From: Opitutus terrae PB90-1
GTDB taxonomy: Bacteria; Verrucomicrobiota; Verrucomicrobiia; Opitutales; Opitutaceae
NCBI RefSeq assembly: GCF_000019965.1
Contig: NC_010571.1
Coordinates: 496,001-560,000 of the forward strand
Direction: 5' to 3'
DNA: 64,000 bases
The notes under the pieces are model-generated. The model did no database searches, was not told where the DNA came from, and worked only from the letters and a program-made list of their open reading frames with translations. Below are positions 1 to 64,000 of this stretch, piece after piece; positions within the stretch are counted from its first letter, which is position 1; each line of letters begins with the position of its first letter. A program made the position numbers and the translations under genes.

Positions 1-1171
1 GATCCTCGTTCTTGCGATACAGCGCGAGATGCTCCCGCGCTTTCGCGGCCAGTGCCACCTCGTCCGGCGTGCACACGTCGCGGATCAACCGGCTAACGCT
101 TTCGAGCACGTCGATGGCGGGATAGTGGTTGAAATGCGCCAGCGCGCGGGACAGCACCACGTGGCCGTCGAGAATACCGCGCACGGCGTCGGCCACCGGC
201 TCGTTCATGTCGTCGCCTTCGACGAGCACGGTGTAGAGCGCGGTGATCGCGCCCAATTCGCCCGCACCCGTTCGCTCCAGCAGCCGCGGCAACAACGCAA
301 ACACCGAGGGCGTGTAGCCCCGCGTCGCGGCGGGTTCGCCCACGGCCAGGCCGATCTCGCGTTGCGCCATCGCAAACCGCGTGACCGAGTCCATCATGAA
401 CAGGACGTTCTTGCCCTCGGCGCGCCAGGCTTCGGCGATGGCCGTGGCCGTGAAGGCCGCGCGCAACCGCAGCGGCGCCGGCGTATCGGACGTCGCCACG
501 ACGACGATGGCCCGCTTCAAGCCTTCGGGCCCGAGATCTTTTTCGATGAACTCGCGCACCTCGCGACCACGTTCGCCCACCAGCGCCACCACCACCACGT
601 CGGCTTCCGAGCCGCGGGCGATCATGCCCATGAGCGTGGATTTGCCGACGCCGGAGCCGGCGAAAAGGCCGAGGCGCTGGCCGCGGCCGAAGGGCGTGAA
701 CGCGTCGAGCGCGCGGACGCCGGTCTGAAACGAATGATGAATCCGCTGGCGTCGCAGCGGGTGCGGCGGCGTGGCATCGCGACCCACGGAGCGATCGACC
801 GGGAGCATGCCCAAGCCGTCGTACGGACGACCCAGCGCATCGAGCACGCGGCCGAGCATCTCCGGGCCCGGCTTCGGCAGCGGCGGGCGATCACAGGCCG
901 CCACCTCGCAGCCGACGTGCAGGCCCGTCGCATCGCCAAGCGGCATGAGCAGCACGCGGTGTTCACGGAAGCCGACGACTTCCGCGCGCACCGTGAACTC
1001 CGAACGCGGTGAGCGCACGAGGCAGAGCTCGCCAAGCCCGACATTGGGGCCATCCGATTCGATGATCAGCCCCGCCACGCCGGTAACCGCCCCCAGTCGT
1101 TGCACGGGCGGGAGATGCCGCACTTGCGTGCGGAGCGTCTCGACCAGCGGGGCAATCGACAGGGTGGACAT
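1..1171 (-). CDS. fliI: Flagellum-specific ATP synthase FliI (3' end beyond window)
   Basis: ATPase of the flagellar type III export apparatus; it acts as a ring at the cytoplasmic face of the export gate and is regulated by FliH. About 390 residues are visible from ATG at 1171; the family is about 440-450 long, so roughly 50 C-terminal residues lie left of position 1. Walker A GSGVGKST sits at about residues 172-179, a Walker B-type stretch FMMDSVTRFA follows, and the loop GEPAATRGYTPSVFALLPRL is typical of FliI/F1-beta relatives. The start is 5 bp after the stop of the small gene at 1177-1422, at the end of the fliH operon. Identification is firm. Confidence 0.96.
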   Translation of the reverse strand, partial: MSTLSIAPLVETLRTQVRHLPPVQRLGAVTGVAGLIIESDGPNVGLGELCLVRSPRSEFTVRAEVVGFREHRVLLMPLGDATGLHVGCEVAACDRPPLPKPGPEMLGRVLDALGRPYDGLGMLPVDRSVGRDATPPHPLRRQRIHHSFQTGVRALDAFTPFGRGQRLGLFAGSGVGKSTLMGMIARGSEADVVVVALVGERGREVREFIEKDLGPEGLKRAIVVVATSDTPAPLRLRAAFTATAIAEAWRAEGKNVLFMMDSVTRFAMAQREIGLAVGEPAATRGYTPSVFALLPRLLERTGAGELGAITALYTVLVEGDDMNEPVADAVRGILDGHVVLSRALAHFNHYPAIDVLESVSRLIRDVCTPDEVALAAKAREHLALYRKNED

Positions 1172-1176
1172 GGCGG

Positions 1177-1422
1177 TTACGCGGCGGGCGCGGGCGACGA
1201 ATCGTCGTCGTGGGCCGCCGGACTCGGGGAAATTGCGGACTGCTCCGACGGAGTGGAAAGAGCGATCACGGCCGCGGTGTCTTTCTCCGCGGCGCGACCC
1301 GTGACGCTCCGGGTGCCGACGGCTCCAAGGCTGGCGAACCACTGGCGCAGCGCCGAGTGCTCCAGCGCGGAGACCGGACCGGCCACGGCGCAATTCAGCG
1401 GAGTTGGCGTGAATGCGCTCAT
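1177..1422 (-). CDS. Small protein encoded between fliH and fliI
   Basis: 81-residue reading frame whose ATG overlaps the fliH stop codon (ATGA, 1419-1422) and whose TAA lies 5 bp before the fliI start, so it would be translated by coupling within the operon. The product is rich in Ala, Ser, Thr and Pro and ends in an acidic stretch (HDDDSSPAPAA). No domain, signal peptide or membrane segment is recognised. The tight spacing is the main reason to believe it. It may be a FliI/FliH accessory peptide or a poorly conserved spacer frame; function unknown. Confidence 0.55.
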   Translation of the reverse strand: MSAFTPTPLNCAVAGPVSALEHSALRQWFASLGAVGTRSVTGRAAEKDTAAVIALSTPSEQSAISPSPAAHDDDSSPAPAA

Positions 1423-2000
1423 GCGGCGGACAAGCTGTTGGCCAGCGCGTCGATTTTCACCTGCTGCCGGGCGTCGGTAATTCCGAAACGGCTGCGCACC
1501 TGGCAATCGCCCGGCAGGAACGACGGCTCGACGCTCACGCGCAAGCCCGGATAGCGCTCCATCCAATTCGGCGTGAGTTTCGCAAGCACCTCCGCATCGT
1601 GCGCGCTCACCACCAGCTCGAGATTGTCGCGTTCCGGGAACAGCGCCGTGACGGCTTCTTCGCACAACCGCGAGATCACCTCGGGTGGCGGTTCGTAGCC
1701 GGCGAGCAGCCGCCGCGCGATTTCGATCGCGAGTCCCGGCAGCGCGTCACGAATCTGACCGAGGAAGAGTGGCTCGAGACTGGGCAACCGCTTCAGCAGG
1801 TTGTCATGGAGTTGCCCAACGTCCGCCCGGAACTCGACGATCTGCTGATCTGCGAGCCGGCGCGCGTCGTCGATTCCGCGCCGGTAAGCGGTCTCGGTCG
1901 CGGCCGCGAGTTCCGCCTCGGTGAAGGTGCGTCCGGTTAGGCCCGGCGCGGATACGGCGGTCATCGGACGATCGAAAGCGATGAGCTTGGTGAAGGCCAT
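1419..2000 (-). CDS. fliH: Flagellar assembly protein FliH
   Basis: 193-residue FliH-family protein, the negative regulator and tether of the FliI ATPase in the flagellar export apparatus (related to the peripheral stalk of F-type ATPases). The N-terminal part contains a helical segment FTEAELAAATETAYRRGIDDARRLADQQI. The C-terminal half (ALPGLAIEIARRLL, then VVSAHDAEVL and a late basic patch) matches the FliH/YscL pattern. It lies between fliG and fliI, the usual place, and its stop overlaps the start of the next small gene. Confidence 0.88.
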   Translation of the reverse strand: MAFTKLIAFDRPMTAVSAPGLTGRTFTEAELAAATETAYRRGIDDARRLADQQIVEFRADVGQLHDNLLKRLPSLEPLFLGQIRDALPGLAIEIARRLLAGYEPPPEVISRLCEEAVTALFPERDNLELVVSAHDAEVLAKLTPNWMERYPGLRVSVEPSFLPGDCQVRSRFGITDARQQVKIDALANSLSAA

Positions 2001-2002
2001 GA

Positions 2003-2167
2003 TCAGGCGTCGCTCCGCAACCGGGCCAATCGCGCCAGCGTCCGCTCGGGCCCGGACGGCGGGCGCGAACGATCCGTGAGCCGCTGCATCGGCAGCTTCG
2101 GCAGCGTGCAGCGACTCAGCCGGCGATGCTCGTGACGGAGTTGGCAGCGGATCGTGAGTTGAAGCAT
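2003..2167 (-). CDS. Possible 54-residue basic peptide between fliG and fliH
   Basis: The 177-bp gap between fliG and fliH holds one co-directional frame that starts with ATG at 2167 and stops 2 bp before the fliH ATG. The peptide is Arg/Leu-rich, ends in LARLARLRSDA and has no recognisable domain. There is no clear Shine-Dalgarno sequence (upstream bases are pyrimidine-rich). The position is suggestive, but the composition could be chance in GC-rich DNA; it could also be the remnant of a longer fliH N terminus. Confidence 0.3.
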   Translation of the reverse strand: MLQLTIRCQLRHEHRRLSRCTLPKLPMQRLTDRSRPPSGPERTLARLARLRSDA

Positions 2168-2179
2168 GGGAGGGGAAAG

Positions 2180-3199
2180 TTACGTGACGAGGCTCTCGCT
2201 CGCATCGGCATCGAGCGTGATCTGCCCTTCTTCCTCGAGCCGGCGAACCACCTGGATGATGGCATCCTGAGCGGCCTCGACGTCCTTGAGCCGGACGGGC
2301 CCGAGCATTTCGATTTCCTCGCGAAGGCTTTCGCCCGCGCGCTTCGAGATCGCCGCGTAGAACTTGTCGCGCAGGCTCTCGCTCGCGGATTTCATCGCGA
2401 CCGCCAGGCTCGAAGAATCCACTTCGCGCAGCACGCGCTGCAGGTCCGCCGGCAACAGGCGGCCCAGATCCTCGAAGCTGAACAGCTTCTTGCGAATGGC
2501 GGCGCCCAGCTGGGCATTGCGCTCCTCGAGCCGCGTCAGGAGCGTCTTGCTCATGTCCTTTTCGAGCTGATTCAGCAAATCGGCGACGGCGCGCACGCCG
2601 CCGCTGCGGTGGAAGGACGGCCGCGCTTTCGTGTCGAAATGTTTGCCGAGGCTGCGGGCGATCTTGCCGACGAGATCGAGTGAGGTGGACTCGATGGTGC
2701 CGAGCCGCTCGATCACTTCCTCGCGCAGATCGGGCCCGAGCAAGCCGAACACCTCCGCGGCCTTGTGCCCGTCGAGATACGAGAGCACAAACGCGATCGT
2801 CTGCGGCTGTTCGTTCTTGATCAGGTTGAAAATCTGCCGGCCCTCCATATCGCTGATCTCGCGGATCACGTCGACCGACGTGCCCACCGGTCCGACGCGG
2901 GAGATGATGGCGGAAGCCTTGTAGTCGCCTTTCGCGATTTCGAGCGTGCGCTGCGCGTAATCCAGACCGCCCAATGCGGAGCTGTGACTGGCGGCGATCA
3001 GTCCCGCGAACTCCTCGAGCGCCTGCTTCTGCATGGCCTCGGGGATCATCGTGAGCTGCGACATCTCGCGGCAGAGCAGCTCAATCTCGGGCTCTTCAAA
3101 ATGCTTGAGAATGTTCGCCGCCGCCTCGGGGCCGATGACCACGAGGAAAATCGCGAGCTTCTGCTGGCGGTTGGCTTTGACGAAATCGAGGTCAGGCAT
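2180..3199 (-). CDS. fliG: Flagellar motor switch protein FliG
   Basis: 339-residue rotor protein linking the FliF MS-ring to FliM/FliN and interacting with MotA. The N-terminal FliF-binding domain begins KANRQQKLAIFLVVIGPEAAANIL. The middle domain carries NEQPQTIAFVLSYL (EHPQ-type motif with Gln for His) and the C-terminal torque helix is SLREEIEMLGPVRLKDVEAAQ. Full family length. It lies 18 bp downstream of fliF in the basal-body operon. Confidence 0.97.
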   Translation of the reverse strand: MPDLDFVKANRQQKLAIFLVVIGPEAAANILKHFEEPEIELLCREMSQLTMIPEAMQKQALEEFAGLIAASHSSALGGLDYAQRTLEIAKGDYKASAIISRVGPVGTSVDVIREISDMEGRQIFNLIKNEQPQTIAFVLSYLDGHKAAEVFGLLGPDLREEVIERLGTIESTSLDLVGKIARSLGKHFDTKARPSFHRSGGVRAVADLLNQLEKDMSKTLLTRLEERNAQLGAAIRKKLFSFEDLGRLLPADLQRVLREVDSSSLAVAMKSASESLRDKFYAAISKRAGESLREEIEMLGPVRLKDVEAAQDAIIQVVRRLEEEGQITLDADASESLVT

Positions 3200-3217
3200 G
3201 GGACGAACCGGTCGACC

Positions 3218-4810
3218 TTAGTTTTTCGTCGAACTCGCCGACACCCAGTCGCGCAGGGCGACGCCGATGTTGGCGGGTTTCTGGCGGATCAACTCGTTGA
3301 GCAGATCGGGGGTGACGCCGTTGGACGTGGGAAGCGAACGCGTGGCCGCTTCCGGAGAGAGGGAGAGAACTTCAATCGGCACCGGCTCGGGCTTCTGCCG
3401 GCGCAGCATCCGCCAGAACACGAGGAACACCGCGGCCGCGGCGACCACGGCGATCCATCGGCTGCCCGCCTCGATCCAACCCTGCCAGCGGTTCTCCTGC
3501 TCGATCGCCGCGATCTGGGCCGGAATTTCCTCGGCGCTCTGGAAGGGCGTTTCCTGCAGCGAAACCACGGTGTCGAGCGACTGGCCGGCGGGGATCTTGA
3601 GGCCGAGGGCGTTGACCACGAGCTGGCGGAGGGCGTTGAGCTCTTCCGCGCTGCGCCGCTGCGGTTCGCCCGGCGCGGCCCCGGCGGCGGCGGGCGCGGC
3701 CAGGCGCGGCGCGACGAACACCGCCGCCGTGAGATTTTTGACGCTGCCCGGATTGCGCGTCGTGTTGAGCGTCGTCCGGTTGATTTCGTAAGTCGTGGAG
3801 CGATTCTTCCGGCTTTGCTCGGTGTTCGAGACGGGGCGCGCGGCCTCCGTGCCAGGGTTCTTCTCGGGCACATTCGCGCTCACGCCCACGACGCCACCCG
3901 CCGAGCGCGACTCGGCCGAAGAGGAAGTGTCCTCGGTCACGGTCTGGGTCCGCACCACCTGGCCCTCGGGATCGAAGCGTTCCTCCGTGATGGCGACGGC
4001 CTCCGTGTCGATTTCCGCGGATACGCGGACGACGGCATTGCCGGGGCCGATCACGGCGGCGAGCATCGTCTCGACCTTCTTGGCGAAATAGTCCTCGACC
4101 TGCTGGCGATAGCGGATCTGCGACGAAGCCGTGCCGAGCGTGGGATCCTGTTTCAGCTCCTCGGAAAGCACATGGCCGCGGTTGTCGACGACCGCGACCT
4201 GATCCGGGGCGAGCCCCTGCACCGCGTTGGCGACGAGGTGGCGGATCGCGTTCACCTGGTCGGTTTCGAGCCGCTTGCCACCCACATCGACGAAGACGGA
4301 AGCGGTGGATTTGACGCTTTGATCCGTGAGCAGCAGCCGGTTTTCCGGTTGGACGATCATCACGCGGGCGGCACGCACGCCCTGCAGCTGCATGATGGTC
4401 CGGGCGAGTTCGCCTTGGACAGCCCGGAGGTAGTTCGTGCGCTGCACGAAATCGGACAAGCCGAACTGCCCCTTGTCGAAAATCTCGAACCCCACGCCAT
4501 CGCCGCTCGGCAGGCCTTTCGAGGCGAGATCCATCCGGAGCTTGTAGACCTGATCGGAGGGAACCTGCACGGCGGTGCCGCCGGCGGTCACGATGTGCGG
4601 AATGTTCTGCGTCTGCAGCTGGCCGATGATCGATGCGGCGTCCTTCTCGCTGAGCCGCGCGTAGAGCAGCTGGTAGTCGGGCCGGCGGGACCACAGGACG
4701 ACCGTGATCAGACCGGCGACGACCGCGAGCGCGGCGACGACCAACGAAACTCGTTGGTTGAGTCCGAGCTGTTTCCAAAGCTCGAGGAGGGATTGCAGAA
4801 ATTTCTTCAT
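3218..4810 (-). CDS. fliF: Flagellar MS-ring protein FliF
   Basis: 530-residue inner-membrane ring protein on which the flagellum is built. A first membrane helix is at about residues 22-45 (LVVAALAVVAGLITVVLW), followed by the YscJ/FliF ring-building domains (ARLSEKDAASIIGQLQ, DQVYKLRMDLASKGLP, TNYLRAVQGELARTI). A second membrane helix is near residue 460 (WIAVVAAAAVFLVFW) and a FliG-binding tail follows (LNELIRQKPANIGVALRDWV). Length and topology are normal for the family. Located between fliE and fliG. Confidence 0.97.
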   Translation of the reverse strand: MKKFLQSLLELWKQLGLNQRVSLVVAALAVVAGLITVVLWSRRPDYQLLYARLSEKDAASIIGQLQTQNIPHIVTAGGTAVQVPSDQVYKLRMDLASKGLPSGDGVGFEIFDKGQFGLSDFVQRTNYLRAVQGELARTIMQLQGVRAARVMIVQPENRLLLTDQSVKSTASVFVDVGGKRLETDQVNAIRHLVANAVQGLAPDQVAVVDNRGHVLSEELKQDPTLGTASSQIRYRQQVEDYFAKKVETMLAAVIGPGNAVVRVSAEIDTEAVAITEERFDPEGQVVRTQTVTEDTSSSAESRSAGGVVGVSANVPEKNPGTEAARPVSNTEQSRKNRSTTYEINRTTLNTTRNPGSVKNLTAAVFVAPRLAAPAAAGAAPGEPQRRSAEELNALRQLVVNALGLKIPAGQSLDTVVSLQETPFQSAEEIPAQIAAIEQENRWQGWIEAGSRWIAVVAAAAVFLVFWRMLRRQKPEPVPIEVLSLSPEAATRSLPTSNGVTPDLLNELIRQKPANIGVALRDWVSASSTKN

Positions 4811-4857
4811 CAGTCAGGTGAGAGGAGGACGGCTGGAGCGAGCGGGCGGGCGAAAAC

Positions 4858-5190
4858 TCACACCTGCATGCGCATCAGCTCCTGATACGATTCCACGAGC
4901 TTGTTGCGGACCTCCACCATCATGGAGAACGCCACCGAGGCTTCCTGCATCGCGATCACGCTTTGGTGGAGCTGATCGGATTCACCGAGCAGAACCTTGC
5001 GTGTCGCCTCCTGCGCGATGGTTTGTTTTTCCACCACCGTGCCCACCACGCCATCGAGCAGTTGGCCGAAGCCCTGCGTGGGGGTCGCGGTGAGCGGACC
5101 CGAAGGCGTGAGCGCCGTCTTCGGCAGCGGCGCGTCGATGCGGGTGAGCAGGCCGGATTGGAGAGGAGAAATCGTGCCGACGGGAGACAT
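4858..5190 (-). CDS. fliE: Flagellar hook-basal body complex protein FliE
   Basis: 110-residue rod-base protein joining the MS-ring/export gate to the rod. The C-terminal two thirds match the family: FGQLLDGVVGTVVEKQ, LLGESDQLHQSVIAMQEASVAFSMMVEVRNKLVESYQELMRMQV in pieces (helical, then the conserved VRNKLVESYQELMRM end). Lies between flgC and fliF. The N terminus is Pro/Leu-rich, as often in FliE. Confidence 0.95.
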   Translation of the reverse strand: MSPVGTISPLQSGLLTRIDAPLPKTALTPSGPLTATPTQGFGQLLDGVVGTVVEKQTIAQEATRKVLLGESDQLHQSVIAMQEASVAFSMMVEVRNKLVESYQELMRMQV

Positions 5191-5200
5191 GGGTGAGAAG

Positions 5201-5316
5201 CTGAGAGCAGAGAGTCTAGAGCTGGGAGTCCGAGCTGGGATCCAAGACGGGGTGCGAAGAATGAGATGGGCTGCGTGTTCAGGTTTCGGGCTCTAGACGC
5301 TGGACTCTGCGCTCTT
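5201..5316. repeat. CTCTAGACTCT-type imperfect inverted repeat between fliE and flgC
   Basis: The 129-bp gap between flgC and fliE is filled by two arms of a low-complexity motif in opposite orientation: AGAGTCTAGAGCTGGGAGTC (from about 5211) and GGCTCTAGACGCTGGACTCT (from about 5289). Similar strings occur at 50577-50617 and 50731-50760, so this is a dispersed family and not a local feature. It interrupts an otherwise tightly packed operon. Confidence 0.5.
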
Positions 5317-5319
5317 GGC

Positions 5320-5739
5320 CTATTTGCCTATTTGGAGAGTTTTCACGGCCATCTGTCGTGCGTTGCGCACTACGGCCAGATTGGCCTCGTAGGCCCGCGA
5401 GGCCGTGATCAGGTCGACCATTTCGTAGGAAAGATTCACGTTGGGCATCGTCACGAGACCGTCGGGCCCGGCGTCGGGATGCTGCGGATTGAACACCTGC
5501 TGGCCGGGGCTGCGATCGGCGGTGACATTGGCAACCTTGACGCTTTGCAGCGCGGGGCCGGACAGACCTTCGCGGCGAACCAGCTCTGTCTCGAACGAAA
5601 CGACCTGCCGTTGATACGGTCCGCCGTTCGGCGTACGAGTGGTCTGCGCGTTGGCGATATTCTGCGCGACCATGTCGAGCCGCGTCTTTTGCGCGTTGAG
5701 CGCGCCCGCGGTGATGTCGATGCCGGAGATGAGATTCAT
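5320..5739 (-). CDS. flgC: Flagellar basal-body rod protein FlgC
   Basis: 139-residue proximal rod protein. The N terminus (GIDITAGALNAQKTRLDMVAQNIANAQTTRT) has the flg_bb_rod motif, the middle has NPQHPDAGPDGLVTMPNVNL, and the C terminus (EMVDLITASRAYEANLAVVRNARQMAVKTLQIGK in pieces) is the conserved rod/hook coiled coil. Normal length. Directly follows flgB with a 15-bp gap. Confidence 0.97.
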   Translation of the reverse strand: MNLISGIDITAGALNAQKTRLDMVAQNIANAQTTRTPNGGPYQRQVVSFETELVRREGLSGPALQSVKVANVTADRSPGQQVFNPQHPDAGPDGLVTMPNVNLSYEMVDLITASRAYEANLAVVRNARQMAVKTLQIGK

Positions 5740-5754
5740 GCCGGGTCAGAAGCG

Positions 5755-6147
5755 TTACATCGCCGTGCTGCGGCCGGTAATGGCCATGCGCAGCTGCCGC
5801 AGGTTGTTCGAGACCAGCTCGGTGAGATACTCGTGTTGCACCGCGTTCTTGTTCATCGCGAGCAGCTCGCGCTCGATTTCCACCGTGTTGCCATCGGGAC
5901 GCAGGCTCCGGGCGGTCAGATCCTCGACCAACCGCGGTTTCAACCGCTCGCCCGACGTGCCCAATTCGCCGGCGGCGAGACTCGATTTCAGCTGGGCCTC
6001 GAAGTCCGGCGCGATGTCGAGGCGGTGATAGCCCGGCGTTTCCGCGTTCGCGACGTTCGACGCGATCGCCTCCTGGCGCAGGACAGCGGCATCGAGAAGC
6101 TTCCGAGCGAGCTGGTAGTTGTCAGCTTGGAAGATCGGATCAATCAT
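5755..6147 (-). CDS. flgB: Flagellar basal-body rod protein FlgB
   Basis: 130-residue rod protein; first gene of the basal-body operon. Conserved pieces are LLDAAVLRQEAIASNVANAETPGYHRLDI (N-terminal rod motif) and NTVEIERELLAMNKNAVQHEYLTELVSNNLRQLRMAITGR. The ATG at 6147 is chosen: a frame opening at 6189 would add 14 unrelated residues and would start at or before the transcription start predicted from the TATAAT at 6192-6197. Confidence 0.95.
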   Translation of the reverse strand: MIDPIFQADNYQLARKLLDAAVLRQEAIASNVANAETPGYHRLDIAPDFEAQLKSSLAAGELGTSGERLKPRLVEDLTARSLRPDGNTVEIERELLAMNKNAVQHEYLTELVSNNLRQLRMAITGRSTAM

Positions 6148-6191
6148 TTCGGCGCCTGCTAAGCAAAGGAGGTGCCATGGCGCGGGCATGT

Positions 6192-6197
6192 ATTATA
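6192..6197 (-). promoter_or_regulatory. Possible -10 (TATAAT) of the flgB operon
   Basis: Perfect TATAAT on the minus strand, about 45 bp before the flgB ATG. The best -35 at 17-18 bp (TATTCG or TTATTC) is weak, so an activator may be needed. No good sigma-54 -24/-12 pair (GG then GC 12 bp apart) was found by eye here. Confidence 0.4.
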
Positions 6198-6271
6198 AGC
6201 TCCTAGCTCACAGACGAATAAACATGACGCGAAGCCGCGGAGACCGATCGCCTGAAGCGTGGTGTCGCGCA

Positions 6272-6288
6272 CCGGCAAGATTTGCCGG
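6272..6288. promoter_or_regulatory. 17-bp palindrome CCGGCA-N5-TGCCGG, possible operator
   Basis: CCGGCAAGATTTGCCGG is a perfect dyad apart from its centre and lies in the divergent flgB/cheR regulatory region, about 30 bp before the cheR -35. The same half-sites with the same spacing recur at 46438-46454. No regulator is known for it here. Confidence 0.35.
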
Positions 6289-6316
6289 CCGCCCGGCTGA
6301 ATCCGCCAAGCTGCAC

Positions 6317-6343
6317 TTCATTCTTGCCGGTGGGAGACGATAT
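6317..6343 (+). promoter_or_regulatory. Sigma-28 promoter of cheR
   Basis: TTCA - 15 bp - GACGATAT. The predicted start of transcription falls about 7 bp before the cheR ATG, so the leader would be very short. Confidence 0.65.
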
Positions 6344-6357
6344 AGTCGGCACTCCTC

Positions 6358-7185
6358 ATGAGGGAAAGTGAGTTCGAGTTTATCCGGAATCTCGTTTACG
6401 AACGCAGCCGTATCAACTTAAGCCCGGATAAGCGCGAGTTGGTCTCTGCGCGTCTGGGCAAGCGGCTGCGCGCCATGAAGCTGCACAGCGTCGGTGAATA
6501 TTGCCGGCTGCTGAAGTCGCCGGATTCCGAGGGTGAGCTGGCGAACCTGATCGACGTCATCTCGACCAACCACACGTTCTTTTTCCGCGAGACCTCCCAT
6601 TTCGATTTTCTGCGTACGACGGTCGTGCCCGAAATGAAGGCCCGCGCGGCGAAAGAGCGCTGGTCCCGGCTGCTCGTTTGGAGCGCCGCGTGCTCGTCCG
6701 GCGAGGAACCCTACTCCATCGCCATCACGCTGGCCGAGGCGTTGACCGGCTGGCCGTGGCAGGTGCAGGCGACCGACATCTCCCATCGCGTGCTCGAAAA
6801 GGCTCGCCTGGGTATCTATCGCGACGAGACGGTGGACCGACTGCCGAAAATGACGGTGCAAACCCACTTCCAACGCGGGTTCGGTCCGCAGGACGGCAAC
6901 TATCGGGTGAAGGCCGCGCTCCGCAGCCAGGTGATGTTTCGCCACCTGAACCTGCTCGAGGGAGAACCGCCTTTCAATGAGCTCTTCCACGTGATTTTCT
7001 GCCGCAACGTGATGATCTACTTCGATCGCCCGACGCAGGAAGAGCTGGTCAACAAGCTCGCCCGCCGGCTGGTGCCAGGCGGATATCTTTTCGTCGGCCA
7101 CGCGGAAAGTCTCACGGGCATTCACCATCATCTCCAAACCGTCAAACCGGCCATCTATCGACGGCCTGCGACACATCCGTTATGA
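6358..7185 (+). CDS. cheR: Chemotaxis protein methyltransferase CheR
   Basis: 275-residue SAM-dependent methyltransferase that methylates glutamates of chemoreceptors. N-terminal helical domain (FIRNLVYERSRINLSPDKRELV), then the Rossmann catalytic domain with LVWSAACSSGEEPYSIAI (SAM-binding), VQATDISHRVLEKARLGIY, VIFCRNVMIYFDR and the C-terminal LVPGGYLFVGHAESL. Full length. Its stop overlaps the cheB start by 4 bp (ATGA), so the two adaptation enzymes are co-translated. A sigma-28 promoter lies immediately upstream. Confidence 0.96.
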   Translation: MRESEFEFIRNLVYERSRINLSPDKRELVSARLGKRLRAMKLHSVGEYCRLLKSPDSEGELANLIDVISTNHTFFFRETSHFDFLRTTVVPEMKARAAKERWSRLLVWSAACSSGEEPYSIAITLAEALTGWPWQVQATDISHRVLEKARLGIYRDETVDRLPKMTVQTHFQRGFGPQDGNYRVKAALRSQVMFRHLNLLEGEPPFNELFHVIFCRNVMIYFDRPTQEELVNKLARRLVPGGYLFVGHAESLTGIHHHLQTVKPAIYRRPATHPL

Positions 7186-8267
7186 ACCGTCGCATCCGGG
7201 TACTCATTGTCGACGACTCGGCCGTCGTCCGAAGACTCGTGACCGAGGCGCTGCGGGCCGATCCCGAAATCGAAGTGGTCGGCACGGCGGCGGATCCCTA
7301 CGTGGCGCGCGATCGGATCAAGGAGCTCGATCCTGACGTGCTGACGCTGGATCTGGAAATGCCGCGGATGGATGGGCTGACCTTCCTGCGGATCCTGATG
7401 GACCAGCACCCGATGCCCGTGGTGATCATGAGCTCGCTTTCCCAGAAGGGCTCGGACTACGCGCTCGAGGCGCTGCGGCTCGGAGCCTTCGACGTGCTCG
7501 GCAAGCCATCGGGGGCGTATTCCTTCGGCGACCTCGGCGCGCAGCTGATCGCGCGCGTCAAGGCCGCGGGCGGCGCGCGGCTCCGGCGGCCGTCGACCGG
7601 CACCGCGGCGGCGCCCGTGCGCACGGCGCCGCGAACCGGCGCGGCCTCGGCGCGGCAGCTGATCCTGCTCGGCGCTTCGACCGGCGGCACCGAAGCGTTG
7701 CGCGAGGTACTGACCCGACTGCCCGCGGGGTTGCCGCCGATCGCGGTGGTGCAGCACATCCCGCCGGTGTTCTCCAAGGCTTTTGCCGACCGGCTGAGCG
7801 CGCAATGCGCATTCGAAGTCCGCGAGGCGGCCGACGGCGACATGCTCAAACCCGGCCTGGCGCTGATCGCCCCGGGCAATTTTCACCTGATGGTCCAGTG
7901 GCACGCCGACCACTATCGCGCCCGCGTCACCACGGGTCCGCAAATCTGGCACCAGCGTCCCGCCGTCGACGTGCTGTTCAAATCGGCGGCGGATTGCGGC
8001 GCCGCGCCCCACGCCATCGCCGGCGTATTGACGGGCATGGGCAAGGATGGCGCGGAGGGGCTGCTGCGACTACGCGGGCTCGGTGCGATTACATTTGCCC
8101 AGGACGAGGCGAGTTGTGTGGTCTATGGCATGCCGCGTGCAGCTTGGGAAAACGGCGCGGCTCAACGACAGATTCCGCTCGACCGCATCGCAGATTTCAT
8201 AGTCCATCCGCCTAGCCCGCCTCCGCCACTGTCTGACGCGAGCACCCTCGCGCCGGCGTTGTCATGA
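7182..8267 (+). CDS. cheB: Chemotaxis response regulator protein-glutamate methylesterase CheB
   Basis: 361-residue enzyme that removes methyl groups from receptors, activated by CheA phosphorylation. An N-terminal receiver (LIVDDSAVV, phospho-acceptor Asp in LTLDLEMPRMDG) is joined by a basic Pro/Thr-rich linker to the methylesterase domain. That domain contains GASTGGTEALREVL (catalytic Ser), VVQHIPPVFSKAFADRL (catalytic His) and GVLTGMGKDGAEGL (catalytic Asp). It overlaps cheR and the following regulator gene by 4 bp each, indicating one translationally coupled unit. Confidence 0.96.
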   Translation: MNRRIRVLIVDDSAVVRRLVTEALRADPEIEVVGTAADPYVARDRIKELDPDVLTLDLEMPRMDGLTFLRILMDQHPMPVVIMSSLSQKGSDYALEALRLGAFDVLGKPSGAYSFGDLGAQLIARVKAAGGARLRRPSTGTAAAPVRTAPRTGAASARQLILLGASTGGTEALREVLTRLPAGLPPIAVVQHIPPVFSKAFADRLSAQCAFEVREAADGDMLKPGLALIAPGNFHLMVQWHADHYRARVTTGPQIWHQRPAVDVLFKSAADCGAAPHAIAGVLTGMGKDGAEGLLRLRGLGAITFAQDEASCVVYGMPRAAWENGAAQRQIPLDRIADFIVHPPSPPPPLSDASTLAPALS

Positions 8268-9535
8268 CTGCCGCCAAGCCCGACTCCTCCCCTACCATCC
8301 TGATCGTCGACGACGAGCCGGTGGTGCTGGCCGCGTTGCAGCAAACGCTGGAACGGGAGCGGTTTCATGTCGTGGCGTGCACCAGCCCCACCAAGGCGCT
8401 GGCCATGGTGGCCGAACGCGATTTCGCGGTGATCATCTCGGATCAGAGGATGCCCGAGATGCTCGGTTTGGATTTCTTGATCGAGAGCCGGCGTATTCGC
8501 CCGCTCGCGTCACGGATTCTGATCACCGCGGTGTTGTCGCTGCCGACGATCGTCGACGCGATCAACAAGGGTGAGATTTTCCGCTTTGTCGCGAAACCGT
8601 GGTTGCGGGAAGAGTTGATCGCCACGGTGCGCAACGCGGTGCACCGGCACGAGCTGATCACGCAGAATCAGCTGCTCCAGGCGGAGACGCAGCGACTGAA
8701 CGAGGAGTTGACGCAGGCGAACGCTTCGCTCGCGGCCCGCGTGAAGGATCTCGAGCAGCAGCGGCAGCATCTCGATGCCGCGAACCGTGAGCTCGCGGCG
8801 AGCTACGAACACTCGCTGGAGCTCTGCCGGCGCATTCTCACGACGTATGACCCGATCCTCGGCGGTCAGGCCAAGGCCCTGGTCGAATACGCGCAGCACA
8901 TGACGCAGAGCGACCTGCTCGACGGCGCGCAAAAGCACGCGTTGCGCGCGGCCGCGTGGCTTTGCGACCTCGGCCTGATCGGCGTCCCGCGCGAAATGCT
9001 GCGGGCTTTCCGCTCGAAGATCGACGAACTTACCGACCGCGAGCGGGCGATGCTGCACAACCACCCGGTCTACAGCCAGACCTTGGCCGCGTTGGTGGAT
9101 GATGCGCCAGGCGTCGGCGAAACGATCCGCGCCCATCACGAGCGCTACGATGGCTCGGGATATCCGGACGGTCTTGCCGGCGATGCGATTCCCTGGCCGG
9201 CCCGCTGCCTGGCCGTCGCGGTAGGCTACGTCGAATCCGGGCTGCCCAAAGCGGCGGGCATCGACCTGGTGCTGTCGCAATCCGGCACCGCTTACGATCC
9301 CGAAGCAGTGCGGCTTTTCCTCAAGGTCACCAATTTGGCGCAGCTCCCGCGGCAAGTCCGCGAAATCACGCTGCACGAACTCGAGCCGGGCATGGTGCTG
9401 GCCAATGGCATCTACAGCCCGCACGGTTTGCTGCTGATTGGCGAAGGCCAGGAATTGAGCCCGAACATGATCGCGAAGATCCGGATCCACAATCAGGCGA
9501 CGCCGATCAACCAGCGATTGTTAGTCCGGATTTAG
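8264..9535 (+). CDS. Response regulator with degenerate HD-GYP domain
   Basis: 423 residues: receiver at about 10-125 (LIVDDEPVVL, acceptor region VIISDQRMPEMLG, FVAKPW), coiled coil at about 140-185 (QLLQAETQRLNEELTQANASL), then an HD-GYP-like domain. HD-GYP proteins normally hydrolyse c-di-GMP. Here the signature HD..GK is altered (WLCDLGLIGVP: His to Cys, Lys to Leu). HNHPVYSQTLAAL and the AHHERYDGSGYPDGL part are kept, while the late ADVFDAL-type Asp is lost (AVGYVES). It is therefore probably a non-catalytic effector. The gene is coupled to cheB (4-bp overlap), which suggests a role in taxis or adaptation. Confidence 0.85.
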   Translation: MTAAKPDSSPTILIVDDEPVVLAALQQTLERERFHVVACTSPTKALAMVAERDFAVIISDQRMPEMLGLDFLIESRRIRPLASRILITAVLSLPTIVDAINKGEIFRFVAKPWLREELIATVRNAVHRHELITQNQLLQAETQRLNEELTQANASLAARVKDLEQQRQHLDAANRELAASYEHSLELCRRILTTYDPILGGQAKALVEYAQHMTQSDLLDGAQKHALRAAAWLCDLGLIGVPREMLRAFRSKIDELTDRERAMLHNHPVYSQTLAALVDDAPGVGETIRAHHERYDGSGYPDGLAGDAIPWPARCLAVAVGYVESGLPKAAGIDLVLSQSGTAYDPEAVRLFLKVTNLAQLPRQVREITLHELEPGMVLANGIYSPHGLLLIGEGQELSPNMIAKIRIHNQATPINQRLLVRI

Positions 9536-9569
9536 GCGCAATTAGCGTCGAATTTATCGGCCGGCCGCC

Positions 9570-9596
9570 TCAAGTTTGCCGGCCGGCGACCGTATA
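9570..9596 (+). promoter_or_regulatory. Sigma-28 promoter of cheD
   Basis: TCAA - 15 bp - ACCGTATA, in the gap after the REC/HD-GYP gene. The 100-bp leader that follows contains a small frame ending next to the cheD start. Confidence 0.6.
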
Positions 9597-9620
9597 GTTT
9601 CCTCGACAGCCTGACGCTGT

Positions 9621-9692
9621 ATGTCGCGCTTTCTCATGCCCATTTTCCGTCATTCCCACGCCGGCTGCGCGCTGGCGGTTTTATCTGGCTGA
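9621..9692 (+). CDS. Possible leader ORF upstream of cheD
   Basis: A 23-codon frame (ATG at 9621, TGA at 9690-9692) sits in the cheD leader, directly after a small hairpin (ACAGC/GCTGT, 9606-9620). It ends 3 bp before the cheD ATG. Terminating ribosomes could reinitiate at cheD, which has no clear Shine-Dalgarno of its own. The peptide has no recognisable motif. Coupling is inferred only from position. Confidence 0.3.
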   Translation: MSRFLMPIFRHSHAGCALAVLSG

Positions 9693-9695
9693 AGC

Positions 9696-10217
9696 ATGGG
9701 CTCCCCGACCATTGGCTCCATTTTTGCGCAACGCGTCGTGATCGGCGTTGGCGACATGGCGGTGTCCAACAACCGCTTGGTCACGCTGAGCACGTATGCG
9801 CTCGGATCGTGCGTCGGCGTGTTGGCATACGATCCGGTGGTGAAGGTTGGCGGGATCCTGCACATGATGCTGCCGGATTCCTCGATTTCGCCCGAAAAGG
9901 CCCTCGTGCAGCCGGCCATGTTCGCCGACACCGGTCTGCCGTTGTTCTTCCGCTCGCTCCTCGGCCTCAAGGCCGATCGCTCCCGGTTGCGGATCTGTGT
10001 GGCCGGCGGCGCCTGCGTGCTGGCGAGCCACGACAACTTCAAGATCGGCGAGCGCAATACTCAGGCGACGCTCGATTTTCTCGCCGCCAACGGGTACCGG
10101 GTCCGCCAGAACATCACCGGCGGGACCACGAATCGCACGGTGCACCTCGAAATCGGCGCCGGCGACGTGACGCTCAAGACGCCGGAAGGCAACGAGGCGA
10201 TTTCGCTCGCCGCGTGA
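9696..10217 (+). CDS. cheD: Chemoreceptor glutamine deamidase CheD
   Basis: 173-residue deamidase converting receptor Gln to Glu and, in many species, interacting with CheC/CheX-type phosphatases. The catalytic Cys is in LGSCVGVLAYDPV, the His in GGILHMMLPDS, and the C-terminal motif is FKIGERNTQATLDFL followed by GYRVRQNITGGTTNRTVHL. Normal length. It is transcribed from its own sigma-28 promoter after the cheRB operon and converges on the HDOD gene at 10297-11169. Confidence 0.94.
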   Translation: MGSPTIGSIFAQRVVIGVGDMAVSNNRLVTLSTYALGSCVGVLAYDPVVKVGGILHMMLPDSSISPEKALVQPAMFADTGLPLFFRSLLGLKADRSRLRICVAGGACVLASHDNFKIGERNTQATLDFLAANGYRVRQNITGGTTNRTVHLEIGAGDVTLKTPEGNEAISLAA

Positions 10218-10296
10218 TGGAGTCACGGGCGTTCAATCGCGCCACCGCCTGAACGGCTCGTCCGCTGCGGATCCGCCGATCCGTCGGGACCGTTCG

Positions 10297-11169
10297 TTAC
10301 ATCGAGACCATGCCTTGCGAGAGCTTGTCGCGCAGGCGCGAGATGGCGCGCTCATGCACGATCGGCATCGCTTCCTGCAGCAGCTCGGGCGTGAAACCCC
10401 ATTCGAGCAGGAAGGTCTCGTTTAACTCGAAAAGGAATCCGCCCTCGCCGACTCCGGGACCAAACGACGTGGCGATGTATTTCGCGGCGTGCAGATGCGC
10501 GATGAGCGGCAGAGCCTCGGCGGGCGCGTCCGTCGGATGCAGATAGAAGTCTGCGACCGCCACCAGCAGTTTCGGAAAGTTCCACGCCTTCAACAGGTGC
10601 GCGCCGACTTCGACGTAGTCGTAGCCAAGCACCGTCCGCTCGGAATCGGTCCAGGCGCAGTGATTCGCGGCGCTGTGCGCACGGATGGCCGGATAAAAGT
10701 CGGCGCAGGCGTGCGTGAGCGCCAGTTTACCCAAATCGCACACCAACCCGGCGGTGTAAGCCGTCTGCGGCGGCACGCGTTCCGTCGTCTCGGCCAGAAC
10801 CTCGGCCGCCAGCGCCGTGCACAGTGCGTGCCGGCAGAAATCTCCCGCCTCGCCGCTCGCCGTGCCGGATTCCCAGCGGCTCACCAACGCGAGCGCGGCC
10901 AGCCGATACAGCTCGTGCTGGCCCAACCGGATCACCGCTTCCGCCACATTCTCCGCCGGAATGGCGGCGCCGAAATACGCCGAGTTCGCCAGCCGCAGCG
11001 TCGCGGAGGCCAGCCCAGGGTCCACCGTCACCACCGCAGCAATATCGTCGGCGGAACTGTCGTGCGATTGCAGCGCCATGATCAGACGCGGCAGCAAGGC
11101 AGGCGAGCACGGCAGCCGGAGCGCACGTTCGCAGACCTGCTCGAGGGAAGGCGGTTTGTAATCGGGCAC
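10297..11169 (-). CDS. HDOD domain protein
   Basis: 290-residue single-domain HDOD protein, a signalling output fold related to HD hydrolases but lacking their metal site. Recognisable pieces: LPCSPALLPRLIMALQS, VTVDPGLASATLRLANSAYFG, AEAVIRLGQHELYRLAALALV, TAYTAGLVCDLGKLAL and VGAHLLKAWNFPKLLVAVADFYL. It starts 33 bp after the cheA stop, so it is probably co-transcribed with cheA. It is one of three HDOD genes in the window. Role in motility is inferred from context. Confidence 0.88.
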   Translation of the reverse strand: MPDYKPPSLEQVCERALRLPCSPALLPRLIMALQSHDSSADDIAAVVTVDPGLASATLRLANSAYFGAAIPAENVAEAVIRLGQHELYRLAALALVSRWESGTASGEAGDFCRHALCTALAAEVLAETTERVPPQTAYTAGLVCDLGKLALTHACADFYPAIRAHSAANHCAWTDSERTVLGYDYVEVGAHLLKAWNFPKLLVAVADFYLHPTDAPAEALPLIAHLHAAKYIATSFGPGVGEGGFLFELNETFLLEWGFTPELLQEAMPIVHERAISRLRDKLSQGMVSM

Positions 11170-11202
11170 GGGTCCTTAAGGTTGGGCAACAGGCAGGAAA
11201 TC

Positions 11203-13395
11203 TCAAGCCGCCTGAAGGAGCGTGGCCGGATCGAGGATGAGCGCGATGTTGCCATCGCCGAGAATCGCGCCGCCCGCGACACCCGGCAGCCCCTGCATGA
11301 AAGCCCCGAGGTTCTTGATGACGACTTCCTGCTTGCTGACCATTTCGTCGACCAACAGCGCCGAGATTTTTCCAGAGTGCTCCACGATGACCACGATGCC
11401 CTCCCATGGATTCTCCGCCTGATGTGGAATGCCAAACCGCCGGTGCAGCCGGTGAATCGGCACGAGCCGGCCGCGCAGGTCGAGCACCTCGCCCTGGCCT
11501 TGCACGGTGGCAACGCTTTCGCGCGAGGGCCGCAGCGCGCGCTGCACGGACGTGCTGGGCAGGATGAAGCGGTCTTCGCCGACGCGCACCACGAGCCCAT
11601 CGATGATCGCCATCGTGAGCGGCAACTTGACCTTGAAGGTCGAGCCGCGCTTCACCTCGGAGTTGATCTCGATCTTACCGCGAAGCTTTTCGATGTTGCG
11701 CTTGACCACGTCCATGCCGACGCCGCGGCCGGAAACCGCCGTGACCTTCTCCGCGGTCGAGAATCCGGGCGCGAATACGAGCGCGAGAATCTCTTCTTTC
11801 GCCAGCGTGGTGCCGGGGGCGATCAGTCCTTTTTCGATGGCTTTTTGGTAGATCTTGTCCGGATTGATGCCGCGACCGTCGTCCTGGAGTTCGATGACGA
11901 TGTTACTGCCCTGATGATACGCCTTGAGGTGCAGCACGCCCGTTTCCGGCTTGCCGGCGGCGACGCGCTCGGCGGGCGGCTCCAGCCCATGGTCGAGCGC
12001 ATTGCGCACCATGTGGACCAGCGGATCGCCGATCTCCTCGACCACGGTCCGATCGAGCTCGGTGTCCTCGCCACTCGTGACGAAGGAAACCTTTTTGCCG
12101 AAGTCGCGGGCCAGGTCGCGGGCCAGCCGTTCCATTTTCTGGAAGCTCTGCTTGATGGGAATCATCCGCAGCGACATCGCCGTATGCTGCAGCTCCTTGG
12201 TGATGCGCGAAAGCTGCGCGACGTTGCGCTGCAGCGGTGAGCCGGTCACGTCGTTGTGATGCCGGGCCGTCTCCAGCAGCTGGCTCTGCACGATCACGAG
12301 CTCGCCCACCACGTCCATGAGGGAATCGAGCTTTTCGGTATTCACCCGCACCGTACCGCCGCTGGCGACCTTGGCGATGGTGGCGCTCGCCGCCGGCGCG
12401 GGCGCGGGGAATGGGGCCACCGGGGCCGGGCCAGGCGCGGCGCCATGCGCGGTCACTGGCTCCGCGGCCACCGGCACGGGCGGAAGCACGGCGGAGGGCT
12501 CGGGCGGCAACGGCACTTCCACAAATTTCTCGGCCACGGGCGCCGGCGGCGCGGGAGCCTCCGCTTGCAGTCCGCCGGCCGGCGACTCCGACAGCCGGTG
12601 AACCGCGCGGATGAGGTGAGAGACTGAGATGATCTGCGTCGGCAGCTGGCCCTTTTCCAGCGCCTTCGCCACCTGCTGCGTCAAGGCTTGCAGGGCGTCG
12701 CGGCTGCGCAAGATCTCGGTGATGATCGCCGCATTGAGCTTCAGCTTGTGATTGCGCGCCAAATCCAACAGCGACTCGACCTCGTGCGCCAGCGTGTGCA
12801 TCGGCACCAGGCCGAGGAAGCCGGCGTTGCCTTTGATCGTGTGGAACGAGCGAAAGATCGAATTCAGTGCCTCAGGATTCTCGGGTTCGTGATCGAGCAC
12901 GAGCAGCGCCGCTTCAATTTGCTGCAGATGATCGACCGCCTCGCCGTAGAACTCGCTGAGCAGCTCCTGGTTTTCCTCGAGATTGAGCGTCAGCAGCACG
13001 TCCGCCGCCGCCGCATGATCCGCCTCGCTCGCCTCGCTGTTCGCCGCCGCCGTCGCCGCTGCAACCGCGGCCTTGCCGGGCGGAGGCGGAGGCACCGCGC
13101 CGATTCGCAGTGCATCGACCGCCGTGGGCAACCACTCCACCAGGCTGCGCAGTTTGCCGAGGGTCGCGTCATCGAACGGGTGCGCGGTGTCGAGCAGCTT
13201 TTCCAGCGCCACATGCATGGCCACCAGTGGCTCGAGCAACAAGGGCTCCGCCGCGCAAAGCTCGCGCAAGTCGCCGAGCAGGCTATACGACGGCACCAGC
13301 CCGTCATCGCGGCCGCTCTGCGCGAGAACAGACTCAGCAGCGAGACGATTGATTACATCGTCCAGCGCCCGAAAGGACTCCGGAGGAATAGGCAT
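11203..13395 (-). CDS. cheA: Chemotaxis histidine kinase CheA
   Basis: 730-residue kinase of the chemoreceptor array. An unusual N-terminal region of about 135 residues precedes the HPt domain, whose phospho-His is in FRSFHTIKGNAGFLG (about residue 185). A Pro/Ala-rich linker follows without an obvious P2 domain, then the dimerisation helix (LMDVVGELVIVQSQLLET), the ATPase domain (VHMVRNALDHGLE, DDGRGINPDKI, GRGVGMDVV) and a CheW-like C terminus. The ATG at 13395 is preferred to the one at 13425, because a sigma-28 -10 lies at 13427-13434 and the earlier codon would be untranscribed. Confidence 0.95.
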   Translation of the reverse strand: MPIPPESFRALDDVINRLAAESVLAQSGRDDGLVPSYSLLGDLRELCAAEPLLLEPLVAMHVALEKLLDTAHPFDDATLGKLRSLVEWLPTAVDALRIGAVPPPPPGKAAVAAATAAANSEASEADHAAAADVLLTLNLEENQELLSEFYGEAVDHLQQIEAALLVLDHEPENPEALNSIFRSFHTIKGNAGFLGLVPMHTLAHEVESLLDLARNHKLKLNAAIITEILRSRDALQALTQQVAKALEKGQLPTQIISVSHLIRAVHRLSESPAGGLQAEAPAPPAPVAEKFVEVPLPPEPSAVLPPVPVAAEPVTAHGAAPGPAPVAPFPAPAPAASATIAKVASGGTVRVNTEKLDSLMDVVGELVIVQSQLLETARHHNDVTGSPLQRNVAQLSRITKELQHTAMSLRMIPIKQSFQKMERLARDLARDFGKKVSFVTSGEDTELDRTVVEEIGDPLVHMVRNALDHGLEPPAERVAAGKPETGVLHLKAYHQGSNIVIELQDDGRGINPDKIYQKAIEKGLIAPGTTLAKEEILALVFAPGFSTAEKVTAVSGRGVGMDVVKRNIEKLRGKIEINSEVKRGSTFKVKLPLTMAIIDGLVVRVGEDRFILPSTSVQRALRPSRESVATVQGQGEVLDLRGRLVPIHRLHRRFGIPHQAENPWEGIVVIVEHSGKISALLVDEMVSKQEVVIKNLGAFMQGLPGVAGGAILGDGNIALILDPATLLQAA

Positions 13396-13426
13396 GCGCA
13401 AAAACTCGAGGGTTAAACCATTCACA

Positions 13427-13453
13427 TGTTCGGCCCGTCCCCACAGAAATTAA
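13427..13453 (-). promoter_or_regulatory. Sigma-28 promoter of cheA
   Basis: TTAA - 15 bp - GCCGAACA on the minus strand; decides the cheA start at 13395. Confidence 0.5.
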
Positions 13454-13616
13454 GCTGTTCCGCCGGCGACGAATGCCCCGCAGCACGGGAAAAGCGAGTC
13501 CTGGTGACGCGCGCACCCCGGCCGCGACGATACATCGCATGCAGAACCATCGCAACGAAACTGCCCGATCGGCGCTTACGCCGTGCCGCCGGCCCGTTCG
13601 TCGATCTCGTTTTCGC

Positions 13617-13643
13617 TCAACCCGTCTCGTTAAGCGCCGAAAT
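13617..13643 (+). promoter_or_regulatory. Sigma-28 promoter of cheW
   Basis: TCAA - 15 bp - GCCGAAAT, about 46 bp before the cheW ATG at 13689. Confidence 0.6.
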
Positions 13644-13688
13644 AGGCGGAAGAGTGGCGCCCTGCCCGGCTCCAAACTCCTTTCCAAC

Positions 13689-14189
13689 ATGTCCAATCAG
13701 ACCGATTCCGTCGCCGCCAACCAACTGGCCGGCAAATACCTCACCGTGGTGCTCGACAACGAGGCCTACGGCATCGCTGTGCTGAAGGTTCGCGAAATCA
13801 TCCGGATGCAAAAAATCACGCCGGTGCCGCAGATGCCCGGCTTCGTAAAGGGGGTCATCAACCTGCGCGGCCGCGTGATTCCGGTGGTGGATTTGCGGGT
13901 GAAGTTCGGCCTAAAGGCGGAGTTCGCCGAGCGGACCTGCATCGTGGTGGTGCAGGTACGACTGCCCTCCGAACAAATCGTGCAGATGGGCCTGATCGTC
14001 GACAGCGTCGAAGAAGTCGTGACGCTGGCCAACGAAGAGATCGAGCCGACGCCCGATTTCGGCACCAAGATCGACACCACCTACCTGCTGGGCATGGCGA
14101 AGGTGAAGGGCCAGGTGAAGACGCTGCTCGACATCGATCGCGTGGTCGCGCCGGAGACGGTGCAAACGATCGCCCAGGCGACCGCCTGA
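13689..14189 (+). CDS. cheW: Chemotaxis adaptor protein CheW
   Basis: 166-residue coupling protein linking CheA to chemoreceptors. Conserved pieces: KYLTVVLDNEAYGIAVLKVREIIRM, PQMPGFVKGVINLRGRVIPVVDLRVKFGL (in pieces), GLIVDSVEEVVTL and YLLGMAKVKGQVKTLLDIDRVV. The frame is open upstream to 13473, but the start at 13689 fits both the family and the promoter at 13617-13643. Transcribed divergently from cheA; a strong hairpin with a T tract follows at 14226-14251. Confidence 0.96.
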   Translation: MSNQTDSVAANQLAGKYLTVVLDNEAYGIAVLKVREIIRMQKITPVPQMPGFVKGVINLRGRVIPVVDLRVKFGLKAEFAERTCIVVVQVRLPSEQIVQMGLIVDSVEEVVTLANEEIEPTPDFGTKIDTTYLLGMAKVKGQVKTLLDIDRVVAPETVQTIAQATA

Positions 14190-14225
14190 TCTTTCCGCAA
14201 CTTCTTTCGGCGCTGAAGCGCCACG

Positions 14226-14251
14226 AAGGCCCGCCTCCCGCGGGCCTTTTC
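14226..14251 (+). terminator. Rho-independent terminator of cheW
   Basis: Stem AAGGCCCGC / GCGGGCCTT (14226-14234 and 14240-14248) with a 5-base loop, followed by TTTTC. Confidence 0.8.
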
Positions 14252-14308
14252 ATTTGCGGACCATCCGGCACCCGCCGCGCAGCCGATCGGAGGCCGCGCC
14301 CCAAAACT

Positions 14309-14340
14309 GGGCGGGCGGCCACACACAAAACCGCCCGCCC
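14309..14340 (-). terminator. Hairpin ending the REC-REC-STAS gene
   Basis: Perfect 10-bp stem GGGCGGGCGG / CCGCCCGCCC around a 12-base loop, located between two convergent genes. On the minus strand it is followed by AGTTTTGGGG, so it may terminate leftward transcription. Confidence 0.5.
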
Positions 14341-14370
14341 CTCTGCTATTCCCGCGGGAAGGGCCCCGCC

Positions 14371-15522
14371 TCAGGCGGAAGCGAGTTGCGGCGAGTTCTT
14401 GCCGAGGTTCGCCTTCGCGTCGTCCAACGACTCGTAGAACGTCCAGCCGCGCGTATCTTCGAAGCCTTTACATTCGGCCACGATCTGCGGGTTGGCGACG
14501 AGCCCGAAGACCATCGCGAGGTCCCGGCAGGTTTGCATCGCCTGGAAGAGCAGCTTGATCACGCCCATGTGCAGCGTGCGGATCTGGTGAATGTCGATGA
14601 TGACCTTGTTGTGCCCGGCGTCGACCGCCTCGGCGAACTTCGGCTTCAGGTACGTCGTCGCCTCGGCGATCACCGCGGGCGAGCAGTTCTCCGGCAGCCG
14701 CATCACCAGCGTATCGCCTTCGACGGTGTAGTAGCGCTGCGACGTATCGAGATTCATCGCCTTCGCCATCTTGCTCTCGAGTTCGTTGATATCGATCGGC
14801 TTCGTGACGATCGCGCTGAACCCGACGGTCTGCGCCTGCTGCTGCTGGACCGTTTCGGTCTTCACCACCAGCGCAAACACCGGGGTGTATTTGGTTTTCA
14901 CATTCGTCCGGATCAACCGGAACAGCGTGAAGGCCGACTCCTCCGGCAGCGAAAGACTCACCAGCATCATGTCCGGCGGCGTGCGCGAGCAGAAGTCGAT
15001 CGCTTCGCCCTGCGTCGCCACCCCGTGGATCTTCCACGGCGTGTGCTTCAGGCCCTCCTGGATCTGCTGAATGATCGCCGGCTTGTCCTCCACGATGAGA
15101 ACGTCTGCCGGATCAAAAATGGATTTCGCCTTGGCGGGGGCTTCGGACAGCGGCTTCAGGTCGATGACGCGGCCGGCCTTCTCGATCAGCACGTCTTCCT
15201 TGAACGGCTTCACCAGGTAATCGCGCACGCCGATTTTCGCGATCTTGAGCACGTTGTCGCGACCCCCTTCGGCGGTCAGCATCATCACCGGGATGCCCTT
15301 GAGCTGGGGATCCGACTTGAGCTTGGTCAGCATCTCCACGCCGTCCATCACTGGCATCGTCACGTCGAGGAGGATCAAATCCGGCGCTTCCTTTGAGGCG
15401 ATCGCCAGGCCTTCGACCCCGTTGGCGGCTTCCAAGATTTCGCAGTCATACGGTTTGAAGGCCTTCCGCACAATGATGCGGACCGTCTTGGAATCATCCA
15501 CGGTGAGAATCTTGTAGCGCAT
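14371..15522 (-). CDS. REC-REC-STAS signalling protein
   Basis: 383 residues. A first receiver (about 1-120) is CheY-like and complete: LTVDDSKTVR, acceptor Asp in LILLDVTMPVMDG, MLTAEGG, YLVKPF. A second receiver (about 140-255; VLIVEDKPAII) has lost the acceptor Asp: the matching position reads MMLVSLSLPEE. The C-terminal third is STAS-like (TLVMRLPENCSPAVI, NKVIIDIHQIRTLHMGVIKLLFQAM) but lacks the usual phospho-Ser. The architecture suggests CheA-dependent phosphorylation of domain 1 controlling a protein-binding STAS module. It follows cheX by 21 bp, so the two likely form one operon. Confidence 0.85.
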   Translation of the reverse strand: MRYKILTVDDSKTVRIIVRKAFKPYDCEILEAANGVEGLAIASKEAPDLILLDVTMPVMDGVEMLTKLKSDPQLKGIPVMMLTAEGGRDNVLKIAKIGVRDYLVKPFKEDVLIEKAGRVIDLKPLSEAPAKAKSIFDPADVLIVEDKPAIIQQIQEGLKHTPWKIHGVATQGEAIDFCSRTPPDMMLVSLSLPEESAFTLFRLIRTNVKTKYTPVFALVVKTETVQQQQAQTVGFSAIVTKPIDINELESKMAKAMNLDTSQRYYTVEGDTLVMRLPENCSPAVIAEATTYLKPKFAEAVDAGHNKVIIDIHQIRTLHMGVIKLLFQAMQTCRDLAMVFGLVANPQIVAECKGFEDTRGWTFYESLDDAKANLGKNSPQLASA

Positions 15523-15543
15523 GGTGGGTCAGTGGTGGGCGGA

Positions 15544-16074
15544 TCAATCGTCCTGCTTCATCAGCAGGTCGGCGATGATGCGGTGGCCTCCGCAGTCGAA
15601 GTGATACACGTGGCGGGTGACGGTGCTGATCGGCTCAATCGTGAAATTGCTGCCGTGGAGAATGGAAGGGATCGTAAGCTTGCACGGATAACCTGCATCG
15701 CAAAGTCCGTTTTTGAAACTGCCCACGGTCATATTGGTGATTTCGCCGATGGCATCGTTGATCACCTCGTCGCCCGCTTCGTTCAGTTCCGCCTCGGTCA
15801 TGCCGAGGAGGTGGCAGGTGCACAGCCGCGCAAAGGCCAGATCGAGATAGAGGTAGATGAGCCCGTTGGCATCGCCGATGAAACCCACCGTGCCCACGAC
15901 GTGCGGTCGCGGGTTGTCCGCCAGCGGTGATTGCACCGGCCAGACCTGCTCGAAATTGTTCCGGATCGGAGTGAGTTTGGGCTCGCGACCGAGCATCGTT
16001 CGAAACACGTCACCCACGGCTCGGGCGATGTTGTCACGGATAAGGTTGGCAGTGATTTGCTCGGCGGCGGGCAT
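15544..16074 (-). CDS. cheX: CheX-family CheY-phosphate phosphatase
   Basis: 176-residue CheC/CheX/FliY-family protein that would dephosphorylate a receiver, probably the CheY-like domain encoded just downstream. The signature helix DEVINDAIGEITNMTVGSFK carries the Glu...Asn catalytic pair, and GLIYLYLDLAFARLCTCHLLG precedes it. The ATG at 16074 is chosen over one 15 codons earlier, whose extra residues do not match the family. A sigma-28 promoter lies at 16108-16134. A 283-bp gap to the next gene holds only this promoter. Confidence 0.88.
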   Translation of the reverse strand: MPAAEQITANLIRDNIARAVGDVFRTMLGREPKLTPIRNNFEQVWPVQSPLADNPRPHVVGTVGFIGDANGLIYLYLDLAFARLCTCHLLGMTEAELNEAGDEVINDAIGEITNMTVGSFKNGLCDAGYPCKLTIPSILHGSNFTIEPISTVTRHVYHFDCGGHRIIADLLMKQDD

Positions 16075-16107
16075 GACGAGAGCGTGGTAAAGCAAAGCTT
16101 CGGGGTG

Positions 16108-16134
16108 GTATCGACCCAAACAGGTTCGGATTAA
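16108..16134 (-). promoter_or_regulatory. Sigma-28 promoter of cheX
   Basis: TTAA - 15 bp - GTCGATAC on the minus strand, 34 bp before the cheX ATG. Confidence 0.55.
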
Positions 16135-16357
16135 ACGGATTTACGTGGATTGCAGAGACAACGACACGAACTCCCGCGGGCTGAAGTGCTAAGCCCTTGC
16201 CCTGCGGCATTCGGCGACACGGCTCCCAATCCCGCAACGATCGGCTCAGTTGGGCACGGCTTGAGGGGGCGAGGGCAGAAAGGCCGACCGGCAGCCTTGG
16301 CGCGGCCCGCTCCGAGCCGGGCGCATGGCTTCCGCTTCCGGCAAACGAAAGGCCCGA

Positions 16358-17830
<1,473 letters not shown>

Positions 17831-17941
17831 TGCGAAACGGAGAGTGAAGCGTCCCCGCCATCGCGATGATAGCGCTGGGACAGGACCGCTGAATTAGACA
17901 GCGGGCCTGCGGTAGTTCAAACAAATGTTGTCTGCGCTTCC

Positions 17942-18382
17942 TCAGGCAGGCTGGCTTAACAGCGCGTTTACGTGACGCACGACGTCCGCCGGCATATAGG
18001 GCTTCTGCAGGAAGCCGGTGCGACCGCCGCCTGCGAGGCTCGTCACGAGCGCGCGTTGATCGCGTCCGCTCGTCAGCAGCAGCGGCAGGCCCGGGCTGAG
18101 CCGCCGCAGTTCACGGCAGAGGTCGCCGCCGTCGATGTCCGGCAGCCGGCAATCGACGAAGGCCATGACGATCTCCCGCTGATGGTCGGAGAAAATCTGC
18201 AGGGCCTGGTTGCCGTCACCGGCGCGCAAGGCCCGAATCTTGGCCCGGCCGAGCAGGTGCACCAGCAGGTCGCCTAAGGACTCCTCGTCCTCCACCAGCA
18301 GGACCAGCCCGTCGCTCGGTTTGGTTGAAGATGATTGCACGTTGGGCCCAGGGTTGGAAGTTGAAGCGCCCCGCGAAATCAT
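17942..18382 (-). CDS. Stand-alone receiver (response regulator) protein
   Basis: 146 residues, one receiver domain from about residue 24: LVLLVEDEESLGDLL, acceptor Asp in MAFVDCRLPDIDGGDL, LLLTSGRDQR and GFLQKPYMPADV. No output domain. The ATG at 18382 lies only about 10 bp past a sigma-28 -10; either the mRNA is practically leaderless or translation begins at a GTG at 18340. Placed between the NtrC-type regulator and the filament genes. Confidence 0.85.
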   Translation of the reverse strand: MISRGASTSNPGPNVQSSSTKPSDGLVLLVEDEESLGDLLVHLLGRAKIRALRAGDGNQALQIFSDHQREIVMAFVDCRLPDIDGGDLCRELRRLSPGLPLLLTSGRDQRALVTSLAGGGRTGFLQKPYMPADVVRHVNALLSQPA

Positions 18383-18391
18383 CGCCCGGGA

Positions 18392-18418
18392 CTTTCGGCG
18401 CGCTTGTATGGAACTTGA
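18392..18418 (-). promoter_or_regulatory. Sigma-28 promoter of the receiver gene
   Basis: TCAA - 15 bp - GCCGAAAG on the minus strand. Its -35 lies inside the 18-bp palindrome at 18414-18431. Confidence 0.5.
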
Positions 18419-18431
18419 ACAATTGTTTAAG
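18414..18431. promoter_or_regulatory. 18-bp palindrome, possible operator
   Basis: CTTGAACAATTGTTTAAG, dyad-symmetric except for one pair, in the divergent region between the receiver gene and the gene at 18485. It is AT-rich against a GC-rich background and overlaps the -35 of the receiver promoter, so a bound protein could control both genes. Confidence 0.35.
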
Positions 18432-18484
18432 CTTTCCCCGTCTCGAGTCGAAGAAGTGTTTCATCGTTCGTCCGTAACCGTCAA

Positions 18485-18874
18485 ATGCGCCTGCTCTCTT
18501 TCCTCACCGACGTCGAACGCGCCATTCGGGTTGAAGCCAACGCCGACGAAAGCGCGATCTGGGATTCGGCGCGGATTGTCAATTTCAAGACCGGCCTGGC
18601 CCGGCTCACCCTGACGTGCCGCGAACCCGACAGCGGCATGCCCCAGGGCACGGTACTCGTGCAGCACTACGCGCTGGCGAATGGTTCCTTTTGCATCAAG
18701 GCGAGTCTGAACTGGCAAGGCTGCGACACCACACTGGCGCTGTCCGTTTATGACACGCCGGTGCTCAACTGGAAGCTTGAGGCGAGCCGTATCGCCACGG
18801 CTTGGATGGCCGGTCCTCCGGCGGCCGGCACGACGGAGAACAGCGCCGAAGAGCGCGTCGCCGCTATCGGCTAG
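18485..18874 (+). CDS. Hypothetical protein in the flagellar region
   Basis: 129 residues, not recognised. It reads as a compact beta-rich domain (NFKTGLARLTLTCREPDSG, GSFCIKASLNWQGCDTTLALSVYD, NWKLEASRIATAW) with a disordered Gly/Ala/Glu tail and no signal peptide or membrane segment. It is transcribed divergently from the lone receiver gene and converges on the fliS cluster. The even codon use and sequence order make it a likely real gene; a motility link is only positional. Confidence 0.6.
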   Translation: MRLLSFLTDVERAIRVEANADESAIWDSARIVNFKTGLARLTLTCREPDSGMPQGTVLVQHYALANGSFCIKASLNWQGCDTTLALSVYDTPVLNWKLEASRIATAWMAGPPAAGTTENSAEERVAAIG

Positions 18875-18940
18875 CTGGAGCGATTGAGCGCTCGCGCAGC
18901 CGTTCTTGGGTAGCAACGCCCTAGCTGACCTTCCCGCCGC

Positions 18941-19309
18941 TTAGCCGGCGGCGCGCAAACGCTGCGGCCCAGACTTGCCGGCCGCTTGGCCGTAGACCGG
19001 GGCGATCCGCGCGGCGCGCCGCGCACTGCCCTGCAACGAGTCGAGCTCTTCGCGCGCGACCACCGCCCGGGTACGGAGCGTCTCGATGTTCTGCTCGCGC
19101 CGTTCCAGGAGAATGCCCACGCGTTTGCGGGCCTCGACACTCGCGTTCTCGGGCGCCAGAGCCGTCAACGCGGCCAGCACGGGTTCAGCCCGCTTCTGCA
19201 CGCCGCCGATCGCCGCATAATCTGCCGCGCGGATCAAGGCTGCCTCTTCCGCCACCAACTCGTCGAGCGCCTTCAGCAGGCGATCAAACTTCTCGGTCGA
19301 CGACTCCAT
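18941..19309 (-). CDS. Small helical protein downstream of fliS (FliT/FlgN-like?)
   Basis: 122 residues, almost entirely helical: FDRLLKALDELVAEEAALIR, VQKRAEPVLAALTAL, KRVGILLERREQNIETLRTR. It has the size and helix-rich pattern of flagellar export chaperones of the FliT/FlgN class and directly follows fliS (18-bp gap), where fliT is found in many genomes. Sequence similarity is too weak to assign a name. Confidence 0.6.
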   Translation of the reverse strand: MESSTEKFDRLLKALDELVAEEAALIRAADYAAIGGVQKRAEPVLAALTALAPENASVEARKRVGILLERREQNIETLRTRAVVAREELDSLQGSARRAARIAPVYGQAAGKSGPQRLRAAG

Positions 19310-19327
19310 GAGCGCGAAGGTGCCGGT

Positions 19328-19762
19328 TCAGGCCACTCCGCGCAAGCTCTCGAGTTGCTCGGATTTGTCGGGCTCCTGTTTGGTCAACATCTCCGCCCAC
19401 GCATCGCGCAGCTGGCGGAGCAGGCCCTCGACTTCAATCAGCGGCGCGAGGTCCTTGCGGAGGTTCGCCTCGAAGAGCCGGCGATAATGGTAGTCGTACA
19501 GCCGGTGCAGCGTCTTCGCGAAATCCCCACCGACCTCGAAATTCAGCCCTCCCTGCAATTCCAGGACGATGTTCTGGGCCTTCTGCAGCTGATGATTGAT
19601 CGTCTCGATCCGCCGCGGGTCGTCGTCTGTCCGCTCCATGGCTTCCCGCGCGATGGACATCGCCTTAAGCGCGCCATCGTAGAGCATGAGGACGAGCTGC
19701 GCCGGACTGGCCGTCAGCACTGCATTCGTCCGGTAAGTCTGGACGTAGCCCTTCGCGAGCAT
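19328..19762 (-). CDS. fliS: Flagellin export chaperone FliS
   Basis: 144-residue cytoplasmic chaperone that binds the C terminus of flagellin and prevents premature polymerisation. Family hallmarks: GYVQTYRTNAVLTASPAQLVLMLYDGALKAM (in pieces), INHQLQKAQNIVLELQGGLNFEVGGDFAKTLHRLYDYHYRRL (in pieces) and a C-terminal LRQLRDAWAEM helix. It sits in the sigma-28 operon starting with the FlgM-like gene, so chaperone and anti-sigma factor would be made with flagellin. Confidence 0.95.
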   Translation of the reverse strand: MLAKGYVQTYRTNAVLTASPAQLVLMLYDGALKAMSIAREAMERTDDDPRRIETINHQLQKAQNIVLELQGGLNFEVGGDFAKTLHRLYDYHYRRLFEANLRKDLAPLIEVEGLLRQLRDAWAEMLTKQEPDKSEQLESLRGVA

Positions 19763-19769
19763 GGGGGAC

Positions 19770-20054
19770 CTACGACTTGACGTCGGTGAGGTCGGGCGTG
19801 GCGAGAATCACGGCACTGACCTGCTTCAGGATGTCGATCGAAGGATAATTCGGATCGGCAGCCAGATTGCGGCCGCGTTCGACCACCTCGGGTCGAATCT
19901 CCGGCTGCCGCGCCAGCGCTTCGCGAAGGTAAGCGGCGTTTTCAGTCGAAAGCTGATCGGGACGCGGCGCCGATGCGCGCACGGCAACCGACTTGGTCGC
20001 CGCCACCGGATCAGGATGAACCGCCCTGTCCGTAGATGTCGTGGAATTGATCAT
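19770..20054 (-). CDS. FlgM-like anti-sigma-28 factor
   Basis: 94 residues; the N-terminal half looks disordered and the C-terminal half has the short helical FlgM pattern (LREALARQPEIRPEVVERG, then PNYPSIDILKQVSAVIL). FlgM binds sigma-28 until the hook is finished and is then exported. The assignment rests on size, composition, linkage to fliS and an exact-consensus sigma-28 promoter upstream (flgM is typically FliA-dependent). Sequence evidence alone is moderate. Confidence 0.55.
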   Translation of the reverse strand: MINSTTSTDRAVHPDPVAATKSVAVRASAPRPDQLSTENAAYLREALARQPEIRPEVVERGRNLAADPNYPSIDILKQVSAVILATPDLTDVKS

Positions 20055-20122
20055 TGGGTTTCGTTGAACGAAACGGTCAGCCGCTGATCGGTTACAGGGA
20101 ACGCCGTTGGTGGATGGGTCAG

Positions 20123-20149
20123 TTATCGGCAGTCAAAGGGAATACTTTA
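20123..20149 (-). promoter_or_regulatory. Consensus sigma-28 promoter of the flgM-like/fliS operon
   Basis: TAAA - 15 bp - GCCGATAA on the minus strand: an exact match to the enterobacterial FliA consensus, in the 120-bp gap after the lipoprotein gene. Confidence 0.85.
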
Positions 20150-20174
20150 GCTGCGGTTCGCAACTACGTCGATT

Positions 20175-20900
20175 TCATTTCTGCGCCGGGCGCGAAGGCG
20201 CATAAACCGGAGGCAGGGTGGCGAAGGTCGCTGCGGCTACATAGGTGCCGAACCGGGAGGGTGACTGCAGCACAGCCTGGGTGAAATCAGCCGGCACGTC
20301 GCTGCGGTCGGTCTTGAGGAAATGGTGTCGCGCCGCATTGGCCACGCGGTCGTCGGTGGTCGAGAACACGTTGTCGAACGCCCAAAGCACCCGGGCATCA
20401 GGCCCCGCCAAGACCAGCTTGGCGCGCACGCCAATCGCCAGCGGGCGATACGGTTTGTAGGCGGTAAGGTCCACGAACAGCACCCCGTCGGCGGCATACT
20501 CCTGGCGCACCACCGCCATGAAATTGGCGGGCAACACTGCCGTCGAAGACAGCTCCTCGAGCCGGAATCGCCGGAGGCAATCCGACCGGGTCAGCCGCAC
20601 CACCTCGAACCGGTTTTCTTTTTGCAGCTCGGTCAAAAAGACCGGATCGAGCGCCGCCGCGCTTTCCGCGGGCGCAGCCGTGCCGGCGGCGACCGGCATC
20701 AACACGACTCGCCGCAGCTCGGCCGGCAGCTGCGCCTCGCCGACAAAATTGGACGGGGTGAAGAAAGGCCCGATGCGCGCCGGATCGTGGATGCCCGGAG
20801 AGGTGCAGCCCACGAACCCCAGCCCCGACCACGCCAGCACCGCCAGCGCGACGACCGCCTGAGGGAGGAGATTGTTTGGGCCGCGCTTCATCGGATTCAT
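20175..20900 (-). CDS. Putative lipoprotein in the fliD operon
   Basis: 241 residues with an N-terminal signal peptide ending in a lipobox (LGFVGC, Cys at about residue 32). The mature part is a globular domain (RRVVLMPVAAG, LTELQKENRFEVVRLTRSDC, QEYAADGVLFVDLTAYKPYRPLAIGVRAKLVL in pieces, ARVLWAFDNVFSTTDD) resembling envelope lipoproteins of the curli/LpoB-like or GNA1162-like kind. It follows fliD by 22 bp. A role in outer-membrane support of the flagellum is inferred from position. Confidence 0.7.
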   Translation of the reverse strand: MNPMKRGPNNLLPQAVVALAVLAWSGLGFVGCTSPGIHDPARIGPFFTPSNFVGEAQLPAELRRVVLMPVAAGTAAPAESAAALDPVFLTELQKENRFEVVRLTRSDCLRRFRLEELSSTAVLPANFMAVVRQEYAADGVLFVDLTAYKPYRPLAIGVRAKLVLAGPDARVLWAFDNVFSTTDDRVANAARHHFLKTDRSDVPADFTQAVLQSPSRFGTYVAAATFATLPPVYAPSRPAQK

Positions 20901-20922
20901 GGACCGTGACTCGCGCCCGGGT

Positions 20923-22686
20923 TCACTCCTGCTTCGACTTATTGAAGTAGCTGTCGAGCGTTTTCTGCTGGGTCTGCGCTTCCGATTGCGCCTGCTGCAT
21001 GGCGATGAACGCGCTGGTCAGCCGCTCGCGCTCCTGCTCGATCCGCCGATTAAGGGCCGCGATCTGCTCTTCGAGGTCGGTGTTCTGGTTGTTCAGTGTC
21101 TTAACCTGGGTCGTCAACGGCCCCGTGCTGGTATCGAGCAGCTTTCCCAAGTAATTGTTGAGGCCCCCCACCAGCCCCGTCGTCGTGCCGCCAAAAAACG
21201 CCGCCACATCGCCGCTTCTGGTCGACAGCGCCGCGTCGAGCTTGGCCGAATCCTTGATCGAAAGCGTCGCATCCTCGGAGTTGAAGTCGATCCCGAGATC
21301 CTCCAGCCGCTTGACCGTGCCGGTGAGACCCGAAACCTGGCCGAACGCGAGCGAGCGCAGCTGCGAAGACCACCGATCCACCTCGTGGTTACCGGCCAGG
21401 ACGCCGGTCGAAATCGAACCGTCCGCCTTCTTCTCGATCTTTGTCTCGTCGTCGATGTAGCTCTGGACGGCGTTGAAGGCCGTGATGAACGACTGAATGG
21501 CGGACTTCATCGCGGTGGTGTTCGCCGCGACGTTGATCGTCTGGGTCCCCTCGGTGCTCACTGTGACCGACAATCCGTCGACGCCCAGCGCGTCCTCACC
21601 CAGGACATTGCTGGAACTCGAAAGCACATCGCCGTTGTTGACGGTGAACTGCGCGTTCAGGCCCCGGACCGTCGTCGCACCGCTGGTCAGGCCCAGCGCA
21701 CTCGCCAGCGAGCCCGTCACGTCGCTCACGCTCATGCCGGTGTCGCCGGTCGATTTATTGGTGAGAATCACCCGGTCGGCGACCGTATCGTAGCTCGCGG
21801 TCACGCCCGCATTCGAATTCGTGATCCGGGTCAGGAGCGACGCGATCGAGTCGTTGTTAACGTTGTAGTCGATCGTCGTGCCATTGATCGTGAAGGCGCC
21901 GTCCCCCTCGGCATCGACGCCGCTGAGCGATCCGGCCAACCGCGAGGTCGCCAGCTTCGCGCTCAGCGAGACCGAGCCCAACGACGTGGTGCTGCTGATG
22001 GTGCCGGTGCCGTTGTTGGCCAGCCGCATCACGGAAAGGAAATTGCTGGTATCGTTGGCCGCCCCGAGCACGATTTCGCCGCTGCTGCTCAACGTGATTT
22101 TATCCGTCGTGGCATCGTAGCTGGCAGTCACCTCGCCGTTCGTCGCGGAGGATATCCCGTCGAACACGGATTGCAGCGAATCGGCCGAATTGATCGTGAT
22201 CTGCTGGCCATTGATCGTGAAAGTGGAGTCGCCGCTCGTGAGGGCCGCGGCAGTCGGCAGCGTCGCCAGGGTCAGTCCGGCGATGCCGTTGGGATCGGTC
22301 CCGAGATCGGTGGCCGCAGCGTTCAGGCTCGTGGAAATACTGCTTGCGCCGACACGGCGCGCCGCCGAGGCCAGCTGGCTCACGGCAATCGCGTAACTGC
22401 CGATCGCCGTGCCGCTCGCTGCGGTGGCGGTCCAACCCGAACCGGAAGTGGTGGACGTCGCCGAGCGGCCATCGAACAAACCCTCGGCAGAGAGTGCCTT
22501 GGTGGCGGTCTGCAGCCCCTCGAGTCCGGTTTTCAGCCCGGTGAAGCTGGAAATCTTGTCGATGTTCTTCGATTCCTCGGTCTGCAGTCGCGCGATCGGC
22601 TGCTTCTCAATGGCGATGAGTTGATCGACCACCGATTTCCAGTCGAAGGAGTTCGAAACGAGACCGGAAATCGTGATGCCTGCCAT
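20923..22686 (-). CDS. fliD: Flagellar filament cap protein FliD (HAP2)
   Basis: 587-residue cap protein guiding flagellin polymerisation. The N terminus (ITISGLVSNSFDWKSVVDQLIAIEKQPI in pieces) and C terminus (LNNQNTDLEEQIAALNRRIEQERERLTSAFIAMQQAQSEAQTQQ in pieces, coiled coil) match FliD. Repeated Ser/Thr-rich beta segments fill the centre (FTINGQQITIN, FTINGTTIDYN). Transcribed divergently from flagellin 1 with sigma-28 promoters on both sides of the gap. Confidence 0.95.
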   Translation of the reverse strand: MAGITISGLVSNSFDWKSVVDQLIAIEKQPIARLQTEESKNIDKISSFTGLKTGLEGLQTATKALSAEGLFDGRSATSTTSGSGWTATAASGTAIGSYAIAVSQLASAARRVGASSISTSLNAAATDLGTDPNGIAGLTLATLPTAAALTSGDSTFTINGQQITINSADSLQSVFDGISSATNGEVTASYDATTDKITLSSSGEIVLGAANDTSNFLSVMRLANNGTGTISSTTSLGSVSLSAKLATSRLAGSLSGVDAEGDGAFTINGTTIDYNVNNDSIASLLTRITNSNAGVTASYDTVADRVILTNKSTGDTGMSVSDVTGSLASALGLTSGATTVRGLNAQFTVNNGDVLSSSSNVLGEDALGVDGLSVTVSTEGTQTINVAANTTAMKSAIQSFITAFNAVQSYIDDETKIEKKADGSISTGVLAGNHEVDRWSSQLRSLAFGQVSGLTGTVKRLEDLGIDFNSEDATLSIKDSAKLDAALSTRSGDVAAFFGGTTTGLVGGLNNYLGKLLDTSTGPLTTQVKTLNNQNTDLEEQIAALNRRIEQERERLTSAFIAMQQAQSEAQTQQKTLDSYFNKSKQE

Positions 22687-22710
22687 GATAAGATAGTGAT
22701 TCGCTGGGAG

Positions 22711-22738
22711 GTATCGTCACGAATGGGGGGCGACTTGA
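22711..22738 (-). promoter_or_regulatory. Sigma-28 promoter of fliD
   Basis: TCAA - 16 bp - GACGATAC on the minus strand, 25 bp before the fliD ATG. The spacer is 1 bp longer than in the other sites. Confidence 0.5.
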
Positions 22739-22765
22739 GGGCCGGGCGTATTTTCCAGATTTCCC

Positions 22766-22792
22766 TAAATTGAACTTGACCCCCGTCGATTA
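22766..22792 (+). promoter_or_regulatory. Sigma-28 promoter of flagellin gene 1
   Basis: TAAA - 15 bp - GTCGATTA. The -10 starts 109 bp before the ATG, nearly the same distance as in flagellin 3 (110 bp). Confidence 0.75.
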
Positions 22793-22893
22793 GAGCCCTC
22801 GCCGCAACGCGAGTTGTGGCCGGCGTGATCCGGTGCCGACCCTCCGGATCCGACTGCGACCCGGACGTCGCGCTTAGAATCAAGGAAGATCCC

Positions 22894-23709
22894 ATGTCAG
22901 TTGTCATCAACACCAACTATGCGGCCACGGTTGCGTCCAACAACCTTGCGGCCTCGAACGCGTCGTTGCAGAAAAGCCTCAATCGCCTTTCCAGCGGCTC
23001 AAAGATTGTCAGCCCCGCCGACGATGCTGGCGGCTTGGCTGTTTCCATGAAGTTGTCGGCCGCGGCGATCCGTCAGGGTGCCGTCGCCACCAACATCAGC
23101 AATGCCATCTCGTTTTTGCAGACGCAGGATGGCGCCCTCAAGGTCACGGCGAAGGTGCTCGAGCGCATCAGCGAACTGAAGGTGCTCTACACCGACGTCA
23201 CCAAGAGCTCGAGCGACAAAGCCAACTACGATGCCGAGTTCGTCGCGTTGACCGCCCAGCTGCGATCCACCGCGCTCGAGAAGTTCAACGGCGTCACCAT
23301 GTTCGGCTCGGCCGACATCGGCCAAGTCGACGTCACGGAAGACGGTGGCACCCAGGTGACCATCGCCTCCCGCAACCTGCTCGATAACACCTCGGGTGTC
23401 GGCACGATTGCCGATTCAACCGTCACCTCGCTGGGTGGCGTCCAGCTGACGGACATCTCCACGGCGATCCAAAACGTGGCCACCATGCGTGCGAACAACG
23501 GCTCGGAACAGAGCCGGTTCAACTTCGCGTCCGAGCTGGTCATCGTGAACAAGTCGAACCTCGAATCCGCTAACAGCCGGATTGTCGACGTCGACGTCGC
23601 CACCGAATCGACCCAGCTCGCCCGCTGGAACGTCCTGGTGCAGGCCGGCACCTCGATGTTGTCGCAGGCCAACACCAGTTCGCAGACCGCGCTGAAACTT
23701 CTCCAGTAA
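22894..23709 (+). CDS. Flagellin 1 (A type)
   Basis: 271-residue short flagellin: conserved N-terminal D0/D1 (SVVINTNYAATVASNNLAAS, LQKSLNRLSSGSKIVSPADDAGGLAVS in pieces) and C-terminal D1/D0 (NVATMRANNGSEQSRFNFASELV, ANSRIVDVDVATESTQLARWNVL in pieces, ANTSSQTALKLLQ). There is only a short variable centre, so no D2/D3 outer domains. AAGGAAG lies 8 bp before the ATG at 22894. It differs from flagellin 3 mainly at about residues 165-190 (TSLGGVQLTDIST here) and is two residues shorter. Filament subunit, probably glycosylated given the neighbouring maf gene. Confidence 0.97.
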   Translation: MSVVINTNYAATVASNNLAASNASLQKSLNRLSSGSKIVSPADDAGGLAVSMKLSAAAIRQGAVATNISNAISFLQTQDGALKVTAKVLERISELKVLYTDVTKSSSDKANYDAEFVALTAQLRSTALEKFNGVTMFGSADIGQVDVTEDGGTQVTIASRNLLDNTSGVGTIADSTVTSLGGVQLTDISTAIQNVATMRANNGSEQSRFNFASELVIVNKSNLESANSRIVDVDVATESTQLARWNVLVQAGTSMLSQANTSSQTALKLLQ

Positions 23710-23732
23710 CAGCGCCTCCCTCCCCGCCGCCG

Positions 23733-23755
23733 CGGCCGGACTAGTCCTCCGGCCG
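23733..23755 (+). terminator. Hairpin after flagellin 1
   Basis: Perfect 8-bp stem CGGCCGGA / TCCGGCCG with a 7-base loop and no T tract; the same hairpin follows flagellin 3. It may be an mRNA 3'-stabilising structure or an attenuator between the paired flagellin genes. Confidence 0.5.
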
Positions 23756-23827
23756 GGCGGATCAGGCTCTCTCGCGGTTGTCTGAGTCTGTGGGGCCAGG
23801 GTTCTTTCTCAGCTTACCCCCATTTCT

Positions 23828-23893
23828 CGCGGGCCCTTCGCCCGCGCAGAACTCCTTTGAAGCCTATGCTTCAAACGGCGCGGCCCGCGCTGT
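23828..23893 (+). promoter_or_regulatory. Three-hairpin leader of flagellin 2
   Basis: Consecutive stems CGCGGGC/GCCCGCG (23828-23846), TTTGAAGC/GCTTCAAA (23856-23875) and ACGGCG/CGCTGT (23875-23893, with one G-U pair). The equivalent region before flagellin 4 has different bases but the same three stems, i.e. compensatory change. Located 57-122 bp before the ATG. Confidence 0.6.
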
Positions 23894-23950
23894 CTCTCCG
23901 GGCTCGTGGCGGCTACGGAGTGCCGCAGTCAGATCAAGGAAAGAAATACC

Positions 23951-24772
23951 ATGGCAGTCGTGATTAATACCAACTACGCCGCGACGGTTGCTTCCAACAA
24001 CCTCGCTGCTTCGAATACGATGCTGCAGAAGAGCCTCAATCGGCTCTCCAGCGGCTCGAAAATCGTCAATCCTTCCGATGATGCGGGCGGTCTGGCGGTC
24101 TCGATGAAGCTGTCCGCCGCCGCCGTCCGTCAGGGCGCGGTTGCGACCAACATCGGGAACGCCGTTTCCCTCCTTCAAACGCAGGATGGCGCGCTGAAGA
24201 TCGCCGCCAAGGTGCTCGAGCGCATCAGTGAGCTCAAAGTGCTCCACTCCGATGTGACCAAGAGCTCCAGCGACAAAGCCAACTACGATGCGGAGTTCAA
24301 TGCCCTGCAGACCCAGTTGCGCGACATCGCGACGGAAGAGTTCAACGGGGTTGCCCTGTTCGGCTCGGCCGACATCGGCAGCGTGCAGATCACCGAAGAC
24401 GGTGGCACGTCCGTGGCGATCGCCGCCCGCAATCTGACCGACGCCACCGATGGCGTGGGCACGATTTCGGCCTCGACCGTGGATTCGCTGGGCGACGCCG
24501 CCGTGTCGCTGGCGAACATCTCAACCGCGATTCAGAACGTCGCGACAATGCGCGCGACCAATGGTTCGGAGCAGAGCCGGTTCAACTTCGCGTCGGAGTT
24601 GGTCACGGTTAACAAGGCCAACCTCGAAGCGGCCAACAGCCGTATCGTTGACGTCGACGTGGCGACCGAATCCACCCAGCTCGCCCGCTGGAACGTTCTG
24701 GTCTCCGCCGGCACCTCGATGCTCGCCCAGGCCAACACGAGTGCGCAGACCGCGCTCCGTTTGCTCCAGTAA
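23951..24772 (+). CDS. Flagellin 2 (B type)
   Basis: 273-residue short flagellin (D0/D1 only). B-type markers against flagellins 1 and 3 are AVVINTN at the start, TMLQKSL, SKIVNPSDDAGG, the central FNALQTQLRDIATEEFNGVALFG, and TSAQTALRLLQ at the end. AAGGAAAG precedes the ATG. No sigma-28 site was seen in the 240 bp after flagellin 1, so it may be transcribed by read-through from the promoter of flagellin 1 across the hairpins. Nearly identical to flagellin 4. Confidence 0.97.
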   Translation: MAVVINTNYAATVASNNLAASNTMLQKSLNRLSSGSKIVNPSDDAGGLAVSMKLSAAAVRQGAVATNIGNAVSLLQTQDGALKIAAKVLERISELKVLHSDVTKSSSDKANYDAEFNALQTQLRDIATEEFNGVALFGSADIGSVQITEDGGTSVAIAARNLTDATDGVGTISASTVDSLGDAAVSLANISTAIQNVATMRATNGSEQSRFNFASELVTVNKANLEAANSRIVDVDVATESTQLARWNVLVSAGTSMLAQANTSAQTALRLLQ

Positions 24773-24810
24773 GTTGATGCCAACTCAGGGATAGTTCTTG
24801 ATTCGCCCAT

Positions 24811-24840
24811 GCCTGGCCGCCGTTGGACCGGCGGCCAGGC
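24811..24840 (+). terminator. Strong hairpin after flagellin 2
   Basis: Perfect 12-bp stem GCCTGGCCGCCG / CGGCGGCCAGGC with a 6-base loop; no T tract. Conserved after flagellin 4. Confidence 0.55.
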
Positions 24841-24939
24841 CAAGCGAACCAGGCGCCGACACCCTGCGAAGGCCCCCGGTAGGTCCCGGTCTCAAAAACC
24901 GCCCCCGGCCATGCAGTCGTCGTGATTGCGTAGTGCAAC

Positions 24940-24965
24940 AAGGCCCCGGCTTCGTCCGGGGCCTT
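24940..24965 (+). terminator. Terminator-like hairpin after flagellin 2
   Basis: 10-bp stem AAGGCCCCGG / CCGGGGCCTT with loop CTTCGT, followed within a few bases by a short T-rich run (CGCATTTTC). Conserved after flagellin 4 (28170-28195). Confidence 0.7.
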
Positions 24966-24969
24966 CGCA

Positions 24970-26070
24970 TTTTCATCGAGAAACACGGGCGGCCGCCCGT
25001 ACCACGTGGCATGGGCGTCTCGCCCAGGTGCGAAGTTGGGGTCACGCCGCGACCGTTCGTGGCCTGCGTTTTTTCTTCCTCTTTATCTCTATCGTTTTCT
25101 TTCGTCAGGGGTGGTGTGCAGACCAAGATCGCCGAGGAGAAAGTCAGGTTGGTGCGGTATCCACCTTGGGTTCTGGCCTCAGGCTGCGGCGGGAAATTCC
25201 GGCTAGGCGGGAGCGATTTCTCCTTTACGCATTCGTCGGGGCCGGTGGCTGACGCATGCTTCGCAACCGCGCAGGCACGCTAGCGGCTGGTCGAAAACCT
25301 TATGGCGGTAGCGACCGCCTCTCCGAGCGTCCGTGATCGAGAGGATGCGTTCGAAGCGCGGACGGCTCGGAGGGCCGTCCCTACCATCGATCAAGGTATT
25401 CAGATCTGTGGTTCTCGGATAGAACCTCAGGTCGTCCGAAAATTTGAGTGTGTACCTGAAGGTAGTGAGGTAGGGCGCACCGTCCCCGGTGAGCCGCGGC
25501 CCCGCGATAGGCTCGGGGCCGTGAGTCCCTCGACTCTGCTCGTTCTGCTGGACAGCAGAATGAGCGCGTCGAAAGCCTTGTCGAACGGCTCTGCGAGGAC
25601 GCCTCGCCCTACCCGGAACCGGGTTTGCGGATAGGCTGTAGGTCCGGCCGGCGTCCGGGCGCCCGCTCGCCGAGCGGTCGCACACTCCAGCTTCTGCCGC
25701 GGCTATTCTGCTGAGCACGCGTTGATGCGGATTGAACGAGGGGCCCAATCGCCCGGCTCATCGTGCCTCCCGCGGCGGCGCACCCGTTCGCCGCCGCCCT
25801 GCCAGGACGTCTGCCGGTGACGCTCCGCGGCTGGAGAGGAACCCGCTTTCGATGCGTTCTCCTCCCGCGCTCGCGTAACCTGAACTGGAATACAACAATT
25901 ATCGCGGGCGCCGTTCCATTGCGAAGTCGCGTGGTGTCGGCAAAAGCTGCGGCGACTTTAGCCACCGCGTTTTTTTTCACGATTCCGGTGAATGCGATTC
26001 CATGCTGGCCGATATCGGAAGGCGTCGCGATTCACGTCGCGGCCGGCGCGATCCAGAGCCGATTCCCCTG
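24970..26070. other. 1.1-kb non-coding stretch between the flagellin pairs, rich in dispersed repeats
   Basis: No frame here looks like a protein. The stretch is a mosaic of palindromic repeats: ACGGGCGGCCGCCCGT (24985-25000), CCACGTGG (25002-25009), TGGGCGTCTCGCCCA (25012-25026), a GGACGGC/GCCGTCC hairpin near 25360-25380, a GGTAGGGCGCACCGTCC-type string near 25469, and CTCGTTCTGCTG/CAGCAGAATGAG (25537-25562). Its right end carries the sigma-28 promoter of flagellin 3. Confidence 0.6.
25989..26015 (+). promoter_or_regulatory. Sigma-28 promoter of flagellin gene 3
   Basis: TGAA - 15 bp - GCCGATAT; perfect -10. Confidence 0.75.
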
Positions 26071-26117
26071 GATCCGACTGCGACCCGGACGTCGCGCTTA
26101 GAATCAAGGAAGATCCC

Positions 26118-26939
26118 ATGTCAGTTGTCATCAATACCAACTATGCGGCCACGGTTGCGTCCAACAACCTTGCGGCCTCGAACGCGTCGTTGCAGAAGAG
26201 CCTCAACCGGCTTTCCAGCGGCTCGAAGATTGTCAGCCCCGCCGACGATGCCGGTGGTTTGGCTGTTTCCATGAAGTTGTCGGCCGCGGCGATCCGTCAG
26301 GGTGCCGTCGCCACCAACATCAGCAATGCCATCTCGTTTTTGCAGACGCAGGATGGCGCCCTCAAGGTCACGGCCAAGGTACTCGAGCGCATCAGCGAAC
26401 TGAAGGTGCTTTACACCGACGTCACCAAGAGCTCGAGCGACAAAGCCAATTACGATGCCGAGTTCGTCGCGCTGACCGCCCAGCTGCGGTCCACCGCGCT
26501 CGAAAAATTTAACGGCGTCACCATGTTCGGCTCAGCCGCCATCGGCCAGGTCGATGTGACCGAGGACGGCGGTACCCAGGTGGCCATCGCCTCCCGCAAC
26601 CTGCTCGACGGTACTTCGGGCGTCGGCACGATCTCGGCCTCGACGATCACCTCGCTCGGCGATGCCGCCGTAACGCTGGCGAACATCTCCACGGCGATCC
26701 AGAACGTGGCCACCATGCGCGCGAACAACGGCTCGGAACAGAGCCGGTTCAACTTCGCGTCCGAGCTGGTCATCGTGAACAAGTCGAACCTCGAATCCGC
26801 CAATAGCCGGATTGTCGACGTCGACGTCGCTACCGAATCCACTCAGCTCGCCCGCTGGAACGTCCTGGTACAGGCCGGCACTTCGATGCTGTCGCAAGCC
26901 AACACCAGTTCGCAGACGGCGCTGAAGCTCCTCCAGTAG
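26118..26939 (+). CDS. Flagellin 3 (A type, mosaic)
   Basis: 273-residue short flagellin with A-type ends (SVVINTN, ASLQKSL, SSQTALKLLQ), almost identical to flagellin 1. Its central segment (GTISASTITSLGDAAVTLANIST) resembles the B type (GTISASTVDSLGDAAVSLANIST in flagellin 2). This points to gene conversion between neighbouring copies. AAGGAAG precedes the ATG at 26118, and a sigma-28 promoter lies at 25989-26015. Confidence 0.97.
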   Translation: MSVVINTNYAATVASNNLAASNASLQKSLNRLSSGSKIVSPADDAGGLAVSMKLSAAAIRQGAVATNISNAISFLQTQDGALKVTAKVLERISELKVLYTDVTKSSSDKANYDAEFVALTAQLRSTALEKFNGVTMFGSAAIGQVDVTEDGGTQVAIASRNLLDGTSGVGTISASTITSLGDAAVTLANISTAIQNVATMRANNGSEQSRFNFASELVIVNKSNLESANSRIVDVDVATESTQLARWNVLVQAGTSMLSQANTSSQTALKLLQ

Positions 26940-26962
26940 GAGCGCATCCCTCCCCGCCGCCG

Positions 26963-26985
26963 CGGCCGGACTAGTCCTCCGGCCG
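26963..26985 (+). terminator. Hairpin after flagellin 3
   Basis: Same 8-bp stem CGGCCGGA / TCCGGCCG as after flagellin 1. Confidence 0.5.
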
Positions 26986-27058
26986 GGCGGATCGGCTCAC
27001 TCGCGGTTGTCTGAGTCTGTGGGGCCAGGGTTCTTTGATATCAGGTATTCCCCATTTT

Positions 27059-27123
27059 CTGCGCGCGCTCTGCGCGCAGTAACCCCTTTGAGGTTTCGCC
27101 TCAAACGGCGTGGCCCGCGCCGT
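27059..27123 (+). promoter_or_regulatory. Three-hairpin leader of flagellin 4
   Basis: Stems CTGCGCGC/GCGCGCAG (27059-27079), TTTGAGG/CCTCAAA (27087-27105) and ACGGCG/CGCCGT (27105-27123). These are the counterparts of the flagellin 2 leader with changed bases on both sides of each stem. Confidence 0.6.
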
Positions 27124-27180
27124 CTCTCCGGGCCCGTGGCGACTACGGAGTGCCGCTGCTAGTTCAAGGAAAGAAATACC

Positions 27181-28002
27181 ATGGCAGTCGTGATTAATAC
27201 CAACTACGCCGCGACGGTTGCTTCCAACAACCTCGCTGCTTCGAATACGATGCTGCAGAAGAGCCTCAATCGGCTCTCGAGCGGCTCGAAAATCGTCAAT
27301 CCTTCCGATGATGCGGGCGGTCTGGCGGTCTCGATGAAGCTGTCCGCCGCCGCCGTCCGTCAGGGCGCGGTTGCGACCAACATCGGGAACGCCGTTTCCC
27401 TCCTTCAAACGCAGGATGGCGCGCTGAAGATCGCCGGCAAGGTGCTCGAGCGCATCAGTGAGCTCAAAGTGCTCCACTCCGATGTGACCAAGAGCTCCAG
27501 CGACAAGGCCAACTACGACGCGGAGTTCAACGCTCTGCAGACCCAGTTGCGCGACATCGCCGGTGAAGAGTTCAACGGCGTCGCCCTGTTCGGCTCGGCC
27601 GACATCGGCAGCGTGCAGATCACCGAAGACGGTGGCACGTCCGTGGCGATCGCCGCCCGCAATCTGACCAGCACCACCGATGGTGTGGGGACGATTTCGG
27701 CCTCGACCGTGGATTCGTTGGGTCACACCGATGTGACGCTGGCGAACATCTCGGCCGCGATTCAGAACGTCGCGACAATGCGCGCGACCAATGGTTCGGA
27801 GCAGAGCCGGTTCAACTTCGCGTCGGAGCTGGTCACCGTTAACAAAGCCAATCTGGAGTCCGCCAACAGCCGTATCGTCGATGTCGACGTGGCGACCGAA
27901 TCCACCCAGCTCGCCCGCTGGAACGTTCTGGTCTCCGCCGGCACCTCGATGCTCGCCCAGGCCAACACGAGTGCGCAGACCGCGCTCCGTTTGCTCCAGT
28001 AA
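27181..28002 (+). CDS. Flagellin 4 (B type)
   Basis: 273-residue short flagellin, nearly identical to flagellin 2; differences include IAGKVLE for IAAKVLE, RDIAGEEF for RDIATEEF and SLGHTDVTLANIS for SLGDAAVSLANIS. AAGGAAAG precedes the ATG. Only D0/D1 are present. Last gene of the duplicated flagellin array, followed by two conserved hairpins and then by the maf gene. Confidence 0.97.
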   Translation: MAVVINTNYAATVASNNLAASNTMLQKSLNRLSSGSKIVNPSDDAGGLAVSMKLSAAAVRQGAVATNIGNAVSLLQTQDGALKIAGKVLERISELKVLHSDVTKSSSDKANYDAEFNALQTQLRDIAGEEFNGVALFGSADIGSVQITEDGGTSVAIAARNLTSTTDGVGTISASTVDSLGHTDVTLANISAAIQNVATMRATNGSEQSRFNFASELVTVNKANLESANSRIVDVDVATESTQLARWNVLVSAGTSMLAQANTSAQTALRLLQ

Positions 28003-28040
28003 GTTAGTGCCAACTCAGGGATAGTTCTTGATTCGCCCAA

Positions 28041-28070
28041 GCCTGGCCGCCGTTGGACCGGCGGCCAGGC
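28041..28070 (+). terminator. Strong hairpin after flagellin 4
   Basis: Same 12-bp stem GCCTGGCCGCCG / CGGCGGCCAGGC as after flagellin 2. Confidence 0.55.
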
Positions 28071-28169
28071 CAAGCGAACCAGGCACCGACACCCTGCGAA
28101 GGCCCCCGGTAGGTCCGGTCTCCAAAACCGCCCCCCGGCCATGCAGTCGTCGTGATTGCGTAGTGCATC

Positions 28170-28195
28170 AAGGCCCCGGCTTCGTCCGGGGCCTT
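28170..28195 (+). terminator. Terminator-like hairpin after flagellin 4
   Basis: AAGGCCCCGG / CCGGGGCCTT, loop CTTCGT, followed by CGCGTTTTCC. Confidence 0.7.
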
Positions 28196-28295
28196 CGCGT
28201 TTTCCTCGGTAGCGCAGGCGCCCTCGCCGCCTCCCACCCGACCGTCGCGAGTTGCAGCTCGCCTCTCGTCGCGCCAATCGCCTCAATCTGTTCGC

Positions 28296-29825
28296 GTGTC
28301 CGACGCCGTTCCGAAGTCAAGCGAGTGGCTGCTCTGCCAACCGGTCCCAAATGCCACGACATGCATTCTCGTCGGCGCACTCGGCTCGTTGCCAGCGGTC
28401 GAATTCCAGCGTTTCCAGCAGGTGCTTTGGTTCGTCGACGCCGCGCATCAAGCATTGCCGGTCGCGCTGCGCCCTGAGCGAATCCAACGAGTACTGGTGG
28501 AAACGACCCCTCCCGCGGAAGCGGCAAACCGACTCGAACAGTTTCTCCGCCGCAACCCCCGGCTCCTGCCGTCGCTATTCGTCACGCGGCAGATTCTCGT
28601 GCACCACCCCGCCGCTTATGCGGCGGTCGTCGATGAAATTCACCGCCAGATGGAATCCACGCACCGCGCGCGACTCACGCGCCAGCTGGACGGGTTCACC
28701 TGGCAAAAACACATCCTCGGCAACGCCGCCGCTTATGCCGCGCGCCGGCTGCCGGCCGAATGGACCGGGGCGCTGCACGACGTGCCGGCCTTCGTCTGCG
28801 GCGCGGGTCCCTCGCTCGACGTGTCCGTTGCGCCGCTCGCCGCCTACGCGAAGCACGCCGTCGTTTTCGCCGCCGACTCGGCGCTGCGGGCGCTCGCCCG
28901 CCACGGCGTGCACGCCGACTTTGCCATCTCGATCGATGCCGCGAAAATCCCGGCCAAGTGCCTGCCTGACCGGCTGCCACCGACCCGCGTCGTGCTGGCG
29001 AGTGTGAGTCCGCCCGAATGGCAGCAGGCGCTACCCGACACGGGCACGTGTTTTCTTAGCAGCAATCAATTGACGGACGACTGGTTCGCCGCGCAGGGCG
29101 TCGCCCGCACGGCGATCGCCGCCAGCGAGAGCTGTGGAAGCACGGGTATCGATCTCGCGATCCATCTCGGCTGCGGTCCGATTTACCTCTTCGGCATCGA
29201 CCTCGCCGTCGATCCCAGCAATCAGGCGCAACGCCACCAGCGCGATGCCGATCCCACGCTCTACCAGCAGTCCAACTACGACCCGACGGCGCAGCTCCCG
29301 CGCGTGCCCGGCAACTACGTGGATCAGGTCCCTTGTTTCGCCTTGGGCGATTGGCGCGCCCTCGACGAGCGGCTCGCCGCCCGCACGTCACCGACGATCT
29401 ACAACGTGAATGATCGCGGCGCCCGGCTGCGCGGCACAACGCTCGTGCATCCCGGGCGCCTGGCCGAGCCAAGAACGTCTCGCGAGAAGGCCGGCGCACT
29501 CGCAGCACTTGCGACTCCGACCGCAGCTTCCGCCGTGGGTAGTGTGCCCTTGCTCCGATTGCGCACCGTCGGTGAGCGGGGCACTCGATCCATTCCGGCC
29601 CTCCGCCAAGCCTTGGGCCGCGGCGGTCCCAGCTGCATGGCCCCACTGCTTCAGCGGCTGCTACTGGAGCCGGACTGCGGCCGGGCGCTCGGCGCGTTTT
29701 CGCTAAAGGTCATGCCCCATCTTGTGCCCCCGATCGAAGGCTCCCCCGAGTTCTGGTCTGCGCTGCTCGACGAGTTCGCGCAGCTCAGTCAGCTCGCGCA
29801 GCAGATCAAGCTGCCAGACGAGTAA
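28296..29825 (+). CDS. Maf-family flagellin glycosyltransferase (motility accessory factor, DUF115)
   Basis: 509 residues. The central MAF_flag10/DUF115 domain is clear: VPAFVCGAGPSLDVSVAPL (GAGPSL nucleotide-sugar motif), AVVFAADSALRALARHGVHADFAISIDA (in pieces), CGSTGIDLAIHLGCGPIYLFGIDLAV (in pieces). Maf proteins transfer nonulosonic acids such as pseudaminic or legionaminic acid, or related sugars, onto flagellin. The gene directly follows the flagellin array. The start is a GTG at 28296 without an obvious Shine-Dalgarno. No nonulosonic acid synthesis genes are in the window, so the donor sugar is unknown. Confidence 0.85.
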   Translation: MSDAVPKSSEWLLCQPVPNATTCILVGALGSLPAVEFQRFQQVLWFVDAAHQALPVALRPERIQRVLVETTPPAEAANRLEQFLRRNPRLLPSLFVTRQILVHHPAAYAAVVDEIHRQMESTHRARLTRQLDGFTWQKHILGNAAAYAARRLPAEWTGALHDVPAFVCGAGPSLDVSVAPLAAYAKHAVVFAADSALRALARHGVHADFAISIDAAKIPAKCLPDRLPPTRVVLASVSPPEWQQALPDTGTCFLSSNQLTDDWFAAQGVARTAIAASESCGSTGIDLAIHLGCGPIYLFGIDLAVDPSNQAQRHQRDADPTLYQQSNYDPTAQLPRVPGNYVDQVPCFALGDWRALDERLAARTSPTIYNVNDRGARLRGTTLVHPGRLAEPRTSREKAGALAALATPTAASAVGSVPLLRLRTVGERGTRSIPALRQALGRGGPSCMAPLLQRLLLEPDCGRALGAFSLKVMPHLVPPIEGSPEFWSALLDEFAQLSQLAQQIKLPDE

Positions 29826-29828
29826 CAG

Positions 29829-31361
29829 CTACGCGGACAGCACCCCACCTTCGGTTGCAATCGCGTCCGCCAGCCGCGTTCCGAGCGCCGCGTCGGTCAT
29901 CCCACGAACCTCCAGCTGCGCATCGAGGTGCGGGGCGATTTCGCCGAATGCCGGCCGGCGCTGGTCCTCGTCGTCCACCAGCACCAGATGCTTTACCCCC
30001 ACGCGCACCAGCAGTCCAAAAACTTTCCCGGCGTGCGCCCCCAAAGCCGGGATATGCTCAGCGGGACTGATTAGCCACCGCTGCTCGCCCGGCACCATGG
30101 GCAGCCGCGCCAAGTCGATCAGACCAACCGGACCGCACGTGTGGCTGGGCAGAAACTCGATTGCTTCGTGCTCCAAGCGCGCTACGCAACGCGCCAGCTT
30201 CTGGCTTGAGTCCCGGCCGGGCCGGGGTTCGCGGCTCGTCGATTCCGGGGTGGAGTCCGTCCCTGCGACACGCGTCAAAAACATTGCCGTCGTCTCGAGC
30301 GGCCCCGCCCACCGACTGAACACACAGGCGCGAACCTTCCGGCGGCGCGCCTCGAGCGGAGGGGTCGACTGAACGACACGCGGATCGCCACCGAGGCGTT
30401 GCACCATTTCTCGAAACGCCTGTTCGATCGTTCTCGATGCGCCCGCGGCAAAGTCGCCGATCCGGTCCGTATGCCGGGACCAGGCCGCAGCGGCATGGTC
30501 GATCCAAAAACTCGGCGGCCGACGCTCCCAACCGCTCGGGAGCAGGAAGTCCTCGGCAGGCAGTCCAATGTCGTGCAACAACGCCTCCATTTTGTGCGTG
30601 TTGGACGGCACGGCGAGAAATGGCCGGCCGTACTTGATCGCAAAACAGATCGCGTGAAACCGGCCGGTGATCAGCACCCTCGACGTATTCAGATCTTCGA
30701 GCGAAAAGAATCGTTCGTGAGCCAGCGGATGGCGCTCGTCGGCTTCACGTACCGCCCAGGCTTGCATCACGCGAAACGGCAGCCCGTGCGTGGCCGAGAA
30801 CTGTCGCAACCGCAGCGCTTCAGCGTCATCGACGCTGTCAATCACGAGCGCAGCGGCCGCCGGCGCTGTGACTCCCGCCTGAAAAGAAGGTTTCACCGTC
30901 GGCTCGGCACCAGCGCGGTACAGCGAAAGATCCGGTGCAGCGTGCGCGTGCGTCGCACCCGCCGCACGCATCGCCCCCTGGCTCAGGAGGTCTCTCGCAC
31001 ACACGAAGTCGAGCGCGCCCAGGCACGCGTTCGCCTGGCGGTTGTCCTGCCAGACGGCGTTGAGCAGCGCCGTCGTCCGTCCGGCCCGCTTCGTGTGAAG
31101 GATGGCGGCGCTCAGCGCCAATGCGCCCCGGCTGTCGTGGTGCATCGTTCCTTCCCCATTGACGATCACCGCATCCACCTGCTTCAGGCTCTCGTCGAAA
31201 CCAGCCGCGGCGAGAGGCTCAGCGGTGGTAAGCGTCCGCACCACCTCTAGACCATGGGCCGCACAGAGGTGCAGCAGGTTTTCCATGACGACGTTGCAGC
31301 CGAGATGCCGGTTGAAGGATCCCCGGCGCGTGTCGTTCAGAACCAAGACGCGCAATGGCAT
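29829..31361 (-). CDS. Polysaccharide pyruvyl transferase-family protein with a C-terminal cluster-specific domain
   Basis: 510 residues. Residues 1-330 are a pyruvyl-transferase domain (PF04230 type): VLVLNDTRRGSFNRHLGCNVV, AVIVNGEGTMHHDS, FVCARDLLSQ and the C-terminal VLITGRFHAICFAIKYGRPFLAVPSNTHKM (in pieces). Such enzymes add pyruvyl ketals to glycans. Residues about 340-510 are a second domain clearly related to the N-terminal half of the protein at 33056-34144 (shared HEAIEFLP, TCG, PGE-RW, AGKVF-LL, GVKH/GVRH, GEIAPHLD/GDIAPYLD). It is transcribed toward the maf gene, 3 bp from its stop. Confidence 0.8.
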   Translation of the reverse strand: MPLRVLVLNDTRRGSFNRHLGCNVVMENLLHLCAAHGLEVVRTLTTAEPLAAAGFDESLKQVDAVIVNGEGTMHHDSRGALALSAAILHTKRAGRTTALLNAVWQDNRQANACLGALDFVCARDLLSQGAMRAAGATHAHAAPDLSLYRAGAEPTVKPSFQAGVTAPAAAALVIDSVDDAEALRLRQFSATHGLPFRVMQAWAVREADERHPLAHERFFSLEDLNTSRVLITGRFHAICFAIKYGRPFLAVPSNTHKMEALLHDIGLPAEDFLLPSGWERRPPSFWIDHAAAAWSRHTDRIGDFAAGASRTIEQAFREMVQRLGGDPRVVQSTPPLEARRRKVRACVFSRWAGPLETTAMFLTRVAGTDSTPESTSREPRPGRDSSQKLARCVARLEHEAIEFLPSHTCGPVGLIDLARLPMVPGEQRWLISPAEHIPALGAHAGKVFGLLVRVGVKHLVLVDDEDQRRPAFGEIAPHLDAQLEVRGMTDAALGTRLADAIATEGGVLSA

Positions 31362-31436
31362 GGCTCAAATGAAGGACTGGCTGCGTTGCGACTGCGACGA
31401 TCGTGCCACTACAGATTGAGCCATCGTGGCCGCAGG

Positions 31437-32024
31437 CTAATCCCACACGTGTGCGTCCGCAGCCTCGAGCAACTGGTGGAGGATCAGCATGTGAATCTCC
31501 TGGATGCGCGAGGTTTTCTGGCCGGGCACGATCAACGCGTGATCGCACAGCGCACGCGCCCGGCCGCCGTCGCGGCCGCTGATCAGGATCGAGGTGACGC
31601 CGACCGCGCGAGCCTTCTCGAGCGCCGCCACCACGTTCGCGCTGTTGCCACTGGTGCTGAAGGCCACCAGCACATCCCCCGGCCGGCCATGCGCCTCGAT
31701 GCCGCGGGCAAAGATTTGCTCGAAACCAAAATCATTTCCTACACACGTCAGCACGGTTGAGTCGGCGCACAGGCAGATCGCCGGCAGCGCGCGACGCTTC
31801 TGCTGGAAACGACCGACGAATTCCTCCGCGAGGTGCATGGCATCCGCCGCGCTGCCGCCGTTGCCGCACGTCAGGACTTTACCGCCCGCCTGCAGGCTGC
31901 GGAACAGGCATTCGCCCGCCGCGTCGACCGCCGGACCCACTTTCGCCGACGCCTCCAGCAGCGCAGCGAGTTCGCGAGCAGAATCGGCAAACGACGGGTG
32001 GCTGGCGGGAGGTCGGCTTGTCAT
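31437..32024 (-). CDS. gmhA: Phosphoheptose isomerase GmhA
   Basis: 195-residue SIS-domain isomerase converting sedoheptulose 7-phosphate to D-glycero-D-manno-heptose 7-phosphate, the first step of ADP- or GDP-heptose synthesis. Family motifs: LTCGNGGSAADAMHLAEEFVGRF, LTCVGNDFGFEQIFARGIE, VLVAFSTSGNSANVVAALEKA and the C-terminal RIQEIHMLILHQLLE. Full length. The linked phosphatase gene at 32140-32754 would catalyse a later step, pointing to a heptose in the local glycan. Confidence 0.93.
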   Translation of the reverse strand: MTSRPPASHPSFADSARELAALLEASAKVGPAVDAAGECLFRSLQAGGKVLTCGNGGSAADAMHLAEEFVGRFQQKRRALPAICLCADSTVLTCVGNDFGFEQIFARGIEAHGRPGDVLVAFSTSGNSANVVAALEKARAVGVTSILISGRDGGRARALCDHALIVPGQKTSRIQEIHMLILHQLLEAADAHVWD

Positions 32025-32139
32025 GATGACGGTGGATTAACGGGAGACTTGGGCTCGGCTCGATCTCGGATCGACTCCTGTTCAATAACACAAAGCGGGT
32101 CTGGTTTTCACCGGAGACGAACCGAGGAATAATCGAGCG

Positions 32140-32754
32140 CTAGGTCAGGGAAAGCACATGTTGGATTGCCGCGTCGAAGCGATCGAAAACGGGAAACACG
32201 CCCTGCAGTCCGGCCGCGGTCATTTCCGCCTGCAGGTTCTCGAGTCCGGTGGCCACGCCGATGGCGCGCGCGCCAGTGTGCGCCGCCACCTGCAGATCCA
32301 GCGCGCGGTCGCCGATGCAGCAAAGCTCGTCCGCCCTCCAGCCGTGCTCGGCGAGAATTTCGCGCAGGAATGCTGGCGAGGGTTTGCGGTAGCGACTGGG
32401 CTGGTCCGGTGCTTCGGGTGCGATGCAGATCCGAGCGAACGGCTGCTCGCCGAGGTTCAGCAGCTCGATCATCCGCCGGTTGCAGGCCTCGACCGCCGCG
32501 AGCGGATAGTAGCCGCGACCGACGCCCGACTGATTGCTGTGCAGGAAGAGCGCAAGTCCGGCGTCGAGCGCAACCCGCAATCCGTCGTGGACGCCGGGCA
32601 GCAGCGCCACCTGCGCCGGATCCGCCAGATACGGCACGTGAGCGATCAGCGTTCCGTCCCGATCGAGGATCAGCCCTTTCACACGGCAGGCACGCGCCGC
32701 TACCCCAGTGCGAGTGACCCTGGCTGCTTGGTTTTCGTCGCGCGTCGAACTCAT
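32140..32754 (-). CDS. HAD phosphatase, GmhB-like (heptose bisphosphate 7-phosphatase)
   Basis: 204 residues, HAD family IIIA: LILDRDGTLI (nucleophile Asp), LFLHSNQSGVGRGYY, YRKPSPAFL and CCIGDRALDLQVAAHTGARAIGVATG (in pieces). The order and spacing match GmhB, which dephosphorylates D-glycero-manno-heptose 1,7-bisphosphate. The usual zinc-binding Cys cluster before RKP is absent (CIAPEAPDQPSRYRKP has only one Cys), so substrate preference may differ. It lies upstream of gmhA on the same strand. Confidence 0.82.
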   Translation of the reverse strand: MSSTRDENQAARVTRTGVAARACRVKGLILDRDGTLIAHVPYLADPAQVALLPGVHDGLRVALDAGLALFLHSNQSGVGRGYYPLAAVEACNRRMIELLNLGEQPFARICIAPEAPDQPSRYRKPSPAFLREILAEHGWRADELCCIGDRALDLQVAAHTGARAIGVATGLENLQAEMTAAGLQGVFPVFDRFDAAIQHVLSLT

Positions 32755-33055
32755 CCGATTCTCGGCAGTTCACTGCCCGCGCAGTCAGCGGATGGCAAAT
32801 GTTTCGTCGCGAGTGTCGTGCGCGCTTGCGCTGTGGCCGCTCGCAGGAGTGGGTTTGTCCCGCGATGAGGAGCACGCGGGCCTGCAGATCGCGGCGTAAA
32901 GCCGCTCCTACAATCCTGCAGGCGCGTCAGGTTGTTTCTACCCGAAGTGCCGGCGAGCGGTCATAAAACCGTCTGCCGTGCGACGTGGCACGGGCGTCTC
33001 GCCTATGAGGTTCCGCGACTTTGCGCCTTCTGCGCGTTTCTGCGGCAATTTCCGC
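32755..33055. repeat. 301-bp gap with three dispersed palindromic repeats
   Basis: No gene. It holds an inverted CAGGAG...CTCCTAC element with GCGGCGTAAAGCCGC (32844-32911), a GTGGCACGGGCGTCTCGCC element (about 32984-33002; family also at 25005, 50647 and 58502), and CCGCGACTTTGCGCCTTCTG (from 33013; inverted relative at 59961-59992). It separates the heptose/pyruvyl genes from the upstream glycosyltransferase block. Confidence 0.55.
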
Positions 33056-34144
33056 TCAGCGCAGCGACGCCAGCGTCTCCGCCACGACGGTGCCCACGCA
33101 CTCGTACCGGTTGTAGTACTCGTAGCTGCGGCGGCGCTCTTCGTTCGTCATGGCAAGGGCGCGCTCGCACTGCGCGATCAGCGACTTCGTGTCGCCGTGC
33201 TCGTAACGGAGAATCATGCCCTGTTCGTGCAGCGACTCGAGCCGGCCGCCAGGCTTCGAGTTCTCACTCACCACCACCATCCCCAGGCAGCCGGACCAGA
33301 ACGGCCGGTCGGTGTGCGTCTTTGCCATCCCCGGCGTAGTGAACCAGCGTCCCTCCGGACACAGCGCTACCTTGAACCGGTTCAGCTGCACCCGCTCGGC
33401 CGCCGCCGGCGAGTGTTCGTAGAGTGGGACGAACTTGTCTTTGAATTTCTCCTTCAGCGCCGCGATCTGCCGCTTGCGGTTATCGGTCAGTCCCATTTGC
33501 GAGCCGAGAAAGACGATCTTCTCCTCGGGCGCTTCGTTGAACGGCGGCACGAACGGCACGATGTTCGCGACCCAGCTCCGGTGAATATCAACGCACGACC
33601 GCTTGAGTCGCTGCCGGCCTTTTTCTTCGAGCGGATGCTCGTCATGGATGAGCACGTCGAGATACGGAGCGATGTCGCCGAAACACGGCATGAAGCGGCT
33701 AGCCTCGTCGAAAGCGTAGTAGAAATGTCGCACGCCCATCTTCGCGAGCAGTGAAAACACCTTGCCGGCGTTGCTGCCGAAATGGTTCGGCTGCCGGCCC
33801 ATGGTGAGGAACCACCGCTCCTCACCGGGCTCGCGGGGCGCACCGGAGAAATCGACCACACCCGCGGCGCCGCACGTCCATGCCGGCAGGAACTCGATCG
33901 CTTCGTGCTGCATCGCAGCGAAGCAGCGTGCGTTTTCCATGTACCAGTCACAGTCGAGCCGGGCCAGCCGGAGGAGCTTCGGGTCGTCCTTCTTCGCGAT
34001 CATCGGCCGCAGATCCATCTGCGGTGCGCGTGCCACATAGGCCGCCGCCTCCTCCAACTTCCCCGCCCAGTTGTTGAAGTAGCAGATCCGAACCTTGCGA
34101 GGCACGGGCGCATCTTTTTGCCTGGGGGGCTCGGGTAAATTCAT
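33056..34144 (-). CDS. Glycosyltransferase-like protein of the glycan island
   Basis: 362 residues from ATG at 34144; the frame is open upstream to 34297 but those residues look random. The N-terminal half (KVRICYFNNWAGKLEEAAAYV, AAMQHEAIEFLPAWTCG, GEERWFLTMGRQPNHFGSNAGKVFSLL) is shared with the C-terminal domain of the pyruvyl-transferase protein at 29829-31361. The C-terminal half (KIVFLGSQMGL, FKVALCPEGRW, HTDRPFWSGCLGMVVVSEN) has the look of a GT-B/exostosin-like glycosyltransferase with a donor-site Pro-Glu-Gly stretch. Substrates are unknown. A 168-bp gap precedes it. Confidence 0.7.
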   Translation of the reverse strand: MNLPEPPRQKDAPVPRKVRICYFNNWAGKLEEAAAYVARAPQMDLRPMIAKKDDPKLLRLARLDCDWYMENARCFAAMQHEAIEFLPAWTCGAAGVVDFSGAPREPGEERWFLTMGRQPNHFGSNAGKVFSLLAKMGVRHFYYAFDEASRFMPCFGDIAPYLDVLIHDEHPLEEKGRQRLKRSCVDIHRSWVANIVPFVPPFNEAPEEKIVFLGSQMGLTDNRKRQIAALKEKFKDKFVPLYEHSPAAAERVQLNRFKVALCPEGRWFTTPGMAKTHTDRPFWSGCLGMVVVSENSKPGGRLESLHEQGMILRYEHGDTKSLIAQCERALAMTNEERRRSYEYYNRYECVGTVVAETLASLR

Positions 34145-34312
34145 TTTGGCGCCACGCGAGTATGTGGCTGAAGCACCGACAATGTTGAGCAATTGGCCGC
34201 GGTATGGCGCAGTCGCGCAATCCGTTTCTCGGCGTGGTTGAGGCAAGCACCGACAGCGACCGGCACTGGGAAGCGGACCAAACCGACAGCCTGGCACCGC
34301 GTTGAGTACAGA

Positions 34313-35305
34313 TTAGGCATCTCGGACCAAAACCACATTGGCCATGAGATCCGAATGCCGGACCGTCTCCACGCACCGATAGCCCGGGAGCAGGGAAAGG
34401 AAACGGTCCAATCCGAGGTGCGCCTCGGCCAGAATGATGTCGAAATTGAGCCGCTTCGCCCGTGCGAGATCCTCGACAATTTCGTATTCGGCGCCCTCCA
34501 CATCGAGCTTCAGCACGCGTAGCTCGCCCGTCTGGGTGGGTGGCAGCGTCGCAAATGCGTCCGAAGCCTTCTTGATCTGCACCGTCTTTTTCTGCGATTG
34601 GCGCTTCCGCTCCGGCGTCCAGTAGGAGGCGTAAAACTCCGGCATGATCGTCGAGACGCCATCCGAAGCCTCTTCGTAAATGAGCTCCGCCGTCTTGTTC
34701 TCGCCGCCCAAACCGATGCAGAACGGGGTAATTTTAGGGGCAAGCGTCGGATTCAGCGCGATATTATCCAGCGCCCACTGATACGGCACATCGAACAGCT
34801 CGAATCCGTAGACTGCGCGGCAGGCGGGATGGCTCGCAAACCACAAGGCCGCATACCCGCGGTTCATGCCCACGTCATAGATCACGAAGGGGCGATCGAC
34901 CAACGCTCGTAACGAGCGATACTCCTCTTGGGCGAAGAGCTCGAGCAAGACGTAGAAATAGGCATCCGTCGCGAATCGCACGCCATCCTTCGTAAGAACC
35001 ATTCGTTTCGTGGTGGCATCGTAGCTCACGAACTGGATCCCATTCATCAGCGCGGCGAAGAGGAAATAGTCGATGTTCGGAATCGTCAGCGGCTCGGTTC
35101 GCCCCCTAAAGTAGGCCATCCGAAAAGCCTGATAAACAACCCCGGGTATGGCGGCGGTGCGCCGCAACTCCGTCAGCTCGTTACGCAGGGGCTGCAGCTG
35201 GGCCGCCATGGCACGGCGGACGGCTTGCTCGAGATCGGACAGCGCCTGCTGACTAGTCGCTGCGTTTGGGCTCGGTGTGGCCCGAGAGTGTAAATCGGGG
35301 ATCAT
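34313..35305 (-). CDS. FkbM-family methyltransferase (long form)
   Basis: 330-residue SAM-dependent methyltransferase. Methyltransf_21 signature: VIYDVGMNRGYAALWFA (SAM site), VYGFELFDVPYQWALDNIALNP, ITPFCIGLGGENKTAELIYE and LRVLKLDVEGAEYEIVEDL. An N-terminal extension of about 130 residues contains a helix (LSDLEQAVRRAMAAQLQPLRNELTELRR). FkbM enzymes O-methylate sugars in glycans. It follows the cytidylyltransferase/reductase gene by 12 bp. Confidence 0.85.
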   Translation of the reverse strand: MIPDLHSRATPSPNAATSQQALSDLEQAVRRAMAAQLQPLRNELTELRRTAAIPGVVYQAFRMAYFRGRTEPLTIPNIDYFLFAALMNGIQFVSYDATTKRMVLTKDGVRFATDAYFYVLLELFAQEEYRSLRALVDRPFVIYDVGMNRGYAALWFASHPACRAVYGFELFDVPYQWALDNIALNPTLAPKITPFCIGLGGENKTAELIYEEASDGVSTIMPEFYASYWTPERKRQSQKKTVQIKKASDAFATLPPTQTGELRVLKLDVEGAEYEIVEDLARAKRLNFDIILAEAHLGLDRFLSLLPGYRCVETVRHSDLMANVVLVRDA

Positions 35306-35317
35306 GCGAATAATCTC

Positions 35318-36634
35318 CTAGGCAACCTGCCGCACCAATCTGGCTCCTCCCCTTGAAGCGACTGGAACGTATTTTCGCAGGTTTACCACCTGGCCGGTGT
35401 CCAACGGCTGAGTGTACGCCACGATTAGTTCAGCCACCTCGGTTGGATCCAGCGGGTCCTTGTTAGTCACACGGCTGGTCGTGATCATTCGCGTATTCAC
35501 ACAGCCGGGATTGATGCAGTTGATCTTGACCTGGCACTCGCGCGCGAGAACCGGAGCTATCCCTTCAACAAAATTGTTCACGGCCGCTTTGGAAGCCGCA
35601 TACAGCGGAATGTTCTCCCGTCCCTTCGTGGCAGAACTCGATCCGACCACGACGATCGCACCTCCGCGCATGGCCCGGCGAGCCAGGTCAGTGACCGAAA
35701 CCACCGAACGGAAGTTCACGGCAAACAGCGAATCGACATCCATGGCGCTGCTGGCGTTGCTCAGCACGCCGGCGGAGTGAATGACAGCGTCCCATGGACG
35801 CAGAAACGCCGGCGGGATCGTCGGCGAGGCCAAGTCCCATTCGTGGCGGGTCGGTGTAGTCACGACGGCTCCATGGGTGCGGAGCAGCTCGTGCACAACA
35901 GAGCCAATGCCGCCCGTCGCGCCCAGCAGGAGGATCTGCTTCCCCCGAAGGTTGAGCTGGGGATTGGGATTCCCGGGCTGATACTGCAGGATTCGCTCCG
36001 CCACGAAGAGATCGTGCGGATAGGTGATCTTCAGATTGAACGGAGACCCCTGCACGACCTTGCAGCGCCCGCCAGAGCGCAGGAAGATACCCACGTCGTC
36101 TGTCGCCGTCAGCCGGCCAAGATTCGCTTGGTAGGCTTCGTGCAGCGCGCCGAAGCGAAACCCCTGCGGCGTTTGACCGCGCATCAGCTTGCTGCGATCG
36201 GGAATGCTTTCCACGAATCCATCGGCGACCTTCACGATCGTGTCGTCCGCCGGGATACAAACATCGACGGCATCGTTCTCCCGCAACGCGTCGACACAAT
36301 CCTTCAGGATCTGCTCGGTGACGAAGGGGCGCGCTGCGTCGTGAATAATGACGTAATCCGTGTCGGGATCACACGCCTGCAGAGCATTCCACGTCGATTC
36401 GTTGCGGGTGTTCCCACCGGCAATGTTGACATCACCGATCGCGGCACGCGGGTGATCCAGCCATTCTGGCGACAGCGCAACGATTATCTTGTTGAAGAGC
36501 CCGGATGTACGAAAGGTGGCCACAGCATGCTCGATCACCATGCTGCCATTGAGGAGGCAGAACTGCTTCGGGACGTCGGCCTCGAACCGATTGCCGGAGC
36601 CGCCCGCGAGAATGATACCGGTGACTTTTTTCAT
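35318..36634 (-). CDS. Bifunctional cytidylyltransferase / SDR reductase (CDP-ribitol synthesis type)
   Basis: 438 residues, two enzymes in one chain. Residues 1-230 are an IspD/TarI-like cytidylyltransferase: GIILAGGSGNRFEADVPKQF, VIIHDAARPFV, DDTIVKV, MRGQTPQGFRFGALHEAY, TDDVGIF. Residues 245-438 are a short-chain reductase: LLLGATGGIGSVVHEL (NADPH site), VVVGSSSATKG, YAASKAAVNNFVEG (Tyr-x3-Lys). This is the Bcs1 architecture, which reduces ribulose 5-phosphate and forms CDP-ribitol. The next gene upstream carries a teichoic-acid-transferase-like domain, which supports a polyol-phosphate product; another CDP-polyol is possible. Confidence 0.82.
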   Translation of the reverse strand: MKKVTGIILAGGSGNRFEADVPKQFCLLNGSMVIEHAVATFRTSGLFNKIIVALSPEWLDHPRAAIGDVNIAGGNTRNESTWNALQACDPDTDYVIIHDAARPFVTEQILKDCVDALRENDAVDVCIPADDTIVKVADGFVESIPDRSKLMRGQTPQGFRFGALHEAYQANLGRLTATDDVGIFLRSGGRCKVVQGSPFNLKITYPHDLFVAERILQYQPGNPNPQLNLRGKQILLLGATGGIGSVVHELLRTHGAVVTTPTRHEWDLASPTIPPAFLRPWDAVIHSAGVLSNASSAMDVDSLFAVNFRSVVSVTDLARRAMRGGAIVVVGSSSATKGRENIPLYAASKAAVNNFVEGIAPVLARECQVKINCINPGCVNTRMITTSRVTNKDPLDPTEVAELIVAYTQPLDTGQVVNLRKYVPVASRGGARLVRQVA

Positions 36635-36655
36635 CTTGTTCCGTTGGTTGGTGGC

Positions 36656-39600
36656 TCAGGCGAGGACTGTGACCGCCTCGGACGTCCGTTCGGCGTGCTC
36701 CGCTGCGAGCCGCTCCTCGACGGTTTCCTTGATCAGTTGGCCGACCCCCTCGGCCGGCACATGCATGAATTCGTGGTAAGCCGCCCGTCGTTCCGCACCG
36801 CGCGCGTCGCGGGCGGCCGCAACGTCATCGAGAAAGGCCTCGATCTCGCTCTCGGTTGTTGCCGTCGCGCAGTAGTCGCGCACGAAGTCGCCGTCGTGGT
36901 TTAGCCCTGGGCCATCCGGATTATGAAGGTAAAGGATGGGCCGCCCCGTGGCACCATACTCGAGCAAGAACGACGATGCGTCGGACATCAACGCCGTGGA
37001 GGCTGCAAATGCTGGTAGATAAGATGGCCGTCGATCCAAATGGATGTTCCCTGCGGCCTCGCACCGGCGGAGGAAATCGGCGATCTCCGCTGCACTCGCC
37101 ACGCCACGCTTTTCGAGCGATGCGAAGAACAGCGGATGCGGGCGAAGAATGAAGGCCATCTCCGACCGGCGGGCAAAGGCCTCCGGGAGGTAGCTACGCC
37201 AACGCAGGAAGGTCGAAAAACCGGTCCCGAACTCTGAAAGGCCAGGCCGCACGTCAAATTGTGGATTCCACAACACCGCCTTCCGGCTGCCAATGAATGC
37301 GTCGAGTTCCGCGTCACGTGCCGTCTCGAGGTTTCGCAACGCGTCCATTTTCGGATGGCCTGTGACCTCGACGTGTGCGTCGCCCACATCGCACCGCTGT
37401 GCAAAAAGGGTTTTGTGCCGCGGTGAGCGCGCGCAGATCATCCAGGCAAGCTGATGGAGCGGTTGGTTAAAAAGCAGCGAGAGATTCTCCTCCCCCCCTC
37501 CAATCTCCAAGGCATAGGGGACGTAAACCAGACGGGGCGCGAACCGCAACAGATCGGAGATTTTCCAGCCAGAGGGCCGCGTGACCTCATACGGCGACTG
37601 CACGAATGCGATGTCGGCACAACCCGCAGCACGCCGAAACTGATCCGCTCGCACATACAGTATTTCCAACTTGTCGAGGAACCCGTAGATCGCGTCGCGC
37701 TCCTCCGGCTTTGCGTAGTAAGGGTGTTCGTACGGCAAGGCCACCACGGTCACCTCACAGGCAGGATCTGCCGCGAAGGCAGCGTAGACCGAAGCCAGGC
37801 TGGGCCAGAAAGGCGGATGCTGCAGCACGAACAGGACTCGATAGCTGCTGGTGGAGACCGGACGCGGCTCAGGGGCATTGCACCAGCGGCAATGATGACG
37901 GAGCGCATCGTGAATCCGGCGTTGGTGCTTCAGCTGATGGCCGAAATGAAAGTGTGAATGTGGAGCTAAAGGATCGCGCTCACGGAGCATGCCGACAGCG
38001 TCCGAGTGCAGCTTCCAGTCTCCGATCGTGATCGCAGCATCAGCAACCGCATGGATCGTTGCGATTGCGACCGGTGCCAGAACGAGCGCCTTCCGGAAGG
38101 CGTCAGCGGCTTCCCTATTCTGTCTCCCCTTTGACAGGATATGGCCAAGTCCCATCCACGCATCGGCCGTGTCCTCCTGTTTCAGTGCTTGGAGCAGTGT
38201 GTCGGCCGCCTCTTGATAGTTCCCGAGCTCGCTGTGGATTCTGCCGAACAAGGCGTACGCTCCGCGCAGTCCTGGTTCAAGCTCAAGCGCCTTGGCGACG
38301 AAGACTCCGGCGCGCTTCCAGTCGCGTTTGGTCGCGAGGTCTCGGGCCGTGTTCAACAGTCGCTGAGGTAACTTGGGGGTGTACGAGCCGCGCGTCAGAT
38401 CTGCCGTCAACGATTGCAGCCGTGGATCCAAAGGCGCAATTCCTCGAAGCGTTTGAAGAAGCTTGGTCGCCAATGGTCGATTGCACGCCTCCAGGGCCAG
38501 ATCCGCCATGGTCACCAGCGCATCCACATCCTTGGGGTCTTTCGCGAGCGTCGCTCGGGCCAACTCCAGCGCGCGCGCGTAGTCGCCCGCGTGGAGATGC
38601 CGCCAGCACGCAGAGTGAAGGAGTCTGGCTTCCTCGATCTCCTGTGGATCTCGCGCGAATAAGCCGATCTCACGATCGATCGGCTGAAGTCCCGCAGCAG
38701 ATAACGCCGCTGCGACGCTGGACTGCGCCGCATCAACAACCCACACGCGGGCGGCCTGGCTCAGGCTCACCTGATCGAGCGTGCAGCCACTGACCACCGC
38801 GAGATCATTCGCGCTACTAAAACACGAGGCGGCCGACACTCGGGGCAGCGTGGCAAGCATCTCGGCGGCATCCTTTGATACTGCTGCATCGATTGCGATG
38901 GCAACGGTCTCCTGCTGCCGATGAAGTTCCTGCACCCGTTCGTAGACTTTGATGGCGCTGTCGCGCTGCCGCGGAGCATCGGCGAACCATGCTTTCACCT
39001 TCGTCGGCGGCAGGACAAACTCCGGCACGGGTACGCCGTCGAAGACGATGTGTTCGAAAGCCAGCCGGCGTTTCTCTTCGCCGAAAAGTTGGTCTAACCA
39101 AGTCACACCCCGTTTCGCAATCGCAGCAGCTTCGGTCGGATGCTTCAGATAATGGGCCGCAGCCTCCAGCAGTTCAGGTTCGCTACGATAGCTCGCTAGC
39201 TGGTTTCCGCTCCATAGCTGATCCATCCCTGAACTCGGAGCGAGTTGATCGGTCAGCAGCATCGCCCCTGACGCGAGGATCTCAAAAACCCGGAGATTCA
39301 AATCGCCATTCAGGCTGACATTCAGTCCGATCGCCGAGGAGCCATAGAACTCCAGCCCCTCCCGCTGCGGAATCTGTTTGGCGCCCACGGGTAAACCGGC
39401 TTGCGCAAGGGCCCCGACCAGCCGGGCGCGTCGCGGATGTAGGCCGCCGGTCTGGCCAACAAATGCGATCTGTCGGCTGCGCAGCTCCCAGCTCTTTCTG
39501 GCCCGCGCCACCTGGTCGTCGCTGTGCGGAAAAGTGAGGCCCGGGAACCAGAACAGATTTTTCAATCCCGCAGACCGGAAAAACTCCAGATGATGCCGAT

Positions 39601-39967
39601 CATACAAGACTATGATCCGATCGTAGGGCTCCGAGGTGGCATACTGCAGCATTCCAGAAATCGGTGCTCGGAGGTGATGGGTGTCCGCCACCAACAGCAC
39701 TTTGGGACCTCGAAAAGCGCGCAGGTTAGCGGGCAGATTCCGCCGAGCCGCATCGACTAGGCACACCACCACGTCCGGCCTCTGCGTCGCCGGCAATCGC
39801 TTCACGAACGGCTCCACGTCGTACGCCCCGACCGGAGATTTCAGCGAGACCACCTTCCCATCGACCACTCGATCCGGCCAGTCCGGGCCACAGTTAACCT
39901 GTGACACTCCCAGCAGTGGGGGCGCCATGTAGCTGGCTGGGCTTCCGGTAAAAAAGAGGACACGCAT
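36656..39967 (-). CDS. Giant fusion: CgeB-like glycosyltransferase - TPR - TagF-like polyol-phosphate transferase
   Basis: 1103 residues from ATG at 39967 (start aligned with its paralogue, MRVLFFTGSPASYMAPPLL). Residues 1-330: CgeB/Glyco_trans_1_2-like domain with VLLVADTHHL, LFWFPGLTFPHSD, IAFVGQTGGLHPRR, LNVSLNGDLNLRVFEILASG. Residues about 450-700: TPR helices (ARALELARATLAKDPKDVDALV, AADTLLQALKQEDTADAWMGLG). Residues about 715-1080: CDP-glycerol/ribitol phosphotransferase-like domain with VEVTGHPKMDAL, FILRPHPLFF and LMSDASSFLLEYGATGRPILYL. It is expected to add a sugar and a polyol phosphate. The TagF-typical HGTPLK string is not evident. Confidence 0.78.
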   Translation of the reverse strand: MRVLFFTGSPASYMAPPLLGVSQVNCGPDWPDRVVDGKVVSLKSPVGAYDVEPFVKRLPATQRPDVVVCLVDAARRNLPANLRAFRGPKVLLVADTHHLRAPISGMLQYATSEPYDRIIVLYDRHHLEFFRSAGLKNLFWFPGLTFPHSDDQVARARKSWELRSRQIAFVGQTGGLHPRRARLVGALAQAGLPVGAKQIPQREGLEFYGSSAIGLNVSLNGDLNLRVFEILASGAMLLTDQLAPSSGMDQLWSGNQLASYRSEPELLEAAAHYLKHPTEAAAIAKRGVTWLDQLFGEEKRRLAFEHIVFDGVPVPEFVLPPTKVKAWFADAPRQRDSAIKVYERVQELHRQQETVAIAIDAAVSKDAAEMLATLPRVSAASCFSSANDLAVVSGCTLDQVSLSQAARVWVVDAAQSSVAAALSAAGLQPIDREIGLFARDPQEIEEARLLHSACWRHLHAGDYARALELARATLAKDPKDVDALVTMADLALEACNRPLATKLLQTLRGIAPLDPRLQSLTADLTRGSYTPKLPQRLLNTARDLATKRDWKRAGVFVAKALELEPGLRGAYALFGRIHSELGNYQEAADTLLQALKQEDTADAWMGLGHILSKGRQNREAADAFRKALVLAPVAIATIHAVADAAITIGDWKLHSDAVGMLRERDPLAPHSHFHFGHQLKHQRRIHDALRHHCRWCNAPEPRPVSTSSYRVLFVLQHPPFWPSLASVYAAFAADPACEVTVVALPYEHPYYAKPEERDAIYGFLDKLEILYVRADQFRRAAGCADIAFVQSPYEVTRPSGWKISDLLRFAPRLVYVPYALEIGGGEENLSLLFNQPLHQLAWMICARSPRHKTLFAQRCDVGDAHVEVTGHPKMDALRNLETARDAELDAFIGSRKAVLWNPQFDVRPGLSEFGTGFSTFLRWRSYLPEAFARRSEMAFILRPHPLFFASLEKRGVASAAEIADFLRRCEAAGNIHLDRRPSYLPAFAASTALMSDASSFLLEYGATGRPILYLHNPDGPGLNHDGDFVRDYCATATTESEIEAFLDDVAAARDARGAERRAAYHEFMHVPAEGVGQLIKETVEERLAAEHAERTSEAVTVLA

Positions 39968-39974
39968 ATGTGAA

Positions 39975-40667
39975 CTACCAGCGCCACCCATTGCTGGGCT
40001 CCCTGATCTCTTGCATCAGGCGTTTTGAAAGAAAGAAAGCGTCAACCGAGGCCAAGCGGTGCCACTCGGAGAAGTACGGATTACCAATCTCAACGAGAAT
40101 GAAACCCCGGCCGCGCAGGGCCTCGCTCAGCTCTGTGAGGAGGGGTGTTTCCGGGCCATATCCACGTTCCAGCCACGCCTCCAGGAACAACAGATCTGTG
40201 GTATCAAGGAGTGCTCCAGCCCCCTCGAGGATAAGGGCCTCCGCTCCTTGCGAGTCCACTTTGAGCACCGAAGGCGGCGGAATGTGTTGTGCCTGGACAT
40301 ACTCATCCAGTCGCCAGCAGGGTATCTTCAGCTTCGAAATGTTGCTGCCCCATATCGGATGGAGGCTGGAACTGACTCCATCGGGTGTCATGTGGATTGT
40401 CTGCTCGCCCGTCTGGTTGCCGAGCGCGATCGCATGCAGCGAGAAGCTGGCGTGCGAGCTAAGGACGCTCTTCATCGGCGCTTCATAGTCGGGGAAGTGA
40501 CCAGCAAGCGGTTCGAACAAGTGAAACTCTGCCGCGGAAAATACTTCAGCCGCCATACGGGACCAGTATCCCTTCGCTGCTCCCACGTCGTAGATCACAC
40601 GTGGAGAGTAACCGTACGACGCGAGGCGTCGGAAAAACGAAGTTTCAAATTCTCCGGCTGGTTTCAT
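39975..40667 (-). CDS. FkbM-family methyltransferase (short form)
   Basis: 230-residue methyltransferase: VIYDVGAAKGYWSRMAAEVF (SAM site), EFHLFEPLAGHFPDYEAP, FSLHAIALGNQTGEQTIHM, PSVLKVDSQGAEALILEGAG and a C-terminal LASVDAFFLSKR. ATG at 40667 is chosen, 13 bp after the stop of the upstream gene; an ATG at 40835 would overlap that gene by 155 bp and add residues unlike the family. It sits between the two giant fusion genes. Confidence 0.83.
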   Translation of the reverse strand: MKPAGEFETSFFRRLASYGYSPRVIYDVGAAKGYWSRMAAEVFSAAEFHLFEPLAGHFPDYEAPMKSVLSSHASFSLHAIALGNQTGEQTIHMTPDGVSSSLHPIWGSNISKLKIPCWRLDEYVQAQHIPPPSVLKVDSQGAEALILEGAGALLDTTDLLFLEAWLERGYGPETPLLTELSEALRGRGFILVEIGNPYFSEWHRLASVDAFFLSKRLMQEIREPSNGWRW

Positions 40668-40680
40668 GAGATCCCAAAAT

Positions 40681-43600
40681 TCAGACTGCTCCGGCCATCC
40701 TGACTGCCGTGTTTTGATCCGGAACAGGTGCGTTCCAAGAAGCTGGCAGCACTCGACGTCCCGAGAGAGAACGCCAGAGCCAAGCCTCGGGATCTGGCAG
40801 AACATACCGCGGCGCGACGGCTCGGGCGTTAGCAAGAAACCGTTGGCGGGTATCGGGCTCGGTTATCCGCCTGATCGCACGCTGCGCCTCGTCCGGGCGG
40901 TAGCTCGTGCAAAGCCCAACCCCATGGCGAAGCACAAACCGGCCGGCCGCAGTGTCAGGGCTGCCCAGCACCAGCATCGGTGTGCACGTTTTCGTCAGGA
41001 CGAACAGCATCCGAGAAGGCAAGCTCAGCCGGGAGAAGGACTCATTGTCCTCCGTTTCATCCAGCATGCCGCTCGGGATAACGACAAACGGATACGTCGC
41101 TATCCGCCGGATGAGATCGCGTTCGGGCAGGAAGCCAGCGCAGTGAATCCCGTCATTCGCCAATGCGAGCGGGTCGACGCCCAGCCATGCCGCTTTGGGA
41201 CCGCTTCCAAACCAGTCGATGGTCAGACCGGTGGCGCGAGTAAAGGCCCGCAAGCGCTCGAACTGAGCGAAGGTCCAAACATTGCCCAGCATCGCCGCAC
41301 GATTGGCCGGCGCCGTACTCCTATCCCAAACATTGACGACGGCGTCCGCGTTCGAGGTGAGCACGGGGGGCGCAAAGTGGAACGTGGTCCCAAACTTCCG
41401 CTCGTAGGACGCCGTCATTTCTTCCGAGATGGCGAGCCGCAGATCCGAAGCTTCGAACAACCGCTTCGCGGCGGAATCGGGCACGTTCGAAGTATAGACA
41501 TTCTGGTCGTCCATCACATAGGTGCAAAGGGGCGCGCCCGTCAGTTCACGCGCCAGATAGCCATGATGGAAATCGGCGAGGTAATAGGGGACGCACAGGA
41601 TTCGTCGAATCCGGCGTCCGTCGAGGAGCAGGCTCAGATCGCGGCGAATCGCATTTAAGGACAGCCCAGCCGATGGCGCGACCATGTTGATGGCCCCAAA
41701 GGACTCTTCGCCCTTGTACTGCGTGCGCGAACGCAGGGTGACGAAGGAGTGCGACGCGGGGAAAAAACGCTTAAGGAGAACGCCCACGCCGTGGTGCTCG
41801 TTGACCTCCAGGCCGCACACCAAAAGATCGTAGGCGTCTCGCGCGGCCCTTGGCGGAATTCTCGCCGACGGCGAGATTTCCCCCTTGGGGATGTTCGCCT
41901 GACCCTCAGCCAGCAGGAGCCATCGCTTGGCCCGCAAGTTGCCCGGCTGAGCCTGAAGTATCTGAGCAAGTACCGCACGGGCGCGCTCATGGTTTGTGAC
42001 CGTAAGCGCGGCCCAAGCCACTAGGAAATGGGAGCGGTAGTCGACGTCCCGACCATGCTCGAGTGCTCGCTCTGCGGCGACTAGCGCGGCCGCTGCATCT
42101 TCGATCTGCGCGTACGCTTCCGCCAGCGCCCGCCAAGCCGCCGCCTCCGAAGGCGCAAGCTCCGTTGCCCGCTGCAACGAGGTCAACCCATCGCGAATGT
42201 TCTCGGATCGCATCAAACTCCGTCCCAGGAGGAGGTGCGCTTCGGCCTGATCCGGATCGCTCCGCAGAACCTCGCACGCACAGCTTCCAGCGCGCGCCCA
42301 TTCTTTCAGCCCAAAGTAGGCCCACCCGGTGGCCAGAAGTCGGGGCACGCGTCGCGTCGCTCGACCTGGCATCAAGAACTCGTCCAGTGCGCGAACCCGG
42401 GGATCGAGCGGAGCGATCGCTCGCGCGTCCTTGATGATCTTTTCCAGAAAAGAACGATGTCCGGCCTCGAACGCCAACTCCGCGAGGACGGCCAGTACCT
42501 CGACGCTGCGCGGGTTCTTTCTCACGGCCGCTTGGGCCAGCGGCAGCGCCGCCGCAATCTGCCCCCGTTCCATCAAGAGCCGAGCCTCCTGCAATTCGCC
42601 CAACGTCGGTGCCGCAGGACGGCGCGCCGTTCCGCTCACATAGAAACCTTCGGCCTCGCCGGATCGCACCAGCTTCAGCGCGGCGAGCTGCGAGGCCACC
42701 CCCTTTGGGACCTGTCCGGCGATATCCCAAATTAAAATACGTGAGGCTGTCGTTCCGGCCGGCAGCTTAAAACAATCGCTCGATTGCACCTCGAGGTCGA
42801 CCGCTGCCACAGGATCCGTCGCAGGCTCAACGCGCGGCAGGGTTGTCCAAAGGCTGCAGATTTCCGCCGGTACATCGGGCGCGCAGCGGACGACCACACG
42901 TTCGCGCTGGCGGTGCATCTCCTGGACGCACTCATACGCACTCACCAACCCGTGGCTGAAATGAACTGAACTTGCTGTCGTCCGGCACAAGCCCGGAAAG
43001 AGCGGCGGCGGCGTGCCGTTGAACACCAGTTCCTGGAACAAGGTGCGTCGCTGGTCCGAGCGGAAATGCTGATCGAACCACGTCGCCCCTGCGGCCGCGA
43101 TTCTCGCCGCCTCCTCGGGGTGGCCGAGATAGTGCCTGGCCCGTTCAACCAACTCAGGAAGCGACCGGTAGGTCGCCATTTCGCGTCCTTCAGCCCACAC
43201 CTGACCGAGCCCCGCGGCCGGACTTAGCCAATCCGTGAGCAGCAGCGCGCCGCTCGACAGAATCTCGAAAATTCGCAGGTTGAGGTCGCCATTGAGGCTG
43301 GCGTTCAGCCCGATGCTTGACCGGCCGTAGTGCTGGAGCCCTTCGGTTTGCGACAGCACAGCGCGAGCAACCGGGAGACCGCCATCGACAAGTCCATCGA
43401 GCATCCGCGTGCGCCGTGGGTGCAATCCGCCAGCTTGGCCCACGAACGCGATCTGCCGCTCCCGCATTGATTGCCGGCTCGACGCTACGAGCGCGTCGGA
43501 GTGCGGAAACGTCAGCCCCGGAAACCAATACAGGTTCCGCAATCCGGCGTGCTCGAAGAACGTCGCGTGGTGCCGATCGTACAGGAATACGACACGATCG

Positions 43601-43944
43601 AACGGTTCACTCGTGGCATATTCCAGCATCCTGCTGATGGGCTGTTGCAGGTGGTGAGTATCGGCAACGAGCAGAATCTTGGGGCACGAAAACTGCGCGA
43701 GATTTCGCGGCAGATTCCGCCACGCGGCATCGACTAGACAGACAACCGCATCGATCGGTTGATCGGAATCCAGCTGTGCTGCGACGGTGGCGAGATCGTA
43801 TTCCCCGACCGGCGTCGCCAAGGAAAAGTAGTAGCCGTCGACTTCCTCGTTCGTCCAGTCCGGTCCGCAGTTTACCTGCTCGTCACCGAGCAGCGGTGGC
43901 GCCATGTAGCGGGCCGGCGAACCTGTCGCGAACAGGACGCGCAT
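40681..43944 (-). CDS. Giant fusion: CgeB-like glycosyltransferase - TPR - second glycosyltransferase
   Basis: 1087 residues. The N-terminal 330 residues are closely related to the protein at 36656-39967 (MRVLFATGSPARYMAPPLLG, VCLVDAAWRNLPRNL, WYWFPGLTFPHSD-type region, LNASLNGDLNLRIFEILSSG). TPR helices occupy about 440-660 (EARLLMERGQIAAALPLAQA, LLLGRSLMRSENIRDGLTSL, AAWRALAEAYAQIEDAAAAL). The C terminus (700-1087) is different: YDLLVCGLEVNEHHGVGVLLKRF, CTYVMDDQNVY, FGSGPKAAWLG, TCTPMLVLGSPDTAAGRFVL, i.e. a GT4/GT-B-type glycosyltransferase. The two paralogues thus share front and linker but carry different second enzymes. Confidence 0.78.
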   Translation of the reverse strand: MRVLFATGSPARYMAPPLLGDEQVNCGPDWTNEEVDGYYFSLATPVGEYDLATVAAQLDSDQPIDAVVCLVDAAWRNLPRNLAQFSCPKILLVADTHHLQQPISRMLEYATSEPFDRVVFLYDRHHATFFEHAGLRNLYWFPGLTFPHSDALVASSRQSMRERQIAFVGQAGGLHPRRTRMLDGLVDGGLPVARAVLSQTEGLQHYGRSSIGLNASLNGDLNLRIFEILSSGALLLTDWLSPAAGLGQVWAEGREMATYRSLPELVERARHYLGHPEEAARIAAAGATWFDQHFRSDQRRTLFQELVFNGTPPPLFPGLCRTTASSVHFSHGLVSAYECVQEMHRQRERVVVRCAPDVPAEICSLWTTLPRVEPATDPVAAVDLEVQSSDCFKLPAGTTASRILIWDIAGQVPKGVASQLAALKLVRSGEAEGFYVSGTARRPAAPTLGELQEARLLMERGQIAAALPLAQAAVRKNPRSVEVLAVLAELAFEAGHRSFLEKIIKDARAIAPLDPRVRALDEFLMPGRATRRVPRLLATGWAYFGLKEWARAGSCACEVLRSDPDQAEAHLLLGRSLMRSENIRDGLTSLQRATELAPSEAAAWRALAEAYAQIEDAAAALVAAERALEHGRDVDYRSHFLVAWAALTVTNHERARAVLAQILQAQPGNLRAKRWLLLAEGQANIPKGEISPSARIPPRAARDAYDLLVCGLEVNEHHGVGVLLKRFFPASHSFVTLRSRTQYKGEESFGAINMVAPSAGLSLNAIRRDLSLLLDGRRIRRILCVPYYLADFHHGYLARELTGAPLCTYVMDDQNVYTSNVPDSAAKRLFEASDLRLAISEEMTASYERKFGTTFHFAPPVLTSNADAVVNVWDRSTAPANRAAMLGNVWTFAQFERLRAFTRATGLTIDWFGSGPKAAWLGVDPLALANDGIHCAGFLPERDLIRRIATYPFVVIPSGMLDETEDNESFSRLSLPSRMLFVLTKTCTPMLVLGSPDTAAGRFVLRHGVGLCTSYRPDEAQRAIRRITEPDTRQRFLANARAVAPRYVLPDPEAWLWRSLSGRRVLPASWNAPVPDQNTAVRMAGAV

Positions 43945-43947
43945 GAC

Positions 43948-46314
43948 TCAGCAGCCGAGGCGGGCGGAAAGCGCTGCGATCTGCGGGTGATTCGGCGCGT
44001 GGCGCTTCAGCTCGGTGAACGCATCGCGCGCGAGGTCAGTCGCGCCGACGGCTTCCGCCAGGTCGATCAACATCAGCCACGCCTCCCCGTTCGTGACGTC
44101 GAGCTGCAGACTCGTCTGCAAGGCCTGAATCGCCTCACTGCTCTGGCCGTTTCCATGCATCGCCTGCGCGAGATAGAGCCAGCGCGCCGCGTTCGCGTCG
44201 GCGGCTTCCACCGCGGGCAACAGGTAGTCCACGGCACGCGCGACCTGACCGAGGCCCAACAGGGCTCGGCCGAGGAGTGCACGGGCCACGGCGTTTGCCG
44301 GCTGCGCCCGCAGCATCTGCCGCGCTTCGGCGGCTGCATTGAAATAGTCAGCGTCACTCAACGCCTGCTCGGCCGCCCGCAGATGCTCCGGCAGCGCGAT
44401 CGCGTCGCCGTTGATTTGGATCGGCCCGTCGTTGCCGTGGAGCTTTCGCTCGCCCACGGAAAGCATTTCGTCGAACGCGGACTCCAGCACATCGCCGAAC
44501 GCGTCGCCGGTCGCGAGCGCGTCGAATGGCCAGGCCACGCACGCCATCGTGCTGCGAATCCGTTCCGCCAGCCCGGCGCGCTGCTCGGCGTTGCGCGCGA
44601 GTCCTACCACCAGCCCGTTCATCTCTTCAGCGCGTGGCGCGATCAGTTCGCTGCAGCCAATCGAGCGTAGCAGCGCTGCCACGCGTTGACCGCGCAGATG
44701 CGCGCCCGCGTGCGTCACCACTGGCACGCCACGGCTCAGCGCCGCTACCGCCGCCGCATCCTCGCCGCTGACGTCGAGATAAACGTCCCCCAATGAAAGC
44801 ACCGCCTCCAGCTCGTGTTGCGAAGCCGGCACCGCGGTAAGTAGTACGCTGCGGTCATCAGCAATTCCAGCCCCGGCCAGCGCGCGATCGATCGCCGCGC
44901 AGGCGCGTGCTGCGATGTCCGCGTCAACAGCATCGGCGCCCGTCCGCTGGAACAACAACCGGCTGTTCGGCACCGCCGACAGCAGCCGGCTCCACGAAGC
45001 CAGAACCTCCGGTGTGATCTGGGTCCAGTCCGCCGCGGCAGCGAACACCACCGCATCCGCCGGCAGTCCAACGTCGGCACGCGTGATCTGCGTCTCGACC
45101 GCTCCGGTGCCCGTCACAAAATCGAACGTTCGCGCAGGCCCCGCCATCACGGCCAGCCGCTCGCTGAACTGCGCCGGATCCTTGTCCACCTCGGTGAACG
45201 CCCCCGCCACGAACACATCGATGTTCACGAAGCCGGTCGTGCCCCCATGGTGGGCCGACGTCGCAACCTGCAGCGGCGCCAGCCGCGCCGTCGCCAGTTT
45301 CGCGAGGTCGCCAAAACTGCCTGTCAGTTCGCCACAGAAAACCAGCACGTCGAGCATCGATCCAGCGATCAGGGCCGCCTGCTCCGCCACGTCTGCCGGC
45401 AGGGTCTGCACCTGCGCGGCGCTTTGCCGGACCGCGCTTTCCCAACGGTTCTCAGTCGGTCGCAGGATAAAAACCTGTGTCTCGAACCGATCCGGATCCA
45501 GATGACCGAGCAGCGGCATCGTAGCGTGCATCGCCGCGCTGCCATCGAATTCCGGCACCACAAATCCCAACCGCAGCAGCCGCCCCTCGCGACCGATCGC
45601 CACCGGCGGTTCGACGCTGATTTTTTTCCGTTCGAGCCGCGCGATCAGCCGCGCGTGCAGCTCGGCGTGCCGACGGAGGCTCTGCGAACTCAACCGCAGC
45701 AGCGCCTGGTTCGAACGAGTCTGGTAATGGTCCAGCGCCGTACGGACGGCAAGCGCCCCAGGATTCCGCTCCACACCTTCGACCAGCTTGGTGAGCTGTC
45801 GCTCGCAGTGCGCCGCGTAGGCGTCTGCCTGCCCCGGTGCCGCGAAACTCTCCGGCACGGCGAACAGCCACTCCGCACAGGTAAGCATCAACCACTCCGG
45901 CACACGCTCCAGCTCCGGTAAAACGGCGATCGCCCACGCCGGCCGCAGCAGCATCTGCGCAACCAGCCCTGGCCAGCCTTTCGCGACCGGAACCGCGGCA
46001 TCGCTCACGGCCAGTCGCTCCTGCACTCCCGCGGCCACAACCTTGCGGATCAATTCGCCGAGATCCGCACGCAGGATGGCATCGGTCGCGCTGTGCGGCA
46101 GCGCCGCCGCCGCGTTCGCCGCAGCCTGCACGGCGTTGCTGAAATTGGTCCAAGCTTCGGCCGACGCCGGTGCCGCCAGGTAGGTCGCGAGACAACTCCG
46201 GGCTGCTGCAACCGCGGCCGCGCATGGCTGCGCAGCAGACGGCTTGCCGTCCGGGGTCGCTTGAGGGGTTTGTGGCGTGACGAAGGGTTGAGGCAAAAGC
46301 GCGTCCAGAGGCAT
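43948..46314 (-). CDS. Divergent GT41-like glycosyltransferase with C-terminal TPR
   Basis: 788 residues from ATG at 46314 (an earlier ATG at 46365 adds 17 residues and overlaps a palindrome). A helical N-terminal region is followed by an O-GlcNAc-transferase-like catalytic part at about 235-620 (LRLGFVVPEFDGSAAMHATMPLL, APLQVATSAHHGGTTGFVNID, LGDVYLDVSGEDAAAVAALSRGVPVV). It has lost the canonical GTTTTCEALWMGVPVVT string. TPR repeats then follow (AARQMLRA-type helices, ALLGRALLGLGQVARAVDYL, AIQALQTSLQLDVTNGEAWL), the reverse of the usual TPR-first order. First gene of the leftward glycan operon. The activity may be altered. Confidence 0.7.
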   Translation of the reverse strand: MPLDALLPQPFVTPQTPQATPDGKPSAAQPCAAAVAAARSCLATYLAAPASAEAWTNFSNAVQAAANAAAALPHSATDAILRADLGELIRKVVAAGVQERLAVSDAAVPVAKGWPGLVAQMLLRPAWAIAVLPELERVPEWLMLTCAEWLFAVPESFAAPGQADAYAAHCERQLTKLVEGVERNPGALAVRTALDHYQTRSNQALLRLSSQSLRRHAELHARLIARLERKKISVEPPVAIGREGRLLRLGFVVPEFDGSAAMHATMPLLGHLDPDRFETQVFILRPTENRWESAVRQSAAQVQTLPADVAEQAALIAGSMLDVLVFCGELTGSFGDLAKLATARLAPLQVATSAHHGGTTGFVNIDVFVAGAFTEVDKDPAQFSERLAVMAGPARTFDFVTGTGAVETQITRADVGLPADAVVFAAAADWTQITPEVLASWSRLLSAVPNSRLLFQRTGADAVDADIAARACAAIDRALAGAGIADDRSVLLTAVPASQHELEAVLSLGDVYLDVSGEDAAAVAALSRGVPVVTHAGAHLRGQRVAALLRSIGCSELIAPRAEEMNGLVVGLARNAEQRAGLAERIRSTMACVAWPFDALATGDAFGDVLESAFDEMLSVGERKLHGNDGPIQINGDAIALPEHLRAAEQALSDADYFNAAAEARQMLRAQPANAVARALLGRALLGLGQVARAVDYLLPAVEAADANAARWLYLAQAMHGNGQSSEAIQALQTSLQLDVTNGEAWLMLIDLAEAVGATDLARDAFTELKRHAPNHPQIAALSARLGC

Positions 46315-46364
46315 GGGACCTCGGCAGATGCAAATTTCACGCCGGGACGACTTAACGACATACA

Positions 46365-46385
46365 AGCTGCTGTTAAACAGCAGCT
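46365..46385. promoter_or_regulatory. 21-bp palindrome before the glycan operon
   Basis: Perfect arms AGCTGCTGTT and AACAGCAGCT around a single central base, followed on the plus strand by AACCCG and eight Ts. It could be an operator for the glycan operon, whose first gene starts 51 bp away, or part of a plus-strand terminator. Confidence 0.4.
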
Positions 46386-46437
46386 AACCCGTTTTTTTTA
46401 CAGGCCTGATCATCACGTGCCGACGTTTCCCGACGTG

Positions 46438-46454
46438 CCGGCAGAAATTGCCGG
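46438..46454. promoter_or_regulatory. Second CCGGCA-N5-TGCCGG palindrome
   Basis: Same half-sites and spacing as at 6272-6288, here in the 283-bp region between the HDOD gene and the glycan operon. Confidence 0.35.
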
Positions 46455-46499
46455 CCTCTATTTGCATGCTCCCACCACGGAGAGCCGCTCGAACGATGA

Positions 46500-46572
46500 T
46501 GTAGCCGGGCTCGACGAACCCAGATTTCGGCGGAGGGGATGTCCTGTTCCGAGGTCAGCGACCTCGGCTACA
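46500..46572. repeat. Dispersed palindromic repeat (TGTAGCC...GGCTACA)
   Basis: Terminal inverted TGTAGCC/GGCTACA with an internal GAGGTCAGCGACCTC dyad; ends 25 bp from the HDOD stop. Comparable elements with TGTAG...CTACA ends occur at 60736-60821. Confidence 0.5.
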
Positions 46573-46597
46573 GGCTTTTCAAGCCCGCCAGCCCGCC

Positions 46598-47440
46598 TCA
46601 GCTCACCGCGGCGCGCACCGGGCCGAATTGCTCTAAAGCTGCTTGTAGCGCGTCGTCGACTTCCTCGGCGGCAATCTCGCCGTATTCGAACTTGGCGGGC
46701 AGCGCCTTCCAATAGTCCAGTTCGCCCGGGAACCGATGGCCGCCACGCTCCGCCGCCCCCGAGGCCACATTAAGCAAACGCGCCAGCGGGGAACCCTCGC
46801 CCGCAGTGAGATAGTGGTCGCGGATTCCCTCCACCGTCTCCGCGGGGAACCTCCACTCCTTCAGAATGATCGCGGCCGCCTCACAATTGTTCATCCCGAC
46901 GAAGTTCACCTCCCACGTGGCGAGCGGCCCGGCCGAGTGACCGGGATAGCTGCCGCGATAGCTGCCACTGCGCGTCAGCCCGTCCAAGGCGATCTTGCCC
47001 ATCGAGCGCAACAGCCCCGCCGTGTACGCCAATCGCGCATCGACGCCGGCGCGCGGCGCGAGGATCTCCGCCACCAAAGCGGTGAGCAGCGCATTTTCGC
47101 GCACCTGCGCTCCGCTCACGCCGTAGATTGCCAGCGGCTTGTCCGCAACCTGCGACACCGCCGCGAAACCCGTTAGCCGGTAAACCTCCATGTAGCCGAC
47201 GCGCGCGAGGGCCTCCTCCAACGAGGCATAAGGCTGTCCGGCATTGTAGAAGGCGCTGTTGCTGATCCGGATGATGCGCGCCGTCAGCGAGGCATCGCGG
47301 CGCAGCAGCGCCGTGACTTCGCTCATGTCGGAGTTCGGGTCGAGCAGCAGATGACCGAGCTCGGCGAGAATGCGCGGGGCCGCGGGAATGGATTTCGCGA
47401 CATGCAGCAGCGTCTCGCGCGGAATAGGAGTGGCGCTCAT
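46598..47440 (-). CDS. HDOD domain protein with its own sigma-28 promoter
   Basis: 280-residue single-domain HDOD protein: IPAAPRILAELGHLLLDPNSDM, LLRRDASLTARIIRISNSAFYN, EALARVGYMEVYRLTGFAAV, RLAYTAGLLRSMGKIALDGL, EAAAIILKEWRFPAETVEGIRDHY. The ATG at 47440 is only about 10 bp past the -10 of a sigma-28 promoter, so the transcript would be leaderless or nearly so. The position next to two glycosyltransferase operons and the promoter tie it to flagellation. Confidence 0.87.
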   Translation of the reverse strand: MSATPIPRETLLHVAKSIPAAPRILAELGHLLLDPNSDMSEVTALLRRDASLTARIIRISNSAFYNAGQPYASLEEALARVGYMEVYRLTGFAAVSQVADKPLAIYGVSGAQVRENALLTALVAEILAPRAGVDARLAYTAGLLRSMGKIALDGLTRSGSYRGSYPGHSAGPLATWEVNFVGMNNCEAAAIILKEWRFPAETVEGIRDHYLTAGEGSPLARLLNVASGAAERGGHRFPGELDYWKALPAKFEYGEIAAEEVDDALQAALEQFGPVRAAVS

Positions 47441-47449
47441 CGGAGCGTC

Positions 47450-47476
47450 TTATCGACTAAAACGCAGCCGACGTGA
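47450..47476 (-). promoter_or_regulatory. Sigma-28 promoter of the HDOD gene
   Basis: TCAC - 15 bp - GTCGATAA on the minus strand (TTCA - 16 bp also possible). Confidence 0.6.
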
Positions 47477-47554
47477 AGCCGAATTCCCGCGCCGTGACCA
47501 TCGCAGGCGCACCTCACTTTTCTGACAGGACCGGACACCCCTGCCACGCGACGC

Positions 47555-49438
47555 TCACGTTCCGAGGGCTCCGTGACGCAAGCACCACTCGCCCCAACAC
47601 TGCCGCAATCCCGCCGCGAATCGGGCCGCCTGCGCCGGATGATCAAGCAGCGGACTGCGCTTCAGGCCCTCGCGCAAATCCCGGCGCAGTTGGGCGCGTC
47701 TCGCCGGATCCGCGGCGAGCGCCAGCGCGATGGCCACGTAGTCATCCGCAGAGTGCGCGATCCATTCCGAATGACCGACCGCGCTCAGCAGGCTCACGCC
47801 TACGCGCGACGAATGCCGGTCTCCCGCCAGCGTCACCACCGGCACACCCATCCACAAGGCCTCGCAGGTCGTGGTCGTGCCATGATAGGGGAAGGTGTCC
47901 AGCGCCACGTCGACGCGATGGTACAGCGCCAGGTGCGCTGCGGTGTCGGGAGTGCGTTCAAGCAGTTCAACGCGGTCCACGGGCAACCCGGCCGTCTCCA
48001 TGCGGGCGACGTAGCGCCCGCGCGATTCAGGCTCCGACAGGCCTACCCCTTTCAGGAGCAGCCGGCCGTTCGGCACCTGCTTCAACAGCCGGCCCCACAC
48101 GGCCAGCATCGAATCGGTGATCTTCGAGAGATTATTGAAGCTGCCGAACACCACCGATCCATCCGCTGCCGGTTCACGCGTGTTGGGTGCGAGTGAGTCG
48201 GGCGGCGCAAGATAGGCCCATGCCGTCGGCGCAAACCGCACCAGTTTCTCCGTCGCCAACGCGTCCGCCTCACCCGGCGGGTCAGCGAGCGCGTCGGTGA
48301 AACGATAATCCATCGCCGCGACACCGGTCGTATCGGGATAGCCGAGATAGGTGATCTGCACTGGTGCCAGCCGATGGGCGAAGATCGGCAGCCGATTGAA
48401 TCCCGTGTGGCCGGCCAGATCGATCAGGACGTCCGGCGCGTCTTCGCGGATCGTGGCCTCCACGAAGGAATGCGAACGTCCCACGAAATTTCGCCACACC
48501 GCGGCGCGCGTCCGAAAACGCGCGGTCACCTCGTCTTCGCGCGGGTGATTGTGGTAGAGACACAGCTCAAACTCCCGCGGATTCAGGTGCTGCAAGAGCG
48601 GCTCGATAAAGTAGGCGCAGGCGTGAAGCCGAAAATCAGGCGACAGCACGCCCACCCGCAGCCGCCGGTTCGGGTCTGGCACGTTCTTGAACGCCTGAAC
48701 CGTGGGCCCGCCGGCGATTCGTCCGTACTCCACATGCTCCGCGAACAGTTGGTCGCGCGAAACCCCTTCGAGGTAGTGCAGCGCGAACAACCGGTAGCTC
48801 CGCGCCTCGAGATTTCCCGGCTGCCGGGCGAGCACGCGGCCATAGTCTTCCACCGCTTCGGGAATCCGGTTCGTTTGCTGCAATGCTTGCGCGCGACCAA
48901 ACCGCGCCTCGGCGTGATGCGGGTCGATCGCGAGCGCGCGTTCGTGACAGGCAAGAGCTTCCAGGGGTCGCGCCGCGAGACTCAACGTGAGGCCGTAGTT
49001 ATACCACGCCAGCGCGTCCTTCGGCTCCAACTCGATGGCTTTCTGATAGCAGTCGATCGCCTCGCGCAGCCGGTTTTGGGTCTTCAGGCAGTGGGCCAGG
49101 TGCGTCCAGGCTTCGTGCAGCTGCGGCTGGCGTGTCACCACGCCACGCAGATGCGCCTCCGCTTCCTTGTGTCGTCCCAGCGCCACGAGCACCATGCCCA
49201 ACTGCATCGCACAGGGCGCCGACTGGGGGTTCACGCGCAACGCCCGTTGCAGCAGATCCGCGGCCTCGGCCATTCGGCCCAACTGGAAGTTCACCAGGCC
49301 GAGCAGGTGCAGCGCTTCGAAGCTTTTGGGCGCGCCCAGCACCGCCTGCCGGTATTGTGCCTCCGCCTGAACCAGCCGTCCGGCGCGATGGTGCGCCGCG
49401 CCGGCTTGCAGCAGGGAAATGAGTTTGGCGGAGGTCAC
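47555..49438 (-). CDS. TPR-GT41 O-linked N-acetylglucosamine transferase-like protein (SPINDLY/OGT family)
   Basis: About 627 residues from GTG at 49438; an upstream GTG at 49546 would add 36 Arg-rich residues, and neither has a clear Shine-Dalgarno. TPR repeats fill the first half (AQYRQAVLGAPKSFEALHLLG, AIDCYQKAIELEPKDALAWYN, ALACHERALAIDPHHAEARFG). The GT41 catalytic half has RLRVGVLSPDFRLHACAYFIEPLL, DLAGHTGFNRLPIFAHRLAP, QITYLGYPDTTGVAAMDYR, FGSFNNLSKIT and LDTFPYHGTTTTCEALWMGV. All donor-binding motifs are intact. In bacteria such enzymes often modify flagellin or surface proteins. Confidence 0.88.
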   Translation of the reverse strand: MTSAKLISLLQAGAAHHRAGRLVQAEAQYRQAVLGAPKSFEALHLLGLVNFQLGRMAEAADLLQRALRVNPQSAPCAMQLGMVLVALGRHKEAEAHLRGVVTRQPQLHEAWTHLAHCLKTQNRLREAIDCYQKAIELEPKDALAWYNYGLTLSLAARPLEALACHERALAIDPHHAEARFGRAQALQQTNRIPEAVEDYGRVLARQPGNLEARSYRLFALHYLEGVSRDQLFAEHVEYGRIAGGPTVQAFKNVPDPNRRLRVGVLSPDFRLHACAYFIEPLLQHLNPREFELCLYHNHPREDEVTARFRTRAAVWRNFVGRSHSFVEATIREDAPDVLIDLAGHTGFNRLPIFAHRLAPVQITYLGYPDTTGVAAMDYRFTDALADPPGEADALATEKLVRFAPTAWAYLAPPDSLAPNTREPAADGSVVFGSFNNLSKITDSMLAVWGRLLKQVPNGRLLLKGVGLSEPESRGRYVARMETAGLPVDRVELLERTPDTAAHLALYHRVDVALDTFPYHGTTTTCEALWMGVPVVTLAGDRHSSRVGVSLLSAVGHSEWIAHSADDYVAIALALAADPARRAQLRRDLREGLKRSPLLDHPAQAARFAAGLRQCWGEWCLRHGALGT

Positions 49439-49485
49439 GGTTGAAGGAGATGGATCCAAGCGCGGCCGGCGGCCAGTCCGAATCA

Positions 49486-49507
49486 CACCGGCTCGCGCAT
49501 GCCGGTG
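49486..49507. other. Hairpin in the divergent GT41/HDOD region
   Basis: CACCGGC / GCCGGTG stem (7 bp) with an 8-base loop between the two divergent starts. Confidence 0.35.
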
Positions 49508-49546
49508 CTCATTCGCCCTTCTCGCCGCCAATGATTGCGTTACCAC

Positions 49547-49573
49547 TCAAGCCGCAACCGCACGGACCGATTA
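49547..49573 (+). promoter_or_regulatory. Sigma-28 promoter of the HDOD gene at 49654
   Basis: TCAA - 15 bp - ACCGATTA. It lies inside the upstream-open reading frame of the HDOD gene and therefore argues for a start downstream of about 49580. Confidence 0.65.
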
Positions 49574-49653
49574 ACCTCTCGCCGAGTGCGTCTTCGCCCC
49601 CGGCTCTGTTTGTCTCGTCATCGATGCTCCTCGATCCGCCTCTGCTCGAATCC

Positions 49654-50565
49654 ATGTCTCCTCCACCCGCCAGGAAAGCACCCTACGCCGAGGCGGTCAT
49701 CAAGCGGCGTATTGAAGCGTGTCCGAAACTCGGCTCGTTGCAGAGCATCAACCGCGCGCTAAGCGAGCTGCTGCATTCGGAACAGAGCCTGAATTCGCAG
49801 ATCGCCCAGATCATTCGCCGCGACCCTTCGCTGACCGCGCGGCTGCTGCGGATGGTGAACTCGGTGTACTACGGGCTCTCCGCGCAGATCAACAACATCG
49901 AGGAGGCGGTCTTTTATCTCGGGCTGCGACAGATTCGCGAGCTCTCCATGGCCACGCCCGTGATCGAGGAGCTGGAAAAGCTCCAGACCCACTCTGTCAC
50001 GCTCCCGTGGAAGGAGCTCTGGAATCACAGCATCGCCACGGCGATCCTCACGCGCGAAATCCTGAGCGCGACGACTTTTCAGATCGACGATGACACCGAC
50101 TACCTGATCGGCCTGCTGCACAACGTCGGGAAGGTCATCATGGCGAATGCGTTTCCCGACGAACTCCAGCAGTTGATCGGCATGCACGCGCATACGCCCG
50201 CGGCCTTTTGCCGGCTCGAACGCGAGCTGATCGGATGGGATCATGCGAAGATCGGCGCGTATTATCTGGAGCAGCATCGCATCTCGGATGAGATCATCAC
50301 CGCCGTGCTGCACCACAACGACCCGGCTCGCGCGCCCCAGCATCAGATGTTCGCTGCCGCGGTTCAAGTGGCCGATCACGTCGTTCGGCACGCCGGCATC
50401 ACCGGCGGTTTCGAATCGGTCGCACCGGTGGAACACGAAGCCTGGCTCAAGCTCGACGGCTGGCGCATTCTCTACGGCGCCGAAGGGCCGGAAGGCATGC
50501 TCGCCCGCGCCGCGCTCGCCAACACCCTGAATCGGCTGCCGTCGATGTTGCAGGGTTTGCTGTGA
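49654..50565 (+). CDS. HDOD domain protein
   Basis: 303 residues from ATG at 49654 (ATG at 49624 is an alternative; the frame is open back to 49441 but would cross the promoter at 49547-49573). HDOD pieces: VIKRRIEACPKLGSLQSINRAL, IIRRDPSLTARLLRMVNSVYYG, EAVFYLGLRQIRELSMATPVI, YLIGLLHNVGKVIMANAF, IGAYYLEQHRISDEIITAVLHHND. LHNVGK and VLHHND resemble an HD-type metal site with Asn for Asp. Third HDOD gene of the window and second with a sigma-28 promoter. Confidence 0.86.
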   Translation: MSPPPARKAPYAEAVIKRRIEACPKLGSLQSINRALSELLHSEQSLNSQIAQIIRRDPSLTARLLRMVNSVYYGLSAQINNIEEAVFYLGLRQIRELSMATPVIEELEKLQTHSVTLPWKELWNHSIATAILTREILSATTFQIDDDTDYLIGLLHNVGKVIMANAFPDELQQLIGMHAHTPAAFCRLERELIGWDHAKIGAYYLEQHRISDEIITAVLHHNDPARAPQHQMFAAAVQVADHVVRHAGITGGFESVAPVEHEAWLKLDGWRILYGAEGPEGMLARAALANTLNRLPSMLQGLL

Positions 50566-50576
50566 ACGCATGATGC

Positions 50577-50760
50577 AGACCAGCGTCCAGCGCCCAGAGT
50601 CCAGAGCCGGTGAACGAATCGCCGGAGTCGCCGCCGGACTATGGCGGTGGCACGGGCATCTTGCCCGTGATCCGAAGCCACGGGCGGGACGCCCGTGCCA
50701 CTACGCGCCGCGCAACCGCGCGCCCTGCTTTTCGCTCTAGGCTCTCCGCTCTCGACCGAC
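50577..50760. repeat. Repeat-filled gap before the hybrid kinase
   Basis: Contains CAGCGTCCAGCGCCCAGAGT-type and CGCTCTAGGCTCTCCGCTCT-type strings (same family as 5201-5316). Between them is a perfect 11-bp inverted repeat GTGGCACGGGC / GCCCGTGCCAC (50647-50657 and 50691-50701) enclosing two smaller hairpins of the CACGGGCG...CGCCCGTG family. Confidence 0.6.
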
Positions 50761-50767
50761 TTTCACC

Positions 50768-52696
50768 ATGTCCACCCTGACGAGTGATTCCACCACAGGC
50801 GGAGCGATGTCGCCGGGCGATGTCAGCCTCGGACCGTGGGAGAACAGCGCTGACCCCGCGTATTGCCGCGACCTGAAGGGTCGGCTCATCGCAGCCAATC
50901 TCTCCTTCGCGCGCAAGTTCGGCCGTCCCCAGACCGGTCTCGCCGGTTTGCTCATGGCGGAGTTCATTCACCCGGACGATCTCGCCGCGTTCAACGCCAC
51001 GTTCGTCGAACTCGCGGAGCCGCCCTACCGTGCCGTTTCGGAGTCCCGCTGGATAACGCCGCAGGGCGTGCGCTGGTTTTCCTGGGAAAAGACGTCGATC
51101 CGCGACGCGTCCGGCGCCATCGTCGCCGTCCGCGGCGTCGGGCGCGACATCACGCGGCAGCGGATGGCCGAGGAGCAGTTTTATCGGCTTTCGCGCGCTA
51201 TCGAGCAGTCGCCGGTCGCGATCGTCATCACCGATCTCGATGGTCGCGCGCAATACGTGAACCCGAAGTTCACCGAAGTGTCCGGCCGCACCCTGGAAGA
51301 CATTCTCGACCGCAAGATCGAAGTCCTGCGCGACGGTCATCCCGACGAGGATTCCTACCGCAAGTTCTGGGACACCGTGCGCGCGGGCGGCGAATGGCGC
51401 GGCGAACTCGCCACGCGGCGGCCCGACGGCACGACCGTGTGGGAATCGGTGAAAGTCTCCTGTCTGCGCAATCCCACCGGCGAGATTACCAATCTCCTGT
51501 GCATGCGCGAGGACATCACCAGCCGGAAAGCCCTCGAGGCGGAACTGCGGCAGGCGCACAAGATGGAGAGCCTCGGCACGCTCGCCGGCGGCATCGCGCA
51601 TGATTTCAACAACCTGCTCGCGATTATTCACGGCTATTCCGAGTTCTGTCTGCAGGGCGCCGCGGAGCCGGCGGTGATGCAGAAAAGCCTGCAGGAAATC
51701 CACCGCGCCGCGCAGCGCGCCAGCGGGCTCGTGAAGCAGATCCTCACCTTCAGCCGCAAAGCCGAGATCCGCTACGCCCCGGTCGACCTGAACCAACTCG
51801 CGCGCGACCTCGTGGCGCTGATGTCCGAGACGTTCCCACGCACGATCACCTTCACCCTCGATCTCGCGGAAAAGTTGCCGCCGCTCCTCGCGGACCAGAC
51901 CCAAGTGCAGCAAATCGTGCTCAACCTGTGCGTGAACGCACGCGACGCGATGCCGGACGGCGGCTCGATCGTCGTGTCCACCGCGATCCGGCTGGGCGCG
52001 GAATTGCAGTCGCGTCACTACTCCGCCGAGCCGGTGCGACGCTACGCCTGCCTGAGCATTGCCGACAGCGGCAGCGGGATGACGCCGGAAGTTTGCTCGC
52101 GCATTTTCGAGCCGTTTTTCACGACAAAACAGTCAAACCAGGGCACGGGGCTGGGTCTGGCGGTCGTCTACGGCATCGCGACCAGCCACAACGGCTTCAT
52201 CGACGTCGAAAGCACCGTCGGGATCGGCAGCACGTTCCGCGTCTACCTGCCGCTGGCCAGCGACACCGCCGCCACCGCCCCGGTGACCAACAGCAGCGAA
52301 TTCCCGCCCGGCACGGAATCGATCCTCGTGGTCGATGACGAAGGCCCGCTCCGGATGCTGCTGTCGGCGGCTTTCACGCGCAAGGGCTACAAGGTTTGCA
52401 CCGCCGCCACCGGCTCCGAAGCCATCGAAATCATTTGCGACAAGTCCCGGCCGCTGGACGCGGTGCTGCTGGATTTGAACCTCCCCGGCTCGAACGGCGT
52501 GCAGGTCCTGAAAGTCATCCGCAGCACCCGGCCGAACCTGCCGGTTCTGGTCATCAGCGGGCACATCACCCCGGAGGTTCGCACTGAATTTCAGCAGCTT
52601 AACCAGCGCGACTTTGTGCAGAAGCCTTACCGGCTCGACGAGATCGGCCGGCGTTTGCGCAAGCTGTTCGAACAATCGGCCGAAGGGCGAAAGTAA
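50768..52696 (+). CDS. PAS-PAS hybrid sensor histidine kinase
   Basis: 642 residues, no membrane segment. Two PAS/PAC domains (about 25-135: CRDLKGRLIAANLSFARKFG, VGRDITRQRMAEEQF; about 140-260: IEQSPVAIVITDLDGRAQYVNPKF, REDITSRKALE). HisKA follows with the phospho-His in LAGGIAHDFNNLLAII, then the ATPase domain (VLNLCVNARDAM, SIADSGSGMTPEV, FFTTKQSNQGTGLGLAVVYG). A C-terminal receiver completes it (ILVVDDEGPLR, acceptor Asp in AVLLDLNLPGSNG, FVQKPYRLDE). Cytosolic input, possibly redox or small-molecule sensing. Output partner unknown. Confidence 0.93.
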   Translation: MSTLTSDSTTGGAMSPGDVSLGPWENSADPAYCRDLKGRLIAANLSFARKFGRPQTGLAGLLMAEFIHPDDLAAFNATFVELAEPPYRAVSESRWITPQGVRWFSWEKTSIRDASGAIVAVRGVGRDITRQRMAEEQFYRLSRAIEQSPVAIVITDLDGRAQYVNPKFTEVSGRTLEDILDRKIEVLRDGHPDEDSYRKFWDTVRAGGEWRGELATRRPDGTTVWESVKVSCLRNPTGEITNLLCMREDITSRKALEAELRQAHKMESLGTLAGGIAHDFNNLLAIIHGYSEFCLQGAAEPAVMQKSLQEIHRAAQRASGLVKQILTFSRKAEIRYAPVDLNQLARDLVALMSETFPRTITFTLDLAEKLPPLLADQTQVQQIVLNLCVNARDAMPDGGSIVVSTAIRLGAELQSRHYSAEPVRRYACLSIADSGSGMTPEVCSRIFEPFFTTKQSNQGTGLGLAVVYGIATSHNGFIDVESTVGIGSTFRVYLPLASDTAATAPVTNSSEFPPGTESILVVDDEGPLRMLLSAAFTRKGYKVCTAATGSEAIEIICDKSRPLDAVLLDLNLPGSNGVQVLKVIRSTRPNLPVLVISGHITPEVRTEFQQLNQRDFVQKPYRLDEIGRRLRKLFEQSAEGRK

Positions 52697-52710
52697 GCCG
52701 GTAAAACCGT

Positions 52711-52737
52711 TCAGGTTTCCGGGGCCCGGGCCGATAG
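52711..52737 (+). promoter_or_regulatory. Sigma-28 promoter of the secreted/TPR/FlgN-like operon
   Basis: TCAG - 15 bp - GCCGATAG, 53 bp before the ATG at 52790. Confidence 0.7.
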
Positions 52738-52789
52738 ACTTTCTGGGCGAATACAAGACATCCACCACCAATGGACTGTCGTATTATCA

Positions 52790-53356
52790 ATGAATCATCG
52801 CGAACCAACGTCCGCGCCGCCGCGCGGCGTCGGCCAGGCCCTGCCTTGCCTGGTGTTTCTTCTGCTCCCCTCCCTGGCGGCCGACCGCGCCTGGTCGCGG
52901 CCCGTCTTCGGGGCCCGTGGAATCGTGGAAGCCCCCCAGTCATATTTGCCTGCGATCGGCGCCCCTTCCATGCGGTTCCTCGCGCCCACCCCGCCGCCCG
53001 ATCTGGCCGGACGCCCGCCAGCCGGCGCACCGCCGCAAACGGCACCCGAAGCGGCCGACCGGCCGGATGTCGTGCTTCCCGCCACAGCTCCGGCTGGCGC
53101 CAGCACCGTACTTGCACCCGCCGTCCTTCCCGCGACCGCGGAGGCCAGCGAGTCCACCACGCCAGCGCGCCTGCCCGCTCCCATTCTGGTGGATGAACTC
53201 CGGCCGCGCGTGCGGGCCGAGGATTTCCTGCCCTATTTTCAAATTCCTTCTGAACATCCGGGTGACGCGACCGTGATCGTGCCGGTGCCGCGCGGGACCA
53301 CTTCCGCCGCGCCCTTGCCGACCAGCTCCGCGACCTATACGCAAAGTCCGAAATGA
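52790..53356 (+). CDS. Exported Pro/Ala-rich protein of a sigma-28 operon
   Basis: 188 residues. An N-terminal signal-like stretch (GQALPCLVFLLLPSLAADRAWS) precedes a Pro/Ala-rich, probably extended region (PTPPPDLAGRPPAGAPPQTA) and a short conserved-looking end (AEDFLPYFQIPSEHPGDATVIVPVPRG). No known domain. Its stop overlaps the next start (ATGA at 53353-53356). Periplasmic or envelope location is inferred. Confidence 0.65.
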   Translation: MNHREPTSAPPRGVGQALPCLVFLLLPSLAADRAWSRPVFGARGIVEAPQSYLPAIGAPSMRFLAPTPPPDLAGRPPAGAPPQTAPEAADRPDVVLPATAPAGASTVLAPAVLPATAEASESTTPARLPAPILVDELRPRVRAEDFLPYFQIPSEHPGDATVIVPVPRGTTSAAPLPTSSATYTQSPK

Positions 53357-54693
53357 TCCCCGTCCTCCCGCCACCGTTTCACGCCACGCTGCGTGGGCGC
53401 TCTGTTGCGCTCTCGCGCGTCGCGCTGGCCGCGCTGGCGACGCAGCTGACGCTCCTCACCCTTCGCGCGGAGACCGCTCCGGCCCCGAAGCCACCCGCCG
53501 CCGCGCCCGCGCCGTTGCCAGCCAATCGCCGCGTGGCGGCCCCTACGCTGACGGCCCGCGAATCGCAGGGCTTGGTCAAACTCGGCGGCAATCTTACGGA
53601 GCGCGGTGATTTCGACGCGGCCGAGATCGCCTACCGCCAGGTCCTCGACGGCAAAGCGCCGCTCGAGACCACGCAGGCCGCCCTGCTCGGGCTCGCGCAC
53701 ATGCACCGCAAGCAAGGCGCGCTCACCAAAGCCGCCGCGATCTACGAGCGCTTCCTCAAGGATTTTCCCAGCGACGATCGCGTGCCCGACGCGTTGCTCG
53801 AACTCGGCCGCACCTTGCGCGACATGGGCGCACCCCGGCTCGCGATCTCCCGGTTCTACAACGTCATCAATTCGACGTTGAAGCTGCCCGCCAACCACGG
53901 CTTCGAGCACTACCAGTTGCTCGCGAAAACGGCGCAGTTCGAAGTCGCCGAGACGCACTTTCAGAACGGCGATTACGCCGAAGCCAACAAGTTCTACTCG
54001 CGGCTGCGGATGCTCGACCTCGCGCCCGAGGACCGTGCCCGTGCCCAGTTCAAATCCGCCTACTCGCTCCAGCTCGCCGGTGACAATGAAGGCGCCGCTA
54101 ACGGCCTGCGCTCGTTCATCGAACAGTGGCCCGACGACGAAAATGTCCCGCAAGCGCGCTACCTGCTCGCTTCGAGTCTGCGCACGCTGAACCGGCCGCA
54201 GGAGGCCCTCACCGCCACGCTCGATCTGTTGCGCGCCGAGCGCAGCCGTTCGAGTGCCGACTCGAAGCGCTGGGCCTACTGGCAACGCCGCACGGGCAAT
54301 CAGCTCGCCAATGGTTTCTTTCAAAACGGCGACATCCTGAACGCGCTGGCGATCTACCATGGGCTGGCCGCGCTGAGCGACGATCCGGTGTGGCGCATCC
54401 CGGTCACGTACCAGATCGCCCAGTGCTACGAGCGGCTCGGCGATCTCGATCGCGCCACGAAAACCTACCGCGTGATCGTCGACACCTCGGTGGGCCAAAC
54501 GTCCCCCGAAGTCACCGAGACCGCCCGGCTGGCTGGCGCCCGGTTGACGCACGTCGACTGGCGGAGTGACACGGATCGCCAAGTGGCCGCACTTTTCGAC
54601 TCGACCACCGGGCAGGCGCGGGACGCTGATGTAAAGGCGCCCTTCCCCCATGACCCCGATCGAAGCCCTTCGCCAACACCGCCAGCTCTGTGA
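53353..54693 (+). CDS. Exported TPR protein of a sigma-28 operon
   Basis: 446 residues. A signal peptide-like N terminus (about 1-40: LSRVALAALATQLTLLTLRAET) is followed by a Pro/Ala linker and TPR repeats across the rest: NLTERGDFDAAEIAYRQVLDG, LGLAHMHRKQGALTKAAAIYERFLKDFP, FQNGDYAEANKFYSRLRML, FFQNGDILNALAIYHGLAAL, QIAQCYERLGDLDRATKTYRVIV. It resembles periplasmic YbgF/BamD-type scaffolds. Coupled to genes on both sides; with an FlgN-like chaperone downstream, a role in flagellar assembly or periplasmic support is a reasonable inference. Confidence 0.78.
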   Translation: MIPVLPPPFHATLRGRSVALSRVALAALATQLTLLTLRAETAPAPKPPAAAPAPLPANRRVAAPTLTARESQGLVKLGGNLTERGDFDAAEIAYRQVLDGKAPLETTQAALLGLAHMHRKQGALTKAAAIYERFLKDFPSDDRVPDALLELGRTLRDMGAPRLAISRFYNVINSTLKLPANHGFEHYQLLAKTAQFEVAETHFQNGDYAEANKFYSRLRMLDLAPEDRARAQFKSAYSLQLAGDNEGAANGLRSFIEQWPDDENVPQARYLLASSLRTLNRPQEALTATLDLLRAERSRSSADSKRWAYWQRRTGNQLANGFFQNGDILNALAIYHGLAALSDDPVWRIPVTYQIAQCYERLGDLDRATKTYRVIVDTSVGQTSPEVTETARLAGARLTHVDWRSDTDRQVAALFDSTTGQARDADVKAPFPHDPDRSPSPTPPAL

Positions 54694-55027
54694 CGAGCTG
54701 CACCAGTGCGCGCTCGAGGAGAATCGTTTTCTCCGCCAGCAGCAGCGCCCGCTTTCCGCCGAGCTCGTTCAGCGCAAAGGCGAGCTGTTGAAGCGACTGG
54801 ACGCTTCCTTGGCCGACCTGCGCACAATTCCCGCCGGCCGGCTGCGCGAGCCGGAAGCACGTGAACTGCTCGAGCACACCCGCGGCCGGATCCTGCAGAT
54901 TCTCCAGCTCGATAAGGAAAACGAACAGCTCCTGCTGCGGTTCAGCCTGTCCGGGCCGAAACCTGTCGCCCCATCCGTGAGCCCGTCGCTCGCGATGCTG
55001 CAGAAGATCTACTCGCGGATTTCGTAG
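54650..55027 (+). CDS. FlgN-like export chaperone
   Basis: 125-residue helical protein: RQHRQLCDELHQCALEENRFLRQQQRPLSAELVQRKGELLKRLDASLADL (in pieces), EARELLEHTRGRILQILQLDKENEQLLL. The heptad-like pattern with a central QRKGELL and the size fit FlgN, the chaperone of hook-filament junction proteins FlgK/FlgL. It overlaps the upstream TPR gene by 44 bp and is the last gene of the sigma-28 operon. flgK/flgL are not in the window. Confidence 0.65.
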   Translation: MTPIEALRQHRQLCDELHQCALEENRFLRQQQRPLSAELVQRKGELLKRLDASLADLRTIPAGRLREPEARELLEHTRGRILQILQLDKENEQLLLRFSLSGPKPVAPSVSPSLAMLQKIYSRIS

Positions 55028-55117
55028 CCTGCTCGGGCGAGGCCTGCTGTTTCCGCCACATCAGGTCTCGCTGATAATTGGCGTTTCAACGCGGTGCGCC
55101 GCAGCTAGGCTCGCGGC

Positions 55118-56755
55118 ATGACGAGCCGCAGTCTCGGACACCGCGCCCCGCTGCTCTGGCTGGTGCTGCCGATGATCGCCGGTCTCGTGCTGGCGCGCCT
55201 GTTCGCCTTGCCGCCCCCCGGATGGCTGCTCGCCCTCGCGAGCGCGACTGGCCTCGCAGCCTTGCTGGCCAGCCGGACGAATCGTGCCGCGGCGGTACCT
55301 TGTCTTGTCGTGACGATGCTGCTGACGGGCGCGGCAAGCTATGCGTTGCACCGGCCCGTCATCGCCGATTGGTACGCACTTCCTCCGCGCGAAGCCCGAC
55401 TCAGCCTGCAAGTCGACCGGCTTTTCCCGCAGGCCGAGGGCAGGCGCGTCGCCGGACTCGCCACGATTCGCACCGCCAACGATCCGTTGCAGGAACTCGC
55501 CGGACAGCGCGTCTACTTCTCGCTCAACACCCGGGCAGGAGTCCCGTCGCCGGTCCGCTCGGCCGTGATTTCCGCGGTGGGCATCATCGCCGCGCTCCCG
55601 CGCGATCCGCCGGCCACATCGTTCGACGGATATCTCGCGAATGCGGGCATCAATTTTCGGATGTCGCGCGGACGGGTGCTGGCGGAGGAGCGGCCCGGTT
55701 CCGCCTACCACCGGTTCTGCGCCCGGCAGGCGCAGCGGTTCACGGCGATTCTCGGTGCCGGCATCGAGGCGAAACGGCCGGGACTCGTCGGCGTGTATCG
55801 CGCCATGCTGCTCGGCGAGCAGCACGAGCTGAGCGATGAGCAGAAGACGGTGTTCCGGCAAAGCGGCACGATGCACGTGTTTTCGATCAGCGGGCTGCAC
55901 ATCGCGGCGATCGCGGGCGGACTCTACGCGCTGCTGTTGCTGCTGCGGCTGCCGCGGATCCTGCAATTCGTGATCGGCTGCGTCGCGTTGTGGCTCTACG
56001 TCGACATCACTGGTGCGGCGCCCTCGGCGGTGCGGGCGTTCGTAATGGTGGCGCTGGTGCAGGCCTCGCTCGTGTTGTGCGTTCCCCGCAATCCGCTTTC
56101 GGCGCTCGCCGCCTCGGCGCTGCTCGTCGCGGTTTTCGCGCCGATGCAGGTGTTCAGTTCGAGTTTTCAGATGAGCTACGGGATCGTGCTCGCGCTGCTG
56201 CTGTTCGGGCTCCCGCTCGCGGATCAACTGCACGCGCGGCTGGCGTGGTTCCAAGATCTCCCGCGCGCGACCTGGCGCTGGCATCATCGCGCGCGCGCGG
56301 CCGGGTGGCACGCCACGCTCACCGCCGTCGCGATCGGCATCGCGGCCTCGCTCGTCAGCGCCGTGACCGGGATCATGTTCTTCGGCCTGTTCACGCCGGG
56401 CTCGCTGCTGGCGAACCTGTGGCTGATTCCGGCGGCCAGCGCGGTCATTCTCGCGGGATTCGTCTCGATGGTTTGCGGCGTGCTCGGGTTTACCACCGGC
56501 AGTGTGCTGGCGAACCATGCCGCGGCGCTTCTGCTCTGGGGCATCGACGCGGGCGTCGAGGCTTTCGTGTCGCTGCCGGGCGCATGGTTCAACGCGAGCT
56601 TCCGCCCACCGTGGCTCGGCGGTTGCGCGCTGGCCGCGCTGCTCGGCACGATGGTGAGCGGTTACGCCGGCCGGTGGGCCGGCTGGCAACGCGGCTTCTG
56701 GCTGCCGTTTGCCGTCGTGGCCGCGACGCTCGCCTTCGCCGTGCGCTTCGGCTGA
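55118..56755 (+). CDS. ComEC/Rec2-family membrane protein without metallo-hydrolase domain
   Basis: 545 residues, strongly hydrophobic. It has an N-terminal OB-fold/DUF4131-like part (LSLQVDRLFPQAEGRRVAGLATI), then the Competence domain: LLGEQHELSDEQKTVFRQSGTMHVFSISGLHIAAIAGGLYALL (in pieces) followed by about eight membrane helices. ComEC forms the inner-membrane channel for DNA uptake. The metallo-beta-lactamase-like C-terminal domain found in many ComEC proteins is absent; the protein ends right after the last helix. Not linked to the flagellar genes. Confidence 0.87.
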   Translation: MTSRSLGHRAPLLWLVLPMIAGLVLARLFALPPPGWLLALASATGLAALLASRTNRAAAVPCLVVTMLLTGAASYALHRPVIADWYALPPREARLSLQVDRLFPQAEGRRVAGLATIRTANDPLQELAGQRVYFSLNTRAGVPSPVRSAVISAVGIIAALPRDPPATSFDGYLANAGINFRMSRGRVLAEERPGSAYHRFCARQAQRFTAILGAGIEAKRPGLVGVYRAMLLGEQHELSDEQKTVFRQSGTMHVFSISGLHIAAIAGGLYALLLLLRLPRILQFVIGCVALWLYVDITGAAPSAVRAFVMVALVQASLVLCVPRNPLSALAASALLVAVFAPMQVFSSSFQMSYGIVLALLLFGLPLADQLHARLAWFQDLPRATWRWHHRARAAGWHATLTAVAIGIAASLVSAVTGIMFFGLFTPGSLLANLWLIPAASAVILAGFVSMVCGVLGFTTGSVLANHAAALLLWGIDAGVEAFVSLPGAWFNASFRPPWLGGCALAALLGTMVSGYAGRWAGWQRGFWLPFAVVAATLAFAVRFG

Positions 56756-56791
56756 GACGGGCCGCATACGCGTGTCGAGACCCACCAAGGC

Positions 56792-56811
56792 AGGCGCTCG
56801 CTCCGCGAGCG
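56792..56811. repeat. Small GC hairpin after comEC
   Basis: CGCTCGC / GCGAGCG stem with a 3-base loop (56795-56811); may end comEC transcription or be a repeat remnant. Confidence 0.35.
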
Positions 56812-56859
56812 TCGCAGCAATTGCTTTCTTTCGTCGATTTCCTGTGTTTCGTGGAGCCG

Positions 56860-57144
56860 ATGAAAAGCGCCTACGAACTCGCCATGGAGCGACTCGCCAA
56901 ATCCGACCCCGATTCCAGCCGACCGCTCACCCGGGAGCAGAAGGAACGGTTGGCCGAGATTGATCGCATTTATCAGGGCAAGCTCGCGGAGCGGGAGATT
57001 TTTCTGAAGAAGCAACTCAACGACGCCCTCGCCGACGGCAAGGCCGACGAATACCAGAAAATCCAGCAGCAGATCGTGAGCGAGCGGGCACGGATCGAAG
57101 AGGAGCGCGAAGAGGAAAAGGAACGTGTTCGGCGCGCAACGTAG
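56860..57144 (+). CDS. Small charged coiled-coil protein
   Basis: 94 residues from ATG at 56860. Highly charged and helical: YELAMERLAKSDPDSSRPLT, KERLAEIDRIYQGKLAEREI, and an end rich in Glu/Arg (ERARIEEEREEEKERVRR). No known domain. The start SAYELAMERL and motif LTREQKERLAEIDRIYQGKLAE look conserved and typical of a widespread hypothetical family. Function unknown. Confidence 0.75.
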   Translation: MKSAYELAMERLAKSDPDSSRPLTREQKERLAEIDRIYQGKLAEREIFLKKQLNDALADGKADEYQKIQQQIVSERARIEEEREEEKERVRRAT

Positions 57145-57203
57145 GGCGCGTTACCCTTGAGGCGCCGCTGCCTTTCGCGGAGCGGCAGGTCGGACACCCC
57201 CGG

Positions 57204-57977
57204 CTACTCGGAAAACTCGAAATCCGCCACCAGCGCGTGATGGTCCGATGCGAGCGTCGGGCTCACCGCATGCTGCACCGCACGCAACGGCGCGTTGTAG
57301 AAGATGTGATCGAGAATATACGGCCGGCGGCGCCAGGTGGTTTTGGTGCGCTGCACGGTCGAGAATCCGGCGGGTGCGAATTGCGCGATCAACGCGTCGT
57401 GGCCGCTCACGTTGAAATCACCGCTCAGCAAGGTGGGTCCCTCACAGGCGGCGAGTTCGGCCACGACCCGGCGGCGTTGCTCGGGATGCCGCGCGCTGCT
57501 CGTGTGCAGCATGAAGAACGCGAGCAGGTGCGTGTTGAACAGCTGCACCTCGCGACCCAGCAGGGTGGTCTTGGCCCCGATCATCGCCCGGTCGGTGGGC
57601 GTCGTCCGCCGGCCTTCGAACTCAAACTCCACCGGGGGTGACGGCAGATCAATTTTCCGGCGCTCGCGCAACGGCGTGCGCGAAAAAATCGCGAGCCCGA
57701 TCCCGAACGGCAGCTCGCGCGGATCCGCTTTCGGATACGCGAACCAGCTGTCGTAGTCGCGCAACGTTTCGCGCAACCGCGTGTAGTTCGGCGCCGGCTC
57801 GACCTGGCGTCCCTCCGGCAGCGCGTGCTCGACCTCCTGCAGCATGATCACGTCGGCGTCATGGCGCCGGATTTCCGCAATCGTCTGCTCAATCCGGATC
57901 GGCGCAGCGTCCGGCGCGGCCTCGTCCCAGCCCTGGCCGAACTGCATGTTGAACTGGAGCAAGCGAAAGGTCTTCAT
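57204..57977 (-). CDS. Endonuclease/exonuclease/phosphatase-family protein
   Basis: 257 residues from ATG at 57977. EEP-fold motifs in order: FRLLQFNMQFG, DVIMLQEVEHAL (metal-binding Glu), LLSGDFNVSGHDALI (Asp-x-Asn) and a C-terminal LASDHHALVADFEF (catalytic His). Could be a nuclease, an inositol-phosphatase-like enzyme or a sphingomyelinase-type hydrolase; no signal peptide is seen, so it is probably cytoplasmic. Confidence 0.85.
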   Translation of the reverse strand: MKTFRLLQFNMQFGQGWDEAAPDAAPIRIEQTIAEIRRHDADVIMLQEVEHALPEGRQVEPAPNYTRLRETLRDYDSWFAYPKADPRELPFGIGLAIFSRTPLRERRKIDLPSPPVEFEFEGRRTTPTDRAMIGAKTTLLGREVQLFNTHLLAFFMLHTSSARHPEQRRRVVAELAACEGPTLLSGDFNVSGHDALIAQFAPAGFSTVQRTKTTWRRRPYILDHIFYNAPLRAVQHAVSPTLASDHHALVADFEFSE

Positions 57978-57987
57978 GCGCGTCTTT

Positions 57988-58362
57988 TCACCGGCCCAGA
58001 GCCTCGGCCCCCTCGCGTCGGAAAACAAAACGGTTGAACGGGACGCCGCCAGCTCGACGCAGCTGCGGTGTGCGGCCGATCCGGACGCGCTCGACGGGGC
58101 TGCGCGCCATCAGAAAACCCGCCGCGCGTTGCCGGTCAGGGCGGAGCAACCCGGAAGCAAGGCGCGGATACGCGGTGCTGCGACCGCGCGGCAGCCGAAG
58201 CGCGTCACCGGACGCGCGGAACGTTTCCACCGGTCGGGCCGACGCACTGAAACGATCCAAATTTCCTGCCCCGGGTTCGACTCCCGCCGCCTGCGCGGAG
58301 CTCATTGCCCAGACGAACCCGATTCCCGCCAGCCAGACAAAGGTGGAGCCGGACAGCTTCAT
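57988..58362 (-). CDS. Small exported Arg-rich protein
   Basis: 124 residues from ATG at 58362 with a clear signal peptide (KLSGSTFVWLAGIGFVWAMSSAQA, cleavage after AQA at about residue 25). The mature part is Arg/Gly-rich (FRASGDALRLPRGRSTAYPR, VERVRIGRTPQLRRAGG) without a recognised domain. It starts upstream of the EEP gene with an 10-bp gap, so the two may be co-transcribed. Confidence 0.6.
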   Translation of the reverse strand: MKLSGSTFVWLAGIGFVWAMSSAQAAGVEPGAGNLDRFSASARPVETFRASGDALRLPRGRSTAYPRLASGLLRPDRQRAAGFLMARSPVERVRIGRTPQLRRAGGVPFNRFVFRREGAEALGR

Positions 58363-58501
58363 GCGCGTCATCCGAAAGCAAGCCACGGCCCGTCGTAGCG
58401 GCAACCCTTTAGTGGGTCGATGACCGGGCGGCGCACGTCACACTTTCTGGCCAGGGCGGGACCCGGCCTCCGACGAAAGCTACGGCGGGCAAGCTGCTCA
58501 T

Positions 58502-58535
58502 GCCACGTGGCGCGGGCGTCCCGCCCGTGGGTTGG
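58502..58535. repeat. CACGTGGCGCGGGCGTCCCGCCCGTG-family palindrome
   Basis: GCGGGCGTCCCGCCCGT hairpin preceded by CCACGTGG, same family as 25002-25026, 32984-33002 and 50647-50701. Confidence 0.6.
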
Positions 58536-58599
58536 CAGGCGACGGACCGCAACCGCGCTGCGCATGGACGTGCGCGCCGTCGCTCGGGTACGGTTCAGT

Positions 58600-59946
58600 T
58601 TACTCAGGTTCCGCGGTCCCTTCGACGACCCAGTTGCGGGCCTCGGGAACTTGCACGAAAAACGCGTGCAGTGCCGCGCTCAAGTGTTCCGCGTAGCGGA
58701 AATGCGCGCCCATCCCGGTGCGCAGTTCGGCCTCGTAGATGAATTTGTCGGCGTGCGTGCTGTGCTCGAACGGCGTCTGCGCGCCGAGCAGCAGTGAGTA
58801 AACGTAGGCCGGCGAACCGCGACGCATCAGTTCGCGCGTGAGTTCGAGTTGCCCCTGCAGCAGCCGCGCGTGCGGCGCGCGATCGATCTCGGCCGGCAAA
58901 TAGAATCCGGCCTGGATCAACGGCGTGTACCGGTGTCCGGTGCGGTGGCGGTTGAGGTCACGGAGCTCGGCCAGCGCCATGTTGTTCCAGGCAAAGGTCA
59001 CGCGCATCCGACGCGTGGCCGAGCCCTGATGGCCGTAGCGATTGGCGCGATGGCGCAGCGCCTCGGCGATCGGCTGCGCCTCGGGCAGCCATGGCGGCGT
59101 GGCGCGATCCACGTGCACCCAAACCTCGTCGGCAAGGGAGGCGGACGAAAGCCGCTCCTGGCCGAGCTTCAGGCTCGTGGCGAGTTCCTGTTCGGCCTGC
59201 ACCGCGTAGGACGGGTCGGCGAAACTGTGCCGCATCAGCCGCGGCGCCTGTTTCATCAACTCGTCGCGGATCAGCTTCGCGGCGGCCCGCGCTTCCGGAT
59301 GCGCAAGCGAGTCGAGATGCTTCACCGTGGTCGCCCACATTCGCGCCGTCTGGACGAGGCCGACGTTCGTACGGGTGGCGAGCGGAATGAAGTAGCGCGC
59401 GCGATCCAGCGCGTAGTTCTTGCGCAGCCGCGCGACGACGGCGGGCTTCGCGTCGGGTGGCACGCGTACCAGCGAAGGATTCGCGAGCGCGGCGGCGTCG
59501 AGCCGCTGATATTCCGCGTTGTAGGCGGCGAACGCGTCGCCCATGAGCGCGAGCCAGCGCGGCGCGAGATCCTCCGGCACGCCGAGTTCAGCGGGCAGCG
59601 GCAGATTCGCCGGATCCATCGTGATGTAGCGCGTGCTCGACTCCTGGCCATCGGCCATGGGCGCGAGCTCAAAAAGTTTGTAGGCGAGCCACATCGAGAC
59701 GCCGTCCAGCGCGATGGCGAGTCCACCCGTGAGCCCGCCGATCGAAGCGTGACCGTAGTCGACGAACTTAAGGATCCGATCGATGGAGGCGTCGGGATTG
59801 GCGAGGTCGACCTTGGAAAGGATGGAGGCGATGCCCTCGTTGCTGCGCGAATAGCGGGCGAGCACCGAGGCGAGGAGTTCGGGGGTGACTTTGGGGAGGT
59901 CGGCCGCGGAAGGAGGAGGAACGAGGGCGAGTCCGGTGATGCGCAT
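58600..59946 (-). CDS. Two-domain ThyX-like protein
   Basis: 448 residues from ATG at 59946. Two tandem halves resemble flavin-dependent thymidylate synthase ThyX. The first has YGHASIGGLTGGLAIALDGVSMWLAY ... ESSTRYI, keeping the late Ser...Arg-Tyr of the ThyX motif but not RHR. The second has YGHQGSATRRMRVTFAWNNMALAELRDLNRHRTGHRYTPL (in pieces), keeping RHR but not the Ser. A canonical ThyX subunit carries RHR-x7-S in one chain. It may be a diverged FAD enzyme acting on another substrate, or form one active site from two halves. Normal ThyX length is about 220-250. Confidence 0.75.
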   Translation of the reverse strand: MRITGLALVPPPSAADLPKVTPELLASVLARYSRSNEGIASILSKVDLANPDASIDRILKFVDYGHASIGGLTGGLAIALDGVSMWLAYKLFELAPMADGQESSTRYITMDPANLPLPAELGVPEDLAPRWLALMGDAFAAYNAEYQRLDAAALANPSLVRVPPDAKPAVVARLRKNYALDRARYFIPLATRTNVGLVQTARMWATTVKHLDSLAHPEARAAAKLIRDELMKQAPRLMRHSFADPSYAVQAEQELATSLKLGQERLSSASLADEVWVHVDRATPPWLPEAQPIAEALRHRANRYGHQGSATRRMRVTFAWNNMALAELRDLNRHRTGHRYTPLIQAGFYLPAEIDRAPHARLLQGQLELTRELMRRGSPAYVYSLLLGAQTPFEHSTHADKFIYEAELRTGMGAHFRYAEHLSAALHAFFVQVPEARNWVVEGTAEPE

Positions 59947-59960
59947 GGAGTAGGAGAATG

Positions 59961-59992
59961 GCCGCAAAGAGGCACAAAAGGCGCAAGACGGG
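59961..59992. repeat. GCGCAAAG-type dispersed repeat
   Basis: GCCGCAAAGAGGCACAAAAG followed by GCGCAAGACGGG; inverse complement of the element at about 33013-33052. Confidence 0.45.
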
Positions 59993-60081
59993 AATCGTGA
60001 AAGCGTCCAAGCAGGTGAGGCTGACGTCCCCGTAACCCGCTTTCCCGCCGCGCCGTCAATTCGGCCAACACTCTCACCGGC

Positions 60082-60693
60082 ATGAATGCAAAAATCATCC
60101 TGATTGCGCTAGCGTGTGGTGCGCCTTTGGCCGCTTTCGCCGGCACCCATGTATCGGTTGGCGTGACGATTGGCCGGCCGGCGCCGATCATCATCGCGCG
60201 GCCGCCACCCGTGCGGGTGTCAGAGGCGCGCACGCTGCCGCCGACGCCAGACTATGTTTGGATCGAGGGCCACTATACTTGGCAGAACCAGCAGTGGGTC
60301 TGGATCCCGGCCGCGTGGGTGCAGCCGCCGCAGCCCAGCGCGGTGTGGGTTGCGCCCCGTTGGGACGCCGCGGCGCAATCGTGGACGGACGGCTATTGGC
60401 AAGTGACTCAAACGCAGCCGACGACGCCACCGCCGCCAGTCGCTGTCGCCGCACCCACGGGCCCGACCGTCGTGATCACCACGCCGCCTCCCCCGCCGCG
60501 GCGAGAGCATCGCGGCTATCGACCAGGTCGCGCTTACGTATGGATCGACGGATACTGGGCGCTACGGCACGGCCATCACGTGTGGGTGTCCGGCTACTGG
60601 ACCCGGCCGCCACACGGGCATGGGCATTGGGTGGCGCCGCGCTGGGACCACCGCGGCGGGAGCTACGTTTTCATCGAGGGCTTCTGGCGGTAG
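60082..60693 (+). CDS. YXWGXW-repeat exported protein
   Basis: 203 residues with a signal peptide (AKIILIALACGAPLAAFA). Repeated W-rich motifs of the YXWGXW/WXXGXW type: YVWIEGHYTWQNQQWVWIPAAW, SWTDGYWQ, YVWIDGYWALRHGHHVWVSGYW, HWVAPRWDHRGGSYVFIEGFWR (each in pieces). A Pro/Val-rich spacer lies between two repeat blocks. Such proteins are envelope-associated in several Gram-negative groups; function unknown. Confidence 0.85.
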   Translation: MNAKIILIALACGAPLAAFAGTHVSVGVTIGRPAPIIIARPPPVRVSEARTLPPTPDYVWIEGHYTWQNQQWVWIPAAWVQPPQPSAVWVAPRWDAAAQSWTDGYWQVTQTQPTTPPPPVAVAAPTGPTVVITTPPPPPRREHRGYRPGRAYVWIDGYWALRHGHHVWVSGYWTRPPHGHGHWVAPRWDHRGGSYVFIEGFWR

Positions 60694-60735
60694 CGAGATG
60701 ATTCGATCAGTCCCCCGGCCGGCGACAGGTCATCC

Positions 60736-60821
60736 TGTAGGGCGAGATCTCCTGATCCCGCCGGTTGCGCGCAAGTCCGAACGCCACTCTCTGCGGCGGG
60801 TCAGGCGAGCCCCGCTCTACA
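60736..60821. repeat. Dispersed palindromic repeat (TGTAGGGCGAGATC...CTCTACA)
   Basis: Inverted TGTAG/CTACA ends with GGCGAGATCTCC and GGCGGGTCAGGCGAGCC inside, filling the gap between the YXWGXW gene and nuoN. Confidence 0.5.
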
Positions 60822-60833
60822 AATCGGCGCTGC

Positions 60834-62351
60834 TCAGCGCGCGAGCAGCCAGGCGCCGAGGGGGCCCTGATAGACGCCGAAAAGGATCGAGCACAGCGCC
60901 AGCGTCGCGAGCGCGACGCCTGCGGCTGCGCCGACTGGGGTCCGCGCCGGCCGCGGGTTCACTGCGTCAGCCGGGGGCGTCCACGTCTCGAAGAACGCGG
61001 CCTTGATCCAGCCGAAATAGTAATAGATCGAGATCACCACGCCCACGATCGCGACGGCGAGCAGCCCGTAGAAGCCGGCCTTGAATGCCGCAATGAACAC
61101 GAAGAGTTTTCCCATGAACCCGGCGAGCGGCGGGATGCCAGCGAGCGAGCCGAGCGCGACCGCCAGGATGGCCGCGAGGAAGGGATCCTCCTTCGCGAGC
61201 CCGGCGTAGTGATCGAGTTCCTGTTCGGCGTCGTCGGCGCCCGCCAGATGCGCCATCACCCCGAATACCGCGAACGTCGCGAGCAGGTACGCGAACAGGT
61301 AAAACAGCACCGCGCCGACGGCGGACGGAACCGAATGCGACGCGATGATGCCGATCAGCAGAAAGCCCGCGTGCGACACGCCGGAGAGACCAATCAACCG
61401 CTTTACGTTGTGCTGGGTGAGCGCGGCGATGTTGCCGAACAGGATCGTAGCCACCGCCATCGCGACCAACACCGGCTGGACGAGCCACCAGTACGGCCCG
61501 AACACGCTGTTCACCAGCACGAGCAGGATCGCGAATCCGGCTGCCTTTGACGACACGGCGAGGAACGCGGTCGTGGGCGTGGGCGCCCCTTGATACACGT
61601 CGGGAATCCAGATCTGGAACGGAAACGCGCCGATCTTGAAGGCGATGCCGGACAGCACCAATACGATGCCAGCGGCCGCGAGGAAGTTGTCCGGATTGAG
61701 CGCGAGGAACCGCGTGAGCGCGGCAAAATTCATCGGATCCGCCGTGTGGCCCTCGAGCGCCGGATTGCCGGCGACGCCGTAGAGCAGGACGATGCCGAAC
61801 AGCAGCAGCGACGAGCTCAGCGCACCCATGATCAGGTATTTCAGCCCCGCCTCCAGCGACAGCGGGCTCGTGCGGAAGTAACTGACCAGAATGTAAAGTC
61901 CGACCGTGAGCGTCTCCAGCGCGACAAAGAACAGGACGAAGTGGTTCGCCTGCGCGAGCAGCATCATCGCCGCGGTGGCCACGAGCACGATGTGGTAAAA
62001 CTCGATCCGCGGCAGCTGCTGTTTCGCGAGGCTGACGCGTGCGAGAATGCTGACAAAAATCGACGACAGGAGGAAGAACACGCGCATCGCCTGGCCCACA
62101 TAGCTGAACTGGAGCAGGCCGCTGAACGCGTCGTTGCGTCCGAGGAACGGCGAATGGAAGTCCCACGCAACCCAGCCGAGAATGCCAAACTGGCCGATGA
62201 TCGCGATCGTCGCGATGAGGTCGTGCCGTTTTTTCGGCAGCACCATCTCCACCACGAGCAGCAGCAACGCGAGGCAGCCGAGTGCGATCTCGGGGATGAG
62301 CCCGGACCACTCGTTCAACGAGGCGGCGTGTTTGACGGCTTCGAGATTCAT
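60834..62351 (-). CDS. nuoN: NADH-quinone oxidoreductase subunit N
   Basis: 505-residue proton-pumping membrane subunit of respiratory complex I, about 14 helices. Proton_antipo_M region: NHFVLFFVALETLTVGLYILVSY (in pieces), EAGLKYLIMGALSSSLLLFGI, KIGAFPFQIWIPDVYQGAPTPTTAFLAV (in pieces), VKRLIGLSGVSHAGFLLIGI. The Glu in ALETLTVG and the Lys in SSLLLFG/KIGAFPF positions are present. Follows nuoM with a 172-bp gap containing an inverted repeat. Confidence 0.96.
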   Translation of the reverse strand: MNLEAVKHAASLNEWSGLIPEIALGCLALLLLVVEMVLPKKRHDLIATIAIIGQFGILGWVAWDFHSPFLGRNDAFSGLLQFSYVGQAMRVFFLLSSIFVSILARVSLAKQQLPRIEFYHIVLVATAAMMLLAQANHFVLFFVALETLTVGLYILVSYFRTSPLSLEAGLKYLIMGALSSSLLLFGIVLLYGVAGNPALEGHTADPMNFAALTRFLALNPDNFLAAAGIVLVLSGIAFKIGAFPFQIWIPDVYQGAPTPTTAFLAVSSKAAGFAILLVLVNSVFGPYWWLVQPVLVAMAVATILFGNIAALTQHNVKRLIGLSGVSHAGFLLIGIIASHSVPSAVGAVLFYLFAYLLATFAVFGVMAHLAGADDAEQELDHYAGLAKEDPFLAAILAVALGSLAGIPPLAGFMGKLFVFIAAFKAGFYGLLAVAIVGVVISIYYYFGWIKAAFFETWTPPADAVNPRPARTPVGAAAGVALATLALCSILFGVYQGPLGAWLLAR

Positions 62352-62366
62352 GGCGACGTCGGAAGA

Positions 62367-62532
62367 GCCCGCGAATCACGCGAATCCACGCGAACGGCGC
62401 GGGGCCGGGAAGGGATACGATCGTTTATGCGGGCGACCAGCCTGCGGTGATCCACCGGACGATCGGCGGTGGTATCGCGTTCCGCGCGGAGAAAGGCTTT
62501 CAGGTTCGCGTCCATTCGCGTGATTAGCGGGC
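62367..62532. repeat. 28-bp inverted repeats between nuoM and nuoN, right arm inside the nuoM 3' end
   Basis: Arms at 62367-62394 and 62505-62532 are inverse complements with 3 mismatches (core TTCGCGTnnATTCGCGTGAT) and enclose 110 bp. The right arm covers the last codons and stop (62524-62526) of nuoM. This looks like a small inverted-repeat element inserted at the gene end. Confidence 0.65.
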
Positions 62533-64000
62533 GACGGCGGTTTGAATGGCTGCGGCGGGCGCGGATGCGCTCAACGCGGCGTTGATCGGCGTGGAGATCG
62601 ACTTCGGCCAGAAGCCGACAAAAAGCAGCGCCGCGAGCAGGATCAACGCGGGCACCTTCTCGGACCAGCGGAGATCGGCCGGCGGATGCTGCGCCGTGAC
62701 GGTCGCCAGCGCGGCGGTCGGCGCGCCGAAGAAAACGTTCGCCACCGAGCGCAACCCATAGATCGCGGAAATGATGATGCCGCTCACCGCCAGCGCCGTG
62801 ATCAACGGTGAAAACCGCCACAGCGCGATGAAGATGGTGAACTCGCCCCAGAAATTTGCGAAGCCTGGCAGCCCGATGCTCGCGAATGTCGCCGCGGTGA
62901 AGAACGCGGCGAGCACCGGCGTTTTCTGCGCAAGTCCGCCCATCTCGTCCATGGCGAACGTGTGCGTACGATGATGAATCGACGTCGCCAGCAGGAACAA
63001 CAGCGCCACCGAGAGGCCGTGTGCCACCATGATCATCACGACGCCGCCGACGCCGAGCGTGCTGCCCGCCGCGATGCCGAGGAACGCATAACCCATGTGC
63101 ATGACCGAGCTGTAACCGATCATCTGCTTCAGGTCGCGTTGCGCCATCGTGATGAGGCCGACGACGAGCACATTGCCGATCACAGCGAGCCACGCCAGCG
63201 GGTGCGACCAGTGCGCAAGGCCGGCGGGCAGCAGCGGTAGCGCAACCTGAATGAGACCGTACAAGCCGAACTTCTTGAGCACGCCGGCGTGCAGCATCGC
63301 GGCCGAGCTGGGAGCCGCGCCGTAGCCCAGCGGCGCCCAGGTGTGGAACGGCCAGAGCGAAACCAGGATGCCGAACCCGAACATCAGCACCGCAAAGATA
63401 TTCTGCTGCAGCGTCTCGCCCAGCGGCTGGCCGGCGACGTATTGGCGCAGCGTGATCAGGTCGAAGGAGTTCGCCCCACTCTTCACGTAGAGCGCGATCA
63501 GCCCCAGCAGCGACAGCATCGCGCCCACGGTGAGATAGATCGTCAGCTTCATCGCGGCGTAGCTGCGATCGCGGCCTCCCCACACGCCGACCATGATGAA
63601 CGTCGGAATCAGCGCGAGTTCGTGGAAAAAATAGAAGAAGAAGACGTCGACGCTCGCGAACACGCCCAGCAGTCCGCCCTGCATGATCAGCAGGAGCATC
63701 AGGTAAATCTTCAGTCGCTCCGCCTGTGATTGGATCGCGTAGAGGCCGGCCGCGAGGCCGACGAGCGCGGCGAGCACAAACAGCGGCAGCGAGATGCCGT
63801 TGAGCCCCAGCTTGAGGCCGATGCCATAGGCGCTGAGCCCCGTCGGATAGTTCGTCAAAAACGCGTAGCCGTTCTCCTGCGGAACGGCGCTGAAGTGCCA
63901 CCATACGTGCAGCGCGAGCAGCGCGGGAATTCCGAACGCCACGTAGGCCAGTCGGACCGACCAGCGTTTCGGCAGCCCGGCGGCGATGGCGAGCGCCAGC
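62524..64000 (-). CDS. nuoM: NADH-quinone oxidoreductase subunit M (5' end beyond window)
   Basis: At least 491 residues of the complex I subunit M. Motifs: LGLNGISLPLFVLAALVG, DVFFFYFFHELALIPTFIMVGVWGG (in pieces, catalytic Glu in FHELALIP), KFGLYGLIQVALPLLP, LKQMIGYSSVMHMGYAFLGIAAG (in pieces). Coding continues in frame to the right edge (KRWSVRLAYVAFGIP), so a GTG at 63942 is an internal Val and the true start is outside. Upstream of nuoN in the usual order. Confidence 0.96.
   Translation of the reverse strand, partial: LALAIAAGLPKRWSVRLAYVAFGIPALLALHVWWHFSAVPQENGYAFLTNYPTGLSAYGIGLKLGLNGISLPLFVLAALVGLAAGLYAIQSQAERLKIYLMLLLIMQGGLLGVFASVDVFFFYFFHELALIPTFIMVGVWGGRDRSYAAMKLTIYLTVGAMLSLLGLIALYVKSGANSFDLITLRQYVAGQPLGETLQQNIFAVLMFGFGILVSLWPFHTWAPLGYGAAPSSAAMLHAGVLKKFGLYGLIQVALPLLPAGLAHWSHPLAWLAVIGNVLVVGLITMAQRDLKQMIGYSSVMHMGYAFLGIAAGSTLGVGGVVMIMVAHGLSVALLFLLATSIHHRTHTFAMDEMGGLAQKTPVLAAFFTAATFASIGLPGFANFWGEFTIFIALWRFSPLITALAVSGIIISAIYGLRSVANVFFGAPTAALATVTAQHPPADLRWSEKVPALILLAALLFVGFWPKSISTPINAALSASAPAAAIQTAVAR

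Follow-up and report, generated by a model that had tools for sequence, protein, structure and literature searches.

A flagellin-linked glycan island of Opitutus terrae with a predicted ribitol-phosphate module akin to Type A flagellin modification

Ribitol phosphate is a building block of the walls and capsules of various other bacteria. Haemophilus influenzae possesses a bifunctional CDP-ribitol enzyme, Acs1/Bcs1, in which an IspD-type cytidylyltransferase is fused to an SDR reductase and which is encoded in a capsule locus. The Type A modification of C. difficile flagellin is associated with cd0240-cd0244. The TagF-like protein CD0244 and the nucleotidyltransferase CD0242 are needed for a phosphodiester-linked group on the flagellin sugar, the set also has a methyltransferase and CD0241, and CD0241-CD0244 mutants have been made; CDP-threonine as the donor is the authors' hypothesis (PMC10714395, PMC4441256). 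In P. aeruginosa PAO1 (pa1088-pa1091), PA1091 unites a glycosyltransferase (GT) and a CD0244 homologue in one protein, PA1088 is a methyltransferase, PA1090 is a CD0242 homologue, and PA1089 also belongs to the set; the b-type moiety was assigned as phosphate-linked N,N-dimethylthreonine (PMC11833859). Ribitol biosynthesis genes were reported in 2016 for two strains with type 12 of the enterobacterial flagellin glycosylation islands; the main text of that paper contains neither "glycerophosph" nor "teichoic" (PMC4875605). In Caulobacter, the TPR domain of FlmG binds flagellins, which its GT domain modifies (PMC7591256). The Maf protein of Clostridium botulinum naturally uses a legionaminic acid derivative and accepts CMP-Kdo when this donor is missing (PMC11339370).

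In the window, a stretch of 64,000 nucleotides from the soil bacterium Opitutus terrae PB90-1, four genes for flagellins and one for a Maf protein are adjoined by a glycan island whose genes share one orientation (29829-46314, with a further GT41 gene at 47555-49438) (Table 1). All genes that an earlier sequence-only reading had placed beside the flagellins are present at the positions given, each backed by a domain match, by coding signal or by close relatives. The preferred interpretation, with a probability of about 0.65, is that the island encodes a system related to the Type A modification but with another donor, which would place ribitol phosphate on a flagellin sugar. Polyol phosphate, part of the chemistry proposed earlier, is the likely hallmark of the island. 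The earlier suggestion that such a flagellar glycan lacks precedent is too strong: ribitol genes in a flagellin island of enterobacteria are already in the literature (PMC4875605) and the role of a TagF-like protein in flagellin modification was shown genetically in C. difficile (PMC10714395).

Table 1. Genes of the flagellin-linked glycan island and its borders (positions within the window)
Feature	Position	Strand	Basis
Flagellin	22894-23709	+	Flagellin_N match
Flagellin	23951-24772	+	Flagellin_N match
Flagellin	26118-26939	+	Flagellin_N match
Flagellin	27181-28002	+	Flagellin_N match
Maf-type flagellin glycosyltransferase, short clade ("clade B")	28296-29825	+	PF01973 3.6e-25; tree
Polysaccharide pyruvyltransferase + truncated GTx N-terminal copy	29829-31361	-	PF04230 2.1e-9
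GmhA-like sedoheptulose-7-phosphate isomerase (SIS)	31437-32024	-	TIGR00441 202 bits, cut-off 209
HAD-IIIA phosphatase, GmhB-like	32140-32754	-	TIGR01662 81 bits, above cut-off
GTx, putative glycosyltransferase, no named family	33056-34105	-	related copies; predicted model
FkbM-type methyltransferase	34313-35305	-	PF05050; TIGR01444 above cut-off
IspD-SDR fusion, Acs1/Bcs1 type	35318-36634	-	PF01128 6e-52, PF00106 8e-21
CgeB-type GT + TPR + TagF-like domain, 1111-aa frame	36656-39967	-	domain searches, predicted model
FkbM-type methyltransferase	39975-40835	-	PF05050 6e-11
CgeB-type GT + TPR + C-terminal GT-like domain without Pfam match	40681-43944	-	Pfam scan
Divergent GT41, C-terminal TPR	43948-46314	-	PF13844 7.4e-17; alignment
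HDOD-domain protein, regulator rather than glycan enzyme	46598-47440	-	PF08668 6.2e-33
TPR-GT41 with canonical motifs	47555-49438	-	PF13844 5.8e-42; alignment
HDOD protein + PAS hybrid histidine kinase, recurrent far border in relatives	49441-52696	+	domain matches

The donor would be supplied by the IspD-SDR fusion. Its IspD-type domain is joined to an SDR reductase as in Acs1/Bcs1, here in a flagellin locus instead of a capsule locus, and the reductase keeps its Y-x-x-x-K motif (YAASK); the protein is predicted to be a ribulose-5-phosphate reductase and CDP-ribitol synthase. The top PDB match is TarI (4jis, 2.7e-36, 128.6 bits), tied with 3f1c (titled putative MEP cytidylyltransferase 2, 128.5 bits) and followed by IspD with 118.5 bits. 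The NCBIfam models favour ispD, with the IspD half scoring 199 against an ispD cut-off of 181 (above) and 156 against a ribitol-5-phosphate cytidylyltransferase cut-off of 166 (below). Sequence models do not fix ribitol as the substrate, as would be expected if flagellin were modified with another donor (another pentitol, an erythritol-type compound or glycerol). The related view that the IspD-SDR cassette is a functionless recent acquisition agrees with the lower G+C content of the block 34313-40835 (FkbM, IspD-SDR, TagF-like fusion and FkbM; 57.8-61.2% against 62.9-67.7% in nine other measured genes). This pair of explanations is unlikely in view of the intact reading frames and of a 74% identical IspD-SDR at L080, which likewise adjoins a TagF-like fusion, lying between it and GTx with Maf and flagellin alongside. 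Full-length IspD-SDR occurs in three of 100 family genomes, up to 17 candidates having been scored in each: Opitutus terrae, the close relative with L080, and a distant one with a 38% identical copy at L100. The L100 copy adjoins a PF04464 protein (83 bits), Maf and the HDOD border, on a contig with no flagellin. Because only two other genomes of 100 share IspD-SDR, the combination of genes described earlier is a modular mix and not a single conserved system.

The neighbouring fusion of a CgeB-type GT, TPR and a TagF-like domain (approximately residues 710-1105) is predicted to be the ribitol-phosphate transferase. PF04464 is the only Pfam match at E 0.1 in all six domain sequences scanned; the Opitutus terrae domain scores below the cut-off (20.4 against 22.1 bits), and island-type copies in G237 and G301 score above it. 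In the PDB profile search the domain comes closest to TarL, a ribitol-phosphate polymerase, at an E-value of only 0.11. All 13 copies of the domain carry RPHP (His243) as the [RK]xHP motif and Asp295 of the D-x-S-[ST] motif, which reads D-A-S-[ST] in 12. The histidine motif HGxxxK is absent from all 13, with PY[AG][LIM][EV][IV]xG in its place in the alignment, and is present in eight of nine aligned comparison PF04464-type proteins, the ninth (L108) having HS. We take its histidine to be His444 of TagF; H444N mutants of TagF appear as PDB titles among the structures of the fold search. As this motif is missing, the domain is named TagF-like, not TagF. The predicted model (pLDDT 89.5) matches TagF (3l7m; Z 22.8, 329 aligned, rmsd 4.0) and TarL with CDP-ribitol (Z 22.2), and its top matches are UDP-GlcNAc 2-epimerases (WecB 3dzc; Z 24.3, 329 aligned, rmsd 3.9). 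TagF and these epimerases are not distinguished by the modelled fold.

The epimerases at the head of the fold list and the missing histidine motif would also suit a different kind of GT-B enzyme (a sugar transferase or one resembling the epimerases) on an island that still modifies flagellin, with the IspD-SDR product used elsewhere, for example in a surface polymer. The Opitutus terrae genome has another TagF-like/IspD-like pair, at a site unrelated to the island (L105), which points the same way; a CDP-activated polyol may therefore serve elsewhere too. This alternative is rather unlikely, however, given that Pfam returns PF04464 alone and that one of three nucleotidyltransferase sets adjoins the TagF-like domain in 11 of its 13 copies, Opitutus terrae included; an epimerase would need none.

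A scan of genome contigs for the TagF-like domain gave 12 further loci, 11 of them linked to flagellins. The flagellins lie inside ten loci and 14 kb off at L147; L148 combines the fusion with a donor module and shows no flagellin within its 12.6 kb. The donor genes beside the domain are IspD-SDR at one locus (L139), a TagD-like gene, resembling glycerol-3-phosphate cytidylyltransferase, at three, and a methyltransferase/HAD/nucleotidyltransferase set at six; none were seen at two. The six loci have the same kinds of gene as C. difficile Type A, likened by its published description. In relatives, glycerol phosphate or phospho-threonine seems to take the place of ribitol phosphate. The two IspD-SDR-linked TagF-like domains sit in different parts of the domain tree, and the pairing therefore arose or was exchanged more than once; donor type is not fixed by the lineage of the domain. 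The Type A trio (a SerB-like HAD, a LicC-like nucleotidyltransferase and a methyltransferase beside a TagF-like gene) was not seen in the window. The Opitutus terrae island has IspD-SDR in place of the HAD and the LicC-like nucleotidyltransferase, a transferase fused to CgeB-GT and TPR, and CDP-ribitol as the predicted donor against the hypothesised CDP-threonine. It shares with the P. aeruginosa b-type system a GT joined to a TagF-like part in one protein, but neither TPR nor a polyol synthase appears in the PAO1 description (PMC11833859).

Of 31 flagellin-anchored stretches from other genomes, each at least 19 kb long and covering one side of the flagellins only, 19 contain island families in changed arrangements and 12 contain none of them. 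The search for these genes beside the flagellins of related genomes, proposed with the sequence-only reading, was positive, and a flagellin-modification cluster is supported over an O-antigen locus. Variable content lies between recurrent flanks, with flagellin on one side and the far-border HDOD protein on the other. The latter occurs in nine of the 31 stretches and also in L078 (flagellins in the adjoining L090), L089, L137, L138, L142 and L145. The enterobacterial islands are likewise variable and flagellin-linked, with ribitol genes in two strains, but are a genomic prediction in another phylum, with fliC-fliA as the insertion site (PMC4875605).

GTx is present in 18 of the 100 family genomes. 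Flagellin occurs in 17 of these 18, against 40 of the 82 without GTx (Fisher P 2e-4, kinship ignored), and the association is not due to chance. G247 has GTx and neither a flagellin nor a FliP match, and its locus contains GTx, a 200-residue piece of GT41 and border genes. The island in a non-flagellated relative, which the sequence-only reading would have counted for an O-antigen locus, was therefore encountered in part. Capsule and O-antigen loci often contain FkbM, pyruvyl and heptose families. This, together with GTx being kept in G247, would suit surface polysaccharide or lipid-linked glycan genes lying next to flagellins by accident. Such an accident is improbable in view of the repeated flagellin linkage in relatives, the frequency of flagellin in GTx genomes, and the Maf and GT41/TPR proteins of the island; flippase, polymerase, ABC-exporter and initiating-transferase families are moreover absent among the scanned island proteins.

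The four flagellins are the likely acceptor of the glycan. Both Flagellin_N and Flagellin_C match the three ORFs scanned, and an alignment of all four shows 17-20 Ser/Thr within residues 141-210 of each. The Maf protein carries the MptE-like/Maf domain of flagellin nonulosonate transferases, with 5mu5 as its sole PDB match (E 1.7e-8). NeuB (PF03102) has no match in the Opitutus terrae genome (control positive in nine of 14 genomes), so this Maf probably does not use a nonulosonate as donor. The Clostridium botulinum protein is of the same family, whereas Opitutus terrae lacks a NeuB match and has KdsA and one CTP_transf_3 gene. Caulobacter FlmG differs likewise in using pseudaminic acid, from the NeuB pathway (PMC7591256). 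The short Maf clade B of the tree occurs mostly in genomes without NeuB, which is newly seen in this analysis.

In the proposed mechanism, TPR-bearing transferases would dock cytoplasmic flagellin and build the glycan on Ser/Thr before export. IspD-SDR would reduce ribulose-5-phosphate and convert ribitol-5-phosphate and CTP to CDP-ribitol, from which the C-terminal TagF-like domain would presumably next move ribitol phosphate onto a sugar that had been added by the GT domain of the same protein or by one nearby. GTx, the second CgeB-TPR fusion, and the FkbM, pyruvyl and possible heptose genes may trim or extend the glycan. The whole would resemble the Type A system of C. difficile and the b-type system of P. 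aeruginosa, with a CDP-ribitol module in place of the CDP-threonine module. Should this hold, the phosphodiester modification of flagellin would extend beyond their threonine type, a wall- or capsule-type polyol phosphate would occur on a protein of a Gram-negative phylum, some of the Maf family would be uncoupled from nonulosonic acids, and swapping one small gene set in a plug-in system with an exchangeable donor would offer a way to test the role of the phosphate-linked group in the filament. A wider proposal, offered tentatively and at somewhat less than even odds, is that Opitutaceae combine interchangeable CDP-donor modules with one flagellin-docked phosphotransferase family. Ribitol phosphate, glycerol phosphate or methylated phospho-threonine would then decorate a like glycan across species, with Maf, using Kdo or another non-nonulosonate CMP-sugar, anchoring or capping that of Opitutus terrae. 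This would amount to teichoic-acid-like chemistry on Gram-negative flagella.

The heptose chemistry suggested earlier is weakly supported. GmhA- and GmhB-like genes exist, both scoring under their GmhA/GmhB NCBIfam cut-offs, but no heptose kinase or heptose nucleotidyltransferase was seen in the island. The longest frame at the GmhB-like gene (32108-32875) was rejected as the wrong one. The FkbM frame at 39975-40835 overlaps the adjacent CgeB-TPR gene, so its true start is probably downstream of 40835. GTx has no Pfam match (longer frame scanned) and no NCBIfam match; its predicted model is of medium confidence, with weak GT-B matches. The label "GT41-like" given to the divergent protein holds for its PF13844 match but not for the canonical His and Lys, presumably the catalytic residues of OGT-type GT41 enzymes, which are unaligned there (VPEFDGS and DWTQI, against SPDFRLH and NLSKI in the TPR-GT41). 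The TPR-GT41 is a possible initiating O-glycosyltransferase. The HDOD gene at 46598-47440, which the earlier reading did not name, recurs in related islands. The C-terminal GT-like part of the second CgeB-TPR fusion recurs in L049, L057, L058 and L071. In the pyruvyltransferase, a truncated copy corresponding to GTx residues 3-153 makes up residues 341-483 (43% identity, E 4.4e-32).

The glycan island lies in a window that covers bases 496001-560000 of a genome assembled as one contig of 5,957,605 bp (Verrucomicrobiota, Opitutaceae), and the gene list proposed in the sequence-only reading is borne out by family matches, with three details changed. The ten glycan genes point towards Maf, and the nearest of them lies three bases beyond the Maf end. 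The GmhB-like gene is present, in a frame that differs from the longest open reading frame. The pyruvyltransferase fusion is confirmed, and its residues 341-483 prove to repeat, in truncated form, residues 3-153 of GTx, a glycosyltransferase-like protein without a named family (43% identity, E 4.4e-32). This partial copy is likely a recombination scar, because a stand-alone pyruvyltransferase adjoins a whole GTx in a stretch from a relative (L049). The third change concerns the GT41-like protein at 43948-46314, which in an alignment lacks the catalytic His and Lys of GT41; the TPR-GT41 protein further along retains them. The G+C content is 57.8-61.2% in the block of FkbM, IspD-SDR fusion, TagF-like fusion and FkbM, compared with 62.9-67.7% in nine other genes measured, in keeping with import of the block as a cassette.

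Features of the island and its borders (window positions)
Feature	Position	Strand	Remark
Four flagellin genes and Maf gene	22894-29825	+	Maf at 28296-29825
Ten glycan genes	29829-46314	-	
Pyruvyltransferase fusion	29829-31361		Contains partial GTx copy
GmhB-like gene	32140-32754		
GTx	33056-34105	-	No named family
IspD-SDR fusion	35318-36634		IspD-type cytidylyltransferase (PF01128, 6e-52) and short-chain reductase
CgeB-TPR-TagF fusion	36656-39967		CgeB-type glycosyltransferase, TPR repeats and C-terminal TagF-like domain, which Pfam matches to PF04464 only
Divergent GT41	43948-46314		C-terminal TPR
HDOD gene	46598-47440		After the ten glycan genes
TPR-GT41 gene	47555-49438		After the HDOD gene
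HDOD gene and PAS hybrid histidine kinase	49441-52696	+	Far border of the island

The association of the island with flagella was followed in 100 genomes of the same family, searched for flagellin (found in 57), GTx (18) and FliP (57). Flagellin occurs in 17 of the 18 GTx genomes and in 40 of the 82 that lack GTx (Fisher P 2e-4, uncorrected for kinship of the genomes), and FliP in 15 of the 18. A single GTx genome, G247, has neither a flagellin nor a FliP match. Its locus (L092, G247:C127:6515-11768) retains GTx, a 200-residue GT41 piece and the HDOD/PAS-kinase border, and looks like a decaying island after flagella loss. The sequence-only reading had named the same island in non-flagellated relatives, as an O-antigen locus, as the case that would speak against it; this remnant agrees with that case in part.

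Forty stretches from relatives were fetched and searched with the window's proteins. Thirty-five of them, from 35 genomes, are flagellin-anchored, hand-picked from flagellin matches and mostly covering one flank of the flagellins only. Recurrence of the same genes beside flagellins in relatives, proposed earlier as a check, was found: at least one island family is present in 19 of the 31 flagellin-anchored stretches of 19 kb or more. None is present in the other 12, at least four of which (in G250, G303, G282 and G240) have Maf no more than about 5.5 kb away on the flank that the search did not cover. Among the 31 stretches, GT41 occurs in 11, the divergent GT41 in 10, GTx in 7, CgeB-TPR-GT in 6 and Maf in 6; the CgeB-TPR-TagF protein is matched in 6 and its TagF-like part in 4, the match in L058 and L071 covering the CgeB part only. 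Gene order and content vary between genomes, and the flanks recur: flagellins border the island at one end, and at the other stands an HDOD protein, usually accompanied by a PAS kinase (9 of 31, where the stretch reaches far enough). The HDOD border is additionally present in L078 with L090, L089, L137, L138, L142 and L145, and the HDOD/PAS hybrid-kinase pair is a recurrent island neighbour in Opitutaceae. The window island and its relatives share this layout, variable content between recurrent flanks, with the flagellin-glycosylation islands described in Enterobacteriaceae (PMC4875605).

The flagellar reading of the cluster is thus well supported by gene content and by linkage to flagellins in relatives. 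An O-antigen or capsule locus was rejected as the main reading, since the scan of the island proteins revealed no lipid-carrier, polymerase, exporter or initiating family, and the occurrence of the genes follows that of flagellins. The favoured reading, held at a probability of about 65%, is a flagellin-glycosylation island that adds ribitol phosphate via the IspD-SDR fusion and the TagF-like domain. Beside the observed gene content and linkage, we infer every catalytic step. Cytoplasmic flagellin would be docked by the transferases that carry TPR fusions; the analogy is with FlmG, which binds flagellins through a TPR part that their modification requires (PMC7591256). The first sugar would be set by GT41 or a CgeB domain, and GTx and the second fusion would extend the glycan. 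The TagF-like domain would then add ribitol phosphate from CDP-ribitol, and the FkbM and pyruvyl enzymes would finish the glycan.

The evidence for the TagF-like domain comes from profiles, motifs and a model. The window's domain scores 20.4 bits against PF04464 (TagF, CDP-glycerol glycerophosphotransferase; cut-off 22.1), which is the sole Pfam match at E 0.1 for six of six related domains. A profile of the six has as its best PDB match the ribitol-phosphate polymerase TarL, a weak one (E 0.11). An AlphaFold2 model (13 sequences, pLDDT 89.5) predicts a GT-B fold that resembles TagF (Z 22.8) and TarL with CDP-ribitol (Z 22.2). The modelled fold does not decide between TagF and an epimerase, because non-hydrolysing UDP-GlcNAc 2-epimerases score Z 24.3. 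When 13 island copies were aligned with nine PF04464-type proteins from the same and related genomes, RPHP (13 of 13) and D-x-S-[ST] (12 of 13) agreed with the latter, whereas HGxxxK, present in eight of the nine, was found in none of the island copies. For this reason the domain is named TagF-like and is not classed as TagF. A search over the class with the whole protein P0007 gave matches in at least 10 of 236 genomes, with up to three candidates scored per genome.

A scan of contigs from 84,980 species with the TagF-like domain found 12 loci, labelled Opitutaceae, Opitutus, Didemnitutus, Opitutia/Opitutae or Puniceicoccales. Flagellins lie within ten of them and probably 14 kb away in L147; none lies in the 12.6 kb of L148. 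Three kinds of putative donor genes adjoin the domain. The ribitol type, IspD-SDR, is present in L139 as in the window. The glycerol type (L140, L141, L146) is a 160-residue cytidylyltransferase whose best match is glycerol-3-phosphate cytidylyltransferase, at 93 bits under an equivalog cut-off of 165. The threonine-like type (L137, L138, L142, L143, L145, L148) is a trio of a methyltransferase, a SerB-like HAD protein and an NTP_transf_3 protein that has the phosphocholine cytidylyltransferase LicC as its single PDB match (E 1.6e-5). For each of the latter two types the family was called from a single representative (L086 and L075), and no donor genes were seen beside the domain in L144, where the contig ends, or in L147. 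In a tree of the domain, the three glycerol-type rows group in a single clade and the threonine-like type needs two changes. The two ribitol-type rows fall in different parts, so that, by this tree, the pairing with IspD-SDR was gained or exchanged more than once. As far as these sequences go, the lineage of the domain does not fix the donor type, which limits any claim of tight specificity.

By family, the trio and the domain are the same four gene kinds as cd0241-cd0244 of C. difficile. According to a 2023 mutant study, all four genes are needed for full phospho-N-methyl-threonine on flagellin GlcNAc, with CDP-threonine proposed as donor (PMC10714395); an earlier study reports a cd0244 mutant still with the full glycan (PMC4441256). 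A matching set, alike by family only, is pa1088-pa1091 of PAO1, in which glycosyltransferase and phosphotransferase lie in one protein (PMC11833859). A genomic note mentions ribitol genes in the flagellin islands of two enterobacterial strains (PMC4875605). The supposed novelty of ribitol phosphate on flagellin is thus reduced by forerunners in print, these ribitol genes and the TagF-like protein of C. difficile, while ribitol phosphate, judged from gene families, stays the best guess for the island's special chemistry. Among the open-access titles and abstract openings listed, none describes flagellin bearing ribitol phosphate, or glycosylated flagellins in Verrucomicrobiota. Within the literature examined, mostly titles and abstract openings, one flagellin-linked transferase family with three donor gene sets appears to be new.

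Among solved structures, the IspD-SDR fusion comes closest to the ribitol-5-phosphate cytidylyltransferase 4jis (128.6 bits), and the next IspD scores 118.5. The assignment to ribitol is slightly weakened because 3f1c, titled putative MEP cytidylyltransferase 2, ties with 4jis at 128.5 bits. With NCBIfam models, the fusion lies over the ispD cut-off and just under the ribitol cut-off, and sequence alone does not fix ribitol as the substrate. This tie favours an alternative, considered unlikely, in which flagellin is modified but the polyol or donor is not ribitol, or the IspD-SDR cassette is a functionless recent acquisition. The fusion is probably not the isoprenoid enzyme, since two further IspD-like genes lie elsewhere in the genome. 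Its make-up is that of the CDP-ribitol enzymes Acs1/Bcs1 of H. influenzae. Full-length fusions occur in three of the 100 family genomes (up to 17 candidates scored per genome), and all three sit in this island type: in the window; in G252 (L080, 74% identical), between a TagF-like fusion and GTx, near Maf and flagellin; and in G254 (L100, 38%), adjoining a PF04464 protein of 83 bits, Maf and the HDOD border, on a contig that stops before any flagellin. Separately, TagF-like and IspD-like genes are paired at non-flagellar sites in several Opitutaceae genomes (L109, L111 and L105:7288-9079, genome 5,372,288-5,374,079, the last near pyrH/frr/proB-like genes).

The remaining glycan genes are less sharply defined. 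The GTx model is of medium quality (4 sequences, pLDDT 65.7), and the closest PDB entries are GT-B enzymes, matched weakly (E 2e-4 or worse). Divergent GT41 relatives, found beside flagellins, occur in L050, L056, L057, L058, L067, L069, L071, L073, L078, L080 and L147. Across 13 aligned rows the column of the canonical His never holds this residue, several rows having a His four columns earlier, and the canonical Lys is present in five; the family possibly uses another donor or serves as a non-catalytic adaptor. A classical heptose glycan is a possible reading. The gmhA-like and gmhB-like calls of the island are both under their cut-offs, as is an rfaE_dom_II-like gene elsewhere in the genome. 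GmhB-like genes near GTx (L091 and L097, where no flagellin was seen) and GmhA-like genes (L070, L099) recur, which hints at a shared heptose-type step. By eye, epimerases and transketolase-like pairs accompany GmhA-like and HldE-like genes in L070:9010-12243 and L099:2806-6038; the L070 set adjoins flagellins and a CgeB fusion, and L052 has similar transketolase-like and epimerase genes.

A nonulosonate glycan via Maf was rejected for the window genome, in which no NeuB match was found. Maf proteins of the family form two deep clades in a tree of 19 rows, with a long-branch warning for their join; five of 22 loci (L118, L119, L120, L124, L131), which do not match the Maf of the window at 1e-5, are omitted, and their genomes (G250, G240, G244, G276) all have NeuB. 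The long clade (8 rows, 526-605 residues) comes entirely from NeuB-bearing genomes. The short clade, which includes the window's Maf, has 11 rows of 367-509 residues from 10 genomes, six without a NeuB match (G000, the window's genome, G231, G252, G254, G169, G267), three with strong matches (G245, G183, G263) and one with a weaker match (G268). Within the same literature, a Maf clade mostly from NeuB-less genomes appears to be new. KDO8P synthase over its cut-off and at least one CTP_transf_3 protein are present in all seven short-type genomes tested (the six and G268); the window genome has KdsA and, as its only CTP_transf_3 match, one gene at 2,400,798. As C. botulinum Maf accepts CMP-Kdo in the absence of its own donor (PMC11339370), Kdo may be guessed as the Maf donor here by analogy. 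A CMP-sugar of some kind is spoken for by a PseF/KdsB-like CMP-sugar synthetase adjoining the short-type Maf in L100 and L142, and by a weak CTP_transf_3 protein (38 bits) in the same position in G245. The short clade, of about 500 residues, includes besides the window's Maf those of L053, L057, L058, L064, L079, L080, L100, L129 and L130.
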